Shown: one piece after another, positions 1 through 64,000 of the stretch
Layout: each line of letters begins with the position of its first letter
Numbering within the stretch: the stretch's first letter is position 1
Assembly (NCBI GenBank): GCA_947359465.1
Contig: OX375878.1
Coordinates: 80,703,627-80,767,626, forward strand
Length of the DNA stretch: 64,000 nt
Direction of reading: 5' to 3'
Source: Metellina segmentata
Taxonomy: Eukaryota; Arthropoda; Arachnida; Araneae; Tetragnathidae
Made by a program: the position numbers and the translations under genes
The notes under the pieces: generated by a model
Databases searched by the model: none
Told to the model about the DNA's origin: nothing
The model's input: only the letters and a program-made list of their open reading frames with translations

Positions 1-151
1 ATGAACCAGGAGAATTTGTCTAAATGATAAGCGTATTTGGACGCACCGAATTCTGCTCAGAATTGATTTCGATTTGTGGCTAATAAATAAGACTGACTAA
101 TTTGCAGCATGATTTCTTTTCTAAATAAAAGGTTTTGAAATTACGAGTCGT

Positions 152-262
152 CAGTTTCTGCTTCCTTCTCTCGATTTTTACTTACTATTCTGGCTGAACT
201 GAATTCTCATTCGTTGATCGTTCACATTGATATATAGTGGCTAGACATAGACTGAACACTAT
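152..262 (+). repeat. Right arm of the inverted repeat seen complete in copy B
   Basis: This matches 31,892-32,007. In copy B the same sequence has an inverted partner at 31,451-31,569. The partner of the copy A arm would lie left of the window and cannot be seen. Confidence 0.6.
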
Positions 263-422
263 GTTTTACCCCTTTATGTTGATGACGGCCTTCGTTATTG
301 TATTTAATATAGCACTCTTGGTTAAGGTCTTTATTCTGTTGTCACGTTGACGAACTGCTTATTTTAATCTACTTTTAATGCTTGTCTGGCTCTTCAGTCC
401 AATTGGACGGAATTATGTTGTC

Positions 423-475
423 CTGCGTTTGGCACGGCTTTTTTTTTTTTGGATTTTGTACCATGAAATTCGAAG
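423..475 (+). repeat. LINE-type 3' tail remnant
   Basis: The pattern of a cgtttggc start, a ggctt core and a ccatgaaa end resembles the 3' tail of the LINE at 22,680-22,745. The same remnant lies at 32,112-32,165 in copy B, so it predates the duplication. Confidence 0.45.
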
Positions 476-603
476 CAAATAATTAAAGCGTTGCGTACAG
501 AAAGGCTGATAAAACGGAAATTTAAATAGAATTTCGGCAATTCAACTTCATTTGCTGTTTAATGAAGGCTCTTCATTTAAAATCTCGTGGACGAGCTCGA
601 TAT

Positions 604-870
604 TCTGCAGGAGCCGCGGTGTATGAGCAGTGGATCAACAATCGGAGGATTGTGTGTTCGAAACTCGGTCCAGTCAAAGACCGACGGGGGCCATGTGCAC
701 GTTAAATCTGTCACCACCGCAAATGTCGTCACGATGGCGTGAAAATTTAGAGGGTGGGGTGCCAGCTCGGGGATCTGGTCGTGGTGTCCTCGATGTTTCC
801 CTTCGGTACACATCCCGGACAGCCAATGGCTCGTTGTGTTGCTCCAGTGCGATGTCTACCTATATTCTGC
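604..870 (+). repeat. tRNA-headed SINE just upstream of exon 1 (copy A)
   Basis: A degenerate head with a box-B-like gtgttcgaaac is followed by the SINE body: tgcacgttaaatct, ggtggggtgccagctcg, a cccggac stretch and the gttgctccagtgcgatg end. It finishes about 20 bases before the 3' splice site of exon 1, so the intron end upstream of the start codon is largely SINE-derived. Copy B has it at 32,290-32,557. Confidence 0.75.
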
Positions 871-911
871 AGTTATTTTTTTGTTTCAGGTTCTCTTGGT
901 AACATTTTGCC
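871..911 (+). promoter_or_regulatory. 3' splice site and start-codon context of exon 1 (copy A)
   Basis: A pyrimidine-rich run ending in ttgtttcag puts the exon boundary at 889/890. Twenty-two bases later the start codon lies in the strong context ttgccATGG. This implies at least one upstream noncoding exon and a promoter that I cannot place. Copy B keeps the same arrangement at 32,557-32,597. Confidence 0.6.
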
Positions 912-1167
912 ATGGCATCTAAAGGATATGAGAAGTGTCAAGAGGGTACTTCTAGGCGGTTTAGGCAAAATGCAGTCCTTACTTACCTGAAAACCTACAA
1001 GAGTTACCTAAAGGGGACCGATAAATACTGCGAGAAGATTCTTAAGAAACTCGCAAAGCACCCGAGTTCTCCACCACCCGTTTCACCCGGTTCACCCGAT
1101 TCATTCATCAGTGAACTGACGGAAGAGGATATCAGTGTTGCCGGTGACAGAGTTTTAGATGGGTGGA
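912..1167 (+). CDS. Exon 1 coding part, copy A
   Basis: Encodes residues 1-85 plus one base, beginning MASKGYEKC. The open frame continues beyond the donor gga|gtaagt, but downstream is SINE sequence, so the donor is preferred. Against copy B I count nine replacement and one silent codon differences. Confidence 0.75.
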
Positions 1168-4100
1168 GTAAGTCATTCCTTGCAGGTTCTTTCAATCTCT
1201 ATGGGAGCCACGGTATCCCGTATATAAAATTAAAGGATTAGCAGCCGGAGGGTTGCGAGTCCGAATCCAACAAAAAAACGGTATACAAAGGGGGCTGGTG
1301 CACGTTAAATCTCGTGGACCGTCATCAATAGCTCTTTGTGTTGCTCCAGTAAGGCGTTAATTAAAATGCCTACCTCCCTTTCGCTTCAGTGAACCCGATC
1401 TTATGTCACTCTGGTTCTATTGGATTCAAATTAACCCGGATCGAGTTGATCCTAATCGTTCTTTGAAAAGTGTGGAACATTAAATATTGTCAGTAATTGG
1501 CTATTTTAATTAGCGTAGTGCTAGAGCAACACGACGATCTATTCACAACGGTTCGGGATCAACCCACTTAGGGAAAGATCGGATGACCTAATTTTGAACC
1601 ACTAAATATTATCGGAGAATCCTCTAAAAATTTAAAGTAATCAAAATCCACTATTTCGTATTTAAATATGTGTTTTGATTAAAAATATGAACTTGCTGAG
1701 AAGCGCCTAGCTATCGGGTGCCACTGTCAAATAACTGTAATACCTGACGAAACCGATGTTTAAGTTGTGACGGAATTTTAATTAATTTTTTTTTTATCGC
1801 TAACGGAGTACATCTAGAATATTGTGCTGATTTAAACAATTCCTTGCCTCCCATTAACCCTCTAACGCCCAAGACGGCCGAAACGGCTTCACATGCAAAA
1901 GCCCAGCACCCGCCCGAACCGGCTTAAGTCATTAAAGCTACTGGCTATCCCCCTAACCCAGAGAAGGGCAATCCGTCATTCCCTCACTACAATGCTCCCT
2001 CCTTTCGCCTGAAGCAGTAGGGTAGTTTCCCTTAATGACAAACAACAAGTTAGGGATCGGCTTTTAACTGCGCCCTTTCACATACTTCTTCCAAGCTTGG
2101 TTTCGGACCGGACAGTTTTGTGTGGCTATTGAATAGAGAATTTGGTTTCTTCACTATCGAACTGGCTCGTTATAGGAAAACATTGTCGAAAGAAGAAATA
2201 GAAAGAATTCTTTTAAATGATACAGATGAGTGGGATTTAAATTCAAGCGACGAAGACGATCTAACAAAATATGATTTGGAGAATTCAATCCAAGAGGATA
2301 GTGTCTCCGATAGTGACAGTGACGTAGATGAAGTCCCGGAAATTGAAAGAAACGATGATATTTTTTGAATGGGAATCGAACAATATACGGAACGATGATA
2401 TATCCATTCCAAACTTTAATTCGCATGCTAGTCCTGTTCATGACTTGCCGCCTGGGTCTTCACCATTAAACTATTTGAAACTCTTTCTGACGGACGCGAG
2501 AAATCACATATTTTCACGGTAATTAATATCACAGAGTTATTTTCAAACCTACAATTTGGAAATGTAATTTTCTTGTATAGCATGTTAATAATTTTACTTA
2601 AAAAATGAAGCATTTTAGGAACATAATTATGTCAATGCTATTCTTTTAGCATAGGTTTCTCGGTCAAATTAATAATTCCTCTTTATGAACTGAGAATATC
2701 TTATAAAATGAGTATATTTATGTGAAACATAAAATAATCATTTTTCGCCCCTTATGTAAAGTTCTTACTACGAATTCCAATTTGGTTTGCTTCGCAAACC
2801 AACACTACGGCCACTGCATGGCAAGCACATGACAGTTCTTTTAGTGGGGTTTGTTCATCACGAGGTTGCCCGTGAGTTCTTTTCGTGGTGACGCATATCT
2901 CTTGCAAAAATGTTAAGATTTAATTGAAAAAATATTTATTAAAAAAAATCAACAACAATAATTCAAAACAATAATTCAATTCTAAACAACAATAATTCAA
3001 TTCTAAACAACAATAATTCAATTCTAAACAACAATAATTCAATTCTAAACAACAATAATTCAATTCTAAACAACAATAATTCAATTCTATTAAATTAATT
3101 TGAAAATGTTCTAGATTAAATTTTAAAATTCGGGCTTCGTACAAAAATCGCAAAACATTCGGGCTTCCCTGTGTGCCAAATTTCATTCTTATAACTGCCA
3201 TAGATTCATCAGGACAGTCCACGCACGCAGACAAACGCTTACTTTTATAATCGTAGAGATGAGTACTTTCAAATAAAATTTTACACACAAATATATAATA
3301 ATTAATATGACTACACTGGATAGGAGAATTTTTAATAAAACTAATTTGATTTTTATACGAATAGCAAAATTATAACTATAACGCTAAATGTTCTACCGCA
3401 AAACATTTTTAATATACATAGGACTTAACAGACTTGAAAACGCTTTTTAATCGCATGCTTGCTTATGTATTAGACAGTCGGAGATACAAGAGAATTTTAA
3501 GATATACGTTATGATGAAGTAGCAGTCAAGTATTAGAAAATATATTAATTAATTTTTGTTCTTTAAAAATGTGTTAGTCTAATCAAAGATTGAGGAATAT
3601 ATTATTTAGGAAAACCATATTTAAGTATAAAGAATTAACAAGTGATAAGATATAAATTGTAGTCAATTATTTTTTGCTATATTTTCTTCACAACTAATAA
3701 AATGCGTGATAGATACATATAAGTAACTAATGTCCAATACCCAATGCGACTTACAAGTTGAAACAAGCACTTCATATACACCCCCTTACAAAGCACGGGA
3801 CGTCCCGTGCATTAAGAAAGTACCTAGATGACCATAGATGATGTGTAAAGGGGGAAGAAATTATTCGATTTTCCTAATGGTTTCTCGGCCGTTCTGGGTT
3901 TTTGAAGACATCGTCTTGAGACCCGTGTGGCCGCTAGAGGGTTAACTAGAGAAAATGCAAGAACACAAGCGTCCTTCATGTTTATGTTAAATTGTAGTCT
4001 CCAACTTGCACAGTGAACAGTTTCTTAAGGCACAACACCAACTTTTGTTTGAACTCGGTCGTTTTTATTTCATGGCAAAAAAATGTGACTGTGTCTCTTT

Positions 4101-7100
4101 CTCTGGAAAATGTTTCATTCCTACCCTAAATTTTTAGGTGGCGTTAAAATTGTGGATGAACACGTGAAAAGTCACCTCGAAGATTTCGGAAACGATTTTG
4201 AAAAGGGCAGTTTGGATGAAGAGAATCTGCTTGGGGAGGCTGCATCCAAGAAGCCGAGTCGGCTGAAACGCTTTTTCACGATTATGCACCTACGCTCTCG
4301 CAAACCGAAAGAAGATGAAGCGGATAATAGGAAGACCTTTGTTAGCCGCTTGTCCCATTTTGTGCGCAAGGAATACGAAATCTTTAGTACGTTCTTTGAT
4401 TTTGGTATTTCAATTTATGGAATTTATGTTGATGCCAATACACTCTATAACAAAAAAAATCGACGCACCCAGAAGTAATTATCCGATTGCTTTGAAATTT
4501 CGTTTGTAAAATTGTTTTGCCCAAATGATTAAAATTTGGTGTCCAATGAATGAATAATGCGATCTCCAGCGCATCGGAACTGCGCATCCAGCAGATGTAT
4601 ATAAGGAGTGGTTCTTGTTTAAAATTTCTGCTGCATTGCGATTTAGGGTACCATTCAACGACTGAAAAAAATGCCTCGCCGCAGGATTCCAGCTCATTAC
4701 GGGCAACTTTCAGAGTTTAAAATAGGTCGTATCATTGAATTGAAAGAGGCAGGTTAGGCAAATAGGAGAATCGCTCGTCATGCGAGTCGGAGCGATGCGG
4801 CGATTAGAAGATGAGATGCTGACAAGAGTGGGTGGACAATGGCAGATTTCAGCGTCATGATGGTAGCGGTCGACGTAGGGCCACAACAGATCGCGAGGAC
4901 AGAGTGGTTGTAAGATCAGCTGTCATAGCGCCTGATTCAACGGTATCAACCATCAGTCGTGCGACCCACACGAGTGTCCATCTTGACCATTCACAGACGA
5001 CTGGGAGAGCGAAATCTACACTCGTACCGACCGTTACGCCACCTGCCACTGACACCTACACACTGTCGAGCCAGATAACAGTGGTGCTTGGCTCGATCAG
5101 GCTGGAATGATGCCGACTGGGGACGTATAGTCTTTAGCGACTAATCCCGCTTCCAACTGTGTCCTGACGATCATCGAAGAAGTGTCTGGAGACGCCCAGG
5201 GCAGCGTGCCGATCCTGCTTTCACTATTGCACGCCACACGGGCCCTCAACTAGGAGTTATGGTCTCGGTTGCCATTTTCCCTTGATAGCCAGACCCCTTT
5301 GGTCGTCATAAGAACACTTACTGCACAGCGGTACGTTGACGACATTCTGAGTCCTGTTTTGCTACCGTTCCTTTCGCAGTATCCTGGGCTTATTTTTCAG
5401 CAAGACAATGCCAGACCACATACGGCACGTGTTGCTATAAACTGCCTTCAAACTTGTCAAACACTTCCTTTGCCAGCCAGATCACTAGATCTCTCTCCCA
5501 TCGAGCATGTCTGGGATATGATGGGAAGGCGACTGCATCCAGTAGGGAATGTTGATGAGGTAGTCCGACTATTGGAGCGAATTTGGTAAGAAATACCGCA
5601 AGAGACCATCCGGGAGCTTTATCGGTCTATGTCACGCCGTGTGGCAGCTTGCATCTAGGCTAGAGGCGGGTCAACACCTTATTGAGCTCGTTACTGTAAC
5701 TCTGAAATAAATCATTCAATTGTTCTGTAATTTTAATAGGTAAGTTTCTATTCTGTACATAATTTTCCTATCCACCAATATTTGTCTCCATCGGACAACT
5801 CCTTCTTGGTGCGTCGATTTGTTTTGTTATAGAGTGTACTTACAGGTGGAAAAAAACTCCATGCATTTACATCCTTTAAGAACGGGATTTTCGAGAAGTG
5901 GAAATTAATAGTTTTTTACCGTAAACGTCGCTCTTAATGCCCTGATGCATTCTTAACATAGGTTCGTGACAAAGCTTAAAAAAAATGTCCGGTCAGAATG
6001 CGATTTTTTTTTTCTTTCCTTTACCTAGTATGTAAAATATTTCAAAATTCAATTTTAAGTGCATTGTTACCCACAACACCCCTAACTGTAAATTCCAGCC
6101 AACGATTACGCAGTGATTAGTATATTCCTACTACTAAAGAAATAATAGCCTTTGTGCTTTTTCCGGCGAAACGTTAGTTCAACTACCCACTGCGAAACGT
6201 CTGGCGTCAACTCCTAGTAGCCCGAACTCTTTCAATATTTTTAAACTGCCTGTTAGCCCTGTGAGCGCTCTGGTACACGGTATCCATTTTAAACCGTAGG
6301 TTCGTTTCTAATCAACCCTAGTGTTGCAAAAAAATCGCAGTCAACCCAAATACAGTATTATTTTAGACATATATGGCGTCCACATATGGGGCACAAATAT
6401 TGCATATAAGATGAAGGGATCAGTTAAATATGCAGTATAACTTTACCCGACGCTATAATATACGACCGCTATCGTTATATATGGGAAATTCCATCACAAC
6501 TATCCCCTAACTCGGAGGGGCTATAGAATCATTTTCTCTTGGATACCAATTCAAGCTGGGATTACCGGCAATGAATGCTGTAAATTTATTGAGTCTTTGT
6601 GTATACCTTACAAAGATCTCGGACAAAATGTCGGACGTCATTTGGAATGAATGGAGTGTCCAGAGTAAAAAACTCCACATGATTCAACCTAATGTCTCAT
6701 TTTGTCTTTCTTTGTGTTCTCGTCGTCTAGACGTAATTTTAGTTAGGCTCCTTATCGGACAATCGAGAATTACTCGTCAGTACTTGCTGGAAGGGAAAAT
6801 CCTCCTTTGTGCCATCACTGCAACGCAGCTGTTACAATATAGCATTTCCTAACTTCATGTCCTCGTGTTATAGTATTTTTCATTCAGTTTTTTTAAGACT
6901 TCCTCATCTAGTTTGTCCGCCTTGCTGGGTAATCCTCCACACTCCCGGTTTTTTTATGATGTTCTAAAATTTTAAAATATTTATAGTTATCATCTTCATA
7001 TGCCAAATGCCTATCGCTTCATCGGAACTTTATATTATGATCTTGAGGAGGATAATTCTACACATTTTTAATTCAAGAATACTGTCAAGCTCCCCACGTA

Positions 7101-10100
7101 CTTTAAATTTACTTTTATTCAACTGGATAAATTCTTGAATATTTTATTGATTTTACTGGGACAAATTTCGCCTTGTGTCTAAAGCAGCTTGTCTACTATT
7201 GGACCTTGAGCCATGAAACCCAAACCAACCTTCTCCGACTCGTATGAACTATAAATTAAGGTACGAAATGTGCAATACAAATTATTTCGGGAAACAGTCG
7301 CCCCTACGAAATGGGTATCCTCGAATTCGTGCCACTGAAGGAGGTAAGAGAGTTGTAATATTAATTTTTTTTTCTGCACTTTCAGAATCCAAGCTGGGGG
7401 TCCGCAATCCCCAATCTTTCGTTCCCAGGCACAACACCCCTGTTCTGGAAGATCCCAAAGCCACCAAAATCGAGGGCTTGATCCAGGACGTGCATATTAC
7501 GCAAATCGGTATTAGAATCTTGGGTAAGTCGGTTCTTTGCTTAATAATTCCTTTTAAACCTCGGGCCGCAGTAGCCCGGTTGGAAAAGTAACTGATTCAA
7601 CGAAAGACGGTCGTATACAAAGGAGAACAGTGCACGTCAAATCTGTCGTTGTCTCGAATATCCTCGCTTTGGTGTGGAAGTTTGGAGAGTGCATTGCCAG
7701 CTCAAGTGCTGTCTGGTTTGTTCTGACTATATCTCAAACTTGCATGGTGTTATCCTCGGATCTTTGGGAATTGAACCCGGACATTGTATCAAATATACAT
7801 TGAGTTGCTCCAGTGCGACGTTAATTAAAATACCTGCCTTTAAACCCTCCAGGTGGCGGGACGTGGTAGCACGGTTGGAAGTGTAACTGATTAACGGGGT
7901 TGCAAAAGAGACGGCTGGAGTGTAAATGCCAGCTTGGGTGTGACCTCGTCATCTAGCCGTGGTTCAGTTGCGTATTTTCCTGATTTTTTTTTGCCTTGGA
8001 GACGGGTACAGGATTGTCGCCAATAGCCCATTGTGTTTCTCCAGTGCTACATTAATTAAAATACCTACCATCCTGGTGGTTTATCATCGAAAACATCTTG
8101 TAGTAGCCAGCCTGATGCACAAACCTGTTCCAAACTCGTCAGTTTTAGGCAGGGAACATTTGTTTTTCCCGCTTGAATCTCTTTTTCCCTAGTAACAATG
8201 GGGCAGTTTTGTTTCGACGAATTATCTCGTTGGAACCACTTGGAAGAATTTGACAATCTTAAACACTTGCAACCACTTGAACGAATATGGTGTAAGGGGC
8301 AACTTAACCTTTTAGACTACGGCCGGTACATCAATTGTACCTTGAAAGTTATAAGAAACTCGCCAAGAAAGAGGCGCGCCTGTTGTATCTACCCGTAGTT
8401 AATAGGTAAGTCACTTCGGAACGATTTTGCATCCCGCCGCATAAGAAATTGTGAAGTTTCTAGTTTTATTCTAAAAACTAGATGAATGACCCTCCGGCGT
8501 TACTCGGGTTTCAAATATGACCGAGACATTTCCCTAACACTCTAATAAACAAACCTTGTAGAACGCGTTTGCATGTCTAATTATTGCATTAAAAAATACT
8601 TTTTAAATTGGGGCTTCGAGACTTTATTTTAGGACTACCTGTGTGCCTATTTCCATGGCTACAAATTGGCCCGAAGGCGGGAAAGAAGTAACCTGTTTTT
8701 TCCGCAGTGTTCTAAAGTATAAGGGTACCTAATGTGGTGTATATTTGTAGATAATATATATATACAGACATATAAATTATATATTTAAACTTGAGAAATT
8801 AAACTAAATCAATCTGTTAAATTTATGAAGATTAACTTAATTTCTCCTTAAAATTTGAGGTCGTAAATACCAGGTTTTTAAAAAATTGGCTTGTATTGTT
8901 TCGCGGATTTTGGTCAATGTTCTTGCACTTCCACTAATCTTTATTGATGTGTTAATCTAAAATTGATACACCTGCTACTTTCTTAAATTTCAGAAAATAA
9001 AATATTCGCTTTTCGTATGGAGTTTCTACATTTAAGCAATACACTAAAGCTAAAGCCCAGTGACTTGATGGATGAGACTGTATCTGCGGACATTTTCAAT
9101 AGGATGCAAGATCTATTGCGATATAAATTGAGCATCGACATAATGATTACCACGCTGGGTAAGTAAAATATAAATCTTAATGTGCAATATATCTTTAAAT
9201 TTAAACTCTTCGGTACGTGATCTTTAGTTGCATACATCGCCCTTCTCATTACAGCTGCGTGCACATGTTCCGTCTGTTTCTTTTTTTTTTCAGTAATTAG
9301 GGGGGCTCCGCCCCATGCTTGCTTAAGATCACCAACCCAAGGGGATTGCTACGCAATCCCATTTGCAATGCTTCGCAAACAAACATTTATTACGCAGAGT
9401 GAATCTCTTGGACAGCGAAACTATCTGAATAATTCGTATAATCCTGATTTGACTCCATGACGTCACATCGAGGGCTTCACCATCTGCTCACTTACGCTCG
9501 CCGACCCCCGGGGATTGCTGAGTGATCCCGTTTGGTTGGCGAAGCAAACTAATACTTTCGCAAGTGATTTCACTTTTTTTACTTTAACACTTAATGCACC
9601 CTAAACTAACAGCCGCATCAGTAAAAAACCTTCTGTATCTTATTCCCTGTACAATTTTAAGTAAACCGTGTTAATCTCCTAACTTTGCAATCTGAGCCTT
9701 TTTCCTCGCCGAATAAAAAGAAATCGTTTTTATGGCAATTACGATAAATTTGATATCTGGCATACCCGATAGTCAAAAATACAACCCACAAGTGCCTGCT
9801 CCGCGAACTAAAAAAATACGAAATTTGTGTGACCAACTTTTGATGTCATCGAATTTATGAACCAATTTTAAAAAGAATTGTACCGTAAGAAAGGGTACAT
9901 TCTGATGTATATTGCGATATTTTCAAAATTAAAAACTAATATTAAGATATAGATACGATAATTTTAAAAAATAACGAAAATGTCCCGATTTTTTTCAAAT
10001 TTCAAAAAAATACTAAGAACCAAATTAAAATTTCTAAAAAAAAAACTCGACGAGCTGCAAAAATTTACGTTGAGGGGTATTTTTTAAAATAAAACTCACG

Positions 10101-11751
10101 ATTGAAGACTGAAAATGTATGTGTTTTGCTCACTCGCGGAAGAAATTCGGCACTTGATAAACACTGAACTAAGAGCCGCATCGGAAAAAAAATCTCAATA
10201 ACTGTCCAGGGAATACGATGTAGAACAAACCATGTTCATTTCTTTTTCTGATCCGTACTTTCTCGGGAAACCGTCTAACAATCGAGCTAAACAACGGTTT
10301 TCAATCCGGCTGTAACTTTTTAATATAGAGACTCGGTTCGAAGGCTTATTACGTGGTTGTGGGGAAGCATGAATCCTAACTTATTGATTATGCACAGTGA
10401 TATATAAAATCCTAAGCTTCGTTAGCCAATCGGATAAGAGGATTCTCAAGACCACATTTACCCTCCAAAGAGCTTTCGACAGCGATTCTGCCCTCATACT
10501 CTGTCATTAGATGGTCGATGGTACAGTCGCGGAATAAAAAGAAACCTTTATTTCGAACACTATTTATAATAGAGCAAATTTAAAGATGGCATTCAATAGG
10601 GCAACGAACTACTCGGGACGCCGTCCCAATCTGAATCGGGAACGCCTTTGTTCGACAGGAAGCAGTTCACGAGCCTTTCGTCTGACGCCCATCGCAATCA
10701 TGGGAACTAGAGGCTCGCACATGCGTACAACGTTTACGGGTTGTGCACGTTAAATATGTGGTGTCAAATGTCTCGTATTGGCGTGGAAGTTTGTACAGAG
10801 GGGTGCCAGTCACCCGCCAGTGGTTCAAAATTACGTGCTGTCCTCGGTTCTTTCCCATCGAGATTGATCCTGGACCGTCGCCTATGGCCCGTTGTATTGC
10901 TCCAGTACAACGTTAATTAAAGTGCCTACCCCTAAAAATTAAAGTGTCAAAAAATCCTCATTGGACGCCTTCATGTCTGAAATGAAGTAGTGTGGATATT
11001 AATATATATTGGCAGTTCTTTACAATCTTTTTGCGTGAAAGGTCTTTTGGTCTAGTTTTGTATTGAGAGGAGAACTCGAAAGTTGCATTTAATCCGTGGA
11101 ATAATTTCAATTTTCCAATTGAGAATTGGAGCCTTCAATGAAACTGAAATAAATCTAACCTTCATAGAACTGATGGAAATATTTAAAGTATCGTTTTGAT
11201 TTTTAGACTCGAAACTCGAAGAGTATGATCTTTTCGGTGGCTCTAAATGCATATGCCATATGGAGTATTTGCGCCAGCTGGAGAATGGAGAGGAGTCTGA
11301 CGAAGACATGACTGACGAAGGACACTCTTCGAAACGGGGCGAAGTTCCTCAAAAAATTCAAGGAAAGCGTTCGACTTTAGAGGACGATGCTTCCAAGGAA
11401 ATGGACCATTCCCCAGCGAAATTCTTAAAGAAGCTAGAATCCGGAATGATTTGGGAGGAACCCAAGTTCGCCAAGCTGGTGGATATCGAATCTCCTGTTA
11501 AGCAGCAGTCGGAACCCAAGGTAGGCAAGCTGGTGGATATCGAATCTCCTGTTAAGCAGCAGTCGGGACCCAAGGTCGGCAAGCTGGTGGATATCGAATC
11601 TCCTGTTAAGCAGCAGCAGCAATCTGCGGAGGATGAAAAGATCCAGGATGATGAAAAGCCAAAGAGTGAATCGGAAAAGACGGATGAAGAAGACTCCAAA
11701 GATGGCATCTCGAACCTTATGCGCAAGACCTCGATGGAAGATTTGACATAA
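912..11751 (+). CDS. Five-exon orphan gene, copy A (450 aa, spliced)
   Basis: The product is unknown; I recognise no domain, signal peptide or membrane segment. Joined exons are 912-1167, 4138-4386, 7386-7523, 8994-9158 and 11207-11751, totalling 1353 bases. All four introns are phase 1, with donors gtaagt, gtacgt, gtaagt and gtaagt, and acceptors tttttag, tttcag, tttcag and ttttag. Junction codons read S, K, E and D. The protein is hydrophilic: a Lys/Tyr-rich N-terminus, a Pro/Ser stretch (about residues 51-63), a basic patch in exon 2 (KKPSRLKRFF), and an acidic/Lys C-terminus with three 18-residue repeats starting KLVDIESPVKQQ. This suggests an intracellular, partly disordered protein. An intact paralogue lies 31.7 kb downstream and differs mainly by replacement changes. 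No transcript evidence is available, so exon choice is inferred from frame, splice signals and agreement between copies. Confidence 0.75.
1237..1372 (+). repeat. SINE with internal deletion (copy A)
   Basis: The head (gttgcgagtccgaatcc, box-B-like) and the 3' end (gttgctccag, then ttaattaaaatgcctacc) are present. About 143 bases of body kept in copy B (32,930-33,205) are missing between the gtgg and accgtcatc junction. Confidence 0.7.
1511..1602 (-). repeat. SINE body fragment, antisense
   Basis: The reverse complement reads as the SINE 3' half. Nearly identical in copy B at 33,336-33,427, so it predates the duplication. Confidence 0.65.
2120..2368 (+). pseudogene. piggyBac transposase N-terminal remnant
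   Basis: The frame encodes SKEEIERILLND, followed by runs of Asp, Glu and Ser, the kind of acidic N-terminus seen in piggyBac transposases. No ATG stands at the expected start, and the DDD catalytic region is absent from the element. It cannot be functional. Confidence 0.65.
2768..3259 (-). mobile_element. Non-autonomous Helitron-like insertion inside the piggyBac element
   Basis: Read on the minus strand it starts TCTCTACGATTATAAAAG after a host A. The start closely resembles the Helitron at 23,046 (same tctac-attataaaag start, same later tctatggca and atttggcacacag motifs). Near its other end is a hairpin (ggtttgc gaa gcaaacc) followed by gtag and T. A canonical end would read CTAG, so the terminus is imperfect. 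Confidence 0.5.
2951..3090. repeat. 21-bp minisatellite
   Basis: About five near-identical tandem copies of a 21-bp unit containing ctaaacaacaataattcaa, within the Helitron-like insertion. Its translation gives a repeating ELNYCCL pattern on the minus strand that is not a real protein. Confidence 0.85.
4138..4386 (+). CDS. Exon 2, copy A
   Basis: The acceptor cctaaatttttag precedes GTGGCG; the first two bases complete the Ser codon begun in exon 1. It encodes 83 codons, including an acidic stretch (LEDFGNDFEKGSLDEE) and a basic patch (KKPSRLKRFF). The donor is ttta|gtacgt. Past the donor, copies A and B lose frame agreement, which supports the exon end. Against B I count 13 replacement and four silent codons, about 9% nucleotide difference. 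Confidence 0.75.
4441..5836 (+). mobile_element. Tc1-like transposon in intron 2 (copy A)
   Basis: TA duplications flank it (4439-4440, 5837-5838). Terminal inverted repeats begin CACTCTATAACAAAA and include cgacgcacc near their inner part. The 1396-bp length is normal for Tc1. The same insertion sits in copy B, so it predates the duplication. Confidence 0.85.
4671..5685 (+). pseudogene. Decayed Tc1-like transposase (copy A)
   Basis: It starts MPRRRIPAHYGQLSEF, with N-terminal helix-turn-helix territory, and ends with LIFQQDNARPHTARV, then SPIEHVWDMMGRR and SMSRRVAACI, the second Asp and the Glu regions of the DDE catalytic domain. Several frameshifts and stops break it, so no active enzyme is made. 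It is a cut-and-paste transposase family protein. Confidence 0.8.
6530..7235 (+). pseudogene. 3' end fragment of a LINE (copy A)
   Basis: Broken frames show the end of a LINE ORF2: an RNase H tail (SHVGI-like, then GNE), a SRITRQYLLEG segment and a Cys/His-rich end. A 3' tail of the cagcttgtc...ggacctt...ccatgaaaccc type follows, as at 22,690-22,745. Shared with copy B at 36,245-36,905. Confidence 0.65.
7386..7523 (+). CDS. Exon 3, copy A
   Basis: The acceptor ctgcactttcag precedes AATCCAAG and the donor cttgg|gtaagt ends it. It is 138 bases, phase 1 at both ends, so it could be skipped without a frameshift. It encodes a Pro-rich stretch and IEGLIQDVHITQIG. Five replacement and two silent codons differ from copy B. 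Confidence 0.8.
7562..7850 (+). repeat. tRNA-headed SINE in intron 3 (copy A)
   Basis: The head has a box-A-like tagcccggttgg, followed by a body with tgcacgtcaaatct, gtggaagtttggagag and the 3' end gttgctccagtgcgacgtta. Also in copy B at 37,240-37,510. Confidence 0.8.
7858..8070 (+). repeat. Second SINE copy in intron 3 (copy A)
   Basis: The box-A-like gtagcacggttgg head follows the previous SINE directly. The body is shortened, and the end reads ctccagtgctacattaattaaaatacctacc. Also in B at 37,530-37,750. Confidence 0.7.
8193..8398 (+). other. Conserved intronic ORF, possible cassette exon with stop (copy A)
   Basis: After a plausible acceptor (tttttccctag) the phase-1 frame reads TMGQFCFDELSRW and ends CCIYP-stop. 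Eight bases after the stop is an excellent donor, aatag|gtaagt. If included it would end the protein early. In copy B the acceptor AG is CG (37,869-37,870), though the ORF is conserved. Its 2% divergence matches introns rather than the accelerated exons, so it may not be coding. Confidence 0.3.
8994..9158 (+). CDS. Exon 4, copy A
   Basis: The acceptor tcttaaatttcag precedes AAAATAAA and the donor ctgg|gtaagt ends it; 165 bases, phase 1 at both ends. Only phase 1 keeps it open. It encodes ENKIFAFRMEFLHLSN and SADIFNRMQDLL. Nine of 55 codons differ by replacement from copy B and one is silent, whereas the next ~130 intron bases are identical in both copies. Confidence 0.8.
9296..9565. repeat. 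Hairpin-rich repeat module, two tandem units (copy A)
   Basis: Two units contain short perfect hairpins with small loops, such as ggggctccgcccc and gggattgctacgcaatccc. The second unit ends gtttggttggcgaagcaaac. Copy B keeps one hybrid unit (38,990-39,090), as expected if unequal recombination removed one. A similar hairpin ends the Helitron-like insertion near 2,785, so a Helitron origin is possible. Confidence 0.5.
9600..10570. other. Intron 4 sequence without recognised feature (copy A)
   Basis: AT-rich, no credible ORF. It matches copy B at about 39,110-40,170 closely. Confidence 0.6.
10738..10935 (+). repeat. SINE body fragment (copy A)
   Basis: Body motifs tgcacgttaaat, ggcgtggaagtttgtacag, ggttcaaaattacgtg and the 3' end attgctccagtacaacgtta are visible without a clear tRNA head. 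Matches 40,598-40,790. Confidence 0.75.
11207..11751 (+). CDS. Exon 5 (last coding exon), copy A
   Basis: The acceptor gatttttag precedes ACTCGAAA; the frame runs 181 codons to TAA. It starts DSKLEEYDLFGG and contains CICHMEYLRQLE. A Ser/Asp/Glu-rich linker follows, then three tandem 18-residue repeats (KLVDIESPVKQQSEPKVG type) and the end RKTSMEDLT. Copy B has two repeats plus a two-codon insertion near residue 28 of the exon. Replacement changes cluster in the first 60 codons; the stretch after IQGKRSTLED is nearly unchanged. Confidence 0.85.
11455..11620 (+). repeat. 54-bp coding tandem repeat, three copies
   Basis: Each unit encodes KLVDIESPVKQQ plus a linker (SEPKVG, SGPKVG, then QQSAED). 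Nearly identical DNA suggests recent expansion or homogenisation. Copy B has two units (42,909-43,010). Confidence 0.9.
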
Positions 11752-11908
11752 AAGTTCGAAACTGGACACTTCAAACTCTTCGCCAGTTTGTTGTTTTCAT
11801 CACTTATTTGGCGGCTTGCAGACATAACGGTGCAACAACGCGCGCTGTATTTTTTTGGCTTTTTAACTTTTTAATGAGTTTTGACAAATTTCAATATGCT
11901 GAAATTCT

Positions 11909-11914
11909 AATAAA
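11909..11914 (+). terminator. Polyadenylation signal, copy A gene
   Basis: AATAAA lies 158 bases after the stop codon and is followed by a T/G-rich stretch. The same signal is in copy B at 43,292-43,297, so transcripts probably end just downstream. Confidence 0.65.
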
Positions 11915-12600
11915 GTTTGTGTCTGACATGAATATCTGCTTTTTATTTCGACGTCTTTTTCAAAAACTTCCCGTTCAAGCTTGGTTAAGTGGTCTTGGAT
12001 GTTTTCGTGCCTCATCTGTATTGCGACCACGTGTTTGCCACAGGTAGTAAAACCCCACGGGAAAGAATCATGAGGGTGCCTCTGGTTCGTGAAGACGGTA
12101 CACACCTAAAGATGTGCCTCATTGAGGGATTAATTTTGGGAATATATTCATGTAAATTAATTGGGGCTTTGAGTTGAACAAAATTTAAATCTGGAGTGTT
12201 GCGAATTTACAATATTTGAGTTTTTATGTAGTGTATATCTTATCAACATCCATTAGAACTATGTCACTTGACACTGCGTTATGTCGGGCGCCAGCTCGTA
12301 GTACCGAAACCTCTTGGAATCTCAATATGTTGGTGTAAGGGGGGGGGCGCCTTCAAACTCTAGGGGTAACTAAGAATGACAAAATAAGTAGTTAAAAAAA
12401 AACAGTGTTGATGTCTTGCATGGGGGATGATTTTCAATTTCTTGCCGCCACTGATTCAAGGGCGTGGAAACTTTTAAATAATCTAGTTCTAAGGCCAATT
12501 TTTATCTATAAATCTGAGCTTTCATTAGGTTTCAGTCAAATGCAAACAAACTCAAATCGATTTACATGCAAGTTTTACTGCGAGACTTCTAAAAACCGAA
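11915..12600. other. Downstream flank without recognised feature (copy A)
   Basis: No convincing ORF. The unoccupied target site of the copy B LTR element lies near 12,302-12,307 (gtaccgaaacc). Confidence 0.6.
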
Positions 12601-12611
12601 GTAATATTAAA

Positions 12612-12850
12612 AAATGGGTTGCTGGATGGTTGCGAGTTCAAATTCAACCAAAGACCGTGGTGTTATATAGCTGTCGTGGTTTCAAATATCCCCTCATTGG
12701 AGTGGTGTGGAAGTTTGGAGAGTGGGGGTTCGAGCTCGGGTGTGACCTCTTCACTACACCGTAGTATTGCCTTTTCCTTCGGGTTTGATTCCGGACCGTC
12801 GCCAATAGCCCTTTGTTGTTCCGACGTGATGTTGATAAAAATGCCTAAAT
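12612..12850 (+). repeat. tRNA-headed SINE (copy A)
   Basis: The box-B-like gcgagttcaaattcaacc leads into aaagaccgtggtgt, gtgtggaagtttggagagtg and a cggaccgtcgccaatagccc 3' region. Copy B has it at about 56,484-56,765. Confidence 0.75.
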
Positions 12851-13700
12851 CACCCTTCCATTCATGGAATACTACTAATCTCATTGCCATTATTTACCTC
12901 GTTTTTAGATTTCGACGTCGCTTAAGCATCGCTCACATGCTTTGAGCAACATGCTACAGATTAAATTTGGTATGAATAGCTAATTTTACCAAAAAATATT
13001 TACCTTACGGTAGATAATCAATTTATGTATTTATCAACAAAGTTCTAAAATTTGTGCGTTGTTTTGTATACGCTTTTGTCGTATTACAACTCGGTTAATT
13101 TTAACGGCTTAGTCAACATGTGATGCCATGTTACCCTATGCCCTTCCTACCTCATATGGGATCCTGTGGAAAGGAACTGAATGCATCAAATTACGTTTCT
13201 GAGTAATATCCCTTTGGAAATGCAAAATGTTTTCAAGGGAACAAAATATATGGGATAGAACTAAATATATACACCATTTTGGTATACCACAGGGACACCG
13301 AATACTAATGCGCTATAATGACGGATACATTTAGGTAACACGTATCACCATGATATGTGGAATGTGCCTATTGTTAATTTACGAAAGTTACTAAACAACA
13401 AATAAAGCGTAGGCAGGTAAACGTCTAAATAGGCGTCGAAAGCCTAACAGTAATGAGAACGGACTCGCGCATTGTAGATGCTAAATTTAAGAACACGGAT
13501 TTCGGTAAGTGCCTCGTGGTACATTCAAACTTTCAAAATGAACGTTTTTCGTGTTGATTATAATTTTGTCTTAAGGTGTACGTATACACCAAGAATATTT
13601 TTTTATTTTTTAAGTCCAGTTTTTTAACACAGGTGATTGGTGTATACTTAAAATCATTTTAGGGAGAAACAATTAGATTATGTGCCAATACTTAATAACA
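12851..13700. other. Copy A flank, no recognised feature
   Basis: Unique-looking AT-rich sequence, collinear with 56,766-57,590. No ORF of interest. Confidence 0.55.
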
Positions 13701-13704
13701 GCAG

Positions 13705-13965
13705 CAACCGGTTGGTTAGGAGTTCGAATCAACCAAAGACCGTGTCTGGTGCATTTTAAATCTCGTGGCCTCAAATGTCCTCACTTTGGGTTGGTGTGGG
13801 ATTTTGGAGAGTGGGGTGCCTGCTCAGGTGTTGCCTCATTATCTGACCGTGGTCCAAAACTACGTGGTGTCATCCTCAGTTCTTTCCTATGGGGTATTGA
13901 TCCCGGACCGTCGTCAATAGCCCGTTAAGTCACTCCTGTACGACGTTAAGTAAAATACCTATCTT
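13705..13965 (+). repeat. SINE (copy A), unoccupied site of the copy B solo LTR
   Basis: The head has gagttcgaatcaacc; the body has gtgtgggattttggagag, then ggggtgcctgctcaggtg and cggaccgtcgtcaatagccc. Copy B is interrupted at ggggtg by the LTR at 57,725-58,104. Confidence 0.8.
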
Positions 13966-14054
13966 CTTACTCCTACACCCAAACCGGGACCAATGCCCGT
14001 TGTGTTCCTCCAGTGTGTATGTAAATTCAACTACCTACCGTTTAGGTGAGTATG

Positions 14055-14215
14055 TAGATATTTAATCAACCTCGCACGCCTCGTCATCTGACCATTTTTA
14101 AACATTACGTGGTGTTGTCCTCGAATCTTTCTCTTAGGGGATTGATCCTGGACTGTTGTCAATAGCCCGTTGTGTTGCTCTGGTACGACGTTAGCTAAAA
14201 TTACTATTACCTACA
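14055..14215 (+). repeat. SINE body fragment (copy A)
   Basis: Reads ctcgtcatctgaccatt, tacgtggtgttgtcctcg, then the 3' end gttgctctggtacgacgtta. Matches 58,355-58,500. Confidence 0.7.
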
Positions 14216-14279
14216 ATTTAGGTTTGACATTCAGAATATTTTAGATGAAAAATTAATATTTGACGCCACATGTTGAGGT

Positions 14280-14432
14280 AATGGTAATGGTAATTTTAGT
14301 TAACTTCGTACTAGAGCAACACAACGGGCTATTGACGACGGTCCGGGATTAGTCCCGTTAAGGGAAAGATCCGAGGACAACACCTCGTAATTTTTAACCA
14401 CGGTCAGATGATGAAGCAACACCCGAGCCGGC
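14280..14432 (-). repeat. Antisense SINE, 5' half missing (copy A)
   Basis: A ggtaatggtaat tail leads into the SINE 3' half on the minus strand; it stops at acccgagccggcag, where unique sequence begins. In copy B the other half of such a SINE sits at 63,200-63,372 beside the same unique sequence, so A probably lost a segment. Confidence 0.7.
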
Positions 14433-15044
14433 AGTTTGGGATGTGAATAGTAACACATGTAAAATTGTACATCGCCTAAAACTACGTAAGTTTGGGTTTA
14501 CATCCCACAAAACCTTATAAGGCTTTAGTACTATAGACAGTTAAGTTTTGAAACATATCAAATTTTATTTTATATATTTTGACTTCAAATTTCTTTAATA
14601 ATGAATGGAAATTACGATACGAACGTTTTAGCAAATGCACTGCATACAGAAACTACAAGACACGAGTGTGTTTACAATTGAAGACACATCCAAAGCAAAG
14701 GTCTTAAAAAATCCGTTTTGTGACAGCAATAAAGTATTCTTCTATTTTTAATATTTCATTTGTTTGTGAACCCTAGACCTCGTCCAAGGTCATCTGACCA
14801 GTTTTGTAAAACAAGTCTATTGTAGATTGAGATCTAGTCATTTTTTGCTGATAACGAGAAACGTCGACCAGTCACCAGGCGGGTTAATTAATGGAGGAAA
14901 CCGGAAGATTGATCCCAATATCAGGGTTTAAGAATCTGTTAATAACAATGACGTTGTAGGGTAACTTTGATCTAAGCTCCAACTGAATGGCTAGTTCTTA
15001 TATTTGCTTTGTTTATAAATCTTAGGATGTTGCCCAGTACCCAA

Positions 15045-15415
15045 TCGCCTATCAATCGGTCTGGTGGTTAAGGTGTAATCCTCTAGATCGGAAGGTTCCT
15101 GGATCGAATCCGGATTATTACAGGGATGTTTGTAAGCGTATGGTGTAGAGACGGCTGTACAGTTTTGTAAAACAAGTCTGAACAAGAGGCGGCTGATGCA
15201 CCTTCAATGTGTCGAGGCTGAAAGTCCTTATGTTGAGTTGGTGTGGAAGTTTGTAGTGGGGAACCAGCTCAGGTGTTGCCTCGTCATTTGACCGTGGTTC
15301 AAAATCAAATGGTGTTGACCTTGGATCTTTGACTTAGTGGATTGATCACGACCATCGTCAGTAGTCCGTTGTGTTGCTCTAGTACAATGTTATTTAAAAA
15401 TTACCAATTACCCAA
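15045..15415 (+). repeat. SINE with the second type of tRNA head
   Basis: The head reads tggtggttaagg (box-A-like) and ggatcgaatccgg (box-B-like), then the usual body, ending gttgctctagtacaatg. A short insertion splits the head from the body near 15,155-15,190. Confidence 0.75.
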
Positions 15416-15444
15416 CCGGAAAACAATAAAAAGACTAGTTATTG

Positions 15445-15700
15445 GTAGGTAGGTAACTGACGTCGCACTGGAGCAACACAGAGGGCTATTCGCGTGGTGA
15501 CCGTCCGGAATCAATCCCCCAAGGGAAAGATCAGAGGACAACGTAATGTAATTTTGAACCACGTTCAGATGACGAGGACAACACCTGAGCTAAAACTCCA
15601 CCTTCCAAACTTACACACCGCGCTAACGTCAGCACATAAGATGCCACGACGGATTTAAAATGCACCTGCCTCTTTTGCACAGATGGGTTACTGGAATCAC
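15445..15700 (-). repeat. Antisense SINE
   Basis: Begins ggtaggtaggtaactgacgtcgcactgg and continues as the complement of the SINE body through ccaaacttacacacc. Opposite orientation to its neighbour at 15,045. Confidence 0.75.
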
Positions 15701-15799
15701 CCTAACCACCACCACCCCTCGCATATTGTTTGCAATATTCTTTAAAATGTGATAGACGCAGATTAAATGAACGCGTATTTAAGTAAAAGTATTTCAGAT

Positions 15800-15925
15800 A
15801 AAATTATATTATGTGGTGTTGTCCTCGGATCTTTCCTTTCGAGGTTGATCTCATATTATCGCCAATAGCCCGTTTTGTAGCTCCAGTGCGACGACTTTAA
15901 TTTACTGCCTACCGACATAAATACT
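15800..15925 (+). repeat. SINE 3' fragment
   Basis: Reads gtggtgttgtcctcggatc, then cgccaatagcccg, gctccagtgcgacg and a truncated end. Confidence 0.65.
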
Positions 15926-16290
15926 ATCAAATAATTTGCTGAGCTGGAAAAAATGAAAAATGGAACCCCACAACAAATACTAGAATAAAAGTCAGACGAG
16001 TCCCACACCGTAGTGGATGCTTGTCCAACAAGAAGGGAAAGGAAAATAAAGATCACTGAGACGAATCTGGAACAGGGAAATCAATATGAATGCATAACTA
16101 AAATATGTCCCCTAAACACACAAACTGACCAACTACTCCACCCGTCTGATTACAAATGATAACCAATTAAAATACCAATCTACATTGGTAACAAACCTTG
16201 CGCCATTAAAAAAACTGAGCTGATTTGTGCGAAAAAGTATATTTTACTAGCCTCTACTGATGAATAGTTTACACTTACAGATGGATTACT
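15926..16290. other. No recognised feature
   Basis: AT-rich sequence without a convincing ORF or repeat structure. Confidence 0.5.
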
Positions 16291-16297
16291 GGTATTT

Positions 16298-16350
16298 AAC
16301 CAGGTTGGGTTTTATGGCGCAATGGCCATATTTGGCAGAGCCGAGCCGAA
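16298..16350 (-). repeat. LINE-type 3' tail, antisense
   Basis: ggttttatggcgcaatggcc is the complement of the ggcc...gcgccataaaacc tail found at 22,690-22,745. Confidence 0.55.
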
Positions 16351-16655
16351 CGTCAAATAAACGGACATACACGCAAGAAAGGTTTTTGCTGATATTGAAG
16401 ACAGCAGAGCTATTGTGAGAAATCATACCTCGCATGTTGATAAAGCAGGGGGTAAATAGACTGAGTCACAATAACCCAAATTTGTTAGAAAAAAGATTGG
16501 ACACAGGAAACTGGTTAGCAAGAATCAGTGCTGGAAAAAATTGTTCCCACTAAGAATTTCATAAAAACAATTTATCAGTGAATTGTAATGCTTGAACATA
16601 CGCAGTAAGAAACGAATCAACCATTAAAATTGAGCGCCATTCTTTTAGCAACATA

Positions 16656-17795
16656 CACTGCTGTTTGTAAAAAATGAAACACCATGAAGGAATCATCCGA
16701 ATGAAATTAAATTTGAAGCAAATGTCAATTATAGGATGTTATGCAAAGTAGTAAGGTTTCAGTGTCACAACGCATGCGTGGTGTGAGCAGCGCCCTCTGA
16801 ACTGATGCTTAAAGCGTAAAAATAGAGGGCTGTAGCGGGACGTTGAAATTAGTGCATGGTTATTTTTTAGTGGCGAACGTTTAGTGAGACCTAAGTATGA
16901 CTCCACGACGAAATGGGGTGAAATTTCAACAACTTGCGGAGTTTGAACAGAGAGATTCATCGGCCTTTGTGATGGAGGGTTTTCCTATCGCGCAATAGCA
17001 GGTCGTGTGCAGCGGAACAGTTCCACAGTGATGCGAGTTTGGAAGCAGTGGACCTACGAGTACCGGACAACTCGAAAAACTGGGAGTGGACACGACGAAA
17101 GGTGACGTCAGCGCGCGTTGATAGACACCCGAATTTGTGTTTAGACGTTATGCCGGTAAACGCTGCCTTCCAGAGTGCGTTATCGTACGTCATATTAGCC
17201 GAACATCAGGAGTTATGGTCTGGGGTGCAATTTCGTATCACGGACGATCTCAGCTGCTACGAATTGAGAGTAATCTGAATAGCAACAGGTACGTCCGTGA
17301 AGTGCTAGAGCCCGAAATCGTTCCCTTCTTTCAAGGCGTTCCTGGAGCTATCTTTCAACAGAATAATGCACGCCCACAAGTTGCAAGGAATGTTCGAAAC
17401 TTCTTTTCAGCCCAACACATGCAACTTCTTCCTTGACCTGCTTATTCGCCGGATATGTCGCCTATTGAGCAAGTGTGGGATTTGGTTGGTCGGCGTCTCG
17501 CTCGTGTTCCACGTCCTGCAGCTTCAAAAGACGAACTTTGGATGCGCATACAAACAACATGGAATTCTCTTCCACAAGCAGACATTCAACATCTGTTTCA
17601 CTCCATGCCACGTCGTATAGCAGCACTTATTGCAGCACGTGGTGGCTTCACCATATACTGATTTCGTACACTTAATATTGTTTTTTTGCTTTGAAAATTT
17701 ATTCATTTATTTGTAGTAATACAAGCCGTTTGTGTATTAAATTTCATTTAATACTGATGACTCCTTCGTGGTGTTGCATTTTTTACAAACAGCGG
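16656..17795 (+). mobile_element. Tc1-like transposon, internally deleted
   Basis: Inverted ends CACTGCTGTTTGTAAAAAAT (left) and its complement near 17,775-17,795, with TA at 16,654-16,655 and 17,796-17,797. The body is about 1.1 kb, short because part of the transposase is missing. Confidence 0.85.
16897..17661 (+). pseudogene. Defective Tc1-like transposase
   Basis: Starts MTPRRNGVKFQQLAEFEQ. After RRKVTSARVDRHPNL the frame jumps to the mid-protein, so several hundred bases covering the first catalytic Asp region are lost. Further on, GVMVWGAISYHGRSQLLRIE is intact. The second Asp block reads FQQNNARP, with the catalytic Asp changed to Asn, and SPIEQVWDLVGRRLAR follows. Frameshifts break the ORF. 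It is dead. Confidence 0.85.
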
Positions 17796-17999
17796 TAGAT
17801 ATTTTTAGTGTAACCCATATTCAAGTGATTACCTGTGGTCCATCTAACGATTGCTTGAACTCTGTTACTCCTCTCTCATCTCTCTGCCAAATTATACAAA
17901 CTTATTTAAGGAATTTTGTGAACGGTACTAGCTTTCATAATAGATTGAACTGCAATATGTATATGAATTGTAACTATATACACGTATTGATGGTAATAT

Positions 18000-18803
18000 A
18001 TGTATTTATATGGGAAGATCCTTCCCACCAAACATTTGATATTGACGTTCGACACACCAACCCTGCCGACGCGAATCACAGCCGCATATCTGAGCTGCCC
18101 AGTCCGAGCTTATGTCCCGAATCCTCTGCGCTGTTTCGGCTGCCAGAGTTTCGGACATTCAAAAATCTCCTGTCGCAGCCAGATGAAATGTGCCCGTTGC
18201 GGTGATGTGGGTCACGAGAGTGACGGCTGCTCCGCTACGTCTCATTGCGTTAACTGTGGAGGAGACCATCCCTCATTTTCCAGGACCTGTCCGAAATGGG
18301 TTCTCGAGAAGGAAATTCAATCTGTGAAGATTGCACAAAAAATTTCTTATCCCGAGGCCCGAAAAATAGTCGATTCTCGAACCCCCAAAACAGGAATATC
18401 TTATTCAACAATAGTTAAAAAAAGTTATCAAACCATAGCCACACAAACAGAATCTTCTTCAGCAGTCATTACATCCAATAAAAACTCATCACCTTCCAAA
18501 AACAAAATATCAACTCCCAAATCTAACTCACCTAAGCAATCCACCAAACAATCATCTGCCACATCCTCAAAAAATACCGATGCTAATTCTCAAATCCCAA
18601 TATCAAAGGAACAAACCAAAAATACTCTTAAACGACCTAAAACTGATGGATCTACTATAAAACTTAAAAATTATAAACACATAAAAAACCTACCAAAAAC
18701 TTCTAAGCATCTTCTTCGGCATGCGGCTGAAGAATTAGAATTAAGTCTCCATGCGTCGGATTTTTCGGAGGACGACGCAGATATAGAAGTAGATTCATCG
18801 TGA
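18000..18803 (+). CDS. LINE ORF1, nucleic-acid-binding protein (5' truncated)
   Basis: Three CCHC knuckles stand in a row: CFGCQSFGHSKISC, CARCGDVGHESDGC and CVNCGGDHPSFSRTC. Before them is AAYLSCPVRAYVPNPLR, a typical lead-in. A long Lys/Ser/Thr-rich C-terminal tail follows. ORF1 proteins coat the LINE RNA. The true N-terminus is missing; the first ATG at 18,000 is probably internal. Confidence 0.8.
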   Translation: MYLYGKILPTKHLILTFDTPTLPTRITAAYLSCPVRAYVPNPLRCFGCQSFGHSKISCRSQMKCARCGDVGHESDGCSATSHCVNCGGDHPSFSRTCPKWVLEKEIQSVKIAQKISYPEARKIVDSRTPKTGISYSTIVKKSYQTIATQTESSSAVITSNKNSSPSKNKISTPKSNSPKQSTKQSSATSSKNTDANSQIPISKEQTKNTLKRPKTDGSTIKLKNYKHIKNLPKTSKHLLRHAAEELELSLHASDFSEDDADIEVDSS

Positions 18804-18821
18804 ACCTCAATCCCCTTCTAA

Positions 18822-21800
18822 ATAAAAATTACTTCCTTTGTCTCATGGAACTGTCGTGGTTTTCGATCTAAAATAGATGACATAAAAACGATTATATCTT
18901 CTTACCATCCCGCGTGTGTGGCTCTTCAGGAAACTTTCTTGAAATCCTCCCACACATGCAAGATACGCAGGTATAGTTGCATTAGAAAAGATCATGATGC
19001 TGGTACTACAGTGTCTGGAGGTGTGTGCATTTTAACTTCACACGATTTTCCCAGCACTGTAGTTACACTTCGCACATCTTTACAGGCTGTAGCCGTAAGA
19101 ATACATATTCATTCTCTTGTTACAGTCTGCTGCCTATACTTGCCACCACGTGCTGTCATCACACAAGAGGAACTTAATGGACTGATATTTCAGCTTCCAG
19201 TCCCTTTTATTCTGCTTGGTGACCTGAATGGTCACAGTACCCTGTGGGGAAGTGATAGTGCGAACCGTCGAGGGCAACAGATTGAAAAATTGATAACAGA
19301 TCACGCTCTCTGTTTGCTCAATAACGATGAGAAAACGCACTTTCACGAACCCACGAGAACTTACCATTCAGTTGACTTAGCCATCTGTTCTCCAACTCTC
19401 CTTCCGTTGTTGAATCTCGTAGTAGGGAGTGATTTGCTTAACAGCGATCACTTCCCCCTTTTTGTCTCGCATGATAGTAGCGTCAGAGTGAACCGACCAC
19501 CTACCTACTTATATCATCGAGCTAACTGGGTTACATTTTCACAACTAGCAGCGGTTACGGAAACAATGGTTAACATGGATGATATTAACATCGCTGTCAA
19601 CAATGTCACCAACGCAATTATTAAGGCTGCTGATAAAACCATTCCTAAACGTTCCTCTCAACCACGCAGTATATGTAAGCCTTGGTGGAACATCGAATGC
19701 CAAACTGCTTACAAGAGACAAAAGAAGCTGTGGAATATATTTCGGAGATACCCGACTACTACCAACTTGGTCGCATTTAAAAACGCCAAGGCCTTTTCTC
19801 GCAAGGTGAGACGTCAGAGCCAGAGAGAATCTTGGATTAGATACGTCTCTTCTATAACATCTTCAACACCAAGCAAGCAGTTGTGGAGGAAAGTGAAAGC
19901 AGCCAATGGTCTATATCGAGAATCGACCATTCCGATATTAGAAACCACGGCTGCTGTATACTCATCTCCACATGACATTGCCAACGTCATTGGAGAGGCT
20001 TTTGCACTCGTGTCGAGCTCCGACTCTTATAGTCCTGCTTTTCAAGCGACTAAGAGTCAAGCCGAACGTACACGTTTTAATTTTAAAAGCAGAAGAACCC
20101 TCTCCTATAACTGTGAGCTTATGATGTTTGAATTGAAGAAGGCGTTATCTCAAGCACGTAACACCAGTCCTGGGCCGGACGGAATTTCATATTATATGCT
20201 TCGCCACCTATCATCAGATTCTTTGTTCAACATTCTTTTTCTTTTCAACAGAATCTGGAATAAACAAAAATTTCCTGATTCTTGGCAAGAAAGCATCGTG
20301 ATTCCGATCCCGAAGCCTGGCAAGGACCCCAAAGATCCTCTGAGCTATCGTCCAATTGCCTTGACGAGCTGCCTTTGTAAGACCCTTGAACGTATGGTCA
20401 ATGCCCGTTTCATTTACATTCTTGAAAAGAATAATATCATTTCTCCTCACTAGAGTGGCTTCCGCAGAGGAAGATCCACTCTTGACAATTTAGTGAACCT
20501 TGAATCACAAATACGCAATGCGTTTGTGAGGAGAAATCACCTAGTCTCGATCTTTTTTGATGTTGAGAAGGCATATGACCGTACGTGGCGTTATGGTATC
20601 CTCCGTAATATGTTCGATTCTGGATTTAAAGGAAATTTACCACTTTTTATTGAAAACTTTTTAACTTCACGAACTTTTAGAGTACGCATCGGATCAATTT
20701 TATCCAACTCCTTTATCCAAGCTGAGGGAGTCCCTCAAGGTAGTATTTTAAGTGTCACCCTCTTCATCCTTCATTTCAATAACATCATCCATACTCTTCA
20801 CCCACCAGTGCATGGGACTTTATACGTAGACGACTTGCAGATATCATGCCAAGGATCAGACATGCGACTAATCGAGCGGCAACTTCAAACTGCTGTCAAC
20901 AACTTGGTCAAGTGGTGCTACCAGAACGGCCACACACTATCCCCTAGCAAGAGTGTCTGTGTCCACTTCTGCAGAAAGCGGGGTTTACACCTCGACCCCG
21001 AGATTAATATTCGCAATTTTCCGATTCCCGTTGTCAACGAGATGAAATTCCTCGGAGTAATTTTCGACCGCAGGCTCACTTTCCTTCCGCATTTATTATC
21101 TTTGCGAAGGAAATGTGAAAAGTCCTTAAATATCCTCAGGGTGTTATCTAACACATCTTGGGGTGCGGATCGAACATCATTACTCCGAATATATCAATCT
21201 ATTATTCTCTCTCGCATTGACTACGGATGTATTGTGTATAAAACCGCGAATTCAAATAATCTCCGCAGATTGGACACTGTACACCATTCCGCTTTGAGGA
21301 TATGTTCTGGTGCATTCCGCACATCACCTGTTCACAGCCTCTATGTGGAATGCCACCAGCTCCCACTTGACCTGAGGCGAAAGAAGTTGTCTGCCAATTT
21401 TTATTTTAAAATCCAGTCCATGACATCTCATCCTCTGAATCGCATGACTCTTACTCCAGGTTTGAGACGAATTTACGATGCCCGTCCCTCAAATATTCTT
21501 CCGTTTTATGAACGGGTACAAGTAAGCATGAATAACTCAAACCTAAGTGACATTACAACTCAACAAACGAATATTTTACGATTTCCACCTTGGAATACTC
21601 CTTTCGTAAAATATTTAAATCCTTTTTCCCACAATAAATCTGACACCGCCCCAATTGTTTTCCAACAGCTTTTTGCCACACACCGCTGTCAATACTCGTC
21701 ATATATTCCAGTTTTTACGGATGGATCGAAAGGAGTGGGATATGTAGGCTGTGGTATTTCTTTTGATACTGCCATATCCAGTTACAGCCTTCATACTTCC

Positions 21801-22502
21801 TGCTCGGTATATACTGCTGAAGCTGTCGCCATTTATTGTGCGCTCCAGCAGATATCTTCTCTTCGCCACCGTAAATTCTGTGTCTATAGTGATAGTATGA
21901 GTGTCTTGGAACAGTTGGAGTGCTACACTCATAAATGTCACCCCGTTGTGTCAGACATATTTGGCATTCTACATTCACTTGGGAAAAGGAGTTTTGATAT
22001 TTTGTTTTGTTGGGTCCCGAGTCACGTGGGCATTAAAGGTAACGAACTTGCTGACAGTGCTGCGAAGGCAGCCTCTGTTCCACTGCAGCAAGCCGTTCCT
22101 TTAACTGACATCAAAGTGTCCACAAAGGAGTACATTCACTCTTTGTGGCAGGAGTCATGGAATCTGCAAGTCACCAATAAATTACATGCAATCAAACCAT
22201 TTATTCATTTGTGGCCATCTGCCCGAATGCGAGGGACGGATGTCAAACTGACTCGCCTTCGCATCGGGCACACACGATTCACTCATCGTCATCTTTTGTT
22301 GGGCGAGAGTCCATCTTTTTGTCATACATGCTCATTAGATTTTACCGTCAAACACATTTTAATTGACTGCCCTAATTTTAATTATCATCGTTTAAAATTT
22401 TTTAAAACATTGATTTTAAATTTGAACGATCTTATTGGGGAAAACCCTCATCCAAATCTTTTCCCTTTTTTAAGTATCATTGGGTTCTTAAATCTCATAT
22501 AG
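18822..22502 (+). pseudogene. LINE ORF2: endonuclease, reverse transcriptase, RNase H, one nonsense codon
   Basis: The endonuclease shows SWNCRGFRSK, ALQETFL, LLGDLNGHSTLWG and NSDHFPLF. RT shows SPGPDGISYYMLRHL, SYRPIALTSCLCKTLERM, SGFRRGRSTLDNL, FDVEKAYDR and the catalytic YVDD. RNase H shows VFTDGSKG, YTAEAVAIY, YSDSMSVLEQL and WVPSHVGIKGNELAD, and a Cys/His end (CHTCSLDFTVKHILIDC) closes it. A TAG at 20,451-20,453, just before the SGFRRGR block, splits the frame. No in-frame ATG stands before the WNCRG motif. Otherwise about 1,220 codons are open, so inactivation looks recent. Confidence 0.9.
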
Positions 22503-22745
22503 TACTTTTTTCCATCACCATATTTATATCATACCTTTCTATAATTATATATATATTTTTTTTTACCATTTGATCTATATGTTTTGATCATGGCATTTTA
22601 ATTAACTTGCGCAAGACTAACATCTATCATTTATTACAACTCTTTTATATTTACATTCACTTTGATAATTTTTATCTTGCGTTTGGCGCAGCTTGTCCGT
22701 TTTTGGACCTTGCGCCATAAAATCCCAAAATCCAATCCAATCCAA

Positions 22746-23045
22746 TATGTATTTATAGGCAAATTTTAAAATAGTAACTTTTTCTTCAGAAATTGTAAAG
22801 TTGATATGCAATAAGAGTAGTTTTTATTGTTAAAGTAAAAACCTTTCCACCCGTGAACAGTAATCCTACAACTTCTGAAGAGGACAGAAATTACCTATCA
22901 AAATTGTTTCCATGACATCAAAGCATTGTTCATATTCATTTATTACTGAATTGTCATTAAAACAGATAAGCATTGGCAATGTCATAAAACGGACAAAAAA
23001 ACAAAAGACCAGTATCCAGCAGAAAATATCATCCCTTTATGTGCA
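22746..23045. other. No recognised feature
   Basis: AT-rich spacer between the LINE and the Helitron. No supported ORF. Confidence 0.5.
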
Positions 23046-23727
23046 TCTCTACTATTATAAAAGGAAGTGTTTGTTTGTTCGTCTGTTTCTTGCCTTTAAA
23101 TCCTGACGATTCTATGGCACTTACAGCAATGAGATTTGGCACACAGTCAGTCAGAATTTTTTGCAATTTTTGGGTCACGGCGAATTTTAAAATTCAATTA
23201 AGAAGATTTTTAAATGAATTTAATAGTTTTACTCTCTACCTAATTCTTCAAACGCTTTTCTTACGAAAAAAAGAAAAAAAACACGAATCTGGACTTTTTC
23301 TGCCCACGTGACCTTTTTTTATATTTTCGCAAGAGATTGAGACGTCACGTGAACTTTATCTTTAAAAAAAACGTATTGCATCTTCTGCCCTTCGCGTTTA
23401 AAAAAAAAAAAAAAATTTAATTTCCTGTCCCATTCTATTTCCGCGAATGAGAGCAAGAAATAAAACATATTGACGGGATTGTTAAGTTTTTTTTCCGTAA
23501 AATCGGAATCGCTAAAGATAGATTGAAAATTTCAACGGATTTGAAGTCTGCGGAAAATTTTACTATAGATTTATAACTAAAAATATGATTTTCATTAAAT
23601 AAATAATTTTTAAATTGAATATATCTTCAACGGTTTTGAAATTTGCGGTAAATTTTACACCAGATTAATACCTTGCATCACGTCGTTGCGCAACGCAACA
23701 CCACGGGCACGGGCAACGACGGGCTAG
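23046..23727 (+). mobile_element. Non-autonomous Helitron
   Basis: Starts TCTCTACTATTATAAAAGG after an A and ends with a G/C-rich hairpin (gttgcgcaac, then gggcaacgacggg) and CTAG. The next host base should be T. It is found only after removing the adjacent inverted-repeat element (T at 24,416), so that element inserted at the Helitron's end. Helitrons use rolling-circle movement between A and T and leave no target duplication. No Rep/helicase ORF is present. Confidence 0.7.
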
Positions 23728-24411
23728 CCACGAAGTGGGGTCATTCCACGTCAGTTCAACCAGGGTCCGACACCCATGGTCTCAGATTTTGATGAAACTC
23801 GGCATGTGTTCCTTTTATGGGTTTAAGAACACGTATAAATTTTTTTTGCTCTTTCTCAAATGGCTTATGTTTTATAGTCTGTTTTAAAGTTTTTGGAATT
23901 TTCCGGTTTTTATCGATCAGACGGAGGAAACCAAATTTGTTTTTTATAGAAAATAAATTATATCTCCCTTGTTTATCAACCAATGATGATGAAATTTTTT
24001 AAGAGTTTACATCAATATGTAAGAAGTCCAGACAAAAATTAATTATACCTGCAAGTATCTTATACATAGTCACAAAAAAATTCCAAAGTTCTATTTAAAG
24101 ATTTTAAAAATAAAATGGCGAGTTCTACGCTAAGTGGAATATCTTCAAAAGGGTTAAGGACAATCAAGAAAAATTTTTTGTATTCTTGTTCTAAAAGATA
24201 TGCTCTACTACATGCAAAAATAAAATGAATGGTTTTTTTTCACTCCTTTATTAGGCTTTAAAACATAAGCCGCTTGAGATAGAGCAAAAACATTTTATAT
24301 GTGTTCTTAAATCCATAAAAGGAACAAACATGCCAAGTCTCATCAAAATCTGTGATCATGGGTGTCAAATCCTTTTTTGTCTGGATGATTTGACATGGAT
24401 TTACCCAGTGG
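23728..24411. mobile_element. Inverted-repeat DNA element nested at the Helitron 3' end
   Basis: CTAG flanks both sides (23,724-23,727 and 24,412-24,415). The left end (CCACGAAGTGGGGTCATTCC) and the complement of the right end (CCACTGGGTAAATCCATGTC) are related. About 150 bases at each end match in inverted orientation, including gacacccatg and ttccttttatgg. The 684-bp body codes for nothing. The superfamily is unknown. Confidence 0.75.
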
Positions 24412-24589
24412 CTAGTTTTTCTTATAATAACGTGAAGTGGAAAAAGTGATAGAGCCAAACAAAATTATTTGTTTCTTGTTATACGATTTATCATCAAATC
24501 ATTACTTAACCCGTTCTTGTTCTACTTTTTATTTTTATTTTATTTTCCCAAATATTTTCTTTTGTTTCCATTTCAAACCGGACCGGGGT

Positions 24590-24867
24590 AGCCCAGTTGG
24601 AAGTGTGAAATTTTAGCAACCGGAGAGTATTGAATTCGAATTAAGTCATACATCGTTGTGTATACCGAGGTGGCGCACGTTAAAACTGTCGTGGCCTCAA
24701 ATGTCCTTCTGGTGGTGAGGTGCGAGTTCAGGTGTTTCCTCGTCCTCTGACCGTGGTTCTTGGGTTGGCGTGGAAGTTTGGAGAGTGGGGTGCCAGCTCA
24801 GGTGTTGCTTCGTCATCTGACCGTGGTTCAAAATTACGAGGTGTTATCTTCGGTTCTTTCCCTTAAG
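24590..24867 (+). repeat. tRNA-headed SINE with partial body duplication
   Basis: The head has gtagcccagttgg and attcgaattaag. The body phrase ending ctgaccgtggttc occurs twice, with gttggcgtggaagtttggag between, suggesting a template jump or internal duplication. It ends at tctttcccttaagg, where the hAT end begins. Confidence 0.75.
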
Positions 24868-25225
24868 GCAGTGATTCTCAACCTGGGGGGCGCGAGCACA
24901 CTAGAGGGGAGGAAGAATATCGAAGAGAAAATATTATTTAAAAAGAAATTGATTAACTGACTTAAAGGAAAGCACACATACACATAGAAAACAAAATACA
25001 TTTCGACATATTTAATAATTAACTTATTAAAGTAAAACAAATTATAAATCAAAACATACCAAATTAAAAACAAATTTAATAATTATTAATGACTTCTATG
25101 GGCTTGTCTTGTAGAGCAAATTTTTTCGATGTTTAAAATTAGAAATAGCCATTTACAGTTCTGTTTCAATATTTAGCCGAGATCTATATTTTGTCTTCAA
25201 AGAAGCCACATCAGAAAATCCAGTT

Positions 25226-25287
25226 TCACAAAGGTAGGATGTTGAAAGTGGTAATAGAATGCGAAATTCCCTTGTTTTTAGTGCAGA

Positions 25288-25326
<39 letters not shown>

Positions 25327-25531
25327 CATCTACTCCTGACCAAAGTTCCAATAGTGATTTATTACTAAATTGTCTTTTGGTTTCGCCACTTGTCGTGAAA
25401 TCTATGAATTTTTCTTCCTCGTCAATTGAAAGTCCTTCGGGAGTCTTATGAAATGGATCCCTTACCCACTCGTAACTTGCTATCAGTTTGTGGTCAGCAA
25501 GAAAATACTTTTTAAAATTCTTTGCCAGCAT
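25226..25531 (-). pseudogene. hAT transposase C-terminal fragment
   Basis: Residues such as LIASYEWVRDPFHKT, EEKFIDFTTSGETKRQF and LLELWSGVD match the family also known from domesticated zinc-finger BED proteins. An AT microsatellite interrupts the frame after the GVDDY segment. Not functional. Confidence 0.7.
25294..25325. repeat. (AT)n microsatellite
   Basis: About 14 tandem AT units inside the hAT fragment. Confidence 0.9.
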
Positions 25532-25640
25532 AGCTAAATAATTTTCAAATGTTACAAAAACAACTTTTACGTGTTCTTCTTCATCCTTGAATAATTTATT
25601 CTTATCTATTCCTGGAAGTTCACCTCATGATCAATGCAAA

Positions 25641-27420
25641 TTTCAAGTATCACTATATTTTTTGGGGGGAAGTAGTGGGAGTATTTGGTAAAGGTAAAGA
25701 TCAAAACGAGGTAATTGTAAACATGGTATTAGAAGGGTAAAAATACCATTGGAGTTCTTTCTACTGCCATGACTACTGCTTATGCTGTCACTTGTTCAAT
25801 ATTTAATATCACGAGGAAAATCGTTGTTTACAATTACCCCTACTTTCAGGGGCATTTGTAAAACAGCGAATTTAGTATATGCATTATAGATGCATTTGAG
25901 TCCGGTGATCTCAAATTCCTCTTCTGAAACAACATCCACCCTTCATACATACGAAAATTGTGTTTTCTTTCATTTCCTCCCTCAAACATCTACAAGCAGA
26001 AACATCTCTTCTCCCCCCTCCCCCAACAAGTACAAACGTTATAAATTAACAAGTACGTTATTCAATTTCTTTTCTATAATCTTCGTACTAATTAAATATC
26101 AAAGTAGAATATTGACAAGTTAGTTGAGGAGTGTGAACAATGTTTAATTACTTTATCAAGAGTTTGAATATAGGGATTGAAAGTGAACATACAAATTCTG
26201 TTTACAATTACCTTACATAAGAACTGAATAAATGAATTTTCAGCAAGTGCACATCTTTACAAGTTATTATCACAAGTAAATATAAATTGTTTTATTTATA
26301 GTTCTAAAAATTATAAATACAAATTCACAATTATAATACGGCTTAGAAAAATGTTTTGATCCTATTTTTAACGAATTGATTTTTTATTGTATAATTAAAA
26401 GTTTCAAACGTTATCTTTTATTTTAAATATTATCCTTATGTAATTACAGTTTGCACTGATGGGTGGATACAAAACAATTTTCCTCAACAAGAAAAATAAT
26501 TTATGTGATGTACTTAAATTGATGTTACCAAATTCATAACATTTTTATCATGTGACACTAAAGAATATAGTACTCCTAGTTGGCGCAAAAACATAATCGC
26601 CAAGACAGAGAACGATTTCGCACATGTTTTTCACAGTTCGGTTAACTATTTTTAATATTTTAAGGCAATACAAATTTAAATTTATAATTAGAAACACTCT
26701 ACCCGTTATTTTGTTTCAAACATTATTTTAAATACATACTGATTGCAAATGTATGAAATCTTTTCATGGAACGCGAAATGTCCGCAGGTTACATTCATTA
26801 ATTCCCAAGTTATGACACCCTGTAGTATGATTAAAATAGATATTCTAAGAGTTCCAGTACTGAGATGATTTGTGAATTTATTGTATAAAATCAACAAATT
26901 TTAAAACAATTATTTTTATGCGAATGGTGAAAACCACTTTTAACATAACGTTGGAAAAAAATATGATCTTATATTTGGTTATCGTTTACTGTACGGCCCA
27001 CCTTGGCGACTTTACAAACAAAATCTCCAAATTTAAGATGGCGTCGATAAATAAGCCTCAAACAGCGAAATTCTTTGAATGCGTGATAAATTCATCTTAC
27101 AATGAAGAACAAAATGACGTGAAATTTTATTATCGCACAACTTGAGTGCGAAGAAAATCAAACGATAAAAATTAAAGAGTCGATAAAAATATAAGCAGAC
27201 AATAAAATTCAATAATTAAAAAAAAGTTGGAGGACAAACTGTAGATATTATCAGGAAATATTGAAAAATACAAACGTGAAAGAAACGTGTTTCACTCACC
27301 TGTGAAATGTAATTACATCCATATACGCAGCACCGTAGACCCATTTTAATTTGAGTATTCAATGCATTTGCTACTTGCTAGGGAAGAAGGAATGCGCAAA
27401 CAATATGCGCGTTGGAGAGA
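25641..27420. other. AT-rich region, no supported gene
   Basis: One 75-codon ORF (26,918-27,145) contains a hydrophobic start at its second Met (MILYLVIVYCTAHLG) that resembles a signal peptide, but nothing else supports it. No repeat ends are visible. Confidence 0.5.
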
Positions 27421-27424
27421 TAAT

Positions 27425-27765
27425 GGTAATGGTAATTTTAGTTAACGTCGTACTAGAGCAACACAACGGGCTATTGACGACGGTCCGGGATCAGTCCCTT
27501 TAGGGAAAGATCCGAGGACAACACCTCGTAATTTTGAACCACGTTCAGATGACGAAGCAACACCTGAGCTGGCACCTTACTCTCCAAACTTCCACGCCAA
27601 CCCAACGTGAGGACTTTCGGCCACGACTGATTTAAGGTGCACCAGCCGCCTCTACACCATACGCTTACAAACATCCATGCCCGGACCCGTATTCGAACCA
27701 GGAACCTTCCGATCTCTGGAGGCTAACACCTTAACCACTATGCCGACCAACCTCTATTTCGACTT
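27425..27765 (-). repeat. Antisense SINE with type-2 tRNA head
   Basis: A ggtaatggtaat tail leads through the complement of the body to ccatgcccggacccg, ttcgaaccaggaacc and ttaaccactatgccgacc, the complement of box B and box A of the second head. Confidence 0.85.
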
Positions 27766-27774
27766 ATTCACAGA

Positions 27775-28090
27775 ACCGTATCTCCTTAACAAACCACTCT
27801 GGATCGGAAGGTTCCTGGTTCGAATCCGGATCCGGGCATGGATGTTTGTAAACGTATGGTGTAGAGGTGGCTGGTGCACCTTAAATCTGTCGTGGCCGAA
27901 AGTCCTCACGTTGGGTTGGCGTGGAAGTTTGCAGAGTGGGGTGCCAGCTCAGGTGTTGCTTCGTCATCTGACCGTGGTTCAAAATTACGAGGTGTTATCC
28001 TCGAATCTTTCCCTTAAGGTACTGATTCCGGACCGTCGTCAATAGCCCGTTGTGTTGCTCTAGTACGACGTTAACTAAAATTACCATTAC
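27775..28090 (+). repeat. Full SINE copy, type-2 head
   Basis: gatcggaaggttcctggttc (box-B region), then the body ggctggtgcaccttaaatct, gtggaagtttgcagagtgg, ggtggttc-type linker, and the 3' end gttgctctagtacgacgtta plus ttaccattaccattacc. Confidence 0.85.
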
Positions 28091-28410
28091 CATTACCTTA
28101 ACAAACCACTCTAGATCGGAAGGTTCCTGGTTCGAATCCGGATCCGGGCATGGATGTTTGTAAACGTATGGTGTAGAGGCGGCTGGTGCACCTTAAATCT
28201 GTCGTGGCAGAAAGTCCTCACGTTGGGTTGGCGTGGAAGTTTGGAGAGTGGGGTGCCAGCTCAGGTGTTGCTTCGTCATCTGACCGTGGTTCAAAATTAC
28301 GAGGTGTTGTCCTCGGATCTTTCCCTTAAGGGACTGATCCCGGACCGTCGTCAATAGCCCGTTGTGTTGCTCTTGTACAACGTTAACTAAAAATTACCAT
28401 TACCATTTAC
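28091..28410 (+). repeat. Second tandem SINE copy, type-2 head
   Basis: Nearly identical to the copy before it and directly abutting its ttaccattacc tail, giving a head-to-tail pair beside an inverted copy. Confidence 0.85.
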
Positions 28411-28524
28411 CTTAACAAACCAAACAAACAAAACTCAAACAAAACTTAACTTAAAGATTAAAATTCTAAATAAAAAATATCTAAAATAAGTAAAAATAAA
28501 CAGTAAAATACTGACATAAACAGT

Positions 28525-28885
28525 CATCTCACAGGGGTCCAAAACTACGTGGTGTTATCCTCAGACCTTTCCTATGGGGTATTAATCCCGGGCCGTCGTC
28601 AATAGCCCGTTGAATTACTCCTGTACAACGTTAATTAAAATACCTATCTACCTACTAATACACCCAAACCGGGACCAATACCCATTACCATCCTCCAGTG
28701 TGACGTAAATTCAACTACCTACAGTTTAGGTGAGTATGTAGATATTTAATCAACCTCCCACTGCTTGAACGTTGTTAAAAATTACAAGGTGTTGTCCTCG
28801 GATCTTTCCCTTAAAGGACTGATCCTTTACCGTCGTCAATAGCCCGTTGTGTTGCTCTAGTACGACCTTAACTAAAAAATTAACA
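28525..28885 (+). repeat. SINE fragments
   Basis: Two partial bodies: 28,535-28,640 (ggtgttatcctcag to ctgtacaacgtta) and 28,775-28,885 (ttacaaggtgttgtcctcg to tagtacgacctta). The linking sequence resembles 13,970-14,060 in copy A. Confidence 0.7.
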
Positions 28886-28899
28886 ATTACCGGTTGGTC

Positions 28900-29467
28900 G
28901 GCCACTGACATAAGTATCGTAATACTAAGTAAGTAAATTTTTTCGCTATTTTTTTCTTTAGTTTGTGACGTAACAGGTCTTATGGTTCTGTTAATAAATA
29001 CACTCTTCACTTTACCATGCTCAGTATTCACAAGTCTCCCTACGACGTGTCTGCTTGTAAGTATTTATAAATTCGTCATTTTATCAGTTAAAATTGTTGT
29101 GTCTTTGAATGATTTTATGGTCAAATAGCAATCTTGGGGAAGCAAGAGTATAGACTATGTTTTATTATTAAATTATAAATTATAATTTTGTACAATATTA
29201 AATTGGTTTAAGGGATAGATTGGTGGCTAATTAAATCTACCTTCAGTTTTAGTCTTGTATGGGTGATTCGTGCTTTATTCCTTCACTTTCTGATATTCAA
29301 TCCGAGCGATCGTGAAAAATGACATGAAGCTGCTCCCATGAATTCGGTCTCGAGGGTTGATGGAAGCGGAGATCTATTGAGAGTCGTACTTTTTTGACAT
29401 TAAGTTGGTTGTGACCTATCTCTCGATTTGAATACCGATTCGGGCATACCCGGGTTTCTTTTTAATA
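28900..29467. other. No recognised feature
   Basis: AT-rich, no supported ORF or repeat ends. Confidence 0.5.
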
Positions 29468-29477
29468 AGTATTCATT

Positions 29478-30190
29478 GGGGCAACTTTTTGCAGCAAACG
29501 CAACTTTTTTTTGTCCACACGTTCTATGCTGCATGTAAAATACCAAAACCAAAATTCCTCCTCCATGGGGTGTATTGTAAGTGAGTTATAATCGCAACAT
29601 AAATGCATCTTTCTGCTTAAATGCAACCATCTACAACTTCATAAAATGCAGCTTAAAATTAATTAATATGAAATTATTATTTCATTTTTTGCTTTGTGAA
29701 CCAACCCTTCGACCACGTGTTCTGATCTTGCGAACGCCGAAGTTTTGCAGATCTAACAAGAAGTTCATGGAAAGAGGGTGTTCGTCCTAACAGACTAAAG
29801 TGAAATAAATGGCAAGAAGTAACTTTAAACACATTGGTTGGCCCCTTGATAATCCAGAGGAAACTTGCGTAATCGACTGCAGATTTTAAGAGGTTTCGAT
29901 CATTAATATGTTGTTTCCTTGTAGACGACGTTTTAAAATCTCTGAATATTGAGCGAAATAAATTTTGAGCTTCTGCTGTCCGATACAGCACATTGCATGA
30001 CTGCGGCTGGCGCAATTTTTCATTGTTAAAGAAATGACTGTCCAAGAATCGACTATTCAACGTTCTTCTGTATTTAAGAATGTATCGTAATTCTGTTGTA
30101 CGCGACTGAAATTTCTATTCCATAAATGCATCTTTAGGGAATAATAAATGCAACTTTTCCCATTTTTACTGCAACAAAAAAAGTTGCCCT
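29478..30190. mobile_element. Mutator-like DNA element with 10-bp target duplication
   Basis: The ends are inverted: ggggcaacttttt at the left and agggcaacttttttt as the complement of the right. They are flanked by agtattcatt (29,468-29,477) and agtaatcatt (30,191-30,200), nine of ten matching. A 9-11-bp target duplication is the usual Mutator signature, hence the tentative family. Confidence 0.55.
29677..30060 (-). other. ORF of unknown function inside the Mutator-like element
   Basis: A 127-codon open frame on the minus strand with no recognised motif. It lies wholly inside the element, so it may be a captured or transposase-derived fragment, or chance. Confidence 0.2.
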
Positions 30191-30786
30191 AGTAATCATT
30201 TTGAAGTGATGCTATTCTTCTGGTAGGTAATTTCGTGAGCTGTTCGTCTTAAATCTCATAACCCACCTCTATGATAATTGTTAGGTTTGGTATTTAACAT
30301 GACTTAAATGCTAAAACTTCCGACAGATTAATATTATCTCATTGAGGTAGTGTCTTTCATTCCTCTAGATAAGCGGTGAAAAGATTGGAGTGCTTTCATA
30401 TAAGACCAGACTAATCCAATTATGGTAATTGGTAGACATATCCCCGGGAGCCGAAAGTGCTTAAAACTGCTACGTACGTCGCAGAACAAAGTCTTTGCAG
30501 AATAATTTTTCTTTAATTTTATCAAAATTTTAACCGATTTTTTTTTTATTCATTAATGACTATGTTCTGCAGTGCAAAGCGCGCTCCTCGCCCCACCTTT
30601 TTTCTTTTCTGGCTACGGAAGAACTTCCCTACACAGCCCAAATTACCACAAACACTTTATAAGTAACGTATCTTCTATCTCAATGACAAGATATTTAACT
30701 TCAAAAGCTATCGACAGAATTGAAAATTCTGAAAGTATGCTTTGGTTTTAAGTAAAACGTCAAAATTAATTAACTTTACTATAAAT

Positions 30787-30963
30787 ATGCAATACATATT
30801 TAGCCGATTATTGTGTTTTACGTTCTTTTTTATTTTACTCCAATTTTCAAAATGTCTGCAAAACAATTGCAATTGCTTGGAGTTGTGTTGCAGAACACTG
30901 AATATAATTCTGCACCTTGGGATATATCCACCATCCAACGAAGAAAGCAGTATTATGTCGTAA
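30787..30963 (+). CDS. Candidate short secreted Cys-rich peptide (speculative)
   Basis: From the ATG at 30,787 the frame gives 58 residues. The first ~20 are strongly hydrophobic (LLCFTFFFILLQF), like a signal peptide. Five cysteines follow in KCLQNNCNCLELCC, then an uncharacterised tail ending in SSIMS. No splice or polyadenylation signal supports it, and AT-rich DNA produces hydrophobic ORFs by chance. Function unknown. Confidence 0.2.
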   Translation: MQYIFSRLLCFTFFFILLQFSKCLQNNCNCLELCCRTLNIILHLGIYPPSNEESSIMS

Positions 30964-31047
30964 AAAAAATGTTCCCCTAGGAGTGCATTACTTAAAGTAA
31001 ACATGGGCTTAAAATAAATCCCGAAATACCTTGGTGGTCTATACTTT

Positions 31048-31165
31048 CTGCCTCGTCATCTGACCGTGGTTCAAAATTACGAGGCGTTGTCCTTGGATCT
31101 ACTCCTTAGTCATTGATCCGTGACCATCACCAATAGCCCATTGTGTTGCTCCAGTGCGACTATAA
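31048..31165 (+). repeat. SINE 3' fragment
   Basis: cctcgtcatctgaccgtgg, aattacgaggcgttgtcc, then caatagcccattgtg and gctccagtgcgac. Confidence 0.75.
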
Positions 31166-31184
31166 TTCATCGCATACATTCCTC

Positions 31185-31392
31185 AATCCAAGGATGGCCA
31201 CCGTGAGTTTGTTCGCTGTTCTAGCAACCTGAGAGTTGTAGGCGGTGTATGTTCACTTTCCCTTGGGTGTTCTCTTCTATGTCTGTAAAGACTTCCTTGT
31301 GTCTGCATGTCCATTGCTTGGTTGTTTATCATGTGTTTGGCTCAGCTCGGGTGATTAGCACCTATACCATGAAACCTAAATCCACGCCCTTT
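31185..31392 (+). repeat. Second SINE family, with LINE-like 3' tail
   Basis: Shares ctagcaacc, gagttgtagg, ttgggtg(t/c)tctcttct and a tail of the gtttggctcagct...ccatgaaacc type with the sequence at 62,283-62,455. The tail resembles the 3' end of the LINE at 22,690-22,745. Confidence 0.6.
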
Positions 31393-31450
31393 CAGGGTTC
31401 GTCATAATTCTCCAAACTGCGTCACATGCATATCTATGTATTTTGACTAT

Positions 31451-31569
31451 GTGTTCAGTCTCTGTCTAGCCACTAGAAGGAACTATATATCAATGTGAAC
31501 GATCAACCAATGAGAATTTAGTTCGAATCAGAATGGTAAGTAAAAATCGATAGAAGGAAACAGAAACTG
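31451..31569 (-). repeat. Inverted repeat arm at the left edge of copy B
   Basis: The complement matches 31,892-32,007 (phrases ttctcattggttgatcg, ttcacattgatatatagt and ctagtggctagacag). Arms are about 118 bp and roughly 90% alike by eye, with a 322-bp spacer. Confidence 0.8.
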
Positions 31570-31891
31570 GCGAATTTTGTTTAGAAAAGACATTTTTATG
31601 ATGACAATTAAGACTGATAAACGAACTGTATCAAATATAGTCTTTAACTTAATATACACCTAAGCACGAAAAATGACAGTTAACTACGGACAGAAATCAT
31701 GCAAATACTACATATAACACAAGTAAATAATACGTAAGGATTTGGATCAAGCATGAGAATTTATGTCTAAGTGATCAGCGTATTTTGACGCACCGAATTC
31801 TCCTCAATTGATTTCGATTTGAGGCTAATAAAGAAGACTAATTTCAGCACGATTTCTTTTCTAAATAAAAGGCTTTGAAATTACGAGTCGT

Positions 31892-32007
31892 CAGTTTCTG
31901 CTTCCTTCTCTCGATTTTTACTTACTATTCTGGCTTAACTGAATTCTCATTGGTTGATCGTTCACATTGATATATAGTGCCATCTAGTGGCTAGACAGAC
32001 TGAACAC
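31892..32007 (+). repeat. Inverted repeat arm, copy B (right)
   Basis: Partner of 31,451-31,569; also present in copy A at 152-262. Confidence 0.8.
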
Positions 32008-32289
32008 TATGGTTAAGGTCTTTATTCTGTTGTCATGTTGACGAACTGCATGTTTTAATCTAATTTTAACGTCTGTCTGGCTCTTCAGTCCAATTGTACG
32101 GATTTATGTTGAGTCCTGCGTTCGGCACGGCTTTTTTTGGATCATGTACCATGAAATTCGAATCAACTAATTCAAGTGTTGCGTACAGAAACGCTGATAA
32201 AACGGAAATTTAAATAGAATTTCAGTTTAACTTCGTTTGCTGTTTAATGAAGGCTCTTCATTTAGAATCTCGTGGACAATCTCGATATT

Positions 32290-32557
32290 CTGCAGGACCC
32301 GCGGTGTAAAAGCATTGGATCAACAATCGGAGAATTGTGTGTTCGAAACTCCGTCCAGCCAAAGACCGATGGCGCACGTTAAATCTGTCACCACCGCAAA
32401 TGTCTTCACGATGGCGTGAAAATTTAGCGGGTGGGGTGCCAGCTCGGGCATCTGATCGTGGATCGTGTTGTCCTCTGTGTTTCCCTTCGGCACTAATCCC
32501 GGACAGCCAATGGCTCGTTGTGTTGCTCCAGTGCGATGTATACCTATATTCTGCAGT
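32290..32557 (+). repeat. SINE upstream of exon 1 (copy B)
   Basis: Same insertion as 604-870, so it predates the duplication. It ends about 18 bases before the exon 1 acceptor at 32,575/32,576. Confidence 0.75.
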
Positions 32558-32597
32558 TATTTTTTTTTGTTTCAGGTTCTCTTGGTAACATTTTGCC

Positions 32598-32853
32598 ATG
32601 GCATCTAAAGGATATGAGAAGTGTGAAGAGAGTACTCCTAGGCGGTTTAGGCAAAGTGCAGTCCTTACTTACCTGAAAACCTACAAAAGTTACCTAAAGG
32701 GGACCGAGAAATACTGCGAGAAGATTCTTAAGACACTCGCAAAGCACCCGAGTTCTCCACCACCCGATTCACCCGGTTCACCCGATTCATTCATCAGTGA
32801 ACTGAAGGACGAGGATATCAGTGTTGCCGGTGACAGAGTTTTAGATGGGTGGA
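32598..32853 (+). CDS. Exon 1 coding part, copy B
   Basis: Starts MASKGYEKCEES; ends at gga|gtaagt. Differs from A at nine residues, including D57 for V57 and K70/D71 for T70/E71. Confidence 0.75.
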
Positions 32854-35800
32854 GTAAGTCATTCCTTGCAGGTTCTTTCAATCTCTATGGGAGCCACGGT
32901 ATCCCGTATATAAAATTAAAAGTTTAGCAGCAGGAGGGTTGCGAGTCCGAATCCAACAAAAAAACAGTATACAAAAGGGGCTGATGCACATTAAATCTCG
33001 TGGCCTTTAATGTATTCGCATCGGTGAGGTGTGTAAGTTTTGAGAGTGGGATGCCAGCTCGGGTGTTGCCTCGTCATCTGACCGTGGTTCAAAACTACGG
33101 GGCGTTGTCCTTGTATCTTTCTCTTGGGGAATTAATCGCGGAACGTCATCAATAGCTCTTTGTGTTGCTCCAGTAAGGCGTTAATTAAAATGCCTACCTC
33201 CCTTTCGCTTCAGTGAACCCGATCTTATGCCAGTCGGGTTCTATAGGATTCAAATTAACCCGGATCGAGTTGATCCTAATCGTTCTTTGAAAAGTGTGTA
33301 ACATTAAATATTGTCAGTAATTGGCTATTTTAATTAGCGTAGTGCTAGAGCAACACGACGATCTATTCACAACGGTTCGGGATCAACCCACTTAGGGAAA
33401 GATCGGATGACCTAATTTTGAACCACTAAATATTATCGGAGAATCCTCTAAAAATTTAAAGTAATCAAAATCCACTATTTCGTATTTAAATATGTGTTTT
33501 GATTAAAAATATGAACTTGCTGAAGCGCCTAGCTATCGGGTGCCACTGTCAAATAACTATAATACCTGACGAAACCGATGTTAAAGTTGTGACGGCCTTT
33601 TAATTAATTTTTTTTTATCGTTAACGGAGTACATCTAGAATATCGTGCTTATTTAAACAATTCCTTGCCTCCCGGTAACTACAGAAAATGCAAGACGGAG
33701 CAAGAACACAAGCGTCCTTCATGTTTATGTTAAATTGTAGTCTCCAACTTGCACAGTGAACAGTTTCTTAAGGCACAACACTCCAACTTTTGTTAGACCT
33801 CGGTCGTTTTTATTTCATGGCAAAAAAAATGTGACTGTCTCTTTCTCTGGAAAATGTTTCATTCCTACCCTAAATTTTTAGGTGGCGTTAAAATTGAAGA
33901 TGAACACGTGGAAAGTCACCTTAAAGATTTCGGAAACGATTTTGAAAAGGGCAGTTTGGATGAGGAGCCTCTGCTTGGGGCGGCTGCATCCAAGAAGCCG
34001 AGTCGGCTGAAACGCTTTTTCACTACTCTACACCTACGCTCTCGCAAACAGAAAGAAGATGCATCGGATAATAGGAAGACCTTTTCTAGTCGCTTGTCCC
34101 ATTTTGTGTGCAAGGAATACGAATTATTTAGTACGTTCTTTGATTTTTATATTTCAATTTATATATGAAATTTATGTTGATGCAAATACACTCTATAACA
34201 AAAAAAATCGACGCACCAAGAAGGAATTATCAGATTGCTTTGAAATTTCTTATGTAAAATTGTTTTGACGAAATATGCAAATGATTAAAATTTGGTGTCC
34301 AATGAATGAATAATGCGATCTGATGCGCATCGGAACTGCGCATCCAGTAGATGTATATAAGGAGTTGTTCTTGAACTGTTGTTCAAAATTTCTGCTGCAT
34401 TGCGATTTAGGATACCATTCAACGACTGAAAAAAATGCCTCGCCGCAGGATTCCAGCTCATTACGGGCAACTTTCAGAGTTTGAAATAGGTCGTATCATT
34501 GGATTGAAAGAGGCAGGTTAGGTAAATAGGAGAATCGCTCGTCATGCGAGTCGCAGCGATTAGAAGATGCTGGCAACAGTAGGTGGACAATGACAGATTT
34601 CAGCGTCATGATGGTAGCGGTAGACGTATTGCCACAACAGATCGCGAGGACAGAGTGGTTGTCAGATCGGCTGTCACAGCGCCTGATTCATCGTTATGAA
34701 CTATCGGTCGTGCGACCCACACACGAGTGTCCATCATGACCATTCACAGACGGCTGAGAGAGCGAAATCTACACTCGTACCGACCGTTACGCCACCTGCC
34801 ACTGACACCTACACACTGTCGAGCCAGATTAGTGGTGCTTGGCTCGATCGGGCTGGAATGATGCTGACTGGGCACGTATAGTCTTTAACGACGAATCCCG
34901 CTTCCAACTGTGTCCTGACGATCACCGAAGACGTCTTGAGACGCCCATGGCGGCGTGACGATCCTGCTTTCACTATTGCACGCCACACGGGCCCTCGACA
35001 AGGAGTTATGGTCTGGGATGCCATTTCATTTGATAACCAGACCCCTTTGGTCGTCATTAGAGGAACTTGCTGCACAGCGGTACGTTGACGACATTCTGAG
35101 ACTTGTTTTGCTACCGTTCCTTTCGTAGTACCCTGGGCTTAGTTTTCAGCAAGAGAATGCCAGACCACATACGGCACGTGTTGCTATGAACTGCCTTCAA
35201 GCTTGTCAAACACTTCCTTTGCCAGCCAGATCACTAGATCTCTCTCACATCGAGCATGTCTGGAATATGATGGGAAGGCGACTGCATCCGGTAGGGAATG
35301 TTGATGAGGTAGTCCGACTATTGGAGCGAATTTGGTAAGAAATGCCGCATGAGACCATCTGGAAGCTTTATTGGTCTATGTCACGCCGTGTGGCAGCTTG
35401 CATCCAGGCTAGAGGCGGGTCAACACCTTATTGAGCTCGTTACTGTAACTCTGAAATAAATCATTCAATTGTTCTGAAATTTTAATCAGTTTCTATTATG
35501 TACATAATTTTCCTATCCACCAATTTTTGTCTCCATCGGACAACTCCTTCTTGGTGCGTTGATTTTTTACAGGTGGAGAAAAAACTCCATGCATTTACAT
35601 CCTTCAAGAACGGGATTTTCGAGAAGTGGAAAGTAATAATTTTTTACCGTAAACGTCGCTCTTAATGCCTTGATGCATTCTTAACGTAAGTTGGTGACAA
35701 AACTTCAAAAAAATGTCCGGACAGAATGCGATTTTTCTTTTCTTTCCTTTACATACTAGGTAAAATATTTCAAAACTCAATTTTAAGTGCATTGTTACCC

Positions 35801-38800
35801 ACAACGACCCTAATTGTAAATTCCAGCCATCGATTACGCAGTGATTTGTATATTCCCACTACTAAAGGAATAATAACCTTTGTGCTTTTTCCGGCGAAAC
35901 GTTAGTTCAACTACCCATTGCGAAAGGTCTGGCGTCAACTCCTTGTAGCCCGAACCCTATCAATATTTTTAAACTGCCTGTTAGCCCAGTGAGCGCTCTG
36001 GTACACGGTATCCATTTTAAACCGTAGGTTCGTTTCTAATCAACCCTAGTGTTGCAAAAAAATCGCAGTCAACCCAAATACAGTATTATTTGGACCTGGC
36101 GTCCACATATATGGGGCACAAATATTGCATATAAGATTAAGGGATCAGTTAAATATGCAGTATAACTTTAACCGACGCTATAATATACGACCGCTATCGT
36201 TATATATGGGAAATTCCATCCAACTATCCCCTCACTCGGCTTAGGGGCTATAGAATCATTTTCTCTTGAATACCAAGTGACGCTGGGATTACCGGCAATG
36301 AATCCTGTAAGTTTCTTGAGTCTGTGTACCATACAAAGATCTCGGACAAAATGTCGGACGTCATTTGGAATGATTGGAGGAATGGCTTTCTTGGTGTTCT
36401 CGTCGTCTAGACGTAATTTAGTTAGGCTCCGTATCGGACTATCGAGGATTACTTGTCAGTACTTGCTGGAAGGAGGAAATCCTCCTTTGTGCCACCACTG
36501 CAACGAACCTGTTACAATATAGCATTTCTTAACTTCATGTCCTCGTATTATAGTATATTTCATTAAGTTTTTTAAGACTTCCTCATCTAGTTCGCCGCCT
36601 TGCTGGGTAATCCTCCACACTCCCAGGTTTTTTTTTTACGATGTTCTAAAATGTATATAGTTGTCATCTCTTCATATTCCAAATGCCTATCACTTTTCAT
36701 CTGTACTTTATATTTTATCAAGACGAGGATAATCCTACACATTTTTAATTCAAAAATATTGTTAAGCTACCCCACGTACTTTAAATTTACTTTTATTCAA
36801 CTGGATAAATTCCTGAATATTTTATTGATTTTACTGGGTCAAATTTCGCCTTGTGTCTAAAGCAGCTTGTCTACTATTGAACCTTGAGCCATGAAACCCA
36901 AACCAACTTTCTCCAACTTGTATGGACAATAAATTAAGGTACGAAATGTGCAATACAAATTATTTCGGGAAACAGTCGCGCCTACGAAATGGGTATCCTC
37001 GAATTCGTGCCACTGAAGGAAGTAAGAGAGTTGTAATATTAATTTTTTTTTCTGCACTTTCAGAATCCAAGCTCGTGGTCCGCAATCCCCAATCTTCCGT
37101 TCCCAAGCCCAACACCCCTGTTCTGGAAGATCCCAAAGCCACCAAAATCGAGGGCTTAATCCAGGACGTGCATATTACGCAAATCGGTATTAAAATCTTG
37201 GGTAAGTCGGTTCTTTGCTTAATAATTCCTTTTAAACCTCGGGCCGTGGTAGCCCAGTTGGAAGAGTTACTGATTCAACGAAAGACGGGCGTATACAAAG
37301 GAGGACAGTGCACGTCAAATCTGCCTTTAATATCCTCGCGTTGGTGTGGAAGTTTGGCGAGTGCATTGTTAGCTCGAGTGTTGTCTCGTAATCTGACCGT
37401 GGCTCAAACTTGCATGGTGTTATCTTCCGATCTTTGGGAATTGAACCCGGACCGTGTATCAAATATACCGTTGAGTTGCTCCAGTGCGACGTTAAATAAA
37501 ATACCTGCCTTTAAACCCTCCTGGTGACGGGACGTGGTAGCCCGGTTGGAAGTGTAACTGATTAACGGGTTTGCAAAAGAGACGGCTAGAGTGTAAATGC
37601 CAGCTTCGGTGTGACCTCGTCATCTAGCCGTGGTTCAGTTACGTATTTTACTGATTTTTTTTTTTTTTTTGCCTTGGAGACGGGTACAGGATTGTCGCCA
37701 ATAGCCCATTGTGTTTCTCCAGTGCTACATCAATTAAAATACCTACCATCCTGATGGTTTATCATCGAAAACATCTTGTAGTGGCCAGCCTGATGCACAA
37801 ACCTGTTCCAAACTCGTCAGTTTTAGGCAGGGAACTGTTGTTTTACCCGCTTGAATCTGTATTCCCCTCGGTACAATGGGGCAGTTTTGTCTCGACGAAT
37901 TATCTCGTTGGAACCAATTGGAAGAATTTGACAATCTTAAACACTTGCAACCACTTGAACGAATATGGTATAAGGGGCAACTTAACCTTTTAGACTACGG
38001 CCGGTACATCAATTGTACCTTGAAATTTATAAGAAACTCGCCAAGAAAGAGGCGCGCCTGTTGTATCTACCCGTAGTTAATAGGTAAGTTACTTCGCAAC
38101 GATTTTACATCCCGTCACATAAGAAATTGTGACGTTTCTAGTTTTATTCTAAAAACCAGACGAATGACCCCCCCCCCTCCCCGGCGTTACTGGGGTTTCA
38201 AATATGACAGACATTTCCCTCTCTAACTCTAATAAACAAACCTTGTAGAACGCGTTTGCATGTACAATTATTGCATGAAAAAAAAATACTTTTTAAATTG
38301 GGGCTTCGAGACTTTATTTTATTACTACTGGTGTGCCGATTTTCGTGGCTACAAATTGGTCCGAAGGCGGGAAAGAAGTAACCTATTTTTTCCGCAGTGT
38401 TCTAAAGTATAAGTGTATTAAATTTGGTGCGGATTGGTCAAACGGTGTATATTTGTAGAGAATATATAAACAGACGTATAAATTATATATATACAGACTT
38501 GAGAAATTAAACTAAATCAATCTGTTAAATTTATGAAGATTAACTTAATTTCTCCTTAAAAATAGAGGTCGTAAATACCAGGTTTTTAAAAATTGGCTTA
38601 GATTGTTTCGCGGATTTTGGTCAATGTTCTTGCACTTCCACTAATCTGAATAATTGATACACCGGCTACTTTCTTAAATTTCAGAAAATAAAATATTCGT
38701 TTTTGATATGGAGTTTCTACATTTAAGCAATACACTAAAGCCAAGTCCCAGTGACTTGTTGGATGAGACTGTATCTGCGGACATTTTCAAGAGGATGAGG

Positions 38801-41800
38801 GATCTATTGCAATATAAATTGAGCATCGACATTATGATTACCACGATGGGTAAGTAAAATATAAATCTTAATGTGCAATATATCTTTAAATTTAAACTCT
38901 TCGGTACGTGATCTTTAGTTGCATACATCGCCCTTCTCATTACAGCTGCGTGCACATGTTCCGTCTGTTTCTTTTTTTTTTTATTTCGGTAACAAGGGGG
39001 CTCCGCCCACTGCTCGCTTAAGCTCGCCAACCCCCTTGGATTGCTAAGTGATCCCGTTTGGTTGGCGACGCGAACCAATACTTTCAAGTGATTTCACTTT
39101 TTTTACTTAAACTTAATGCACCCTAACCTAACAGCCGCATCAGTAAAAAAAACCTTCTGTATCTTGTTCCCTGTACAATTTTAAGTAAACGGTGTTAATC
39201 TCCTAACTTTGCGATCTGTACTTCGTACTTTTTCCGTAAAAAAAAGCGATTCTTTTTCCTCGACAAATGGAAAGAAATCGTTTATATGGCAATTACGATA
39301 AATTTGATATCTGGCATACCCGATAGTCAAAAATACAACCCACAAGTGCCTGCGGAACATGCTCCGCGAACTAAAAAAAAAATACGAAATTTGTGTGACC
39401 AACTTTTGATTGCATCGAATTTATTTATGAACCAATTTTAAAAAGAATTGTACCGTAAGAAAGAGTACATTCTGATGTATACTGCGATATTTTCAAAATT
39501 AAAAACTAATAGTAAGATATACATACGACAATTTTAAAAAATAACGAAAATGTCCCGATTTTTTTCGAATTTCAAAAAAATACTAAGAACCAAATTAAAA
39601 TTTCAAAAAAACTCGACGAGCTGTAAAAATTTACGTTGAGGGGTACTCTTTAAAATAAAACTCACGATTGAAGACTGAAAATGTATGTGTTTTGCTCACT
39701 CGCGGAAGAAATTCGGCACTTGATAAACACTGAACTAAGAGCCGCATCGGAAAAAAAATCTCAATAACTGTCCAGGGAATACTATGAAGAACAAACCATG
39801 ACAATTTCTTTTTTCTGATCGGTACTTTCTCGGGAAACCGTCTAACAATCGAGCTAAACAACGGTTTTCAATCCGGCGGCGGTAACTTTTTTAATATAGA
39901 GACTCGGTTCGAAGGTCTATTACGTGGTTGTGGGGAAGCATGAATCCTAACTTATTCATTATGCACAGTGATATAAAAAATCCTAAGCTTCGTTAGCCAA
40001 TCGGATAAGTGGATTCTCAAGACCACATTTACCCTCCAAAGATCTTTCGACAGCGATTCTGCCCACATACGCTGGCATTAGATGGTCGATGGTACAGTCG
40101 CGGAATAAAAAACACCCTTTATTTCGAACACTATTTATAATGGAGCAAATTCAAAGATGGCATTCAATAGGGGAAATAACTTCTATCTTGCATTCGGATT
40201 GGAGATTGATCCCGGACCTTCGTCAATGGCCCCCTTGTGTTGCTCTGGTACGACGTTGATTATAAATTGCCATTACCCATCTTGCGTATCTCGGCAACTA
40301 AGGTTGCGAGTTCGAATCCAACCAAAGACCGTAGTGTCCGCTAAAGCGCGTATAGATTTGCGAGCCCTTTGATGAAATTATTTTCGCAACTAACTTATCA
40401 GCGATGATGGAGCCTGGAGGTTCGCGAGCAGAAGGAAAACAACGAACTACTCGGAACGCCGTCCCAATCTGAATCGGGTACGCCTTTGTTCGACAGGAAG
40501 CAGTTCACGAGCCTTTCGTCTGACGCCCATCGCAATCATTGGAACTAGAGGCTCGCTAACGGTTCGGCTCGCACATGCGTACAACGTTTACAGGTTGTGC
40601 ATGTTAAATATGTGGTGTCAAATGTCTCGTATTGGCGTGGAAGTTTGTACAGAGGGGTACCAGTCATCCGCCCGTGGTTCAAAATTACGTGGTGTCCTCG
40701 GTTCTTTCCCATCGAGATTGATCCTGGACCGTCGCCTATGGCCCGTTGTATTGCTCCAGTACAACGTTAAAGTGCCTACCCTTAAAAATTAAAGTGTCAA
40801 AAAATCCTCATGGGACGCCTTCATGTCTATCAAAATCTGCACGAACGAAACTTCTGATGGAAACCCCATGTTTTGATGCCTTAAATCGACATCGGTACCG
40901 TTAAATTAGTCTAAACATGAAATTTCATGACTTTAACATTGAACATCTCCCGATATGAAGATGGAAAAGTTCCTGTCAATTTGAGAGATCGTCTCCACAT
41001 TAAAAATTTCTATTCGTAGATCGAGATTAATTTTAAATTACCAGAGTTTTTTCAAGTATGAACATTATTTCAAACTTATTTGTCAGCGCGTGCAATCGAT
41101 CCGCATTATCATGCAATCACATTATGTTTAGTATGCAAATACAAATTATCCGGGGTTTGTAGGACGTTGTTTTTAAGCTTTTGATTGTCCCCTAAATACG
41201 CAATGAGGAAAATTTAATGTAACTCAAACTAACGTTTGGAATGAACTGAGATTTGTATTGCCATATTAAGAGTCCTGATTCGATTCCCATCAAAATTCAA
41301 GGTTCCAAATCGTAATTTTTGCAAACATTCATTTCGTTGATGCAGACTAAAAGCTATTTTTTAAAGATATTGGGTGAGTTTTCTTTTAGTTCTTAAACAG
41401 TAACACTGGTGTAAAATATCGACGCTAAAGGATATATTCCTAAATAAGATTTCTAAAATCTAAAACTACTCGAAACGGCGCGACCTAATGACATGAAATT
41501 TGGTGTCTGAAGTTACATTTTAAGATTCAAAATTGGTGTCAATAGGCCGTTCCCATTTGGAACTATGAAGTTGGTACTCAATTTAATGTGAAGACTACCC
41601 CTTATGCAATTTTTTATTCATTTGAATTTATAGAAGACGTTAGGTTTCTATCAAAAGCCATTTTTGAATGTTCTCTACTCGAGGGAAGAGGGTTGGTTCG
41701 CTTTTATTCCACGGCTGGACGTCTGCACTGTTGGAAAAATCTAGCTTATTGTATTGCTGATTACGTGTTGTAAGGGCTTTGTTGAGGTATCACTGTTTTA

Positions 41801-43132
41801 GTGAACCTTCACAAATGACTCCCTCTAGTGAGTAAAATTTCTGATAGGGGTGGTATAGGGAGGGATGTCGTATATATATGACCCGCCTAAGAATGTCGTA
41901 AGCAAACACTTGACCATTCTACAGTGATGGGGGAAGTGAAGTAATGAGATACTCCTGTATCTTTACCATGCAGTGTCGTCATCTAGAAATATAATGAACT
42001 ATTAGCTAGGGAGACTTGGAGTTATTGTGAACATAACCTTATCCCATTGCAATCCAACCAATACATCGGTAACAAACTATAGTGGCACATCGCTTTTAAG
42101 AGTTCGGAAGACTTCTTTTTGACTTGTTAAAAGTCCGACTCTTCTTTGACAAAAAAATGTGATGCACGTTAAATTCGTAGTTGCCTCAAATGGCCTCGCG
42201 TTGGCGTAGTGTGGAAGTTTGGATAGTAGGGTGTGTTGCCTCGTCATGACATTTGGTTCAAAATTACTTGGTGTTGTGTTCGTATCTTCCCAGTTCCATG
42301 TATGACTATCAATAATTTGACGTTATCAGTCTTGTGTTTAGCGTAGCTTGGCCATATATGGCCCTTGAACCGTAAAACCCATCTTAGCAGATACAAATAA
42401 AATGTCTAAACTGAAGAAATGAAGTAGTGTGGATATTAATATATATTGGCAGTTCTTTACAATCTTATTGCGTGAAAGGTCTTTTGGTGTAGTTTTGTAT
42501 TGAGAGGATAACTCGCGAAAGTTGCATTTAATCTGTGGAATAATTTCAATTTTCCAATTGAGAATTGGAGCTTTCAATGAAACTGAAATAAATCTAACAT
42601 TCATAGAACTGATGGAAATAAAGTATCGTTTTGGTTTTTAGACACGAAACTGATAGACTATGATCTGTTCGGTGACACTAAATGCCCATGCCATATGGAG
42701 TTTTTGCACCAGCTGGAGACTGAAGGGATTGAAGAGTCTGCCGAAGACATGACTGCCGAAGAATACTCTTCGAAACAGGACAAAGTTCCTCAAAAAATTC
42801 AAAGAAAGCGTTCGACTTTAGAGGACGATGCTTCCAAGGAAATGGACCATTCCCCAGCGAAATTCTTAAAGAAACGAGAATCCGGAACGATTTGGGATGA
42901 ACCCAAGTTCGCCAAGCTGGTGGATATCGAATCTCCTGTTAAGCAGCAGTCGGAACCCAAGGTCGGCAAGCTGGTGGATATCGAATCTCCTGTTAAGCAG
43001 CAGTCTGCGGAGGATGAAAAGATCCAGGATGATGAAAAGCCAAAGAGTGAATCTGAAAAGACAGATGAAGAAGACTCCAAAGATGGCATCTCGAAACTTA
43101 TGCGCAAGATCTCGATGGAGGATTTGACATAA
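32598..43132 (+). CDS. Five-exon orphan gene, copy B (432 aa, spliced)
   Basis: Joined exons are 32598-32853, 33882-34130, 37064-37201, 38685-38849 and 42642-43132, totalling 1299 bases, open from ATG to TAA. All introns are phase 1 with the same splice sites as copy A. The protein has the same layout: a Lys/Tyr-rich N-terminus, a Pro/Ser stretch, a basic exon 2 patch (KKPSRLKRFF) and an acidic tail, with two rather than three 18-residue repeats. No domain recognised. Over both genes I count about 57 replacement and 15 silent codon differences. The intact frame across five exons argues that both copies are expressed and selected, though a very recent pseudogene cannot be excluded. Introns hold the shared Tc1, LINE and SINE remnants plus a copy-specific 1.6-kb insertion in the last intron. 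Confidence 0.75.
32930..33205 (+). repeat. Full SINE after exon 1 (copy B)
   Basis: Complete version of the sequence shortened in copy A: gagtccgaatccaac head, body with gagtgggatgccagctcgg and ctgaccgtggttcaaaac, and the 3' end gttgctccagtaaggcgtta. Confidence 0.8.
33336..33427 (-). repeat. SINE body fragment, antisense (copy B)
   Basis: Identical over nearly all of its length to 1,511-1,602. Confidence 0.65.
33882..34130 (+). CDS. Exon 2, copy B
   Basis: Same splice signals as A. Residues SGVKIEDEHVESHLKDFG to CKEYELF. Thirteen of 83 codons are replaced relative to A, five of them needing two base changes. Confidence 0.75.
34189..35568 (+). mobile_element. Tc1-like transposon in intron 2 (copy B), right end lost
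   Basis: Left TA and inverted end are present (34,187 on). The right inverted end stops after ttggtgcgttgatttttt, about 18 bases short of copy A. The transposase pseudogene runs 34,435-35,434, with stops and frameshifts; SIEHVWD-type and SMSRRVAACI motifs are visible. Confidence 0.8.
34435..35434 (+). pseudogene. Decayed Tc1-like transposase (copy B)
   Basis: Same protein as in copy A, starting MPRRRIPAHYGQLSEFEIG. Frame is lost soon after ELKEAG by a stop codon, and the second Asp block reads QQENARP-like. It is non-functional. Confidence 0.75.
36245..36905 (+). pseudogene. 3' end fragment of a LINE (copy B)
   Basis: Counterpart of 6,530-7,235. A frame at 36,277-36,522 reads RLRIGLSRITCQYLLEGGNP and CHHCNEPV, the C-terminal Cys/His segment of a LINE ORF2. 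Confidence 0.65.
37064..37201 (+). CDS. Exon 3, copy B
   Basis: 138 bases, phase 1 at both ends, acceptor ctttcag, donor cttgg|gtaagt. Differences from A include Val for Gly, Ser for Phe, and KPN for RHN. Confidence 0.8.
37240..37510 (+). repeat. tRNA-headed SINE in intron 3 (copy B)
   Basis: Box-A-like tagcccagttgg head, complete body, 3' end gttgctccagtgcgacgtta. Counterpart of 7,562-7,850. Confidence 0.8.
37530..37750 (+). repeat. Second SINE in intron 3 (copy B)
   Basis: gtagcccggttgg head and shortened body with a longer T run (about 37,653-37,670) than copy A. Confidence 0.7.
37876..38076 (+). other. Conserved intronic ORF, acceptor lost (copy B)
   Basis: Starts MGQFCLDELSRWNQ, ends CCIYP-stop, then a gtaagt donor eight bases later. 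The AG that could serve as acceptor in copy A is CG here. All four differences from A change residues, at intron-like frequency. Confidence 0.25.
38685..38849 (+). CDS. Exon 4, copy B
   Basis: 165 bases, acceptor aaatttcag, donor gatgg|gtaagt. Encodes ENKIFVFDMEFLHLSN and SADIFKRMRDLLQ. See copy A for the contrast with the unchanged flanking intron. Confidence 0.8.
38990..39090. repeat. Hairpin-rich repeat module, single unit (copy B)
   Basis: gggggctccgccca, ggattgctaagtgatccc and gtttggttggcgacgcgaac; a hybrid of the two units in copy A. Confidence 0.5.
40176..40439 (+). repeat. SINE-bearing insertion present only in copy B
   Basis: Copy A reads straight from attcaatagg to aacgaactactcgg. 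Copy B has about 264 extra bases here, containing a SINE 3' part (gattgatcccggacc, gttgctctggtacgacgttg) and a box-B-like gcgagttcgaatccaacc. Confidence 0.7.
40598..40790 (+). repeat. SINE body fragment (copy B)
   Basis: Counterpart of 10,738-10,935. Confidence 0.75.
40826..42403 (+). mobile_element. 1.6-kb copy-B-specific insertion in the last intron
   Basis: Flanked by atgtct on both sides, whereas copy A has a single atgtct. The right end has a LINE-type 3' tail (ttagcgtagcttggcc, then gaaccgtaaaaccc), so it may be a 5'-truncated LINE insertion. A SINE fragment lies at about 42,150-42,300. No ORF is supported. Confidence 0.55.
42642..43132 (+). CDS. Exon 5 (last coding exon), copy B
   Basis: Acceptor ttttggtttttag, then 163 codons to TAA. 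Starts DTKLIDYDLFGD, contains CPCHMEFLHQLE, has two 18-residue repeats and ends RKISMEDLT. Confidence 0.85.
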
Positions 43133-43291
43133 AGGTTCGAAACTGGACGCTTCAAACTCTTCGCCAGTTTGTTGTTTTAATCACTCGTTTGGCGAATTGC
43201 AGACATGGGGGGGTGCCATAACACTCGCTGTATTTTTTTAGGTTTTTAACTTTTTAATGAGTTTTGACAAATTTCAATATGCTGAAATTCT

Positions 43292-43297
43292 AATAAA
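43292..43297 (+). terminator. Polyadenylation signal, copy B gene
   Basis: AATAAA 160 bases after the stop, identical context to copy A. Confidence 0.65.
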
Positions 43298-43691
43298 GTT
43301 TGTGTCTGACATGAATATCTGCTTTTTATTTCGACGTCTTTTTCAAAAACTTCCCGTTCAAGCATGGTTAAGTGGTCTTGGATGGTTCGATGTTTTCGTG
43401 CCTCATCTGTATTGCGACCACGTGTTTGCCACAGGCAGTAAACCCCATGGGAAAGAATCACGAGGGTGCTTCTGGTTCGTGAAGACGGTACACACTTAAA
43501 GATGTGCCTCATTGAGGGATTACATTTGGTAATATCTTCATGTAAATTAATTGGGACTTTGAATTGTACCAAATTTAAATCTGGAGTGTTGCGAATTTAC
43601 AATATTTGAGCTTTTATGTAGTGTATCTTAACATCCATTATAACTATGTCAGTTGACACTGCGTAAAGTCGGGCACCAGCTCATAGTACCC

Positions 43692-44222
43692 TGTACCGTC
43701 ATGTAAGAATTTGACGGACAGCTGGTTTAAAATTAAACTATTTATTTACATAAATTAAATATTTACAAGAAAATTTAAAAAGATAATTATGTGCACAGCC
43801 ATCGACAACCGAAACCTGCCTGAAGCCAAAGTAACAAAATTGGCAAAACAGAGACGTCTGTCTCTCGTCGAAGCTCGAGTCCGAATCCCCAAAATCCATG
43901 TTCGCTTCGCTCAAACAGAACCGCAGCTGCCAACGAGAGGGGGGGGGGTGAATTCCGAGCCCTCTAGAGATGTTTATGTCCTTTCCAGAACAGAAACACC
44001 CCCACACAGATGCGAAACCCGTCTGTCATGCCGACTTGAGTTCCTCACAGTAAAACTTGATCCCACACATGGGATTAGGGAACCGACGGAAACTCCAGCT
44101 ATGTATGGATCAAATGGGCCGCCGATGAGCCGCACGTGCAAAGTCTGAAGCTGTTTTCGCATTCCAAAACATTCCAGCGTCCACGTGTTAGGAAAAAGGG
44201 TCGGCTAGTACCATATGGTACA
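43692..44222 (-). repeat. 3' LTR of the outer element
   Basis: 531 bp, TG...CA ends. A G run (about 43,940) differs in length from the partner. Confidence 0.9.
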
Positions 44223-44559
44223 ACCGCCCCCACTACTGAAAAAACTTTTCCCAAAGGTGAAAAGTTTTCAACGTACGCATCCACAGGCACACGGATAATC
44301 GCCCACTGGCATTTCAGAATAACAGATCACTTACCACCACCATATCCTGAAACCGTGACTCAAGAATATGCGTAAGGCAAGTTAAATCCAATCAATTCAA
44401 AATTCAAAACCGGAGTAACTTTCTACTCCCTTACAGTATGGTCACTCAAGGCTCAAATACCAAATTAGTGTTTATTTTGTTTTTATTTTTAAACTTTAAG
44501 ACTTATACCAAATTCGTTAAAACTAAAACCAAATCACATTAACCACATCACATATAAGA

Positions 44560-44780
44560 ATTTCGTTAAGCGAAACCCAAAATTTCAATACACAATACGA
44601 ACTATACAAATTCCATTAACCAGACAAAAATACAACAAAGCATATTTCTAAATTCAATATTTTCGCTAAGCGAACCCAGAATAAACAAACCATACGAACT
44701 ATAATAATATTTTCATTAAACAAACCAAAATACACCAAAACATATATAAAATATCAATCTTGTTAAGCGAAAACCAAATT
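44560..44780. repeat. Degenerate ~95-bp repeats in the outer element 3' region
   Basis: A small hairpin motif (ttcgttaagcgaaaccc, ttcgctaagcgaaccc, tgttaagcgaaaacc) recurs three times about 95 bases apart, followed by similar AT-rich sequence. Confidence 0.5.
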
Positions 44781-45244
44781 CCTAAGTTTCACTCAACACA
44801 CGTCATGAGTTGCAATTTTAAGACTACAAATCTTTGACAGTGGTTTAGAATGACAGTGAAAACATCCTAAACACAAAATTAATTTCCGCTCTACACAAAG
44901 CATAATTTAAATTTGCACGTAGCTTTCAGCGAAAAGTACTCGAAGGAAGAACATAGATACAAGAAATCAATTCCACCATACGCAAAACATAGTTTACAAC
45001 TTTTAACATTTAAAATCCTCAGCAAAAGATACTGAAATCATTGAATGAATATTTCATAATTACAAGGCTACCAATTTCACTCCGAGCAAACATGATTCAC
45101 AATTTTAGCACTTAAATGTTTCTTTATTCTTGCTGGAGATTTTAAGTGAAATGCCATAACTACAAAAATCTCCATTTCACTCAACTCTAAACATGATTCG
45201 CAATAATATTACACTATACAACACAAATCTTCCTCAATTACATT

Positions 45245-46013
45245 TTATTTAGCTCTTTGAATTTTCGCAAAAAGCGCGACTCGGACTGTCGGCATTAAAT
45301 TTTTTTTCTTTCCCAGATCGGTGTTCGATCGCGGAATTTCCAATTTTTTTGGTCTATGCATTGCCAAAATCATCAATACCCTCCCGATTTCACATTCCTG
45401 CCAATCTCGTGACAATTTTGTCTGGGGTCCTAACCATTTCTCATACCGCAAGGTGTCGGGTTTTTATACTCTTCCCGTGCACCAATTCTGCCGGGGCGTA
45501 AACGCTGCTCACGTGTACCGCGGAAAACACTAACGGTGTAAGTTGTGGGTCCCAATCTGATCCGGCTCCGGAACCTAACGCTAAAGGTCTTGGCTTCACC
45601 CCTTCACTCACTAGCAACTCTTTTCTTTTCCCCTTTTTGCCCACGTGACCTATTTCAAAAGTTTCCTCCTGAACGGAAACGGACACCTCTAATTCTTCTT
45701 CTAACCCTGGGCCACCTTCCGTTATCTTTCCCTTACTGCTATTCGGTATTTCCAGGAAAATCATTCCCGTCGTTTCACTTGCTACCCCCACTGGAAGAAC
45801 CAACGGTTCTTTCGACCGCACCTTTGCGATCGTGGTCTGGATTACCACCCTCGGAGAGCATAACTTGGCTACTTGGGGACTTACTTTCTCCCCTCCAGAA
45901 ACATCGTCGTCTCTCTGCCCCTTTAGTTCTTTTTTCAGGTCGTTAGCCTCTGTCATAGGAAGACTAATAGGCTTGCACGATCTCAACTCCGCGTCGGTCT
46001 TATTTATCGCCAA
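45245..46013 (-). pseudogene. Outer element pol remnant
   Basis: Two broken frames. An uncharacterised Val/Glu-rich stretch runs into YAPAELVHGKSIKTRHLAV, then YEKWLGPQ, matching the end of integrase in the inner element (SPAELIHGK, then YENWLGQ). The DDE core and RT-RNase H are missing, so a large internal deletion is likely. Confidence 0.65.
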
Positions 46014-46034
46014 CGGGGCCGCAACATTTTCTCC

Positions 46035-46649
46035 TCACTTCTGCAAGCGGATTTCAACTGTATGACTTTGCTCAGATCTGTTTTGTAGATACGGCATCAG
46101 TAATGCATGTTCGGCCTCCCCTCCGAGTCGTCGATTTATCGGTTCTACAAACACCATTTTCCCCAACCTCGGACAATTTGGCCTCAAATGGTCGCTCGCG
46201 TTGCACTCAAAACACCGCGGCATAAGTCTCCGGTCAGAAGTGTCAAATTTCCCTCCCGGGGAACTAGGCGGGAAAAAATCGTTCCTCTCTCGAGTGGGGG
46301 CCGGTGGGTAATTCTCCCTTACCTTCGCTGGGAAAAATGTTCTTCCCTGGGCTTTTGGTCGGGATGCCTCAATCCGTAGTTTTTCAAGCTCAAAGTTATA
46401 CCGTCTTTCTTGTTCCTTATACCTTCTCTCTTGTTCCTTATACCTTCTCTCTCGTTCTTTTTTCTCCCTCTCCCGTCTTTCCTGTATAATCCTTTCTAAC
46501 GCCACTTTTGCGTATTCCTCATCATAGGAATCGTGCGAGAGGATTAACTCCTTAAGTTGGGATGCCCTTAATCCCGGAGTAACCGTTCTTCCCAAAAATT
46601 CCGCTACTTCCTCTAGATCTTGTTTCCTACCTTTGGCCAAGTACGCCAT
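46035..46649 (-). CDS. Outer element gag-like protein (shortened)
   Basis: 204 codons: an N-terminal region (YAKVALERIIQERR), a Glu/Arg coiled-coil-like repeat (RRYKEQE three times), a Pro-rich linker and one zinc knuckle, CFECNASDHLRPNC. The inner element's gag has a central domain of about 200 residues absent here, which suggests internal deletion with the packaging parts kept. Confidence 0.75.
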   Translation of the reverse strand: MAYLAKGRKQDLEEVAEFLGRTVTPGLRASQLKELILSHDSYDEEYAKVALERIIQERREREKKERERRYKEQERRYKEQERRYNFELEKLRIEASRPKAQGRTFFPAKVRENYPPAPTRERNDFFPPSSPGGKFDTSDRRLMPRCFECNASDHLRPNCPRLGKMVFVEPINRRLGGEAEHALLMPYLQNRSEQSHTVEIRLQK

Positions 46650-47134
46650 TTCAAAAATTCAAAATTGCCAAAAAACCAAAAAAAATTCAATTATTTTGCA
46701 CAACACCCAATTCAATAATTTTTACGACATACAGTATACAACATACCATACAACATACAATAATTTAGCAATTCTAAGATACACAAAACAGATTCAAGAT
46801 ACTTAAGCTAAATCAATTTCCTTTAGAGTGACCACACTAATTGATATTAACAAAATTTTAGCTATTACACAATTCTTGAAACTTAGTCACAGTGACAAAA
46901 TAGGGAAATGGCACTAACCTGTATCTGCTGACTTGGATCACTTGGCACCACTGTCCACAGGCTGGACCATGGGTGGAAACACTGCACTACACTGCACTAT
47001 CTTCGACTAAAAAGCCCACAAACACACTCTTCGGCTGAAAGCCCACTGGTGTAGGTCGTCACGACCTCTTCCACAACGCGCACAAATAGCACTGCGCCAC
47101 TGACGAAAAAACGGTTCGCGATGAACCTATATTA

Positions 47135-47285
47135 AACTGTCAAGATGACCTCTGGACGAACCGATGGGAACTTTTCCCCAATAATAAACGGTCAAGATGA
47201 CCTCTGGACGAACCGATGGGACTTTTTCCCAATAATAAACAGTCAAGATGACCTCTGGACGAACCGGTGGGGAATCTATTCCCCT
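47135..47285. repeat. ~50-bp tandem repeat in the outer element leader
   Basis: Three copies of a unit with gtcaagatgacctctggacg, aaccgatggga and cccaataataaac, period 50-51. Confidence 0.85.
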
Positions 47286-47427
47286 GATGAACAGGACTTG
47301 TCGAACTTTCCGTCGATTCCGCTCACGCTCCGTTGAAAAGGACCGGCAACTCGAAACCAAAACCAGAACTTCTTGCGACGAGTTTCCGTTTCGGTGATGG
47401 ATGGGGTCGGTGACTCCGGTACCTCCT

Positions 47428-47810
47428 TGTGGTGTCGTCTCCCAAAAATGGTAGCATCAGAAAATCGTATATGAGGAGAAAACAACCAACAGCTAAGAAA
47501 ATCAGTTTCTTATTAGTTAGAATTATTTACAATTTACAAAGAATCAATATTCATATATCGAGATGTGCATCTCACGGGTCAGCGCGAGGAAAACTCAACC
47601 TCGCTTCTCGCTCTCTCCCCGTCGACTTCGGCCTCCCCCACAGTCTCCCAGTTTGCCCAACGGCAAAGGTCAAAGGCCAGTCGGCGATCCGTCGGAAAGA
47701 ACACCTGCAGAAGCGGCCTCTGTTTCAGACTCCTTTTTGTCGCTCGTAAAACTCGCGATGCAAAAACAACAGTTGGGTTACAGCTGGCTCCAGTTTTTCA
47801 CGATCTCACA
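47428..47810 (-). repeat. 3' LTR of the inner element
   Basis: Minus-strand ends TGTGAGATCGTG...CGACACCACA. Confidence 0.9.
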
Positions 47811-48304
47811 ACCCTTCCCCCCTGAAGTATTTTCATATGATTTCATATGAAAATGCAGGCCCCTCATTCCAGTAATACTAACTCCGAGAGGTCCAAGGAT
47901 AATCCATACACTATGTTTACACAAAATACAAGATATGTCTTATTGTCATTGTCGATTTCAAGGTTCAGACTCGCGAACGCGTACTCAGTGTTAAAATATG
48001 TTCATCCTAGATTTAATTTCTTTCTCTTTTCACACTCAGAGAAAAACATACACAATATTAAATTTTTCAAAGTACACAATTCGAACATCAATCCTATACA
48101 AAAGTAATCTTTCAATAACAATAAACTACCCAATCTAATGCCATTAGTTAAATTCCACATACAATGACACTTAAAACACATGATACCACAAACATTTAAA
48201 CTCTACACATATAAGCATAATTACGTCACTAAAAATATACTACACAAATAAAACATTACAATGCTCAACTCAAATTAAGCAGATGCATGGCTAACAAATT
48301 ATCG
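47811..48304. other. Inner element 3' untranslated region
   Basis: AT-rich, with the polypurine tract at its LTR edge. No ORF. Confidence 0.65.
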
Positions 48305-50278
48305 TTAATCCATTCTGCTGAGTCCGTCAGCATTCCCATGCATTTTTCCCGGTCTGTGTTCTACCGTAAAATTATATTGTTGTAAACATAATGCCCACCT
48401 AGTTAGTCGAGCGTTGGTTCCAATCATTTTCTTTAGAAATGTGAGCGGGTTATGATCAGTTTGAATTAAAAAATGTTGACCGTCCAAATAATGATTTAAT
48501 TTTTTAAGGCCGTACACAATGGCGGCCAACTCCCTCTCGATAGTGCTATAGTTTTGTTCAGCCCGCGAAAATTTCTTACTAATATATAAAATGGGATGCT
48601 CCTCCCCTTCCTGTATCTGTGACAGAACAATTCCCGCACCATATAAACTAGCATCTGTTTGCACTATAAATGCCTTCGTGTAATCTGGGGCGTATAAAAC
48701 GGGACTTTGAATTAATTTGGCTTTTAGATCTTGGAAAGCTCGCTCACAATCCTCACTCCAGATTATTCTTTCCTTTTTAATTTTCCCCTTTAACACGTTA
48801 GTAAGGGGGACTGCTATAATCGAGTACTCCCGAATGTATCGTGAATAATAGCCTGTCATCCCCAAAAAGGAACGAATTTGTGTCTTGGTCGTGGGCGTAG
48901 GGAAATCCTGTATCGCTTTAATTTTGACCTCACTAGGGGATCTTTTCCCTGAACCCACTTCGTGTCCCAGAAATTTTACACTATCCTGAGCGAACTTACA
49001 CTTTGATGGTTTCACCGTCAAACCGGCCTCTCCTAGGCGTTTCAACACTTCATCTATGTCCGTCATGTGTTTCTCCCAATTAGATGAGAACACGGCAATG
49101 TCATCGATGTATGGAAGAGCGAACGATTCTGAGCCTCCCAAAACCCTGGCTATCAGTTTGCAGAAGTAAAAGGGCGCGTTCAGCAGCCCAAATATCATAA
49201 CCTTTGGCAAGAATACCCCGAAAGGCGTCACAAAAGCGGCGTACCTCCGGGCCCTCTCAGTCAGTGGTATCTGGAAATATCCCTTGGTTAAGTCCATTAC
49301 CGTAATGAAAGTGGCTGAACTCACTCTTTCCACAACTTCCTCTATGTTGGGGAGAGGAAAATACTCCACGCGAGTTTTGGCGTTTAATCTGCGATAGTCC
49401 ACGCAAGGACGGGGAGCTTTTCCTGGACTCTCCACCAATATCATGGGAGACGTAAAATCTGACTGCCCCACCTCGATTACCCCGAGATCTAACAATCTCC
49501 TAATCTCTTCTTTCAAAATCTCCGTCTGCCTCGGCGACATTCTATAAGGCTTTGCCCTAACTGGAGACTCGTCCGCTAATTCGATATCCATTTCAACCAA
49601 ATGTGTAATTCCCGGGTCCGATGAGAAAACATGCCCATGCTTTTCTATCACTTCCCTAAATTTGTCAATTTGCATATCAGTCGCACGTTTCTCCAGATTG
49701 CTGTCTTTCACAGTTTCCCAAAAATCTATTTGCGTAGGGTTTGATAGGGGGTAGGGAATTTCAGCCTCTTCTTCAACCTCTTCCGAATCCTGAATTAACA
49801 CTAAGTTTACGAATTCTGGACGCTTGTGATAAGGTTTCATTAGGTTCACGTGATATATAGTTGCTTTATTTCGCCTCTCGGGCAGATCAATAGTGTAATT
49901 AGTGTCTGAAATCACTCCCGAAACCATTCCTGGACCAATCCAATTTACGGCCATCTTATGGGGCTTGGATGTTGACAGGACCAAAACTGGGTCTCCCACC
50001 TTAAACTTTCTAGACACCGCATTTCGATCGTACCATAGTTTCCTTTTCTCCTGACACTCCGTCATACGTTTAACGGCTAATTCTTGACATTTTTTTAATC
50101 TGTCATTTAAATTCAATACGTAATCCACTACATTTTGATCGGCGCTCTCCTGTCCTAACCAATTCTCATACACTAACGTATGTGGCATGCGCAAATTCTT
50201 TCCATGAATTAACTCAGCTGGACTAAACCCAGTACTTTGATGAGTAACTGTCCTGAGTGCGAATAACGCCATAGGCAA
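48305..50278 (-). CDS. Inner element pol: integrase C-terminus, reverse transcriptase, RNase H
   Basis: Residues 1-150 continue integrase (TGFSPAELIHGK, then FKVGDPVLVLS, and a YHVNLMKPYH segment like the GPY/F region). RT follows at roughly 190-420 (VDYRRLNAKT, MDLTKGYFQIPL, catalytic YIDD). RNase H lies near 540-650 (QTDASLYGAGIVLSQ, STIERELAAIVYGL, QTDHNPLTFL) and it ends with HGNADGLSRMD. In ordinary Ty3/gypsy elements integrase comes after RNase H; here the frame stops instead. Confidence 0.85.
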   Translation of the reverse strand: MPMALFALRTVTHQSTGFSPAELIHGKNLRMPHTLVYENWLGQESADQNVVDYVLNLNDRLKKCQELAVKRMTECQEKRKLWYDRNAVSRKFKVGDPVLVLSTSKPHKMAVNWIGPGMVSGVISDTNYTIDLPERRNKATIYHVNLMKPYHKRPEFVNLVLIQDSEEVEEEAEIPYPLSNPTQIDFWETVKDSNLEKRATDMQIDKFREVIEKHGHVFSSDPGITHLVEMDIELADESPVRAKPYRMSPRQTEILKEEIRRLLDLGVIEVGQSDFTSPMILVESPGKAPRPCVDYRRLNAKTRVEYFPLPNIEEVVERVSSATFITVMDLTKGYFQIPLTERARRYAAFVTPFGVFLPKVMIFGLLNAPFYFCKLIARVLGGSESFALPYIDDIAVFSSNWEKHMTDIDEVLKRLGEAGLTVKPSKCKFAQDSVKFLGHEVGSGKRSPSEVKIKAIQDFPTPTTKTQIRSFLGMTGYYSRYIREYSIIAVPLTNVLKGKIKKERIIWSEDCERAFQDLKAKLIQSPVLYAPDYTKAFIVQTDASLYGAGIVLSQIQEGEEHPILYISKKFSRAEQNYSTIERELAAIVYGLKKLNHYLDGQHFLIQTDHNPLTFLKKMIGTNARLTRWALCLQQYNFTVEHRPGKMHGNADGLSRMD

Positions 50279-50287
50279 AATCTCCTC

Positions 50288-50929
50288 CTAGTCACGACCC
50301 ATTTCCAAACATAACGCTTTTATAACCTTTTTTAAGGTAGAGTGCAACCTCTCAACACTATTCGACTCCGGGTGGCAAACCGAACTGTGCGACACCTTGA
50401 TACTGAATTTTCTGAAAAATTCTGTCGTCAGCTCGCTGGTAAATGATCGGCCCAGGTCGCACTGCACCTCTTTTGGGTAACCTGTCCTCGCAAAAATCTG
50501 CACCAAAGCGTCAATAACTGAGGTAGAGCTGATGTTTTCCACCGGAACCGCATCTGGATATTTTGAAGCAAGGCAAATGGACGTGATTAAATACTTGTTG
50601 TTTCGATTGCTTGTTTGTAAGGGCCCCACTGCATCAATGTTTAATTTAGAAAAACACTCCGAAATTATCGGAACTAACTTCAAAGGGGCTTTCCGCCGGT
50701 CCCTATTACTACCTACCTTTTGGCACGGATCACACGTTTTTACATATTGTTCGATCTCTTGATAGCATTGAGGCCAAAAGTAACAACGCAGGACCCTATC
50801 CTTTGTTTTCGTCGTGCCCAAATGACCTGACACTTCTTCATGGCATAGAGCCAAAATCTTATTTCGATACACAAGTGGCACACACAATTGAATGGTCTCC
50901 TCACCTCGCTTAGACTGTGATATCCGCAC
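50288..50929 (-). CDS. Inner element integrase core
   Basis: The zinc-binding HHCC region reads CHEEVSGHLG and CDPCQK. Catalytic residues sit in LNIDAVGPL, VQCDLGRSF and VERLHSTLK. A stop (TAG) ends this frame about ten bases before the pol frame continues, so the polyprotein is broken or needs readthrough. Confidence 0.85.
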   Translation of the reverse strand: MRISQSKRGEETIQLCVPLVYRNKILALCHEEVSGHLGTTKTKDRVLRCYFWPQCYQEIEQYVKTCDPCQKVGSNRDRRKAPLKLVPIISECFSKLNIDAVGPLQTSNRNNKYLITSICLASKYPDAVPVENISSTSVIDALVQIFARTGYPKEVQCDLGRSFTSELTTEFFRKFSIKVSHSSVCHPESNSVERLHSTLKKVIKALCLEMGRD

Positions 50930-51540
50930 CAGTCTTCCTCTTTATCAAAAAATTCCCTTTCACCTGGCTGAGATGTCCGTGCCCACAGGAATTTTAAAGT
51001 TTCGCAATTTCGCTGTTCCTCTTTAAACGACTCCGCGGACACATTCTCCAAGCCCGTCTCTATTTCCGTTCTTTTCGGAAAATCTAGGGTCTCCTCCTCC
51101 ATGTCATTCCCCGACTCCGATTCTACCCCTCTCACCTCTAGACCGCTGCCCTCATAACTCTCTCGCCTTTGACTGCGCGTTATTACCGCGTTCACCGGAA
51201 CTGGCCTCCCCCTCATTTCTTCTATTAACTCCGCAGTCTTGTTCCCTAATAAGTAATACCCCTGCTCTAGTTCTGTGGGCTTCACGGCGGCTTTTGTAAT
51301 CACAGTGCCAAACTCTCCCCTTATGGTCACTTTCGCCAATGCGAGGCATTTGCATTCATTATCTAAGGGCTGTTTGACCCAAGTTACTTCCCCAAGCAAA
51401 TCTTCGTTCTTGACCCAACTACGATCGCATAGGTCTATACCCGCCCCAGTATCTCGTAAATAGTCACGCACTATCCCATTTATTTCCGCTTTTTTAAAAT
51501 AGGGTTTGAAGCAGTCTCCGATAATTACATCTGTCCCTAA
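50930..51540 (-). CDS. Inner element protease region
   Basis: YLRDTGAGIDLC has the Asp-Thr-Gly active-site signature of retroviral-type aspartic proteases. Downstream, GYYLLGNKTAELIEE is compatible with the rest of the fold. The frame overlaps the integrase frame; the join between them is not clear. Confidence 0.7.
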
Positions 51541-51572
51541 TTGATTTACTAAGTCGCTAGATCCTCTTCTTT

Positions 51573-52637
51573 TTAAATCCGGACAATCTGGCCTGATGTG
51601 CCCTGCTCTGTTGCAATTAAAGCAAATGATAGGTCTTTTTCTCTCAAATTTATCACTTTTCCAGGAATTGGAATGCGAGGGTGATCTTTCTTTGCGGTCC
51701 CTTCTGACTTTCTGGTCTGATCACTCTTATGAATGGAACCAACATGCTCGTTCTTATCCCTATTATACTGCTTTGTATTCCAGACTTTGTTATCCATTCT
51801 TCTATAATTGCCGCGCACACTTTCGTACCTATCACATCTTTCTGCTAGGGAGGATGCCGTTTTGATTTCGTCCCATTCATCTAGGAATTTGTCTCTGATT
51901 TCAAACGAAACTCTCTTTTTCACCTGTTCCGTAAGAATAAATTCCTTAAGGGATTCGAAATCTTTCACATTTACCGCCTCCAACCAATTTTCCAAATAAC
52001 CCCTCAGTTCGTATACCAGATCCGACCATAATGCACCTGTCTTTCTCTGATGGGTTTCAAATTTTATTTTTAACGCCCCTGCTCCTAGTCTAAATCTTTT
52101 TAACAAAAGTTTTTTTATATGATGGTAATCATCTCCCATTTCTGGCGCTTCTTTTACTATTATTTGCGCGACATCCGCGGGTAATAACGGAATGAGTTGA
52201 GAAACATATTTCGATTCCTCAAGTTCCGCTTTTAGCGCTTGCCGCTCAAAAATCATCAAGAACAGGGTTATGTCTGTTAATTTTGGGTCAAATTTAGGGA
52301 CTAAATCTTTTAGACTTACTATTTTACTTCTATTCTCGCTCAGCACAGAAACAGTGGAAGCTACGGAGCCATTTTCTGCACTGCGTTGTATTTTCAACTT
52401 TTCTAACTCAAAAGATCTTTCTCTTTCCCTCTCTAACGACTGTTCTTCCCTCTCTAATCTATCCGTATCTAAGATTTGCTCTAAGCAATCTTTTGCGAAT
52501 TTCTCTTCGTAATCCGGCGCCTTCAAGATCGCCTCAATTATCGCCCTTTTCTTATCCGCATTGGACACATTTGTCTCAAACTCTTCTGCGACCAAGAGCA
52601 AAATCTTTTTAGTCTGCTTATTTAGAAATTCTGCCAT
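51573..52637 (-). CDS. Inner element gag
   Basis: Starts MAEFLNKQTKKILLL. A Glu/Arg-rich coiled-coil-like stretch (about 85-105) precedes a capsid-like region (DLVPKFDPKLTDITLFLMIF, then LLKRFRLGAGALKIKF). The zinc knuckle ICFNCNRAGHIRPDC lies in a neighbouring frame at 51,580-51,630, so a frameshift near 51,700 separates it from the main ORF. Confidence 0.8.
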   Translation of the reverse strand: MAEFLNKQTKKILLLVAEEFETNVSNADKKRAIIEAILKAPDYEEKFAKDCLEQILDTDRLEREEQSLERERERSFELEKLKIQRSAENGSVASTVSVLSENRSKIVSLKDLVPKFDPKLTDITLFLMIFERQALKAELEESKYVSQLIPLLPADVAQIIVKEAPEMGDDYHHIKKLLLKRFRLGAGALKIKFETHQRKTGALWSDLVYELRGYLENWLEAVNVKDFESLKEFILTEQVKKRVSFEIRDKFLDEWDEIKTASSLAERCDRYESVRGNYRRMDNKVWNTKQYNRDKNEHVGSIHKSDQTRKSEGTAKKDHPRIPIPGKVINLREKDLSFALIATEQGTSGQIVRI

Positions 52638-52639
52638 AT

Positions 52640-53270
52640 CTCAACCAGGGAATAAATACCTCACCACATATAAAATGCAATAACAAAAATTTCACAATAA
52701 TTTTCTGCAACACAAATACCAAAGAAAATCACGGAAGTAATAATTCAAAACTGAGTATCTCCCTATACAAGGCAACACAAGTACTAATTCTAAAAGTAAG
52801 CACTTTTAAGGTACTACACAAGTATCTTCTCCATAGACTAATTGCCTTTTCAATTTCAAAATACCTTACTGTACTACCAAAATTCTAGCTAACTTTCTCT
52901 GTATGCTTAGAAGAAAGCTAAAAACACATAACAAAAAGAGATAAATTAATTTAATCTCTATAAAACCTCCGCATTATACTTTGAAATCAATTAATCTCTA
53001 TATTCCGATTCACTAACAAGAACACACAAAATAATTTTTTTACTAAATCACTTCTACACATTTGAGCTTAAAGACACTACAACTTTAGAAATCTTTAAAA
53101 CACTATAACACCCAGGCAATGAACCTTGAAATGACCAATGATCCCAATCAAAATTTCTAAGCTAATAACTCTGATATTTTACAATTGTATATCACTTGGA
53201 CCCCCAAAATTAGCATTCCAGAAAATATCGGGACTCACCGTTCGATGCTTGATCACTCGCCTCAGAACTA
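52640..53270. other. Inner element 5' leader, unique part
   Basis: AT-rich untranslated leader between gag and the 73-bp repeats. Confidence 0.55.
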
Positions 53271-53637
53271 GGAACTTTCTGTCGTTGTACACAGCCGATT
53301 CTCTTTCACTTGGCCTCACAGGACACGCAGTCGTAGAACTCCAGGAACTCTCTGTCGTTGTACACAGCCGATTCTCATTCACTTGGCCTCACAGGACACG
53401 CAGTCGTAGAACTCCAGGAACTTTCTGTCGTTGTACACAGCCGATTCTCTTTCACTTGGCCTCACAGGACACGCAGTCGTAGAACTCCAGGAACTCTCTG
53501 TCGTTGTACACAGCCGATTCTCATTCACTTGGCCTCACAGGACACGCAGTCGTAGAACTCCAGGAACTTTCTGTCGTTGTACACAGCCGATTCTCTTTCA
53601 CTTGGCCTCACAGGACACGCAGTCGTAGAACTCCAAC
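53270..53637. repeat. 73-bp tandem repeat array in the inner element leader
   Basis: Five copies of a unit with ctgtcgttgtacacagccga, tcacttggcctcacaggac and acgcagtcgtagaactcc. Two variants alternate (aactttct with ctctttca, aactctct with ctcattca), giving a 146-bp higher-order unit. Confidence 0.9.
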
Positions 53638-53828
53638 ACTGGAACAGGAACTTTCCACGCCAGCAAACGCTGCTACAAAGTTCTCTGTCCTCCGGGCACT
53701 CACAAATCAGCCTTCAAGAAGTCTGGACGAATACACTTTGTATTTCTCTGTTGTCGTAGAAGTGACACAGGATCGAGGATCTCATTTAACTAGATCCTTA
53801 TCCCATCAAACTGCCACCAGCTTTAAGC

Positions 53829-54211
53829 TGTGGTGTCGTCTCCCAAAAATGGTAGCATCAGAAAATCGTATATGAGGAGAAAACAACCAACAGCTAAGAA
53901 AATCAGTTTCTTATTAGTTAGAATTATTTACAATTTACAAAGAATCAATATTCATATATCGAGATGTGCATCTCACGGGTCAGCGCGAGGAAAACTCAAC
54001 CTCGCTTCTCGCTCTCTCCCCGTCGACTTCGGCCTCCCCCACAGTCTCCAAGTTTCCCCAACGGCAAAGGTCAAAGGCCAGTCGGCGATCCGTCGGAAAG
54101 AACACCTGCAGAAGCGGCCTCTGTTTCAGACTCCTTTTTGTCGCTCGTAAAACTCGCGAAGCAAAAACAACAGTTGGGTTACAGCTGGCTCCAGTTTTTC
54201 ACGATCTCACA
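53829..54211 (-). repeat. 5' LTR of the inner element
   Basis: Same length as its partner, about 99% identical. Confidence 0.9.
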
Positions 54212-54444
54212 TCCTTCTCGCTTTCTCTAAGAGAAGGGAAACGGTCTCCAGCGAAAATCCGAACTTCTGGTTTCGAAGTTCTATCAGGTTTCAGCGAAAA
54301 TGACAATCCGACAGCGGAAATGACAATCCGAACTTCTGGTTACGAAGTTCAATCGGCATTCTCTTTCAGGCAAAACGGCAGGTTCGATTTACTTGTCGAG
54401 GCTGTTTTAATCTAATCAACCCCGCTGCCACCATATTAATAAGC

Positions 54445-54981
54445 TGTACCGTCATGTAAGAATTTGACGGACAGCTGGTTTAAAATTAAACTATTTATTT
54501 ACATAAATTAAATATTTACAAGAAAATTTAAAAAGATAATTATGGGCACAGCCATCGACAACCGAAACCTGCCTGAAGCCAAAGTAACAAAATTGGCAAA
54601 ACAGAGACGTCTGTCTCTCGTCGAAGCTCGAGTCCGAATCCCCAAAATCCATGTTCGCTTCGCTCAAACAGAACCGCAGCTGCCAACGAGAGGGGGGGGT
54701 GAATTCCGAGCCCTCTAGAGATGTTTATGTCCTTTCCAGAACAGAAACACCCCCACACAGATGCGAAAACCGTCTGTCATGCCGACTTGAGTCCCCCACA
54801 GTAAAACTTGATCCCACACATGGGATTAGGGAACCGACGGAAACTCCAGCTATGTATGGATCAAATGGACCGCCGGGCCGCCGATGAGCCGCACGTGCAA
54901 AGTCTGAAGTTGTTTTCGCATTCCGAAACATTCCAGCGTCCACGTGTTAGGAAAAAGGGTCGGCTAGTACCATATGGTACA
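54445..54981 (-). repeat. 5' LTR of the outer element
   Basis: Includes an 8-base duplication (gccgccgg) near 54,870 absent from the partner. Confidence 0.9.
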
Positions 54982-54985
54982 ACCC

Positions 54986-56480
54986 AAACCTCTTCGAATA
55001 CCAATAATATGTTGGTGTACGGGGTGGGGTGGGGGCTTCAAATTCTAGGGGTAACTAAGAATGACGAAATAAGTAGTTAAAAACGGTGTTGTTGTCTTCC
55101 ATGGGGGGGGATGATTTCTAATTTGGGGCCACTGATTCAAGGGCTTCGAAAGTTCTTAAATATTCTAGCTCTAAGGCCAATTTTAACTTTAAATCTAAGC
55201 TTTCATCGTGTTTTAGTCGAATGCAAACGAACTCAAATCGATGGAAATGCAAGTTTTACTGAGAGACTTATAAAAAACCGAAGTAACATATTAAAATTCT
55301 TCAACCTACATGTTTTTTTTTTAGTCTTCCACGGTTCCTTATTCTACTTGAATTTCCAGAGCACTCTTTTAATGGTTCTTTTGTGTTTTTCTAGACATGG
55401 CTACGTGTATTTTGCCTATCGAACATGGATTGACACTGAATGAACTGACTTCAGCATACATTTTTAAATTACGCCAAAAATAACTAGGGAAATGTGTCGG
55501 GGCGAGTGCTTGACACTCCGGTATTTGCATCCCTGGAAACTAAGTAAACTTCTTATACTGTTTACACTTACGGTTCCAAATAAACATTGTCTTGTCTGGA
55601 GAAAATGGGTAGTTAAGAAAAGGGGTGTTGAAGAAAACAACTGGAGGAAGTATTTTTTTCTGTCGGCGGGTGATGTTGCATTTTATCAACACTAGGGGAT
55701 GAAAAGCATACAAAACGATTCCAAATTTGGATTTTATTTAAGACTTTTCGGGCTCAAACTTGTTAATTTCAACCTTTTAGTATATGGCAGACATGAGCAG
55801 CGTCATTTATAACCTTAGTTCTAACCCACGAAAAAAGACATTTCAATGACGAGATAAATGAGTTGTTTATGCAAACTCTGAACGTAACGTCATTTGGCTT
55901 GTTTTCACAAATATTTCGGTACAGCTTTAGTCTACGTTTATAGCGGTGGAAACGTCCTTGGCGCTGTTCTAAAGTCTCAAAGGAAAAAAATTATTTCAAA
56001 TGAATCAATGAAATCAAACGACAGTTTAACGAATTTTGAAAGAACTTTCTAGAATATTCAAAATAAAAATTAAAACTTCCCGCTTACCGAAGTTGCCATA
56101 AAAACCTCAATCGTTTTACCGAAGGGTTACCTAAACCTGCCATAACTCGCTACTAGAAGTGCGCCAAAAAAAACACCTAGGCCGTTGCGTATAAACGTAG
56201 ACAAGCTGTATTAATTAAATAAAATTATCCTCCCTATCACCTCGTGTTGCCTTACACTCTGGGTACACTCGGTAGTTAGGGTCTTTAACATAAATCAAAT
56301 CGAAATTTATATTTTCGTAATATATTTGGTGTTAACCAATCAACTAGATGCCAAAACGGCGATGTAATACACTTTAGGTACCCTATATGTACCATGCAAG
56401 AGAACTTGGTCTGCAAAAAATAAAAAATCTTCGCAGAACGTCTGGTTTTTTTTTTTAATTAAAAATCCCGCATGCTGGTG
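54986..56480. other. Copy B flank, no recognised gene
   Basis: Resumes collinearity with copy A at 12,308. Several hundred extra bases relative to A (about 55,300-56,450) hold no recognised element; a single ORF of 110 codons (55,111-55,443) has no recognisable motif. Confidence 0.5.
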
Positions 56481-56483
56481 GGT

Positions 56484-56765
56484 GGACGTGGTTGCCTGGT
56501 TGGAAAAGTATCTGAATAGCAATTGGATGGCTACGAGTTGAAACCCAACCAAAGACCGTCGTGTTATTGCTGCAGTGGCCTCAAATGTCCTCACATTGGA
56601 GTGGTGTGGAAATTTGGAGAAGTGGGGTACCAACTCAAGTGTGACCTCGTCATTATACAGTGGTATTGTCTTTCCATTCGGGTTTGATCCCGGACCGAAC
56701 GCCAATAGCCCTATGTTGTTCCGGCGCGATGTTGATAAAAGTGCCTAAATCACCCTTCCATTCAT
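56484..56765 (+). repeat. tRNA-headed SINE (copy B)
   Basis: Head with gtggttgcctggttgg and gagttgaaacccaacc, body with gtgtggaaatttggag, 3' part cgccaatagcccta. It is more complete than 12,612-12,850. Confidence 0.75.
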
Positions 56766-57590
56766 GGAAGACTATTAATCGCACTGCCATTATTGATCAT
56801 CGCGCACATGCTATTAGCGACATGCTACAGATTAGATTTGGTTGGAACAGCTAACTTTCCCAAAAAATATTTACCTTATGGTATAAAATCAATTTATGTA
56901 TTTATCATCAAAGTTCTTAAATTTGTGCGTTGTTTTGTATACACTTTTGTCGCATTACAACTAGGTTATTTTTAACGGCTTAGTCAACATGTGATACCAT
57001 GTTACCCTATGCCCTCCCTACCTCATATGGGGTCCTGTGGAAAGGAACTGAATGCATCAAATTACGTTCATTTCTGAGTAATACCCCTTTGGAAATGCAA
57101 AATGTTTACAAGGGAACAAAATATATGGGATAGAACTAAATATATACACCATTTTAGGTATACCACAGGGACACCGATTACTAATGCGCTGTAACGACGG
57201 ATAAATTTAGGTAACACGTATCACCAACATATGTGGTATGTGCTTATTAGTAATTTACGAAAGTTACTAGACAACAAATAAAGCGCAGGCAGGTAAACGT
57301 CTAAAAGGGCGTCGAAAGCCAAAACAGCAATGAGAACGGACTCGCGCATTGTAGATGCTTCATTTAGGAACACGGCTTTCGGTAAGTGGCTCTTGGTATA
57401 TTCAAACTTTCAATGTGTACGTTTTTCGTGTTGATTATAATTTTGTCTTAAGGCGTACGTATACACCAAGAATATATATATATTTTTTTAGTTTTGATTT
57501 TTTAAGTCCAGTTTTTTAACACAGATGATTGGTGTATTCTTAAAATCATTTCAGAGAGAAAAAATTAGATTGTGCTCCAATACTTAATAA
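56766..57590. other. Copy B flank, no recognised feature
   Basis: Collinear with 12,851-13,700, no ORF of interest. Confidence 0.55.
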
Positions 57591-57594
57591 CTGT

Positions 57595-58260
57595 AGCAAC
57601 CGGTGAGTTAGGAGTTCGAATCAACCAAAGACCGTCGTGTACAAAGAGGGTCTGGTGCATTTTAAATCTCGTGGCCTCAAATGTCCTCACGTTGGGTTGG
57701 TGTGGAAGTTTGGAGAGTGGGGTGTGTAAGGTTTGTCATCTCGCATCTTACAAGAAATGAAACGCCAAGTTGGCAACCCTACATAGAAAACTCCAAGCTG
57801 GCAACCTAAGAACAAGGAGAGAGAGGGGGGGGGTAGCTTGGGGTTTGGAAAAAGGCGGAGAGAAGATGGACCGGATATAGGTTGAACGAGACCTACTTTG
57901 TTTGGGTGTGGGATGAAAGTTACACTTTACAATGCCTATCCAAATGTAAATGCTACTTTATACTACATGCAATCTACGTGATGTTACCGATTAAATTAAT
58001 TAAAATATAATTTAAAATGGAACTTTGGCTCTTTGTTACTTGAGTCCTTTACTGAACTTTCACGACGGAGTTCATCAAACAACCATCGGCCTCGGACGAC
58101 CACTGGGTGCCTGCTCAGGTGTTGCCTCATCATCTGACCGTGGTCCAAAACTACGTGGTGTTATCCTCAGATCTTTCCTATGGGGTATTGATCCCGTACC
58201 GTCGTCAATAGCCCGTTAAGCTACTCCTGTACGACGTTATGTAAAATACCTATCTACTTA
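57595..58260 (+). repeat. SINE split by a solo LTR (copy B)
   Basis: Head and first half at 57,595-57,724, second half at 58,105-58,260. Uninterrupted counterpart in A at 13,705-13,965. Confidence 0.8.
57725..58104. mobile_element. Solo LTR-like insertion, copy B only
   Basis: 380 bp starting TGTAAGG and flanked by GGGTG on both sides (57,720-57,724, 58,105-58,109). Copy A has one GGGTG-type site. No internal ORF. A 5-bp duplication and TG start suggest recombination between two LTRs; the end reads CACT rather than CA, so the class is uncertain. Confidence 0.65.
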
Positions 58261-58354
58261 CTCCTACACCCAAACCGGGACCAATGCCCGTTGTGTTCCT
58301 CCAGTGTGATGTAAATTCAACTACCTACCATTTAGGTGAGTATGTAGGTATTTA

Positions 58355-58500
58355 ATCAACCTCCCACGACTCGTCATCTGACCGTTGTTAAAAATTACGT
58401 GGTGTTGTCCTCGAATCTTTCTCTTAGGGGATTGATCCTGGACCGTCGTCAATAGCCCGTGGTGTTGCTCTGGTACGACGTTAACTAAAATTACCATTAC
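58355..58500 (+). repeat. SINE body fragment (copy B)
   Basis: Counterpart of 14,055-14,215. Confidence 0.7.
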
Positions 58501-58609
58501 CTACAATTTAGGTTTGACATTCAGAATATTTTAGATGAAAAATTAATATTTGACGCCACATGTTGAGGAATGTCAAACCTGAAATAAAATATTTACAATT
58601 ACGAATATA

Positions 58610-59492
58610 CACAGTCCAGTCACATTAATGTGACCACCTGTCAAAAGTAAGAATAACCACCTTTGGCAGAGCGGACCGCTGCGAGACGTGCAGGAAGAGA
58701 GTCAATTAGGTTTCTGATGATGAGTGCACCCAGTGAATGCCAGGAAAACATTCCCCAAATCATAATGCTCCCTCCTCCAGCCAGGATCCTTCCGGCAATT
58801 GTTGCAGGGTGTTTGCTTTCAGACGTTTCACGTCGTATACGCCAACGTCCATCTGTCCGATGCAGCATAAAACGTGATTCATCGGAAAAAGCCACCTGTC
58901 GCCACTCTGTGGACGTCCAGTTCGGTACTGTCGTGCAAATTCCAGCCTTCGTTGCTGAAGAACAGCAGTCAGCATAGGTGCATCAACCAGGCGTCTGCTG
59001 CGGAGGCCCATGCGCAGCAACGTTCGCTTAACCGTTGTTGATGATACTCTCTTGGTAGCCCCTTGGTTAATCTGGGCGGTCAGTTGCTCAACAGTTGCAC
59101 GTCTATTCACCCTAACGCATCTCCGTAGCCTTCGTTCGCCTCTGTCATCTATAGCCCATGGTGCACCACATGTGCCACGCCGCTGATTTTGGATAGTGCC
59201 ATTTTGCCATGCACTGTATACTTTTACCACGGCGGCACGCGAACAGTTCACAAAATTAGCCGTTTCCGAAATGCTTCCACCCTTGGCTCGAAAGTCAATA
59301 ATCATGCCCTTTTGGACGTCGGATAAATCGCTACGTTTCTGCATTAAGCCAACGATTGAAATGCTTTCCAATGCCCTAAGACATCCTTTATATACACTCC
59401 ACTGCAATGTGCTGCCACCTGCCTTTTGAGATTGTTTATTTCACGTTGACGTCGAAAGTAGGCGGTGGTCACATTAATGTGACTGGACTGTG
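58610..59492 (-). mobile_element. Short Tc1-like transposon
   Basis: Inverted ends CACAGTCCAGTCACATTAAT with TA on both sides (58,608-58,609, 59,493-59,494). Each end contains the palindrome tcacattaatgtga. At 883 bp it is internally deleted. It lies in the copy-B-only block. Confidence 0.9.
58641..59344 (-). pseudogene. Tc1-like transposase, catalytic part deleted
   Basis: Starts MQKRSDLSDVQKGMI with helix-turn-helix region SISETANFVNCSRAAVVKVY. After a frameshift it reads AFSDESRFMLHRTDGRW (first catalytic Asp) and SIMIWGMFSWHSLGALI. It then jumps to the extreme C-terminus (LIDSLPARLAAVRSAKGGY), so the second Asp and Glu are lost. Inactive. Confidence 0.85.
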
Positions 59493-59499
59493 TATAAAC

Positions 59500-60500
59500 T
59501 AACGAACATATACTACCTTTTACAGATTGATTTAGACGTTTTATCTGTAGCAATATATTACTCGAACGTAAGGGATAAACTTCAAGTTGAGAGTTAGTGT
59601 GACGTTATTAAAAATACCAAGTTAAGAATTGAGCTGCTTTTACGTATAATTCACTCTCAATTATCTTCAAGGTAAGTCAAAATTTAATATAAGTTTGGCT
59701 GTTCCCAACCATCGTAATAAGACCTGCTTTGCACGGTTAAGTCGAGTACCTGTATTTTATTCTCATAAAATTTGCCTTTTTTCACCTTCCAAATGGTTTT
59801 GACGAGATATCTCGTCAATAAAAATTTGACCAATATTGCTAATGACGAGATATTTCGTCATCAAGATATAACGGATTTTTTCACGAGATCAAGATACGGT
59901 CAGTTTTGTTGTAAAGAACGAGATATTTCATCCGTCAACACACATCTTGTAAAGTTTGAAAAATACGAGATGGCCGAGACCAGCACCCGGAGAGATAATT
60001 TGCATGTAAAGCATTTCCCTTAAACTATCTGGATACATGTGAAACTATGCAGCTTTTAAACATCGGATACGTTCCCCAAACTTTCTAGTCACCTTAGAGA
60101 GGCAAATTTTTGGCTATCCATTAGGGACAACTCTCAACTATGAATACATTGCAAATGTATTGATAGTTGAGAGTTCTACCTGTAGTTTTTGTACCTCTAC
60201 CTGTATTTTTTTAATTTCACCAAAATATACGTAACTGCACAAACTGATAACATCGTTATACAATTCAGAAGCAGTAATGGCGGCTTAAGTCTAGAAATGA
60301 GCAGTAAACTTGACATAACATGGCCGCTTCCTGCCACTGCACATGTAAGAACCTGCATTAGTTTATCGAATGTACGCGAAAATACATTTGTTAAGACTTG
60401 CCGTCTTATTTTAGATCAACCATTTGCAAGCTACATTTTATAATGTGTTTGAGACAAAATATCACTGCCCTGACGACATGACACTACCCTGTAGTGTCTA
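59500..60500. other. AT-rich region with palindromes, no gene
   Basis: Repeated acgagatat motifs (59,800-59,970) and one long hairpin (next entry). No supported ORF. Confidence 0.5.
60129..60175. repeat. 47-bp near-perfect palindrome
   Basis: aactctcaactatgaatacatt and its complement with one mismatch around a three-base loop. The ends repeat the gttgagagtt found at 59,585, so a small inverted-repeat element is possible. Confidence 0.75.
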
Positions 60501-60949
60501 TAGCAGGGATGGCGAACCGATGACCCGCGGGTCAGACACTGAAACACGTAGGCTTTTTAAATGACCCACGAATTGATTTTTATAAACTTATATCATCATT
60601 ATTTCATCATATACATAAAGAATTTTAGTTACAATAATACAAGTGTTAATAAAAAACTTAAAATTAAAAAATATGTAATAAAAGTATGGAAAATACATTT
60701 CCTTTTATTGCATATCCATACAAAACGAAATTTGAAACAATGGAGTTAAACGAATTTAAGTATCCATGATTCAGAAATGGAATTAGTTGAATTTCAAAGC
60801 AAAGAATTTTTAAAGAAAAATAAATTTGGTAACTTGATTTCTGAAGTAGAAGGGAAAATGTTTGAAATTAGTGCAAATTATAATGACCCCACTCTAAAAA
60901 TTGAAAATATTATATTATAGGTATGAATTCTTTACCAAATAATTTTATA

Positions 60950-61130
60950 TCAATGAAGAAACTTGCTAATGCGTTCTTTTAACGATGTTTCGATCCGCAT
61001 ATTCATGTGAAAAATTGTTTTCTTAGATAAACTTTGTAAAGTCTACCAATAGAAATAAACTCGGAAATGAACTGCCTTCAAAATGCGTTATTATGAATAC
61101 TGAATATGAAGCTATAATCAGATATTAAGA
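60950..61130 (+). pseudogene. hAT transposase dimerisation-domain remnant
   Basis: With stops ignored, frames show MKKLANAF, MFRSAYSCEKLFS and RNKLGNELPSKCVI, the conserved C-terminal hAT region. Broken by stops. Confidence 0.65.
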
Positions 61131-61266
61131 CAATATCTGACAAAAACAAGATTTCTCATTACATATACTTTAACTTTATTGTACACATACACATACCTGT
61201 AACTATAATACCTATTAAAAAGTCAGTGCAGGGGGGCTGGGCTTGATTTCTCCCCTTTTATATACT

Positions 61267-61996
61267 AGCGCCTCAGCGTACAGCGTAAGTGTCCGACAAG
61301 TTGACTCTGATTGGCTCCTCATATATATGTTGTATGGTTGTTGTTAGTAGTATTTCTCGCCAACTTATATATAATAAGGGGAGGCAAAAATGAATTCTTC
61401 TTTTAAAGAGCTCCTCTTGGTGAAGCAACGATGGCCAAATGGCTAAAATCACTTACCATCAGATTGGCGTTAGCGGATGAGTATGACTTCCCGAGTTCGA
61501 TCCCAACTGGCGGAGATATTTTCACAGATCATCCAAATTATTTTAAAACAATTCCAATTTAATTCCTTTTGATTCTAAATTACTTTTCCTAATTTTTAAT
61601 ACCCTTTTTTTATTTTTCCAAACTTTCGTTGATTTTACATAAATAATCTAAAAACCACTCCTGAACTCACTACCAGCTGATATTTTTCCGCCCCTCTGCC
61701 GTCCCCTTTGCTTTAGGATGATGGTGTCGTATCCATCCCTGGTTTAGGAACATTCTGATGTAACAAAAAGCATACATAAAACACTAACTTATATAATTAT
61801 TAACTTATATAATAAAAGGATACAATTTTCGGTTCAAAATGTTAAAACCTTTCGAAAACCGTTCCTATCAGTCAAAGAGATCTGCGCCAAAACGTAGATA
61901 AATAGCCAAATGAAACACCTTTACGTCTCAGGCACATGATCATACCAGCCAATCAGAGTCAACTTGTCGGACACTTACGCTGTACGCTGAGGCGCT
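61267..61996. mobile_element. Inverted-repeat element with perfect 50-bp arms
   Basis: Arms 61,267-61,316 and 61,947-61,996 are exact complements, starting agcgcctcagcgtacagcg. The 630-bp centre is AT-rich and includes a tRNA-like stretch. No target duplication is clear. Perfect arms inside a decayed hAT suggest a recent insertion or homogenisation. Confidence 0.75.
61424..61516 (+). other. tRNA-like sequence with polymerase III boxes
   Basis: tggccaaatggc fits box A and gagttcgatccc fits box B about 65 bases apart. The stems pair poorly, so this is more like a tRNA-derived repeat head than a working tRNA. Confidence 0.35.
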
Positions 61997-62282
61997 TGTT
62001 TTTATATCTATTTTTCGTTCTTCACTTGCAAAAGTAAAAGTTGTAAAACAAAAAAGGAATCGTTAACTTTTTAAATGATTAAAAAATAAAATTTCAGAAC
62101 CAAAAAAAAGTAGTTTTTTACCATACTCCCTTCCGACTTTCCAAGTGACCTACGAGCTAGTACTAAAAAAAATAATGAACAAAATTCGACCAACTTCTTG
62201 AAAAGGTTCGCCGTCCCTGGTCTATAAGGTCATGTGGATAAGTTCTTAAAACGTTTTTAGGCGACGGATTTTTAGCATGTTA

Positions 62283-62455
62283 TGGGGGCTCAGCGGGTAT
62301 GCCCACTGCGCTAGCAACCTTCGAGTTGTAGGGAGCGCAAGTTCAAATACCGTCAGGTGCAATCCTCCTTGGGTGCTCTCTTCTGCCTATAGATTTCAAT
62401 GTATGTCTTGTATGCGGCGCAGTATGGCCCTTGCTCCATAAAACCTCAACCCTCC
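62283..62455 (+). repeat. Second SINE family, with LINE-like 3' tail
   Basis: Head with gggtatgcccactgcgctagc and gcaagttcaaatacc (box-B-like), then tgggtgctctcttctgcc and the tail gcggcgcagtatggccc, ccataaaacc. Related to 31,185-31,392. Confidence 0.65.
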
Positions 62456-62718
62456 AAAATTACATGTCGTCCTCAGTTTTTTCCCTTTGTGATTGGTAAC
62501 TGACGATCGCCTGTTGTTGCTCCAGTGCGACGTAAATTCGATTACCTACCACCAACTACCTTTTAAAAAACATGCACTAGGAGAGTTCGTTTTACCTATT
62601 TATAGCGAGAAATTTAGCTTTCAATTTTGAGGATTGAGTGCATTACTAACAATGAATGTGATCTTGATTAAACCCTTGATGGCTACGTGGTGTGAAACGC
62701 TTACCTTTTCAATCGAAA

Positions 62719-62830
62719 ACAGAAATTGACGACGGTCCGGGATCAATCCCTTAAGGGAAAGATCCGAGGACAACACCAAGTGATTCTGAACCACGGTCAG
62801 ATAACGAGGCAACACCGGAGCCATCGACCT
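62719..62830 (-). repeat. Antisense SINE 3' half
   Basis: ttgacgacggtccgggatc, ccgaggacaacacc, ggtcagataacgaggcaac: complement of the SINE body. Confidence 0.75.
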
Positions 62831-62889
62831 TAAAATCAAATAGACGGAGCCTGCGACCGCAGTTTCAAGTTATTTCTTCCAGTTGCTTT

Positions 62890-63005
62890 CGTGGTTCAAA
62901 ATTACGAAGTATTGTCCTCGAATCTTTCCCTTAGGGGACTGATCCCAGACTGTCGTCAATAGCCCGTTGTGTTGCTCTAGTACGACGTTAACTAAAATTA
63001 CCATC
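62890..63005 (+). repeat. SINE 3' fragment
   Basis: gtggttcaaaattacgaagt, gggactgatcccagac, gttgctctagtacgacgtta. Confidence 0.75.
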
Positions 63006-63204
63006 ACGTGGTTGTGGTTAAAAGCATGAATCCTAAACTATTAATTGGTTAACGTGTCTGTCCACCGTTATTATAAGCACTAGTCTGCGCTTCCATAGCC
63101 AATCGGATAAGTCCATTTGTGATTTACCTTTCAGAGATCTTACGACATCGACTCCGCCTACATGATCCGTCTATTTCATTTTAAGGTCGATGATCTGACC
63201 TGGT

Positions 63205-63372
63205 ACTCCACTCCAAACTTCCACACCAATTCAACGTGAGGACTTTCGGCCACGACATATTTAATGTGCACCAGCCGCATATTCACCAATACGCTTACAA
63301 ACATCCATGCCCGTATCCGGATTCGAACCAGGAACCTTCCGATCTAGAGGCTAACACCTTAACCACCAGACC
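63205..63372 (-). repeat. Antisense SINE 5' half with type-2 head
   Basis: Complement of the body start and type-2 head (catgcccgtatccggattcg, aaccaggaaccttcc, ttaaccaccagacc). It abuts the same unique sequence (ggcagtttgagatgtgaa) that follows the SINE 3' half in copy A. Confidence 0.75.
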
Positions 63373-63898
63373 GGTTGGTCGGCAGTTTGAGATGTGAAGA
63401 GTAACTCATGTAAATTGTATATCGCCTAAAACTACGTAAGTTTGGGTTTACGACCCATAAAATCTTAAAAGGTTTTAGTACTTAAGACAATTAAGTTTTG
63501 AAACTTATCAAAACTTTTTTTGCTATATTTCGACTTCAAATTCATTTAATAATGAAGGGGAATTACGATACGAACGGTTTTGCAAATGCACTGCATACAG
63601 AAACTGCAAGACACGGCTGTGTTCACCATTGAAGACATATCCAAAGCAAAAGTCTTAAAAAATTCGTTTTGGGACTGCAGTAAAGTATTCTTTTATTTTT
63701 AATATTTCATTTGTTTATGAACCCTCGAAGTGGTTCGATGAGTTATCTCGTCTATCAAGGTCATTTGACCAGTTTTGAATAACAAGTCGATTGTAGATAG
63801 AGATCTAGTCATTTTTTTGCAGATAACGAGATACGTCGTTCAGCCACCAGGCGGGTTAATGAATGGCTGAAACCGGTGATTTTGTAAATTTTTTTTTT

Positions 63899-64000
63899 AG
63901 TTAACGTCGTACTAGAGCAACACAACGGGCTATTGACGACGGTCCGGGATCAGTCCCATAAGGGAAAGATCCGAGGACAACACCTCGTAATTTTGAACCA
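63899..64000 (-). repeat. Antisense SINE, cut by the window end
   Basis: ttagttaacgtcgtactagag through cctcgtaattttgaacca is the complement of the SINE 3' half. It sits at the right edge of copy B. Confidence 0.8.

Follow-up and report, generated by a model that had tools for sequence, protein, structure and literature searches.

The gene array and its surroundings

The window, that is, the whole stretch of 64,000 nt that was analyzed (C6:80703627-80767626 of a 1.665-Gb genome of 173 contigs), contains two complete gene copies, A and B; coordinates without a contig prefix are positions in this window. Both copies are intact, with five coding exons and GT-AG introns that are all in phase 1, and the open frames encode 450 amino acids in A and 432 in B. 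This bears out the five-exon, all-phase-1 models, open from ATG to stop, that an earlier note had proposed for this DNA. In all five full genes of the family an AG acceptor lies just 5' of the ATG and an AATAAA lies 158-160 nt past the stop codon. The shared acceptor makes an untranslated exon upstream of the start codon likely.

888..889, + strand: copy A, likely splice acceptor AG before the ATG (TTTCAG, then GTTCTCTT), common to all five full genes
912..1167, + strand: copy A, coding exon 1 (ATG, GT donor, phase 1)
4138..4386, + strand: copy A, coding exon 2 (gene model; intronless C5 copies match its junction with exon 3)
4153..4179, + strand: copy A, exon 2 patch with five mosaic sites (P1 groups with B, P2 with A)
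7386..7523, + strand: copy A, coding exon 3 (gene model and intronless C5 copies)
8994..9158, + strand: copy A, coding exon 4 (gene model and intronless C5 copies)
9028..9043, + strand: copy A, patch of exon 4 that resembles a segment switch (A and B differ from P1 and P2 at seven positions within 16 bp)
11207..11751, + strand: copy A, coding exon 5 with stop (gene model and intronless C5 copies)
11457..11616, + strand: copy A, three 54-bp (18-aa) repeats of exon 5 (tandem repeat analysis)
11909..11914, + strand: copy A, likely poly(A) signal AATAAA, 158 nt past the stop
32598..32853, + strand: copy B, coding exon 1 (gene model)
33882..34130, + strand: copy B, coding exon 2 (gene model)
37064..37201, + strand: copy B, coding exon 3 (gene model)
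38685..38849, + strand: copy B, coding exon 4 (gene model)
42642..43132, + strand: copy B, coding exon 5 with stop (gene model)
42899..43005, + strand: copy B, two 54-bp (18-aa) repeats of exon 5 (tandem repeat analysis)
43292..43297, + strand: copy B, likely poly(A) signal AATAAA, 160 nt past the stop

The earlier note had described a tandem pair and had suggested looking for more paralogues. Both genes are real, but they belong to more than a pair: whole-genome searches, with a stretch of exon 4 and the B protein as queries, recovered two further close copies (P1 and P2), a divergent full copy (D), two lone D-type first exons (D1 and D2), and intronless copies. The array comprises five full genes and two truncated ones in about 193 kb, and the frame is intact in four of the five full genes.

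C6:80595896-80605178: P1, intact (whole-genome search)
C6:80649634-80658893: P2, frameshifted by a 2-bp deletion in exon 4 (whole-genome search)
C6:80773507-80788822: D, 477 aa, intact, same layout; begins 5.9 kb beyond the window end
C6:80636003 and C6:80677848: D1 and D2, lone D-type first exons (whole-genome search)

The family consists of two sub-types: type 1 (P1, P2, A, and B) and type 2 (D and the truncated D1 and D2, whose similarity to D ends about 270 bases beyond exon 1). Counted on alignments, the 18-aa repeats of exon 5 number two in B, three in A, P1, and P2, and four in D.

Segmental duplications form a patchwork across the array region, interrupted by apparent transposable elements. 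About 2.1 kb inside intron 1 of A (1853-3956) is missing from B, P1, and P2, and has ends that we take to be of the piggyBac type. A stretch in intron 2 (4638-5706) resembles, by eye, a broken mariner/Tc-type transposase, and since it is present in both A and B it is older than their split. Positions 17997-22502 hold a Jockey/X-element-like LINE, whose 682-aa open reading frame (20454-22502) is about 60% identical to the spider reverse transcriptases that it matches. Farther along, a series of long minus-strand reading frames (48305-52640) resembles the pol of an LTR retrotransposon by eye, and a 73-bp tandem repeat is found in five copies with 97% matches (53270-53635). Across the genome the spidroin N-terminal domain was matched 31 times, while none of 14 control genomes had a match, which marks the genome as that of a spider; seven full-length domains with near-equal scores and frames of 2376-3496 aa lie within 0.5 Mb at C8:33893522-34394795, an arrangement suggestive of a large array of silk genes in tandem.

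The protein was said in the earlier note to be unlike any known family, and this holds within the databases searched. No family protein matched Pfam or NCBIfam above the cut-off or had a credible match in the PDB, and the protein database returned no protein at E<=10 (none at E<=1 among the scored candidates). That database includes Trichonephila, Araneus, Nephila, Argiope, Parasteatoda, and Stegodyphus according to a control search (best 120 of 1782 matches), though the control was a conserved transposon protein rather than a fast gene, and a search that needs shared five-residue words may miss a very fast or unannotated orthologue. Three sets of weak matches were rejected: NCBIfam Gar1 in the repeats (two of four members, best E 0.0017; 12.9 bits for A against a cut-off of 114), Pfam matches of one member each (best E 0.063), and the Rio2 kinase in the PDB (E 0.22 and 0.13 only). 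In the open-licence literature we recognized no paper describing this gene family. Structure models of exons 1 and 2 taken singly are helical, with mean pLDDT of 47.3 and 64.1, too weak for a fold search.

The protein has a pI of 5.5-5.7 and no strongly hydrophobic stretch. Judged by hydropathy only, the first 40 residues of A, B, and D contain no leader-like stretch (highest 19-residue mean -0.36 to -0.50), and the missing leader suggests that the protein works inside the cell. This finding goes against the venom analogy drawn in the earlier note, from which one could assume a secreted venom or silk-gland protein. The genome is rich in spidroins, and the tandem copies, fast replacement, and a segment-switch-like exon patch recall snake toxin genes as described in the ASSET study (PMC2711939). 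Nevertheless, a secreted product is highly improbable given the lack of a leader (an alternative coding first exon is possible, though), the presence of only 4-6 cysteines in 432-477 aa, and the heritable intronless copies, which imply germline transcription.

Divergence of exons, introns, and reading frames

The headline of the earlier note, exons diverging faster than introns, disappears when the whole gene is compared. Between A and B, 86 of 1293 exon positions differ (6.65%) and 409 of 7089 intron positions (5.77%; Fisher p=0.22). Non-repeat coding sequence (79/1056) is likewise no different (p=0.88) from ten 200-bp flanks (136/1853, 7.3%), of which eight are intronic and two lie beyond the coding region, with the 8 columns beside each exon skipped. 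The local counts were essentially correct. Exon 4 has 14 differences over its 165 bases (about 13 had been counted), with nine replaced codons and one silent; the identical intron stretch beside it, put at about 130 bases, has about 118 on the right side as counted on the alignment; and the whole gene has 59 replaced and 17 silent codons, where 57 and 15 had been given. For exon 2 (22/249) the contrast stands against the 150 bases before it (2/150), but not against the 200 bases before it in the five-gene alignment (20/191). The counts came from quiet flanks; individual flanks vary from 6/188 to 24/181. The case shows that an exon-intron contrast based on few flanks can mislead, and the greater divergence of exons than introns that marks venom-type genes is not found between A and B. 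One sub-test favors the earlier note: nonsynonymous changes alone (63.5/828) exceed the whole-intron divergence at p=0.03, uncorrected and in one of seven tables.

The selection tests exclude the exon 5 repeats and the coding sequence downstream of them; only the A-B NG86 omega of 0.87 refers to the whole CDS. The ML values are from home-made codon models. Without repeats, A-B gives an NG86 omega of 1.14 (dN 0.081, dS 0.071; bootstrap 0.67-2.27) and an ML omega of 1.40 (p=0.27), so that the dN/dS above 1 anticipated for this pair comes out at 0.87-1.4, indistinguishable from 1. The P1-B value is similar (ML 1.26, p=0.44), and the P1-A value is low (ML 0.41, p=0.08; NG86 0.37, bootstrap 0.14-0.88).

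Comparisons with D give higher values. By NG86, omega is 1.39 for A-D (dN 0.334, dS 0.240; bootstrap 1.02-1.94), 1.40 for B-D (bootstrap 1.01-1.94), and 1.28 for P1-D (bootstrap 0.96-1.80); by ML it is 2.00 for A-D (p=0.0007) and 1.94 for B-D (p=0.0011). Masking leaves the ML values for A-D and B-D between 1.65 and 2.22 overall (p from 0.0004 to 0.045): 2.22 and 2.17, respectively, for codons at least four from gaps, and 1.65 (p=0.045) and 1.68 (p=0.036) under a strict identity mask. With A, B, and D as three taxa, omega is 1.76 (lnL -2556.37, against -2561.58 at omega 1), and the D branch has an omega of 1.95 (lnL -2555.95, against -2560.88 with the branch fixed at 1). Site classes (M2a over M1a) were rerun with these three taxa, as the four-taxon M2a ignores conversion; the preference for M2a (p=3e-8) falls to p=0.096 after removal of multi-base codons. 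Single sites are therefore not to be trusted, and multi-nucleotide change may inflate the test.

The introns of D give a less clear picture. A comparison by local alignment was set aside because local alignments favor conserved blocks, and anchored 200-bp flanks were used instead. One flank pair, on the right side of exon 2, differs at 92/165 and does not look homologous, and the tests were therefore run with and without it. Nonsynonymous A-D divergence against flanks gives p=0.24 for all flanks, 0.003 without the exon 2 right flank, 0.08 without the right flanks of exons 2 and 5, and 0.27 for intronic flanks without the exon 2 right flank; the table against synonymous divergence gives p=0.057, and synonymous divergence is not below that of the flanks (p=0.39). 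The replacement excess of type 1 against D over intron flanks is thus uncertain.

An alternative explanation is relaxed constraint only: redundant, weakly constrained orphan copies would drift near-neutrally, and an omega near 1 would reflect loss of function, not adaptation. The A-B values fit this explanation, as do the frameshift of P2, the reduction of D1 and D2 to exon 1, and a dN near the intron-flank divergence; a study of spider orphan genes also names it as an alternative (PMC5381867). However, the frames are intact, although unconstrained substitution simulated at A-D divergence gave a mean of 7.7 stops, with 0 of 2000 runs stop-free; at A-B divergence the mean was 3.1 stops, and 4.3% of runs were stop-free. 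The ML omega with D is significantly above 1, and the bootstrap range for P1-A lies below 1. We therefore consider relaxed constraint on its own rather unlikely. The reading frames look to have been kept while amino acids changed at or above the silent rate. The diversifying selection proposed in the earlier note is supported in part, by the ML omega of about 2 against D and by the intact D frame, but not by the A-B omega, the A-B exon/intron contrast, the weaker NG86 values, or the equivocal flanks.

Mosaic and intronless copies

Gene conversion, which the earlier note had offered as an alternative, is also at work. Among P1, P2, A, and B, 83 sites split 2:2 and are distributed 31:26:26 over the three groupings, the pattern of mosaic copies. 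Two clusters occur among them: five sites of exon 2 that unite B with P1 (4153-4179) and seven of exon 4 that unite A with B (9028-9043). The seven differences in 16 bp between A and either P1 or P2 in exon 4 exceed the largest value in 300 shuffles, which was 6. Further dense clusters, among those listed, occupy positions 1847-1863, inside intron 1, and, for P1, the area around 12202-12225 farther downstream; we read both as places where the alignment meets an insertion edge or breaks down. Counted in segments of 60 positions along exon 5, A and D differ 28 times at the start and 0-5 times where the repeats and C-terminus lie, and directly past the stop codon B and D differ at 4 of 190. The repeat-bearing C-terminus is homogenized across types 1 and 2.

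These observations allow a further explanation that dispenses with selection, in which multi-nucleotide and template-switch events, together with unsampled donors, inflate replacements and hence omega. The dense exon 4 patch and the mosaic copies are in line with it; 65 codons carry more than one base difference between A and D, and the site-class signal vanishes without such codons. On the other hand, after their removal omega is still 1.96 for A-D (p=0.0099) and 1.77 for B-D (p=0.026), and we regard segment replacement or conversion without selection as unlikely.

Intronless copies of the family are found on two other chromosomes. Those at C5:18333120-18333758 (+) and C5:19338056-19338694 (-) run from within exon 2, through exons 3 and 4, into exon 5, and the exons join where the gene models predict. 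On C11, a tandem array with a 375-bp unit contains sequence of a D-like mRNA, again without introns: exon 1 is represented by its end, exon 2 in parts, and exon 3 by its start. All four exon junctions are represented, the first only in D-like form. The joins at the predicted borders indicate that the splicing is real and that the mRNA reached the germline, as such copies are heritable only if formed in germ cells or their precursors. The two C5 copies sit in segmental duplicates, 96-98% identical and about 1 Mb apart, and are therefore counted as one event.

Both C5 copies are open for 212 codons, end at the same TAG, and are located downstream of a HIPK-kinase-like exon (PDB E 1.3e-4; Pfam 0 families). 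A chimeric gene with this exon was rejected: when the HIPK-like frame is followed by eye across the acceptor, it runs into a TGA at the junction. The omega between the two copies is 1.05 by ML (p=0.91) and 0.58 by NG86 (bootstrap 0.23-2.24). The simpler explanation is a processed pseudogene duplicated together with its surroundings.

The C11 array (C11:28598400-28611400) is a satellite of 27 consecutive units and degraded pieces. About half of the unit is intronless D-like mRNA sequence, and unit bases 189-367 also match dispersed sites on C8, C10, and C12. Identity to D is 89-91% over 106-107 bp, with one exact match of 25 nt, in a degraded unit. The units are all in one orientation and form no hairpin.

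Proposed history and known systems

The reading that we favor, tentatively and at somewhat less than even chances, is that of a young, lineage-restricted orphan family, intracellular and transcribed in the germline, that was shaped by both diversifying selection and gene conversion. A family restricted to a spider lineage and encoding an acidic intracellular protein would have been amplified in tandem, with its mRNA present in the germline. Selected replacement changes would have separated types 1 and 2 in the body of the protein, whereas conversion and unequal exchange would keep the type 1 copies mosaic, moving short exon patches among them, and would keep the C-terminal domain with its 18-aa repeats alike in both types. 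Against the part played by selection stand the A-B comparison without an excess, the P1-A omega of 0.37, and NG86 values that reach no more than 1.28-1.40 when type 1 is compared with D; the P2 frameshift and the truncation of D1 and D2 are expected under relaxed constraint too.

Stellate/Su(Ste), Dox and its suppressors, and Slx/Sly are amplified germline conflict families. By analogy with such amplified, fast-evolving germline families, the array genes would act in the germline, probably in a conflict of a reproductive or genetic kind. Shared with those families are the tandem amplification (five full and two truncated genes, with mosaic sites that point to conversion), fast evolution, a non-secreted product, and repeat copies derived from the genes at other genomic sites. 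The C11 array differs in its single orientation without a hairpin. In a more specific version, the types would diverge by selection and exon-patch exchange in a germline conflict, and the C11 satellite, whose mRNA-derived fragment reaches about 90% identity with D over the exon 2-3 junction, would act as a source of small RNAs that restrain type 2, comparable to Su(Ste) and Stellate. We consider this version very unlikely.

The exon 4 patch resembles the accelerated segment switch in exons (ASSET) of snake venom genes, in which, as set out in that study (PMC2711939), short exon segments are swapped wholesale between paralogues while the adjoining introns stay alike. In contrast to that system, the array family has no leader-like hydrophobic stretch, a single dense patch, and no general exon excess, and we claim no sequence relationship.

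Closer to home, lineage-specific orphan genes of spiders (PMC5381867) lack database relatives and have an elevated omega, some of them above 1 in pairwise comparisons, and that study weighs both selection and relaxed constraint. Spider orphan genes with an omega above 1 are thus already on record. The array family shares the lack of database relatives and the elevated omega (here an ML value of about 2.0 against D and a non-significant 1.4 for A-B). A gene-wide omega above 1 is uncommon, and two sub-types, mosaic patches, homogenized repeats, retrocopies, and a gene-derived satellite are seldom found together in the orphan family of one genome. Whereas that study compares congeners by transcriptome, the comparison here is among tandem paralogues of a single genome, with two sub-types, conversion, and retrocopies, and it provides a compact case of young spider genes that diversify while conversion pulls their copies together.
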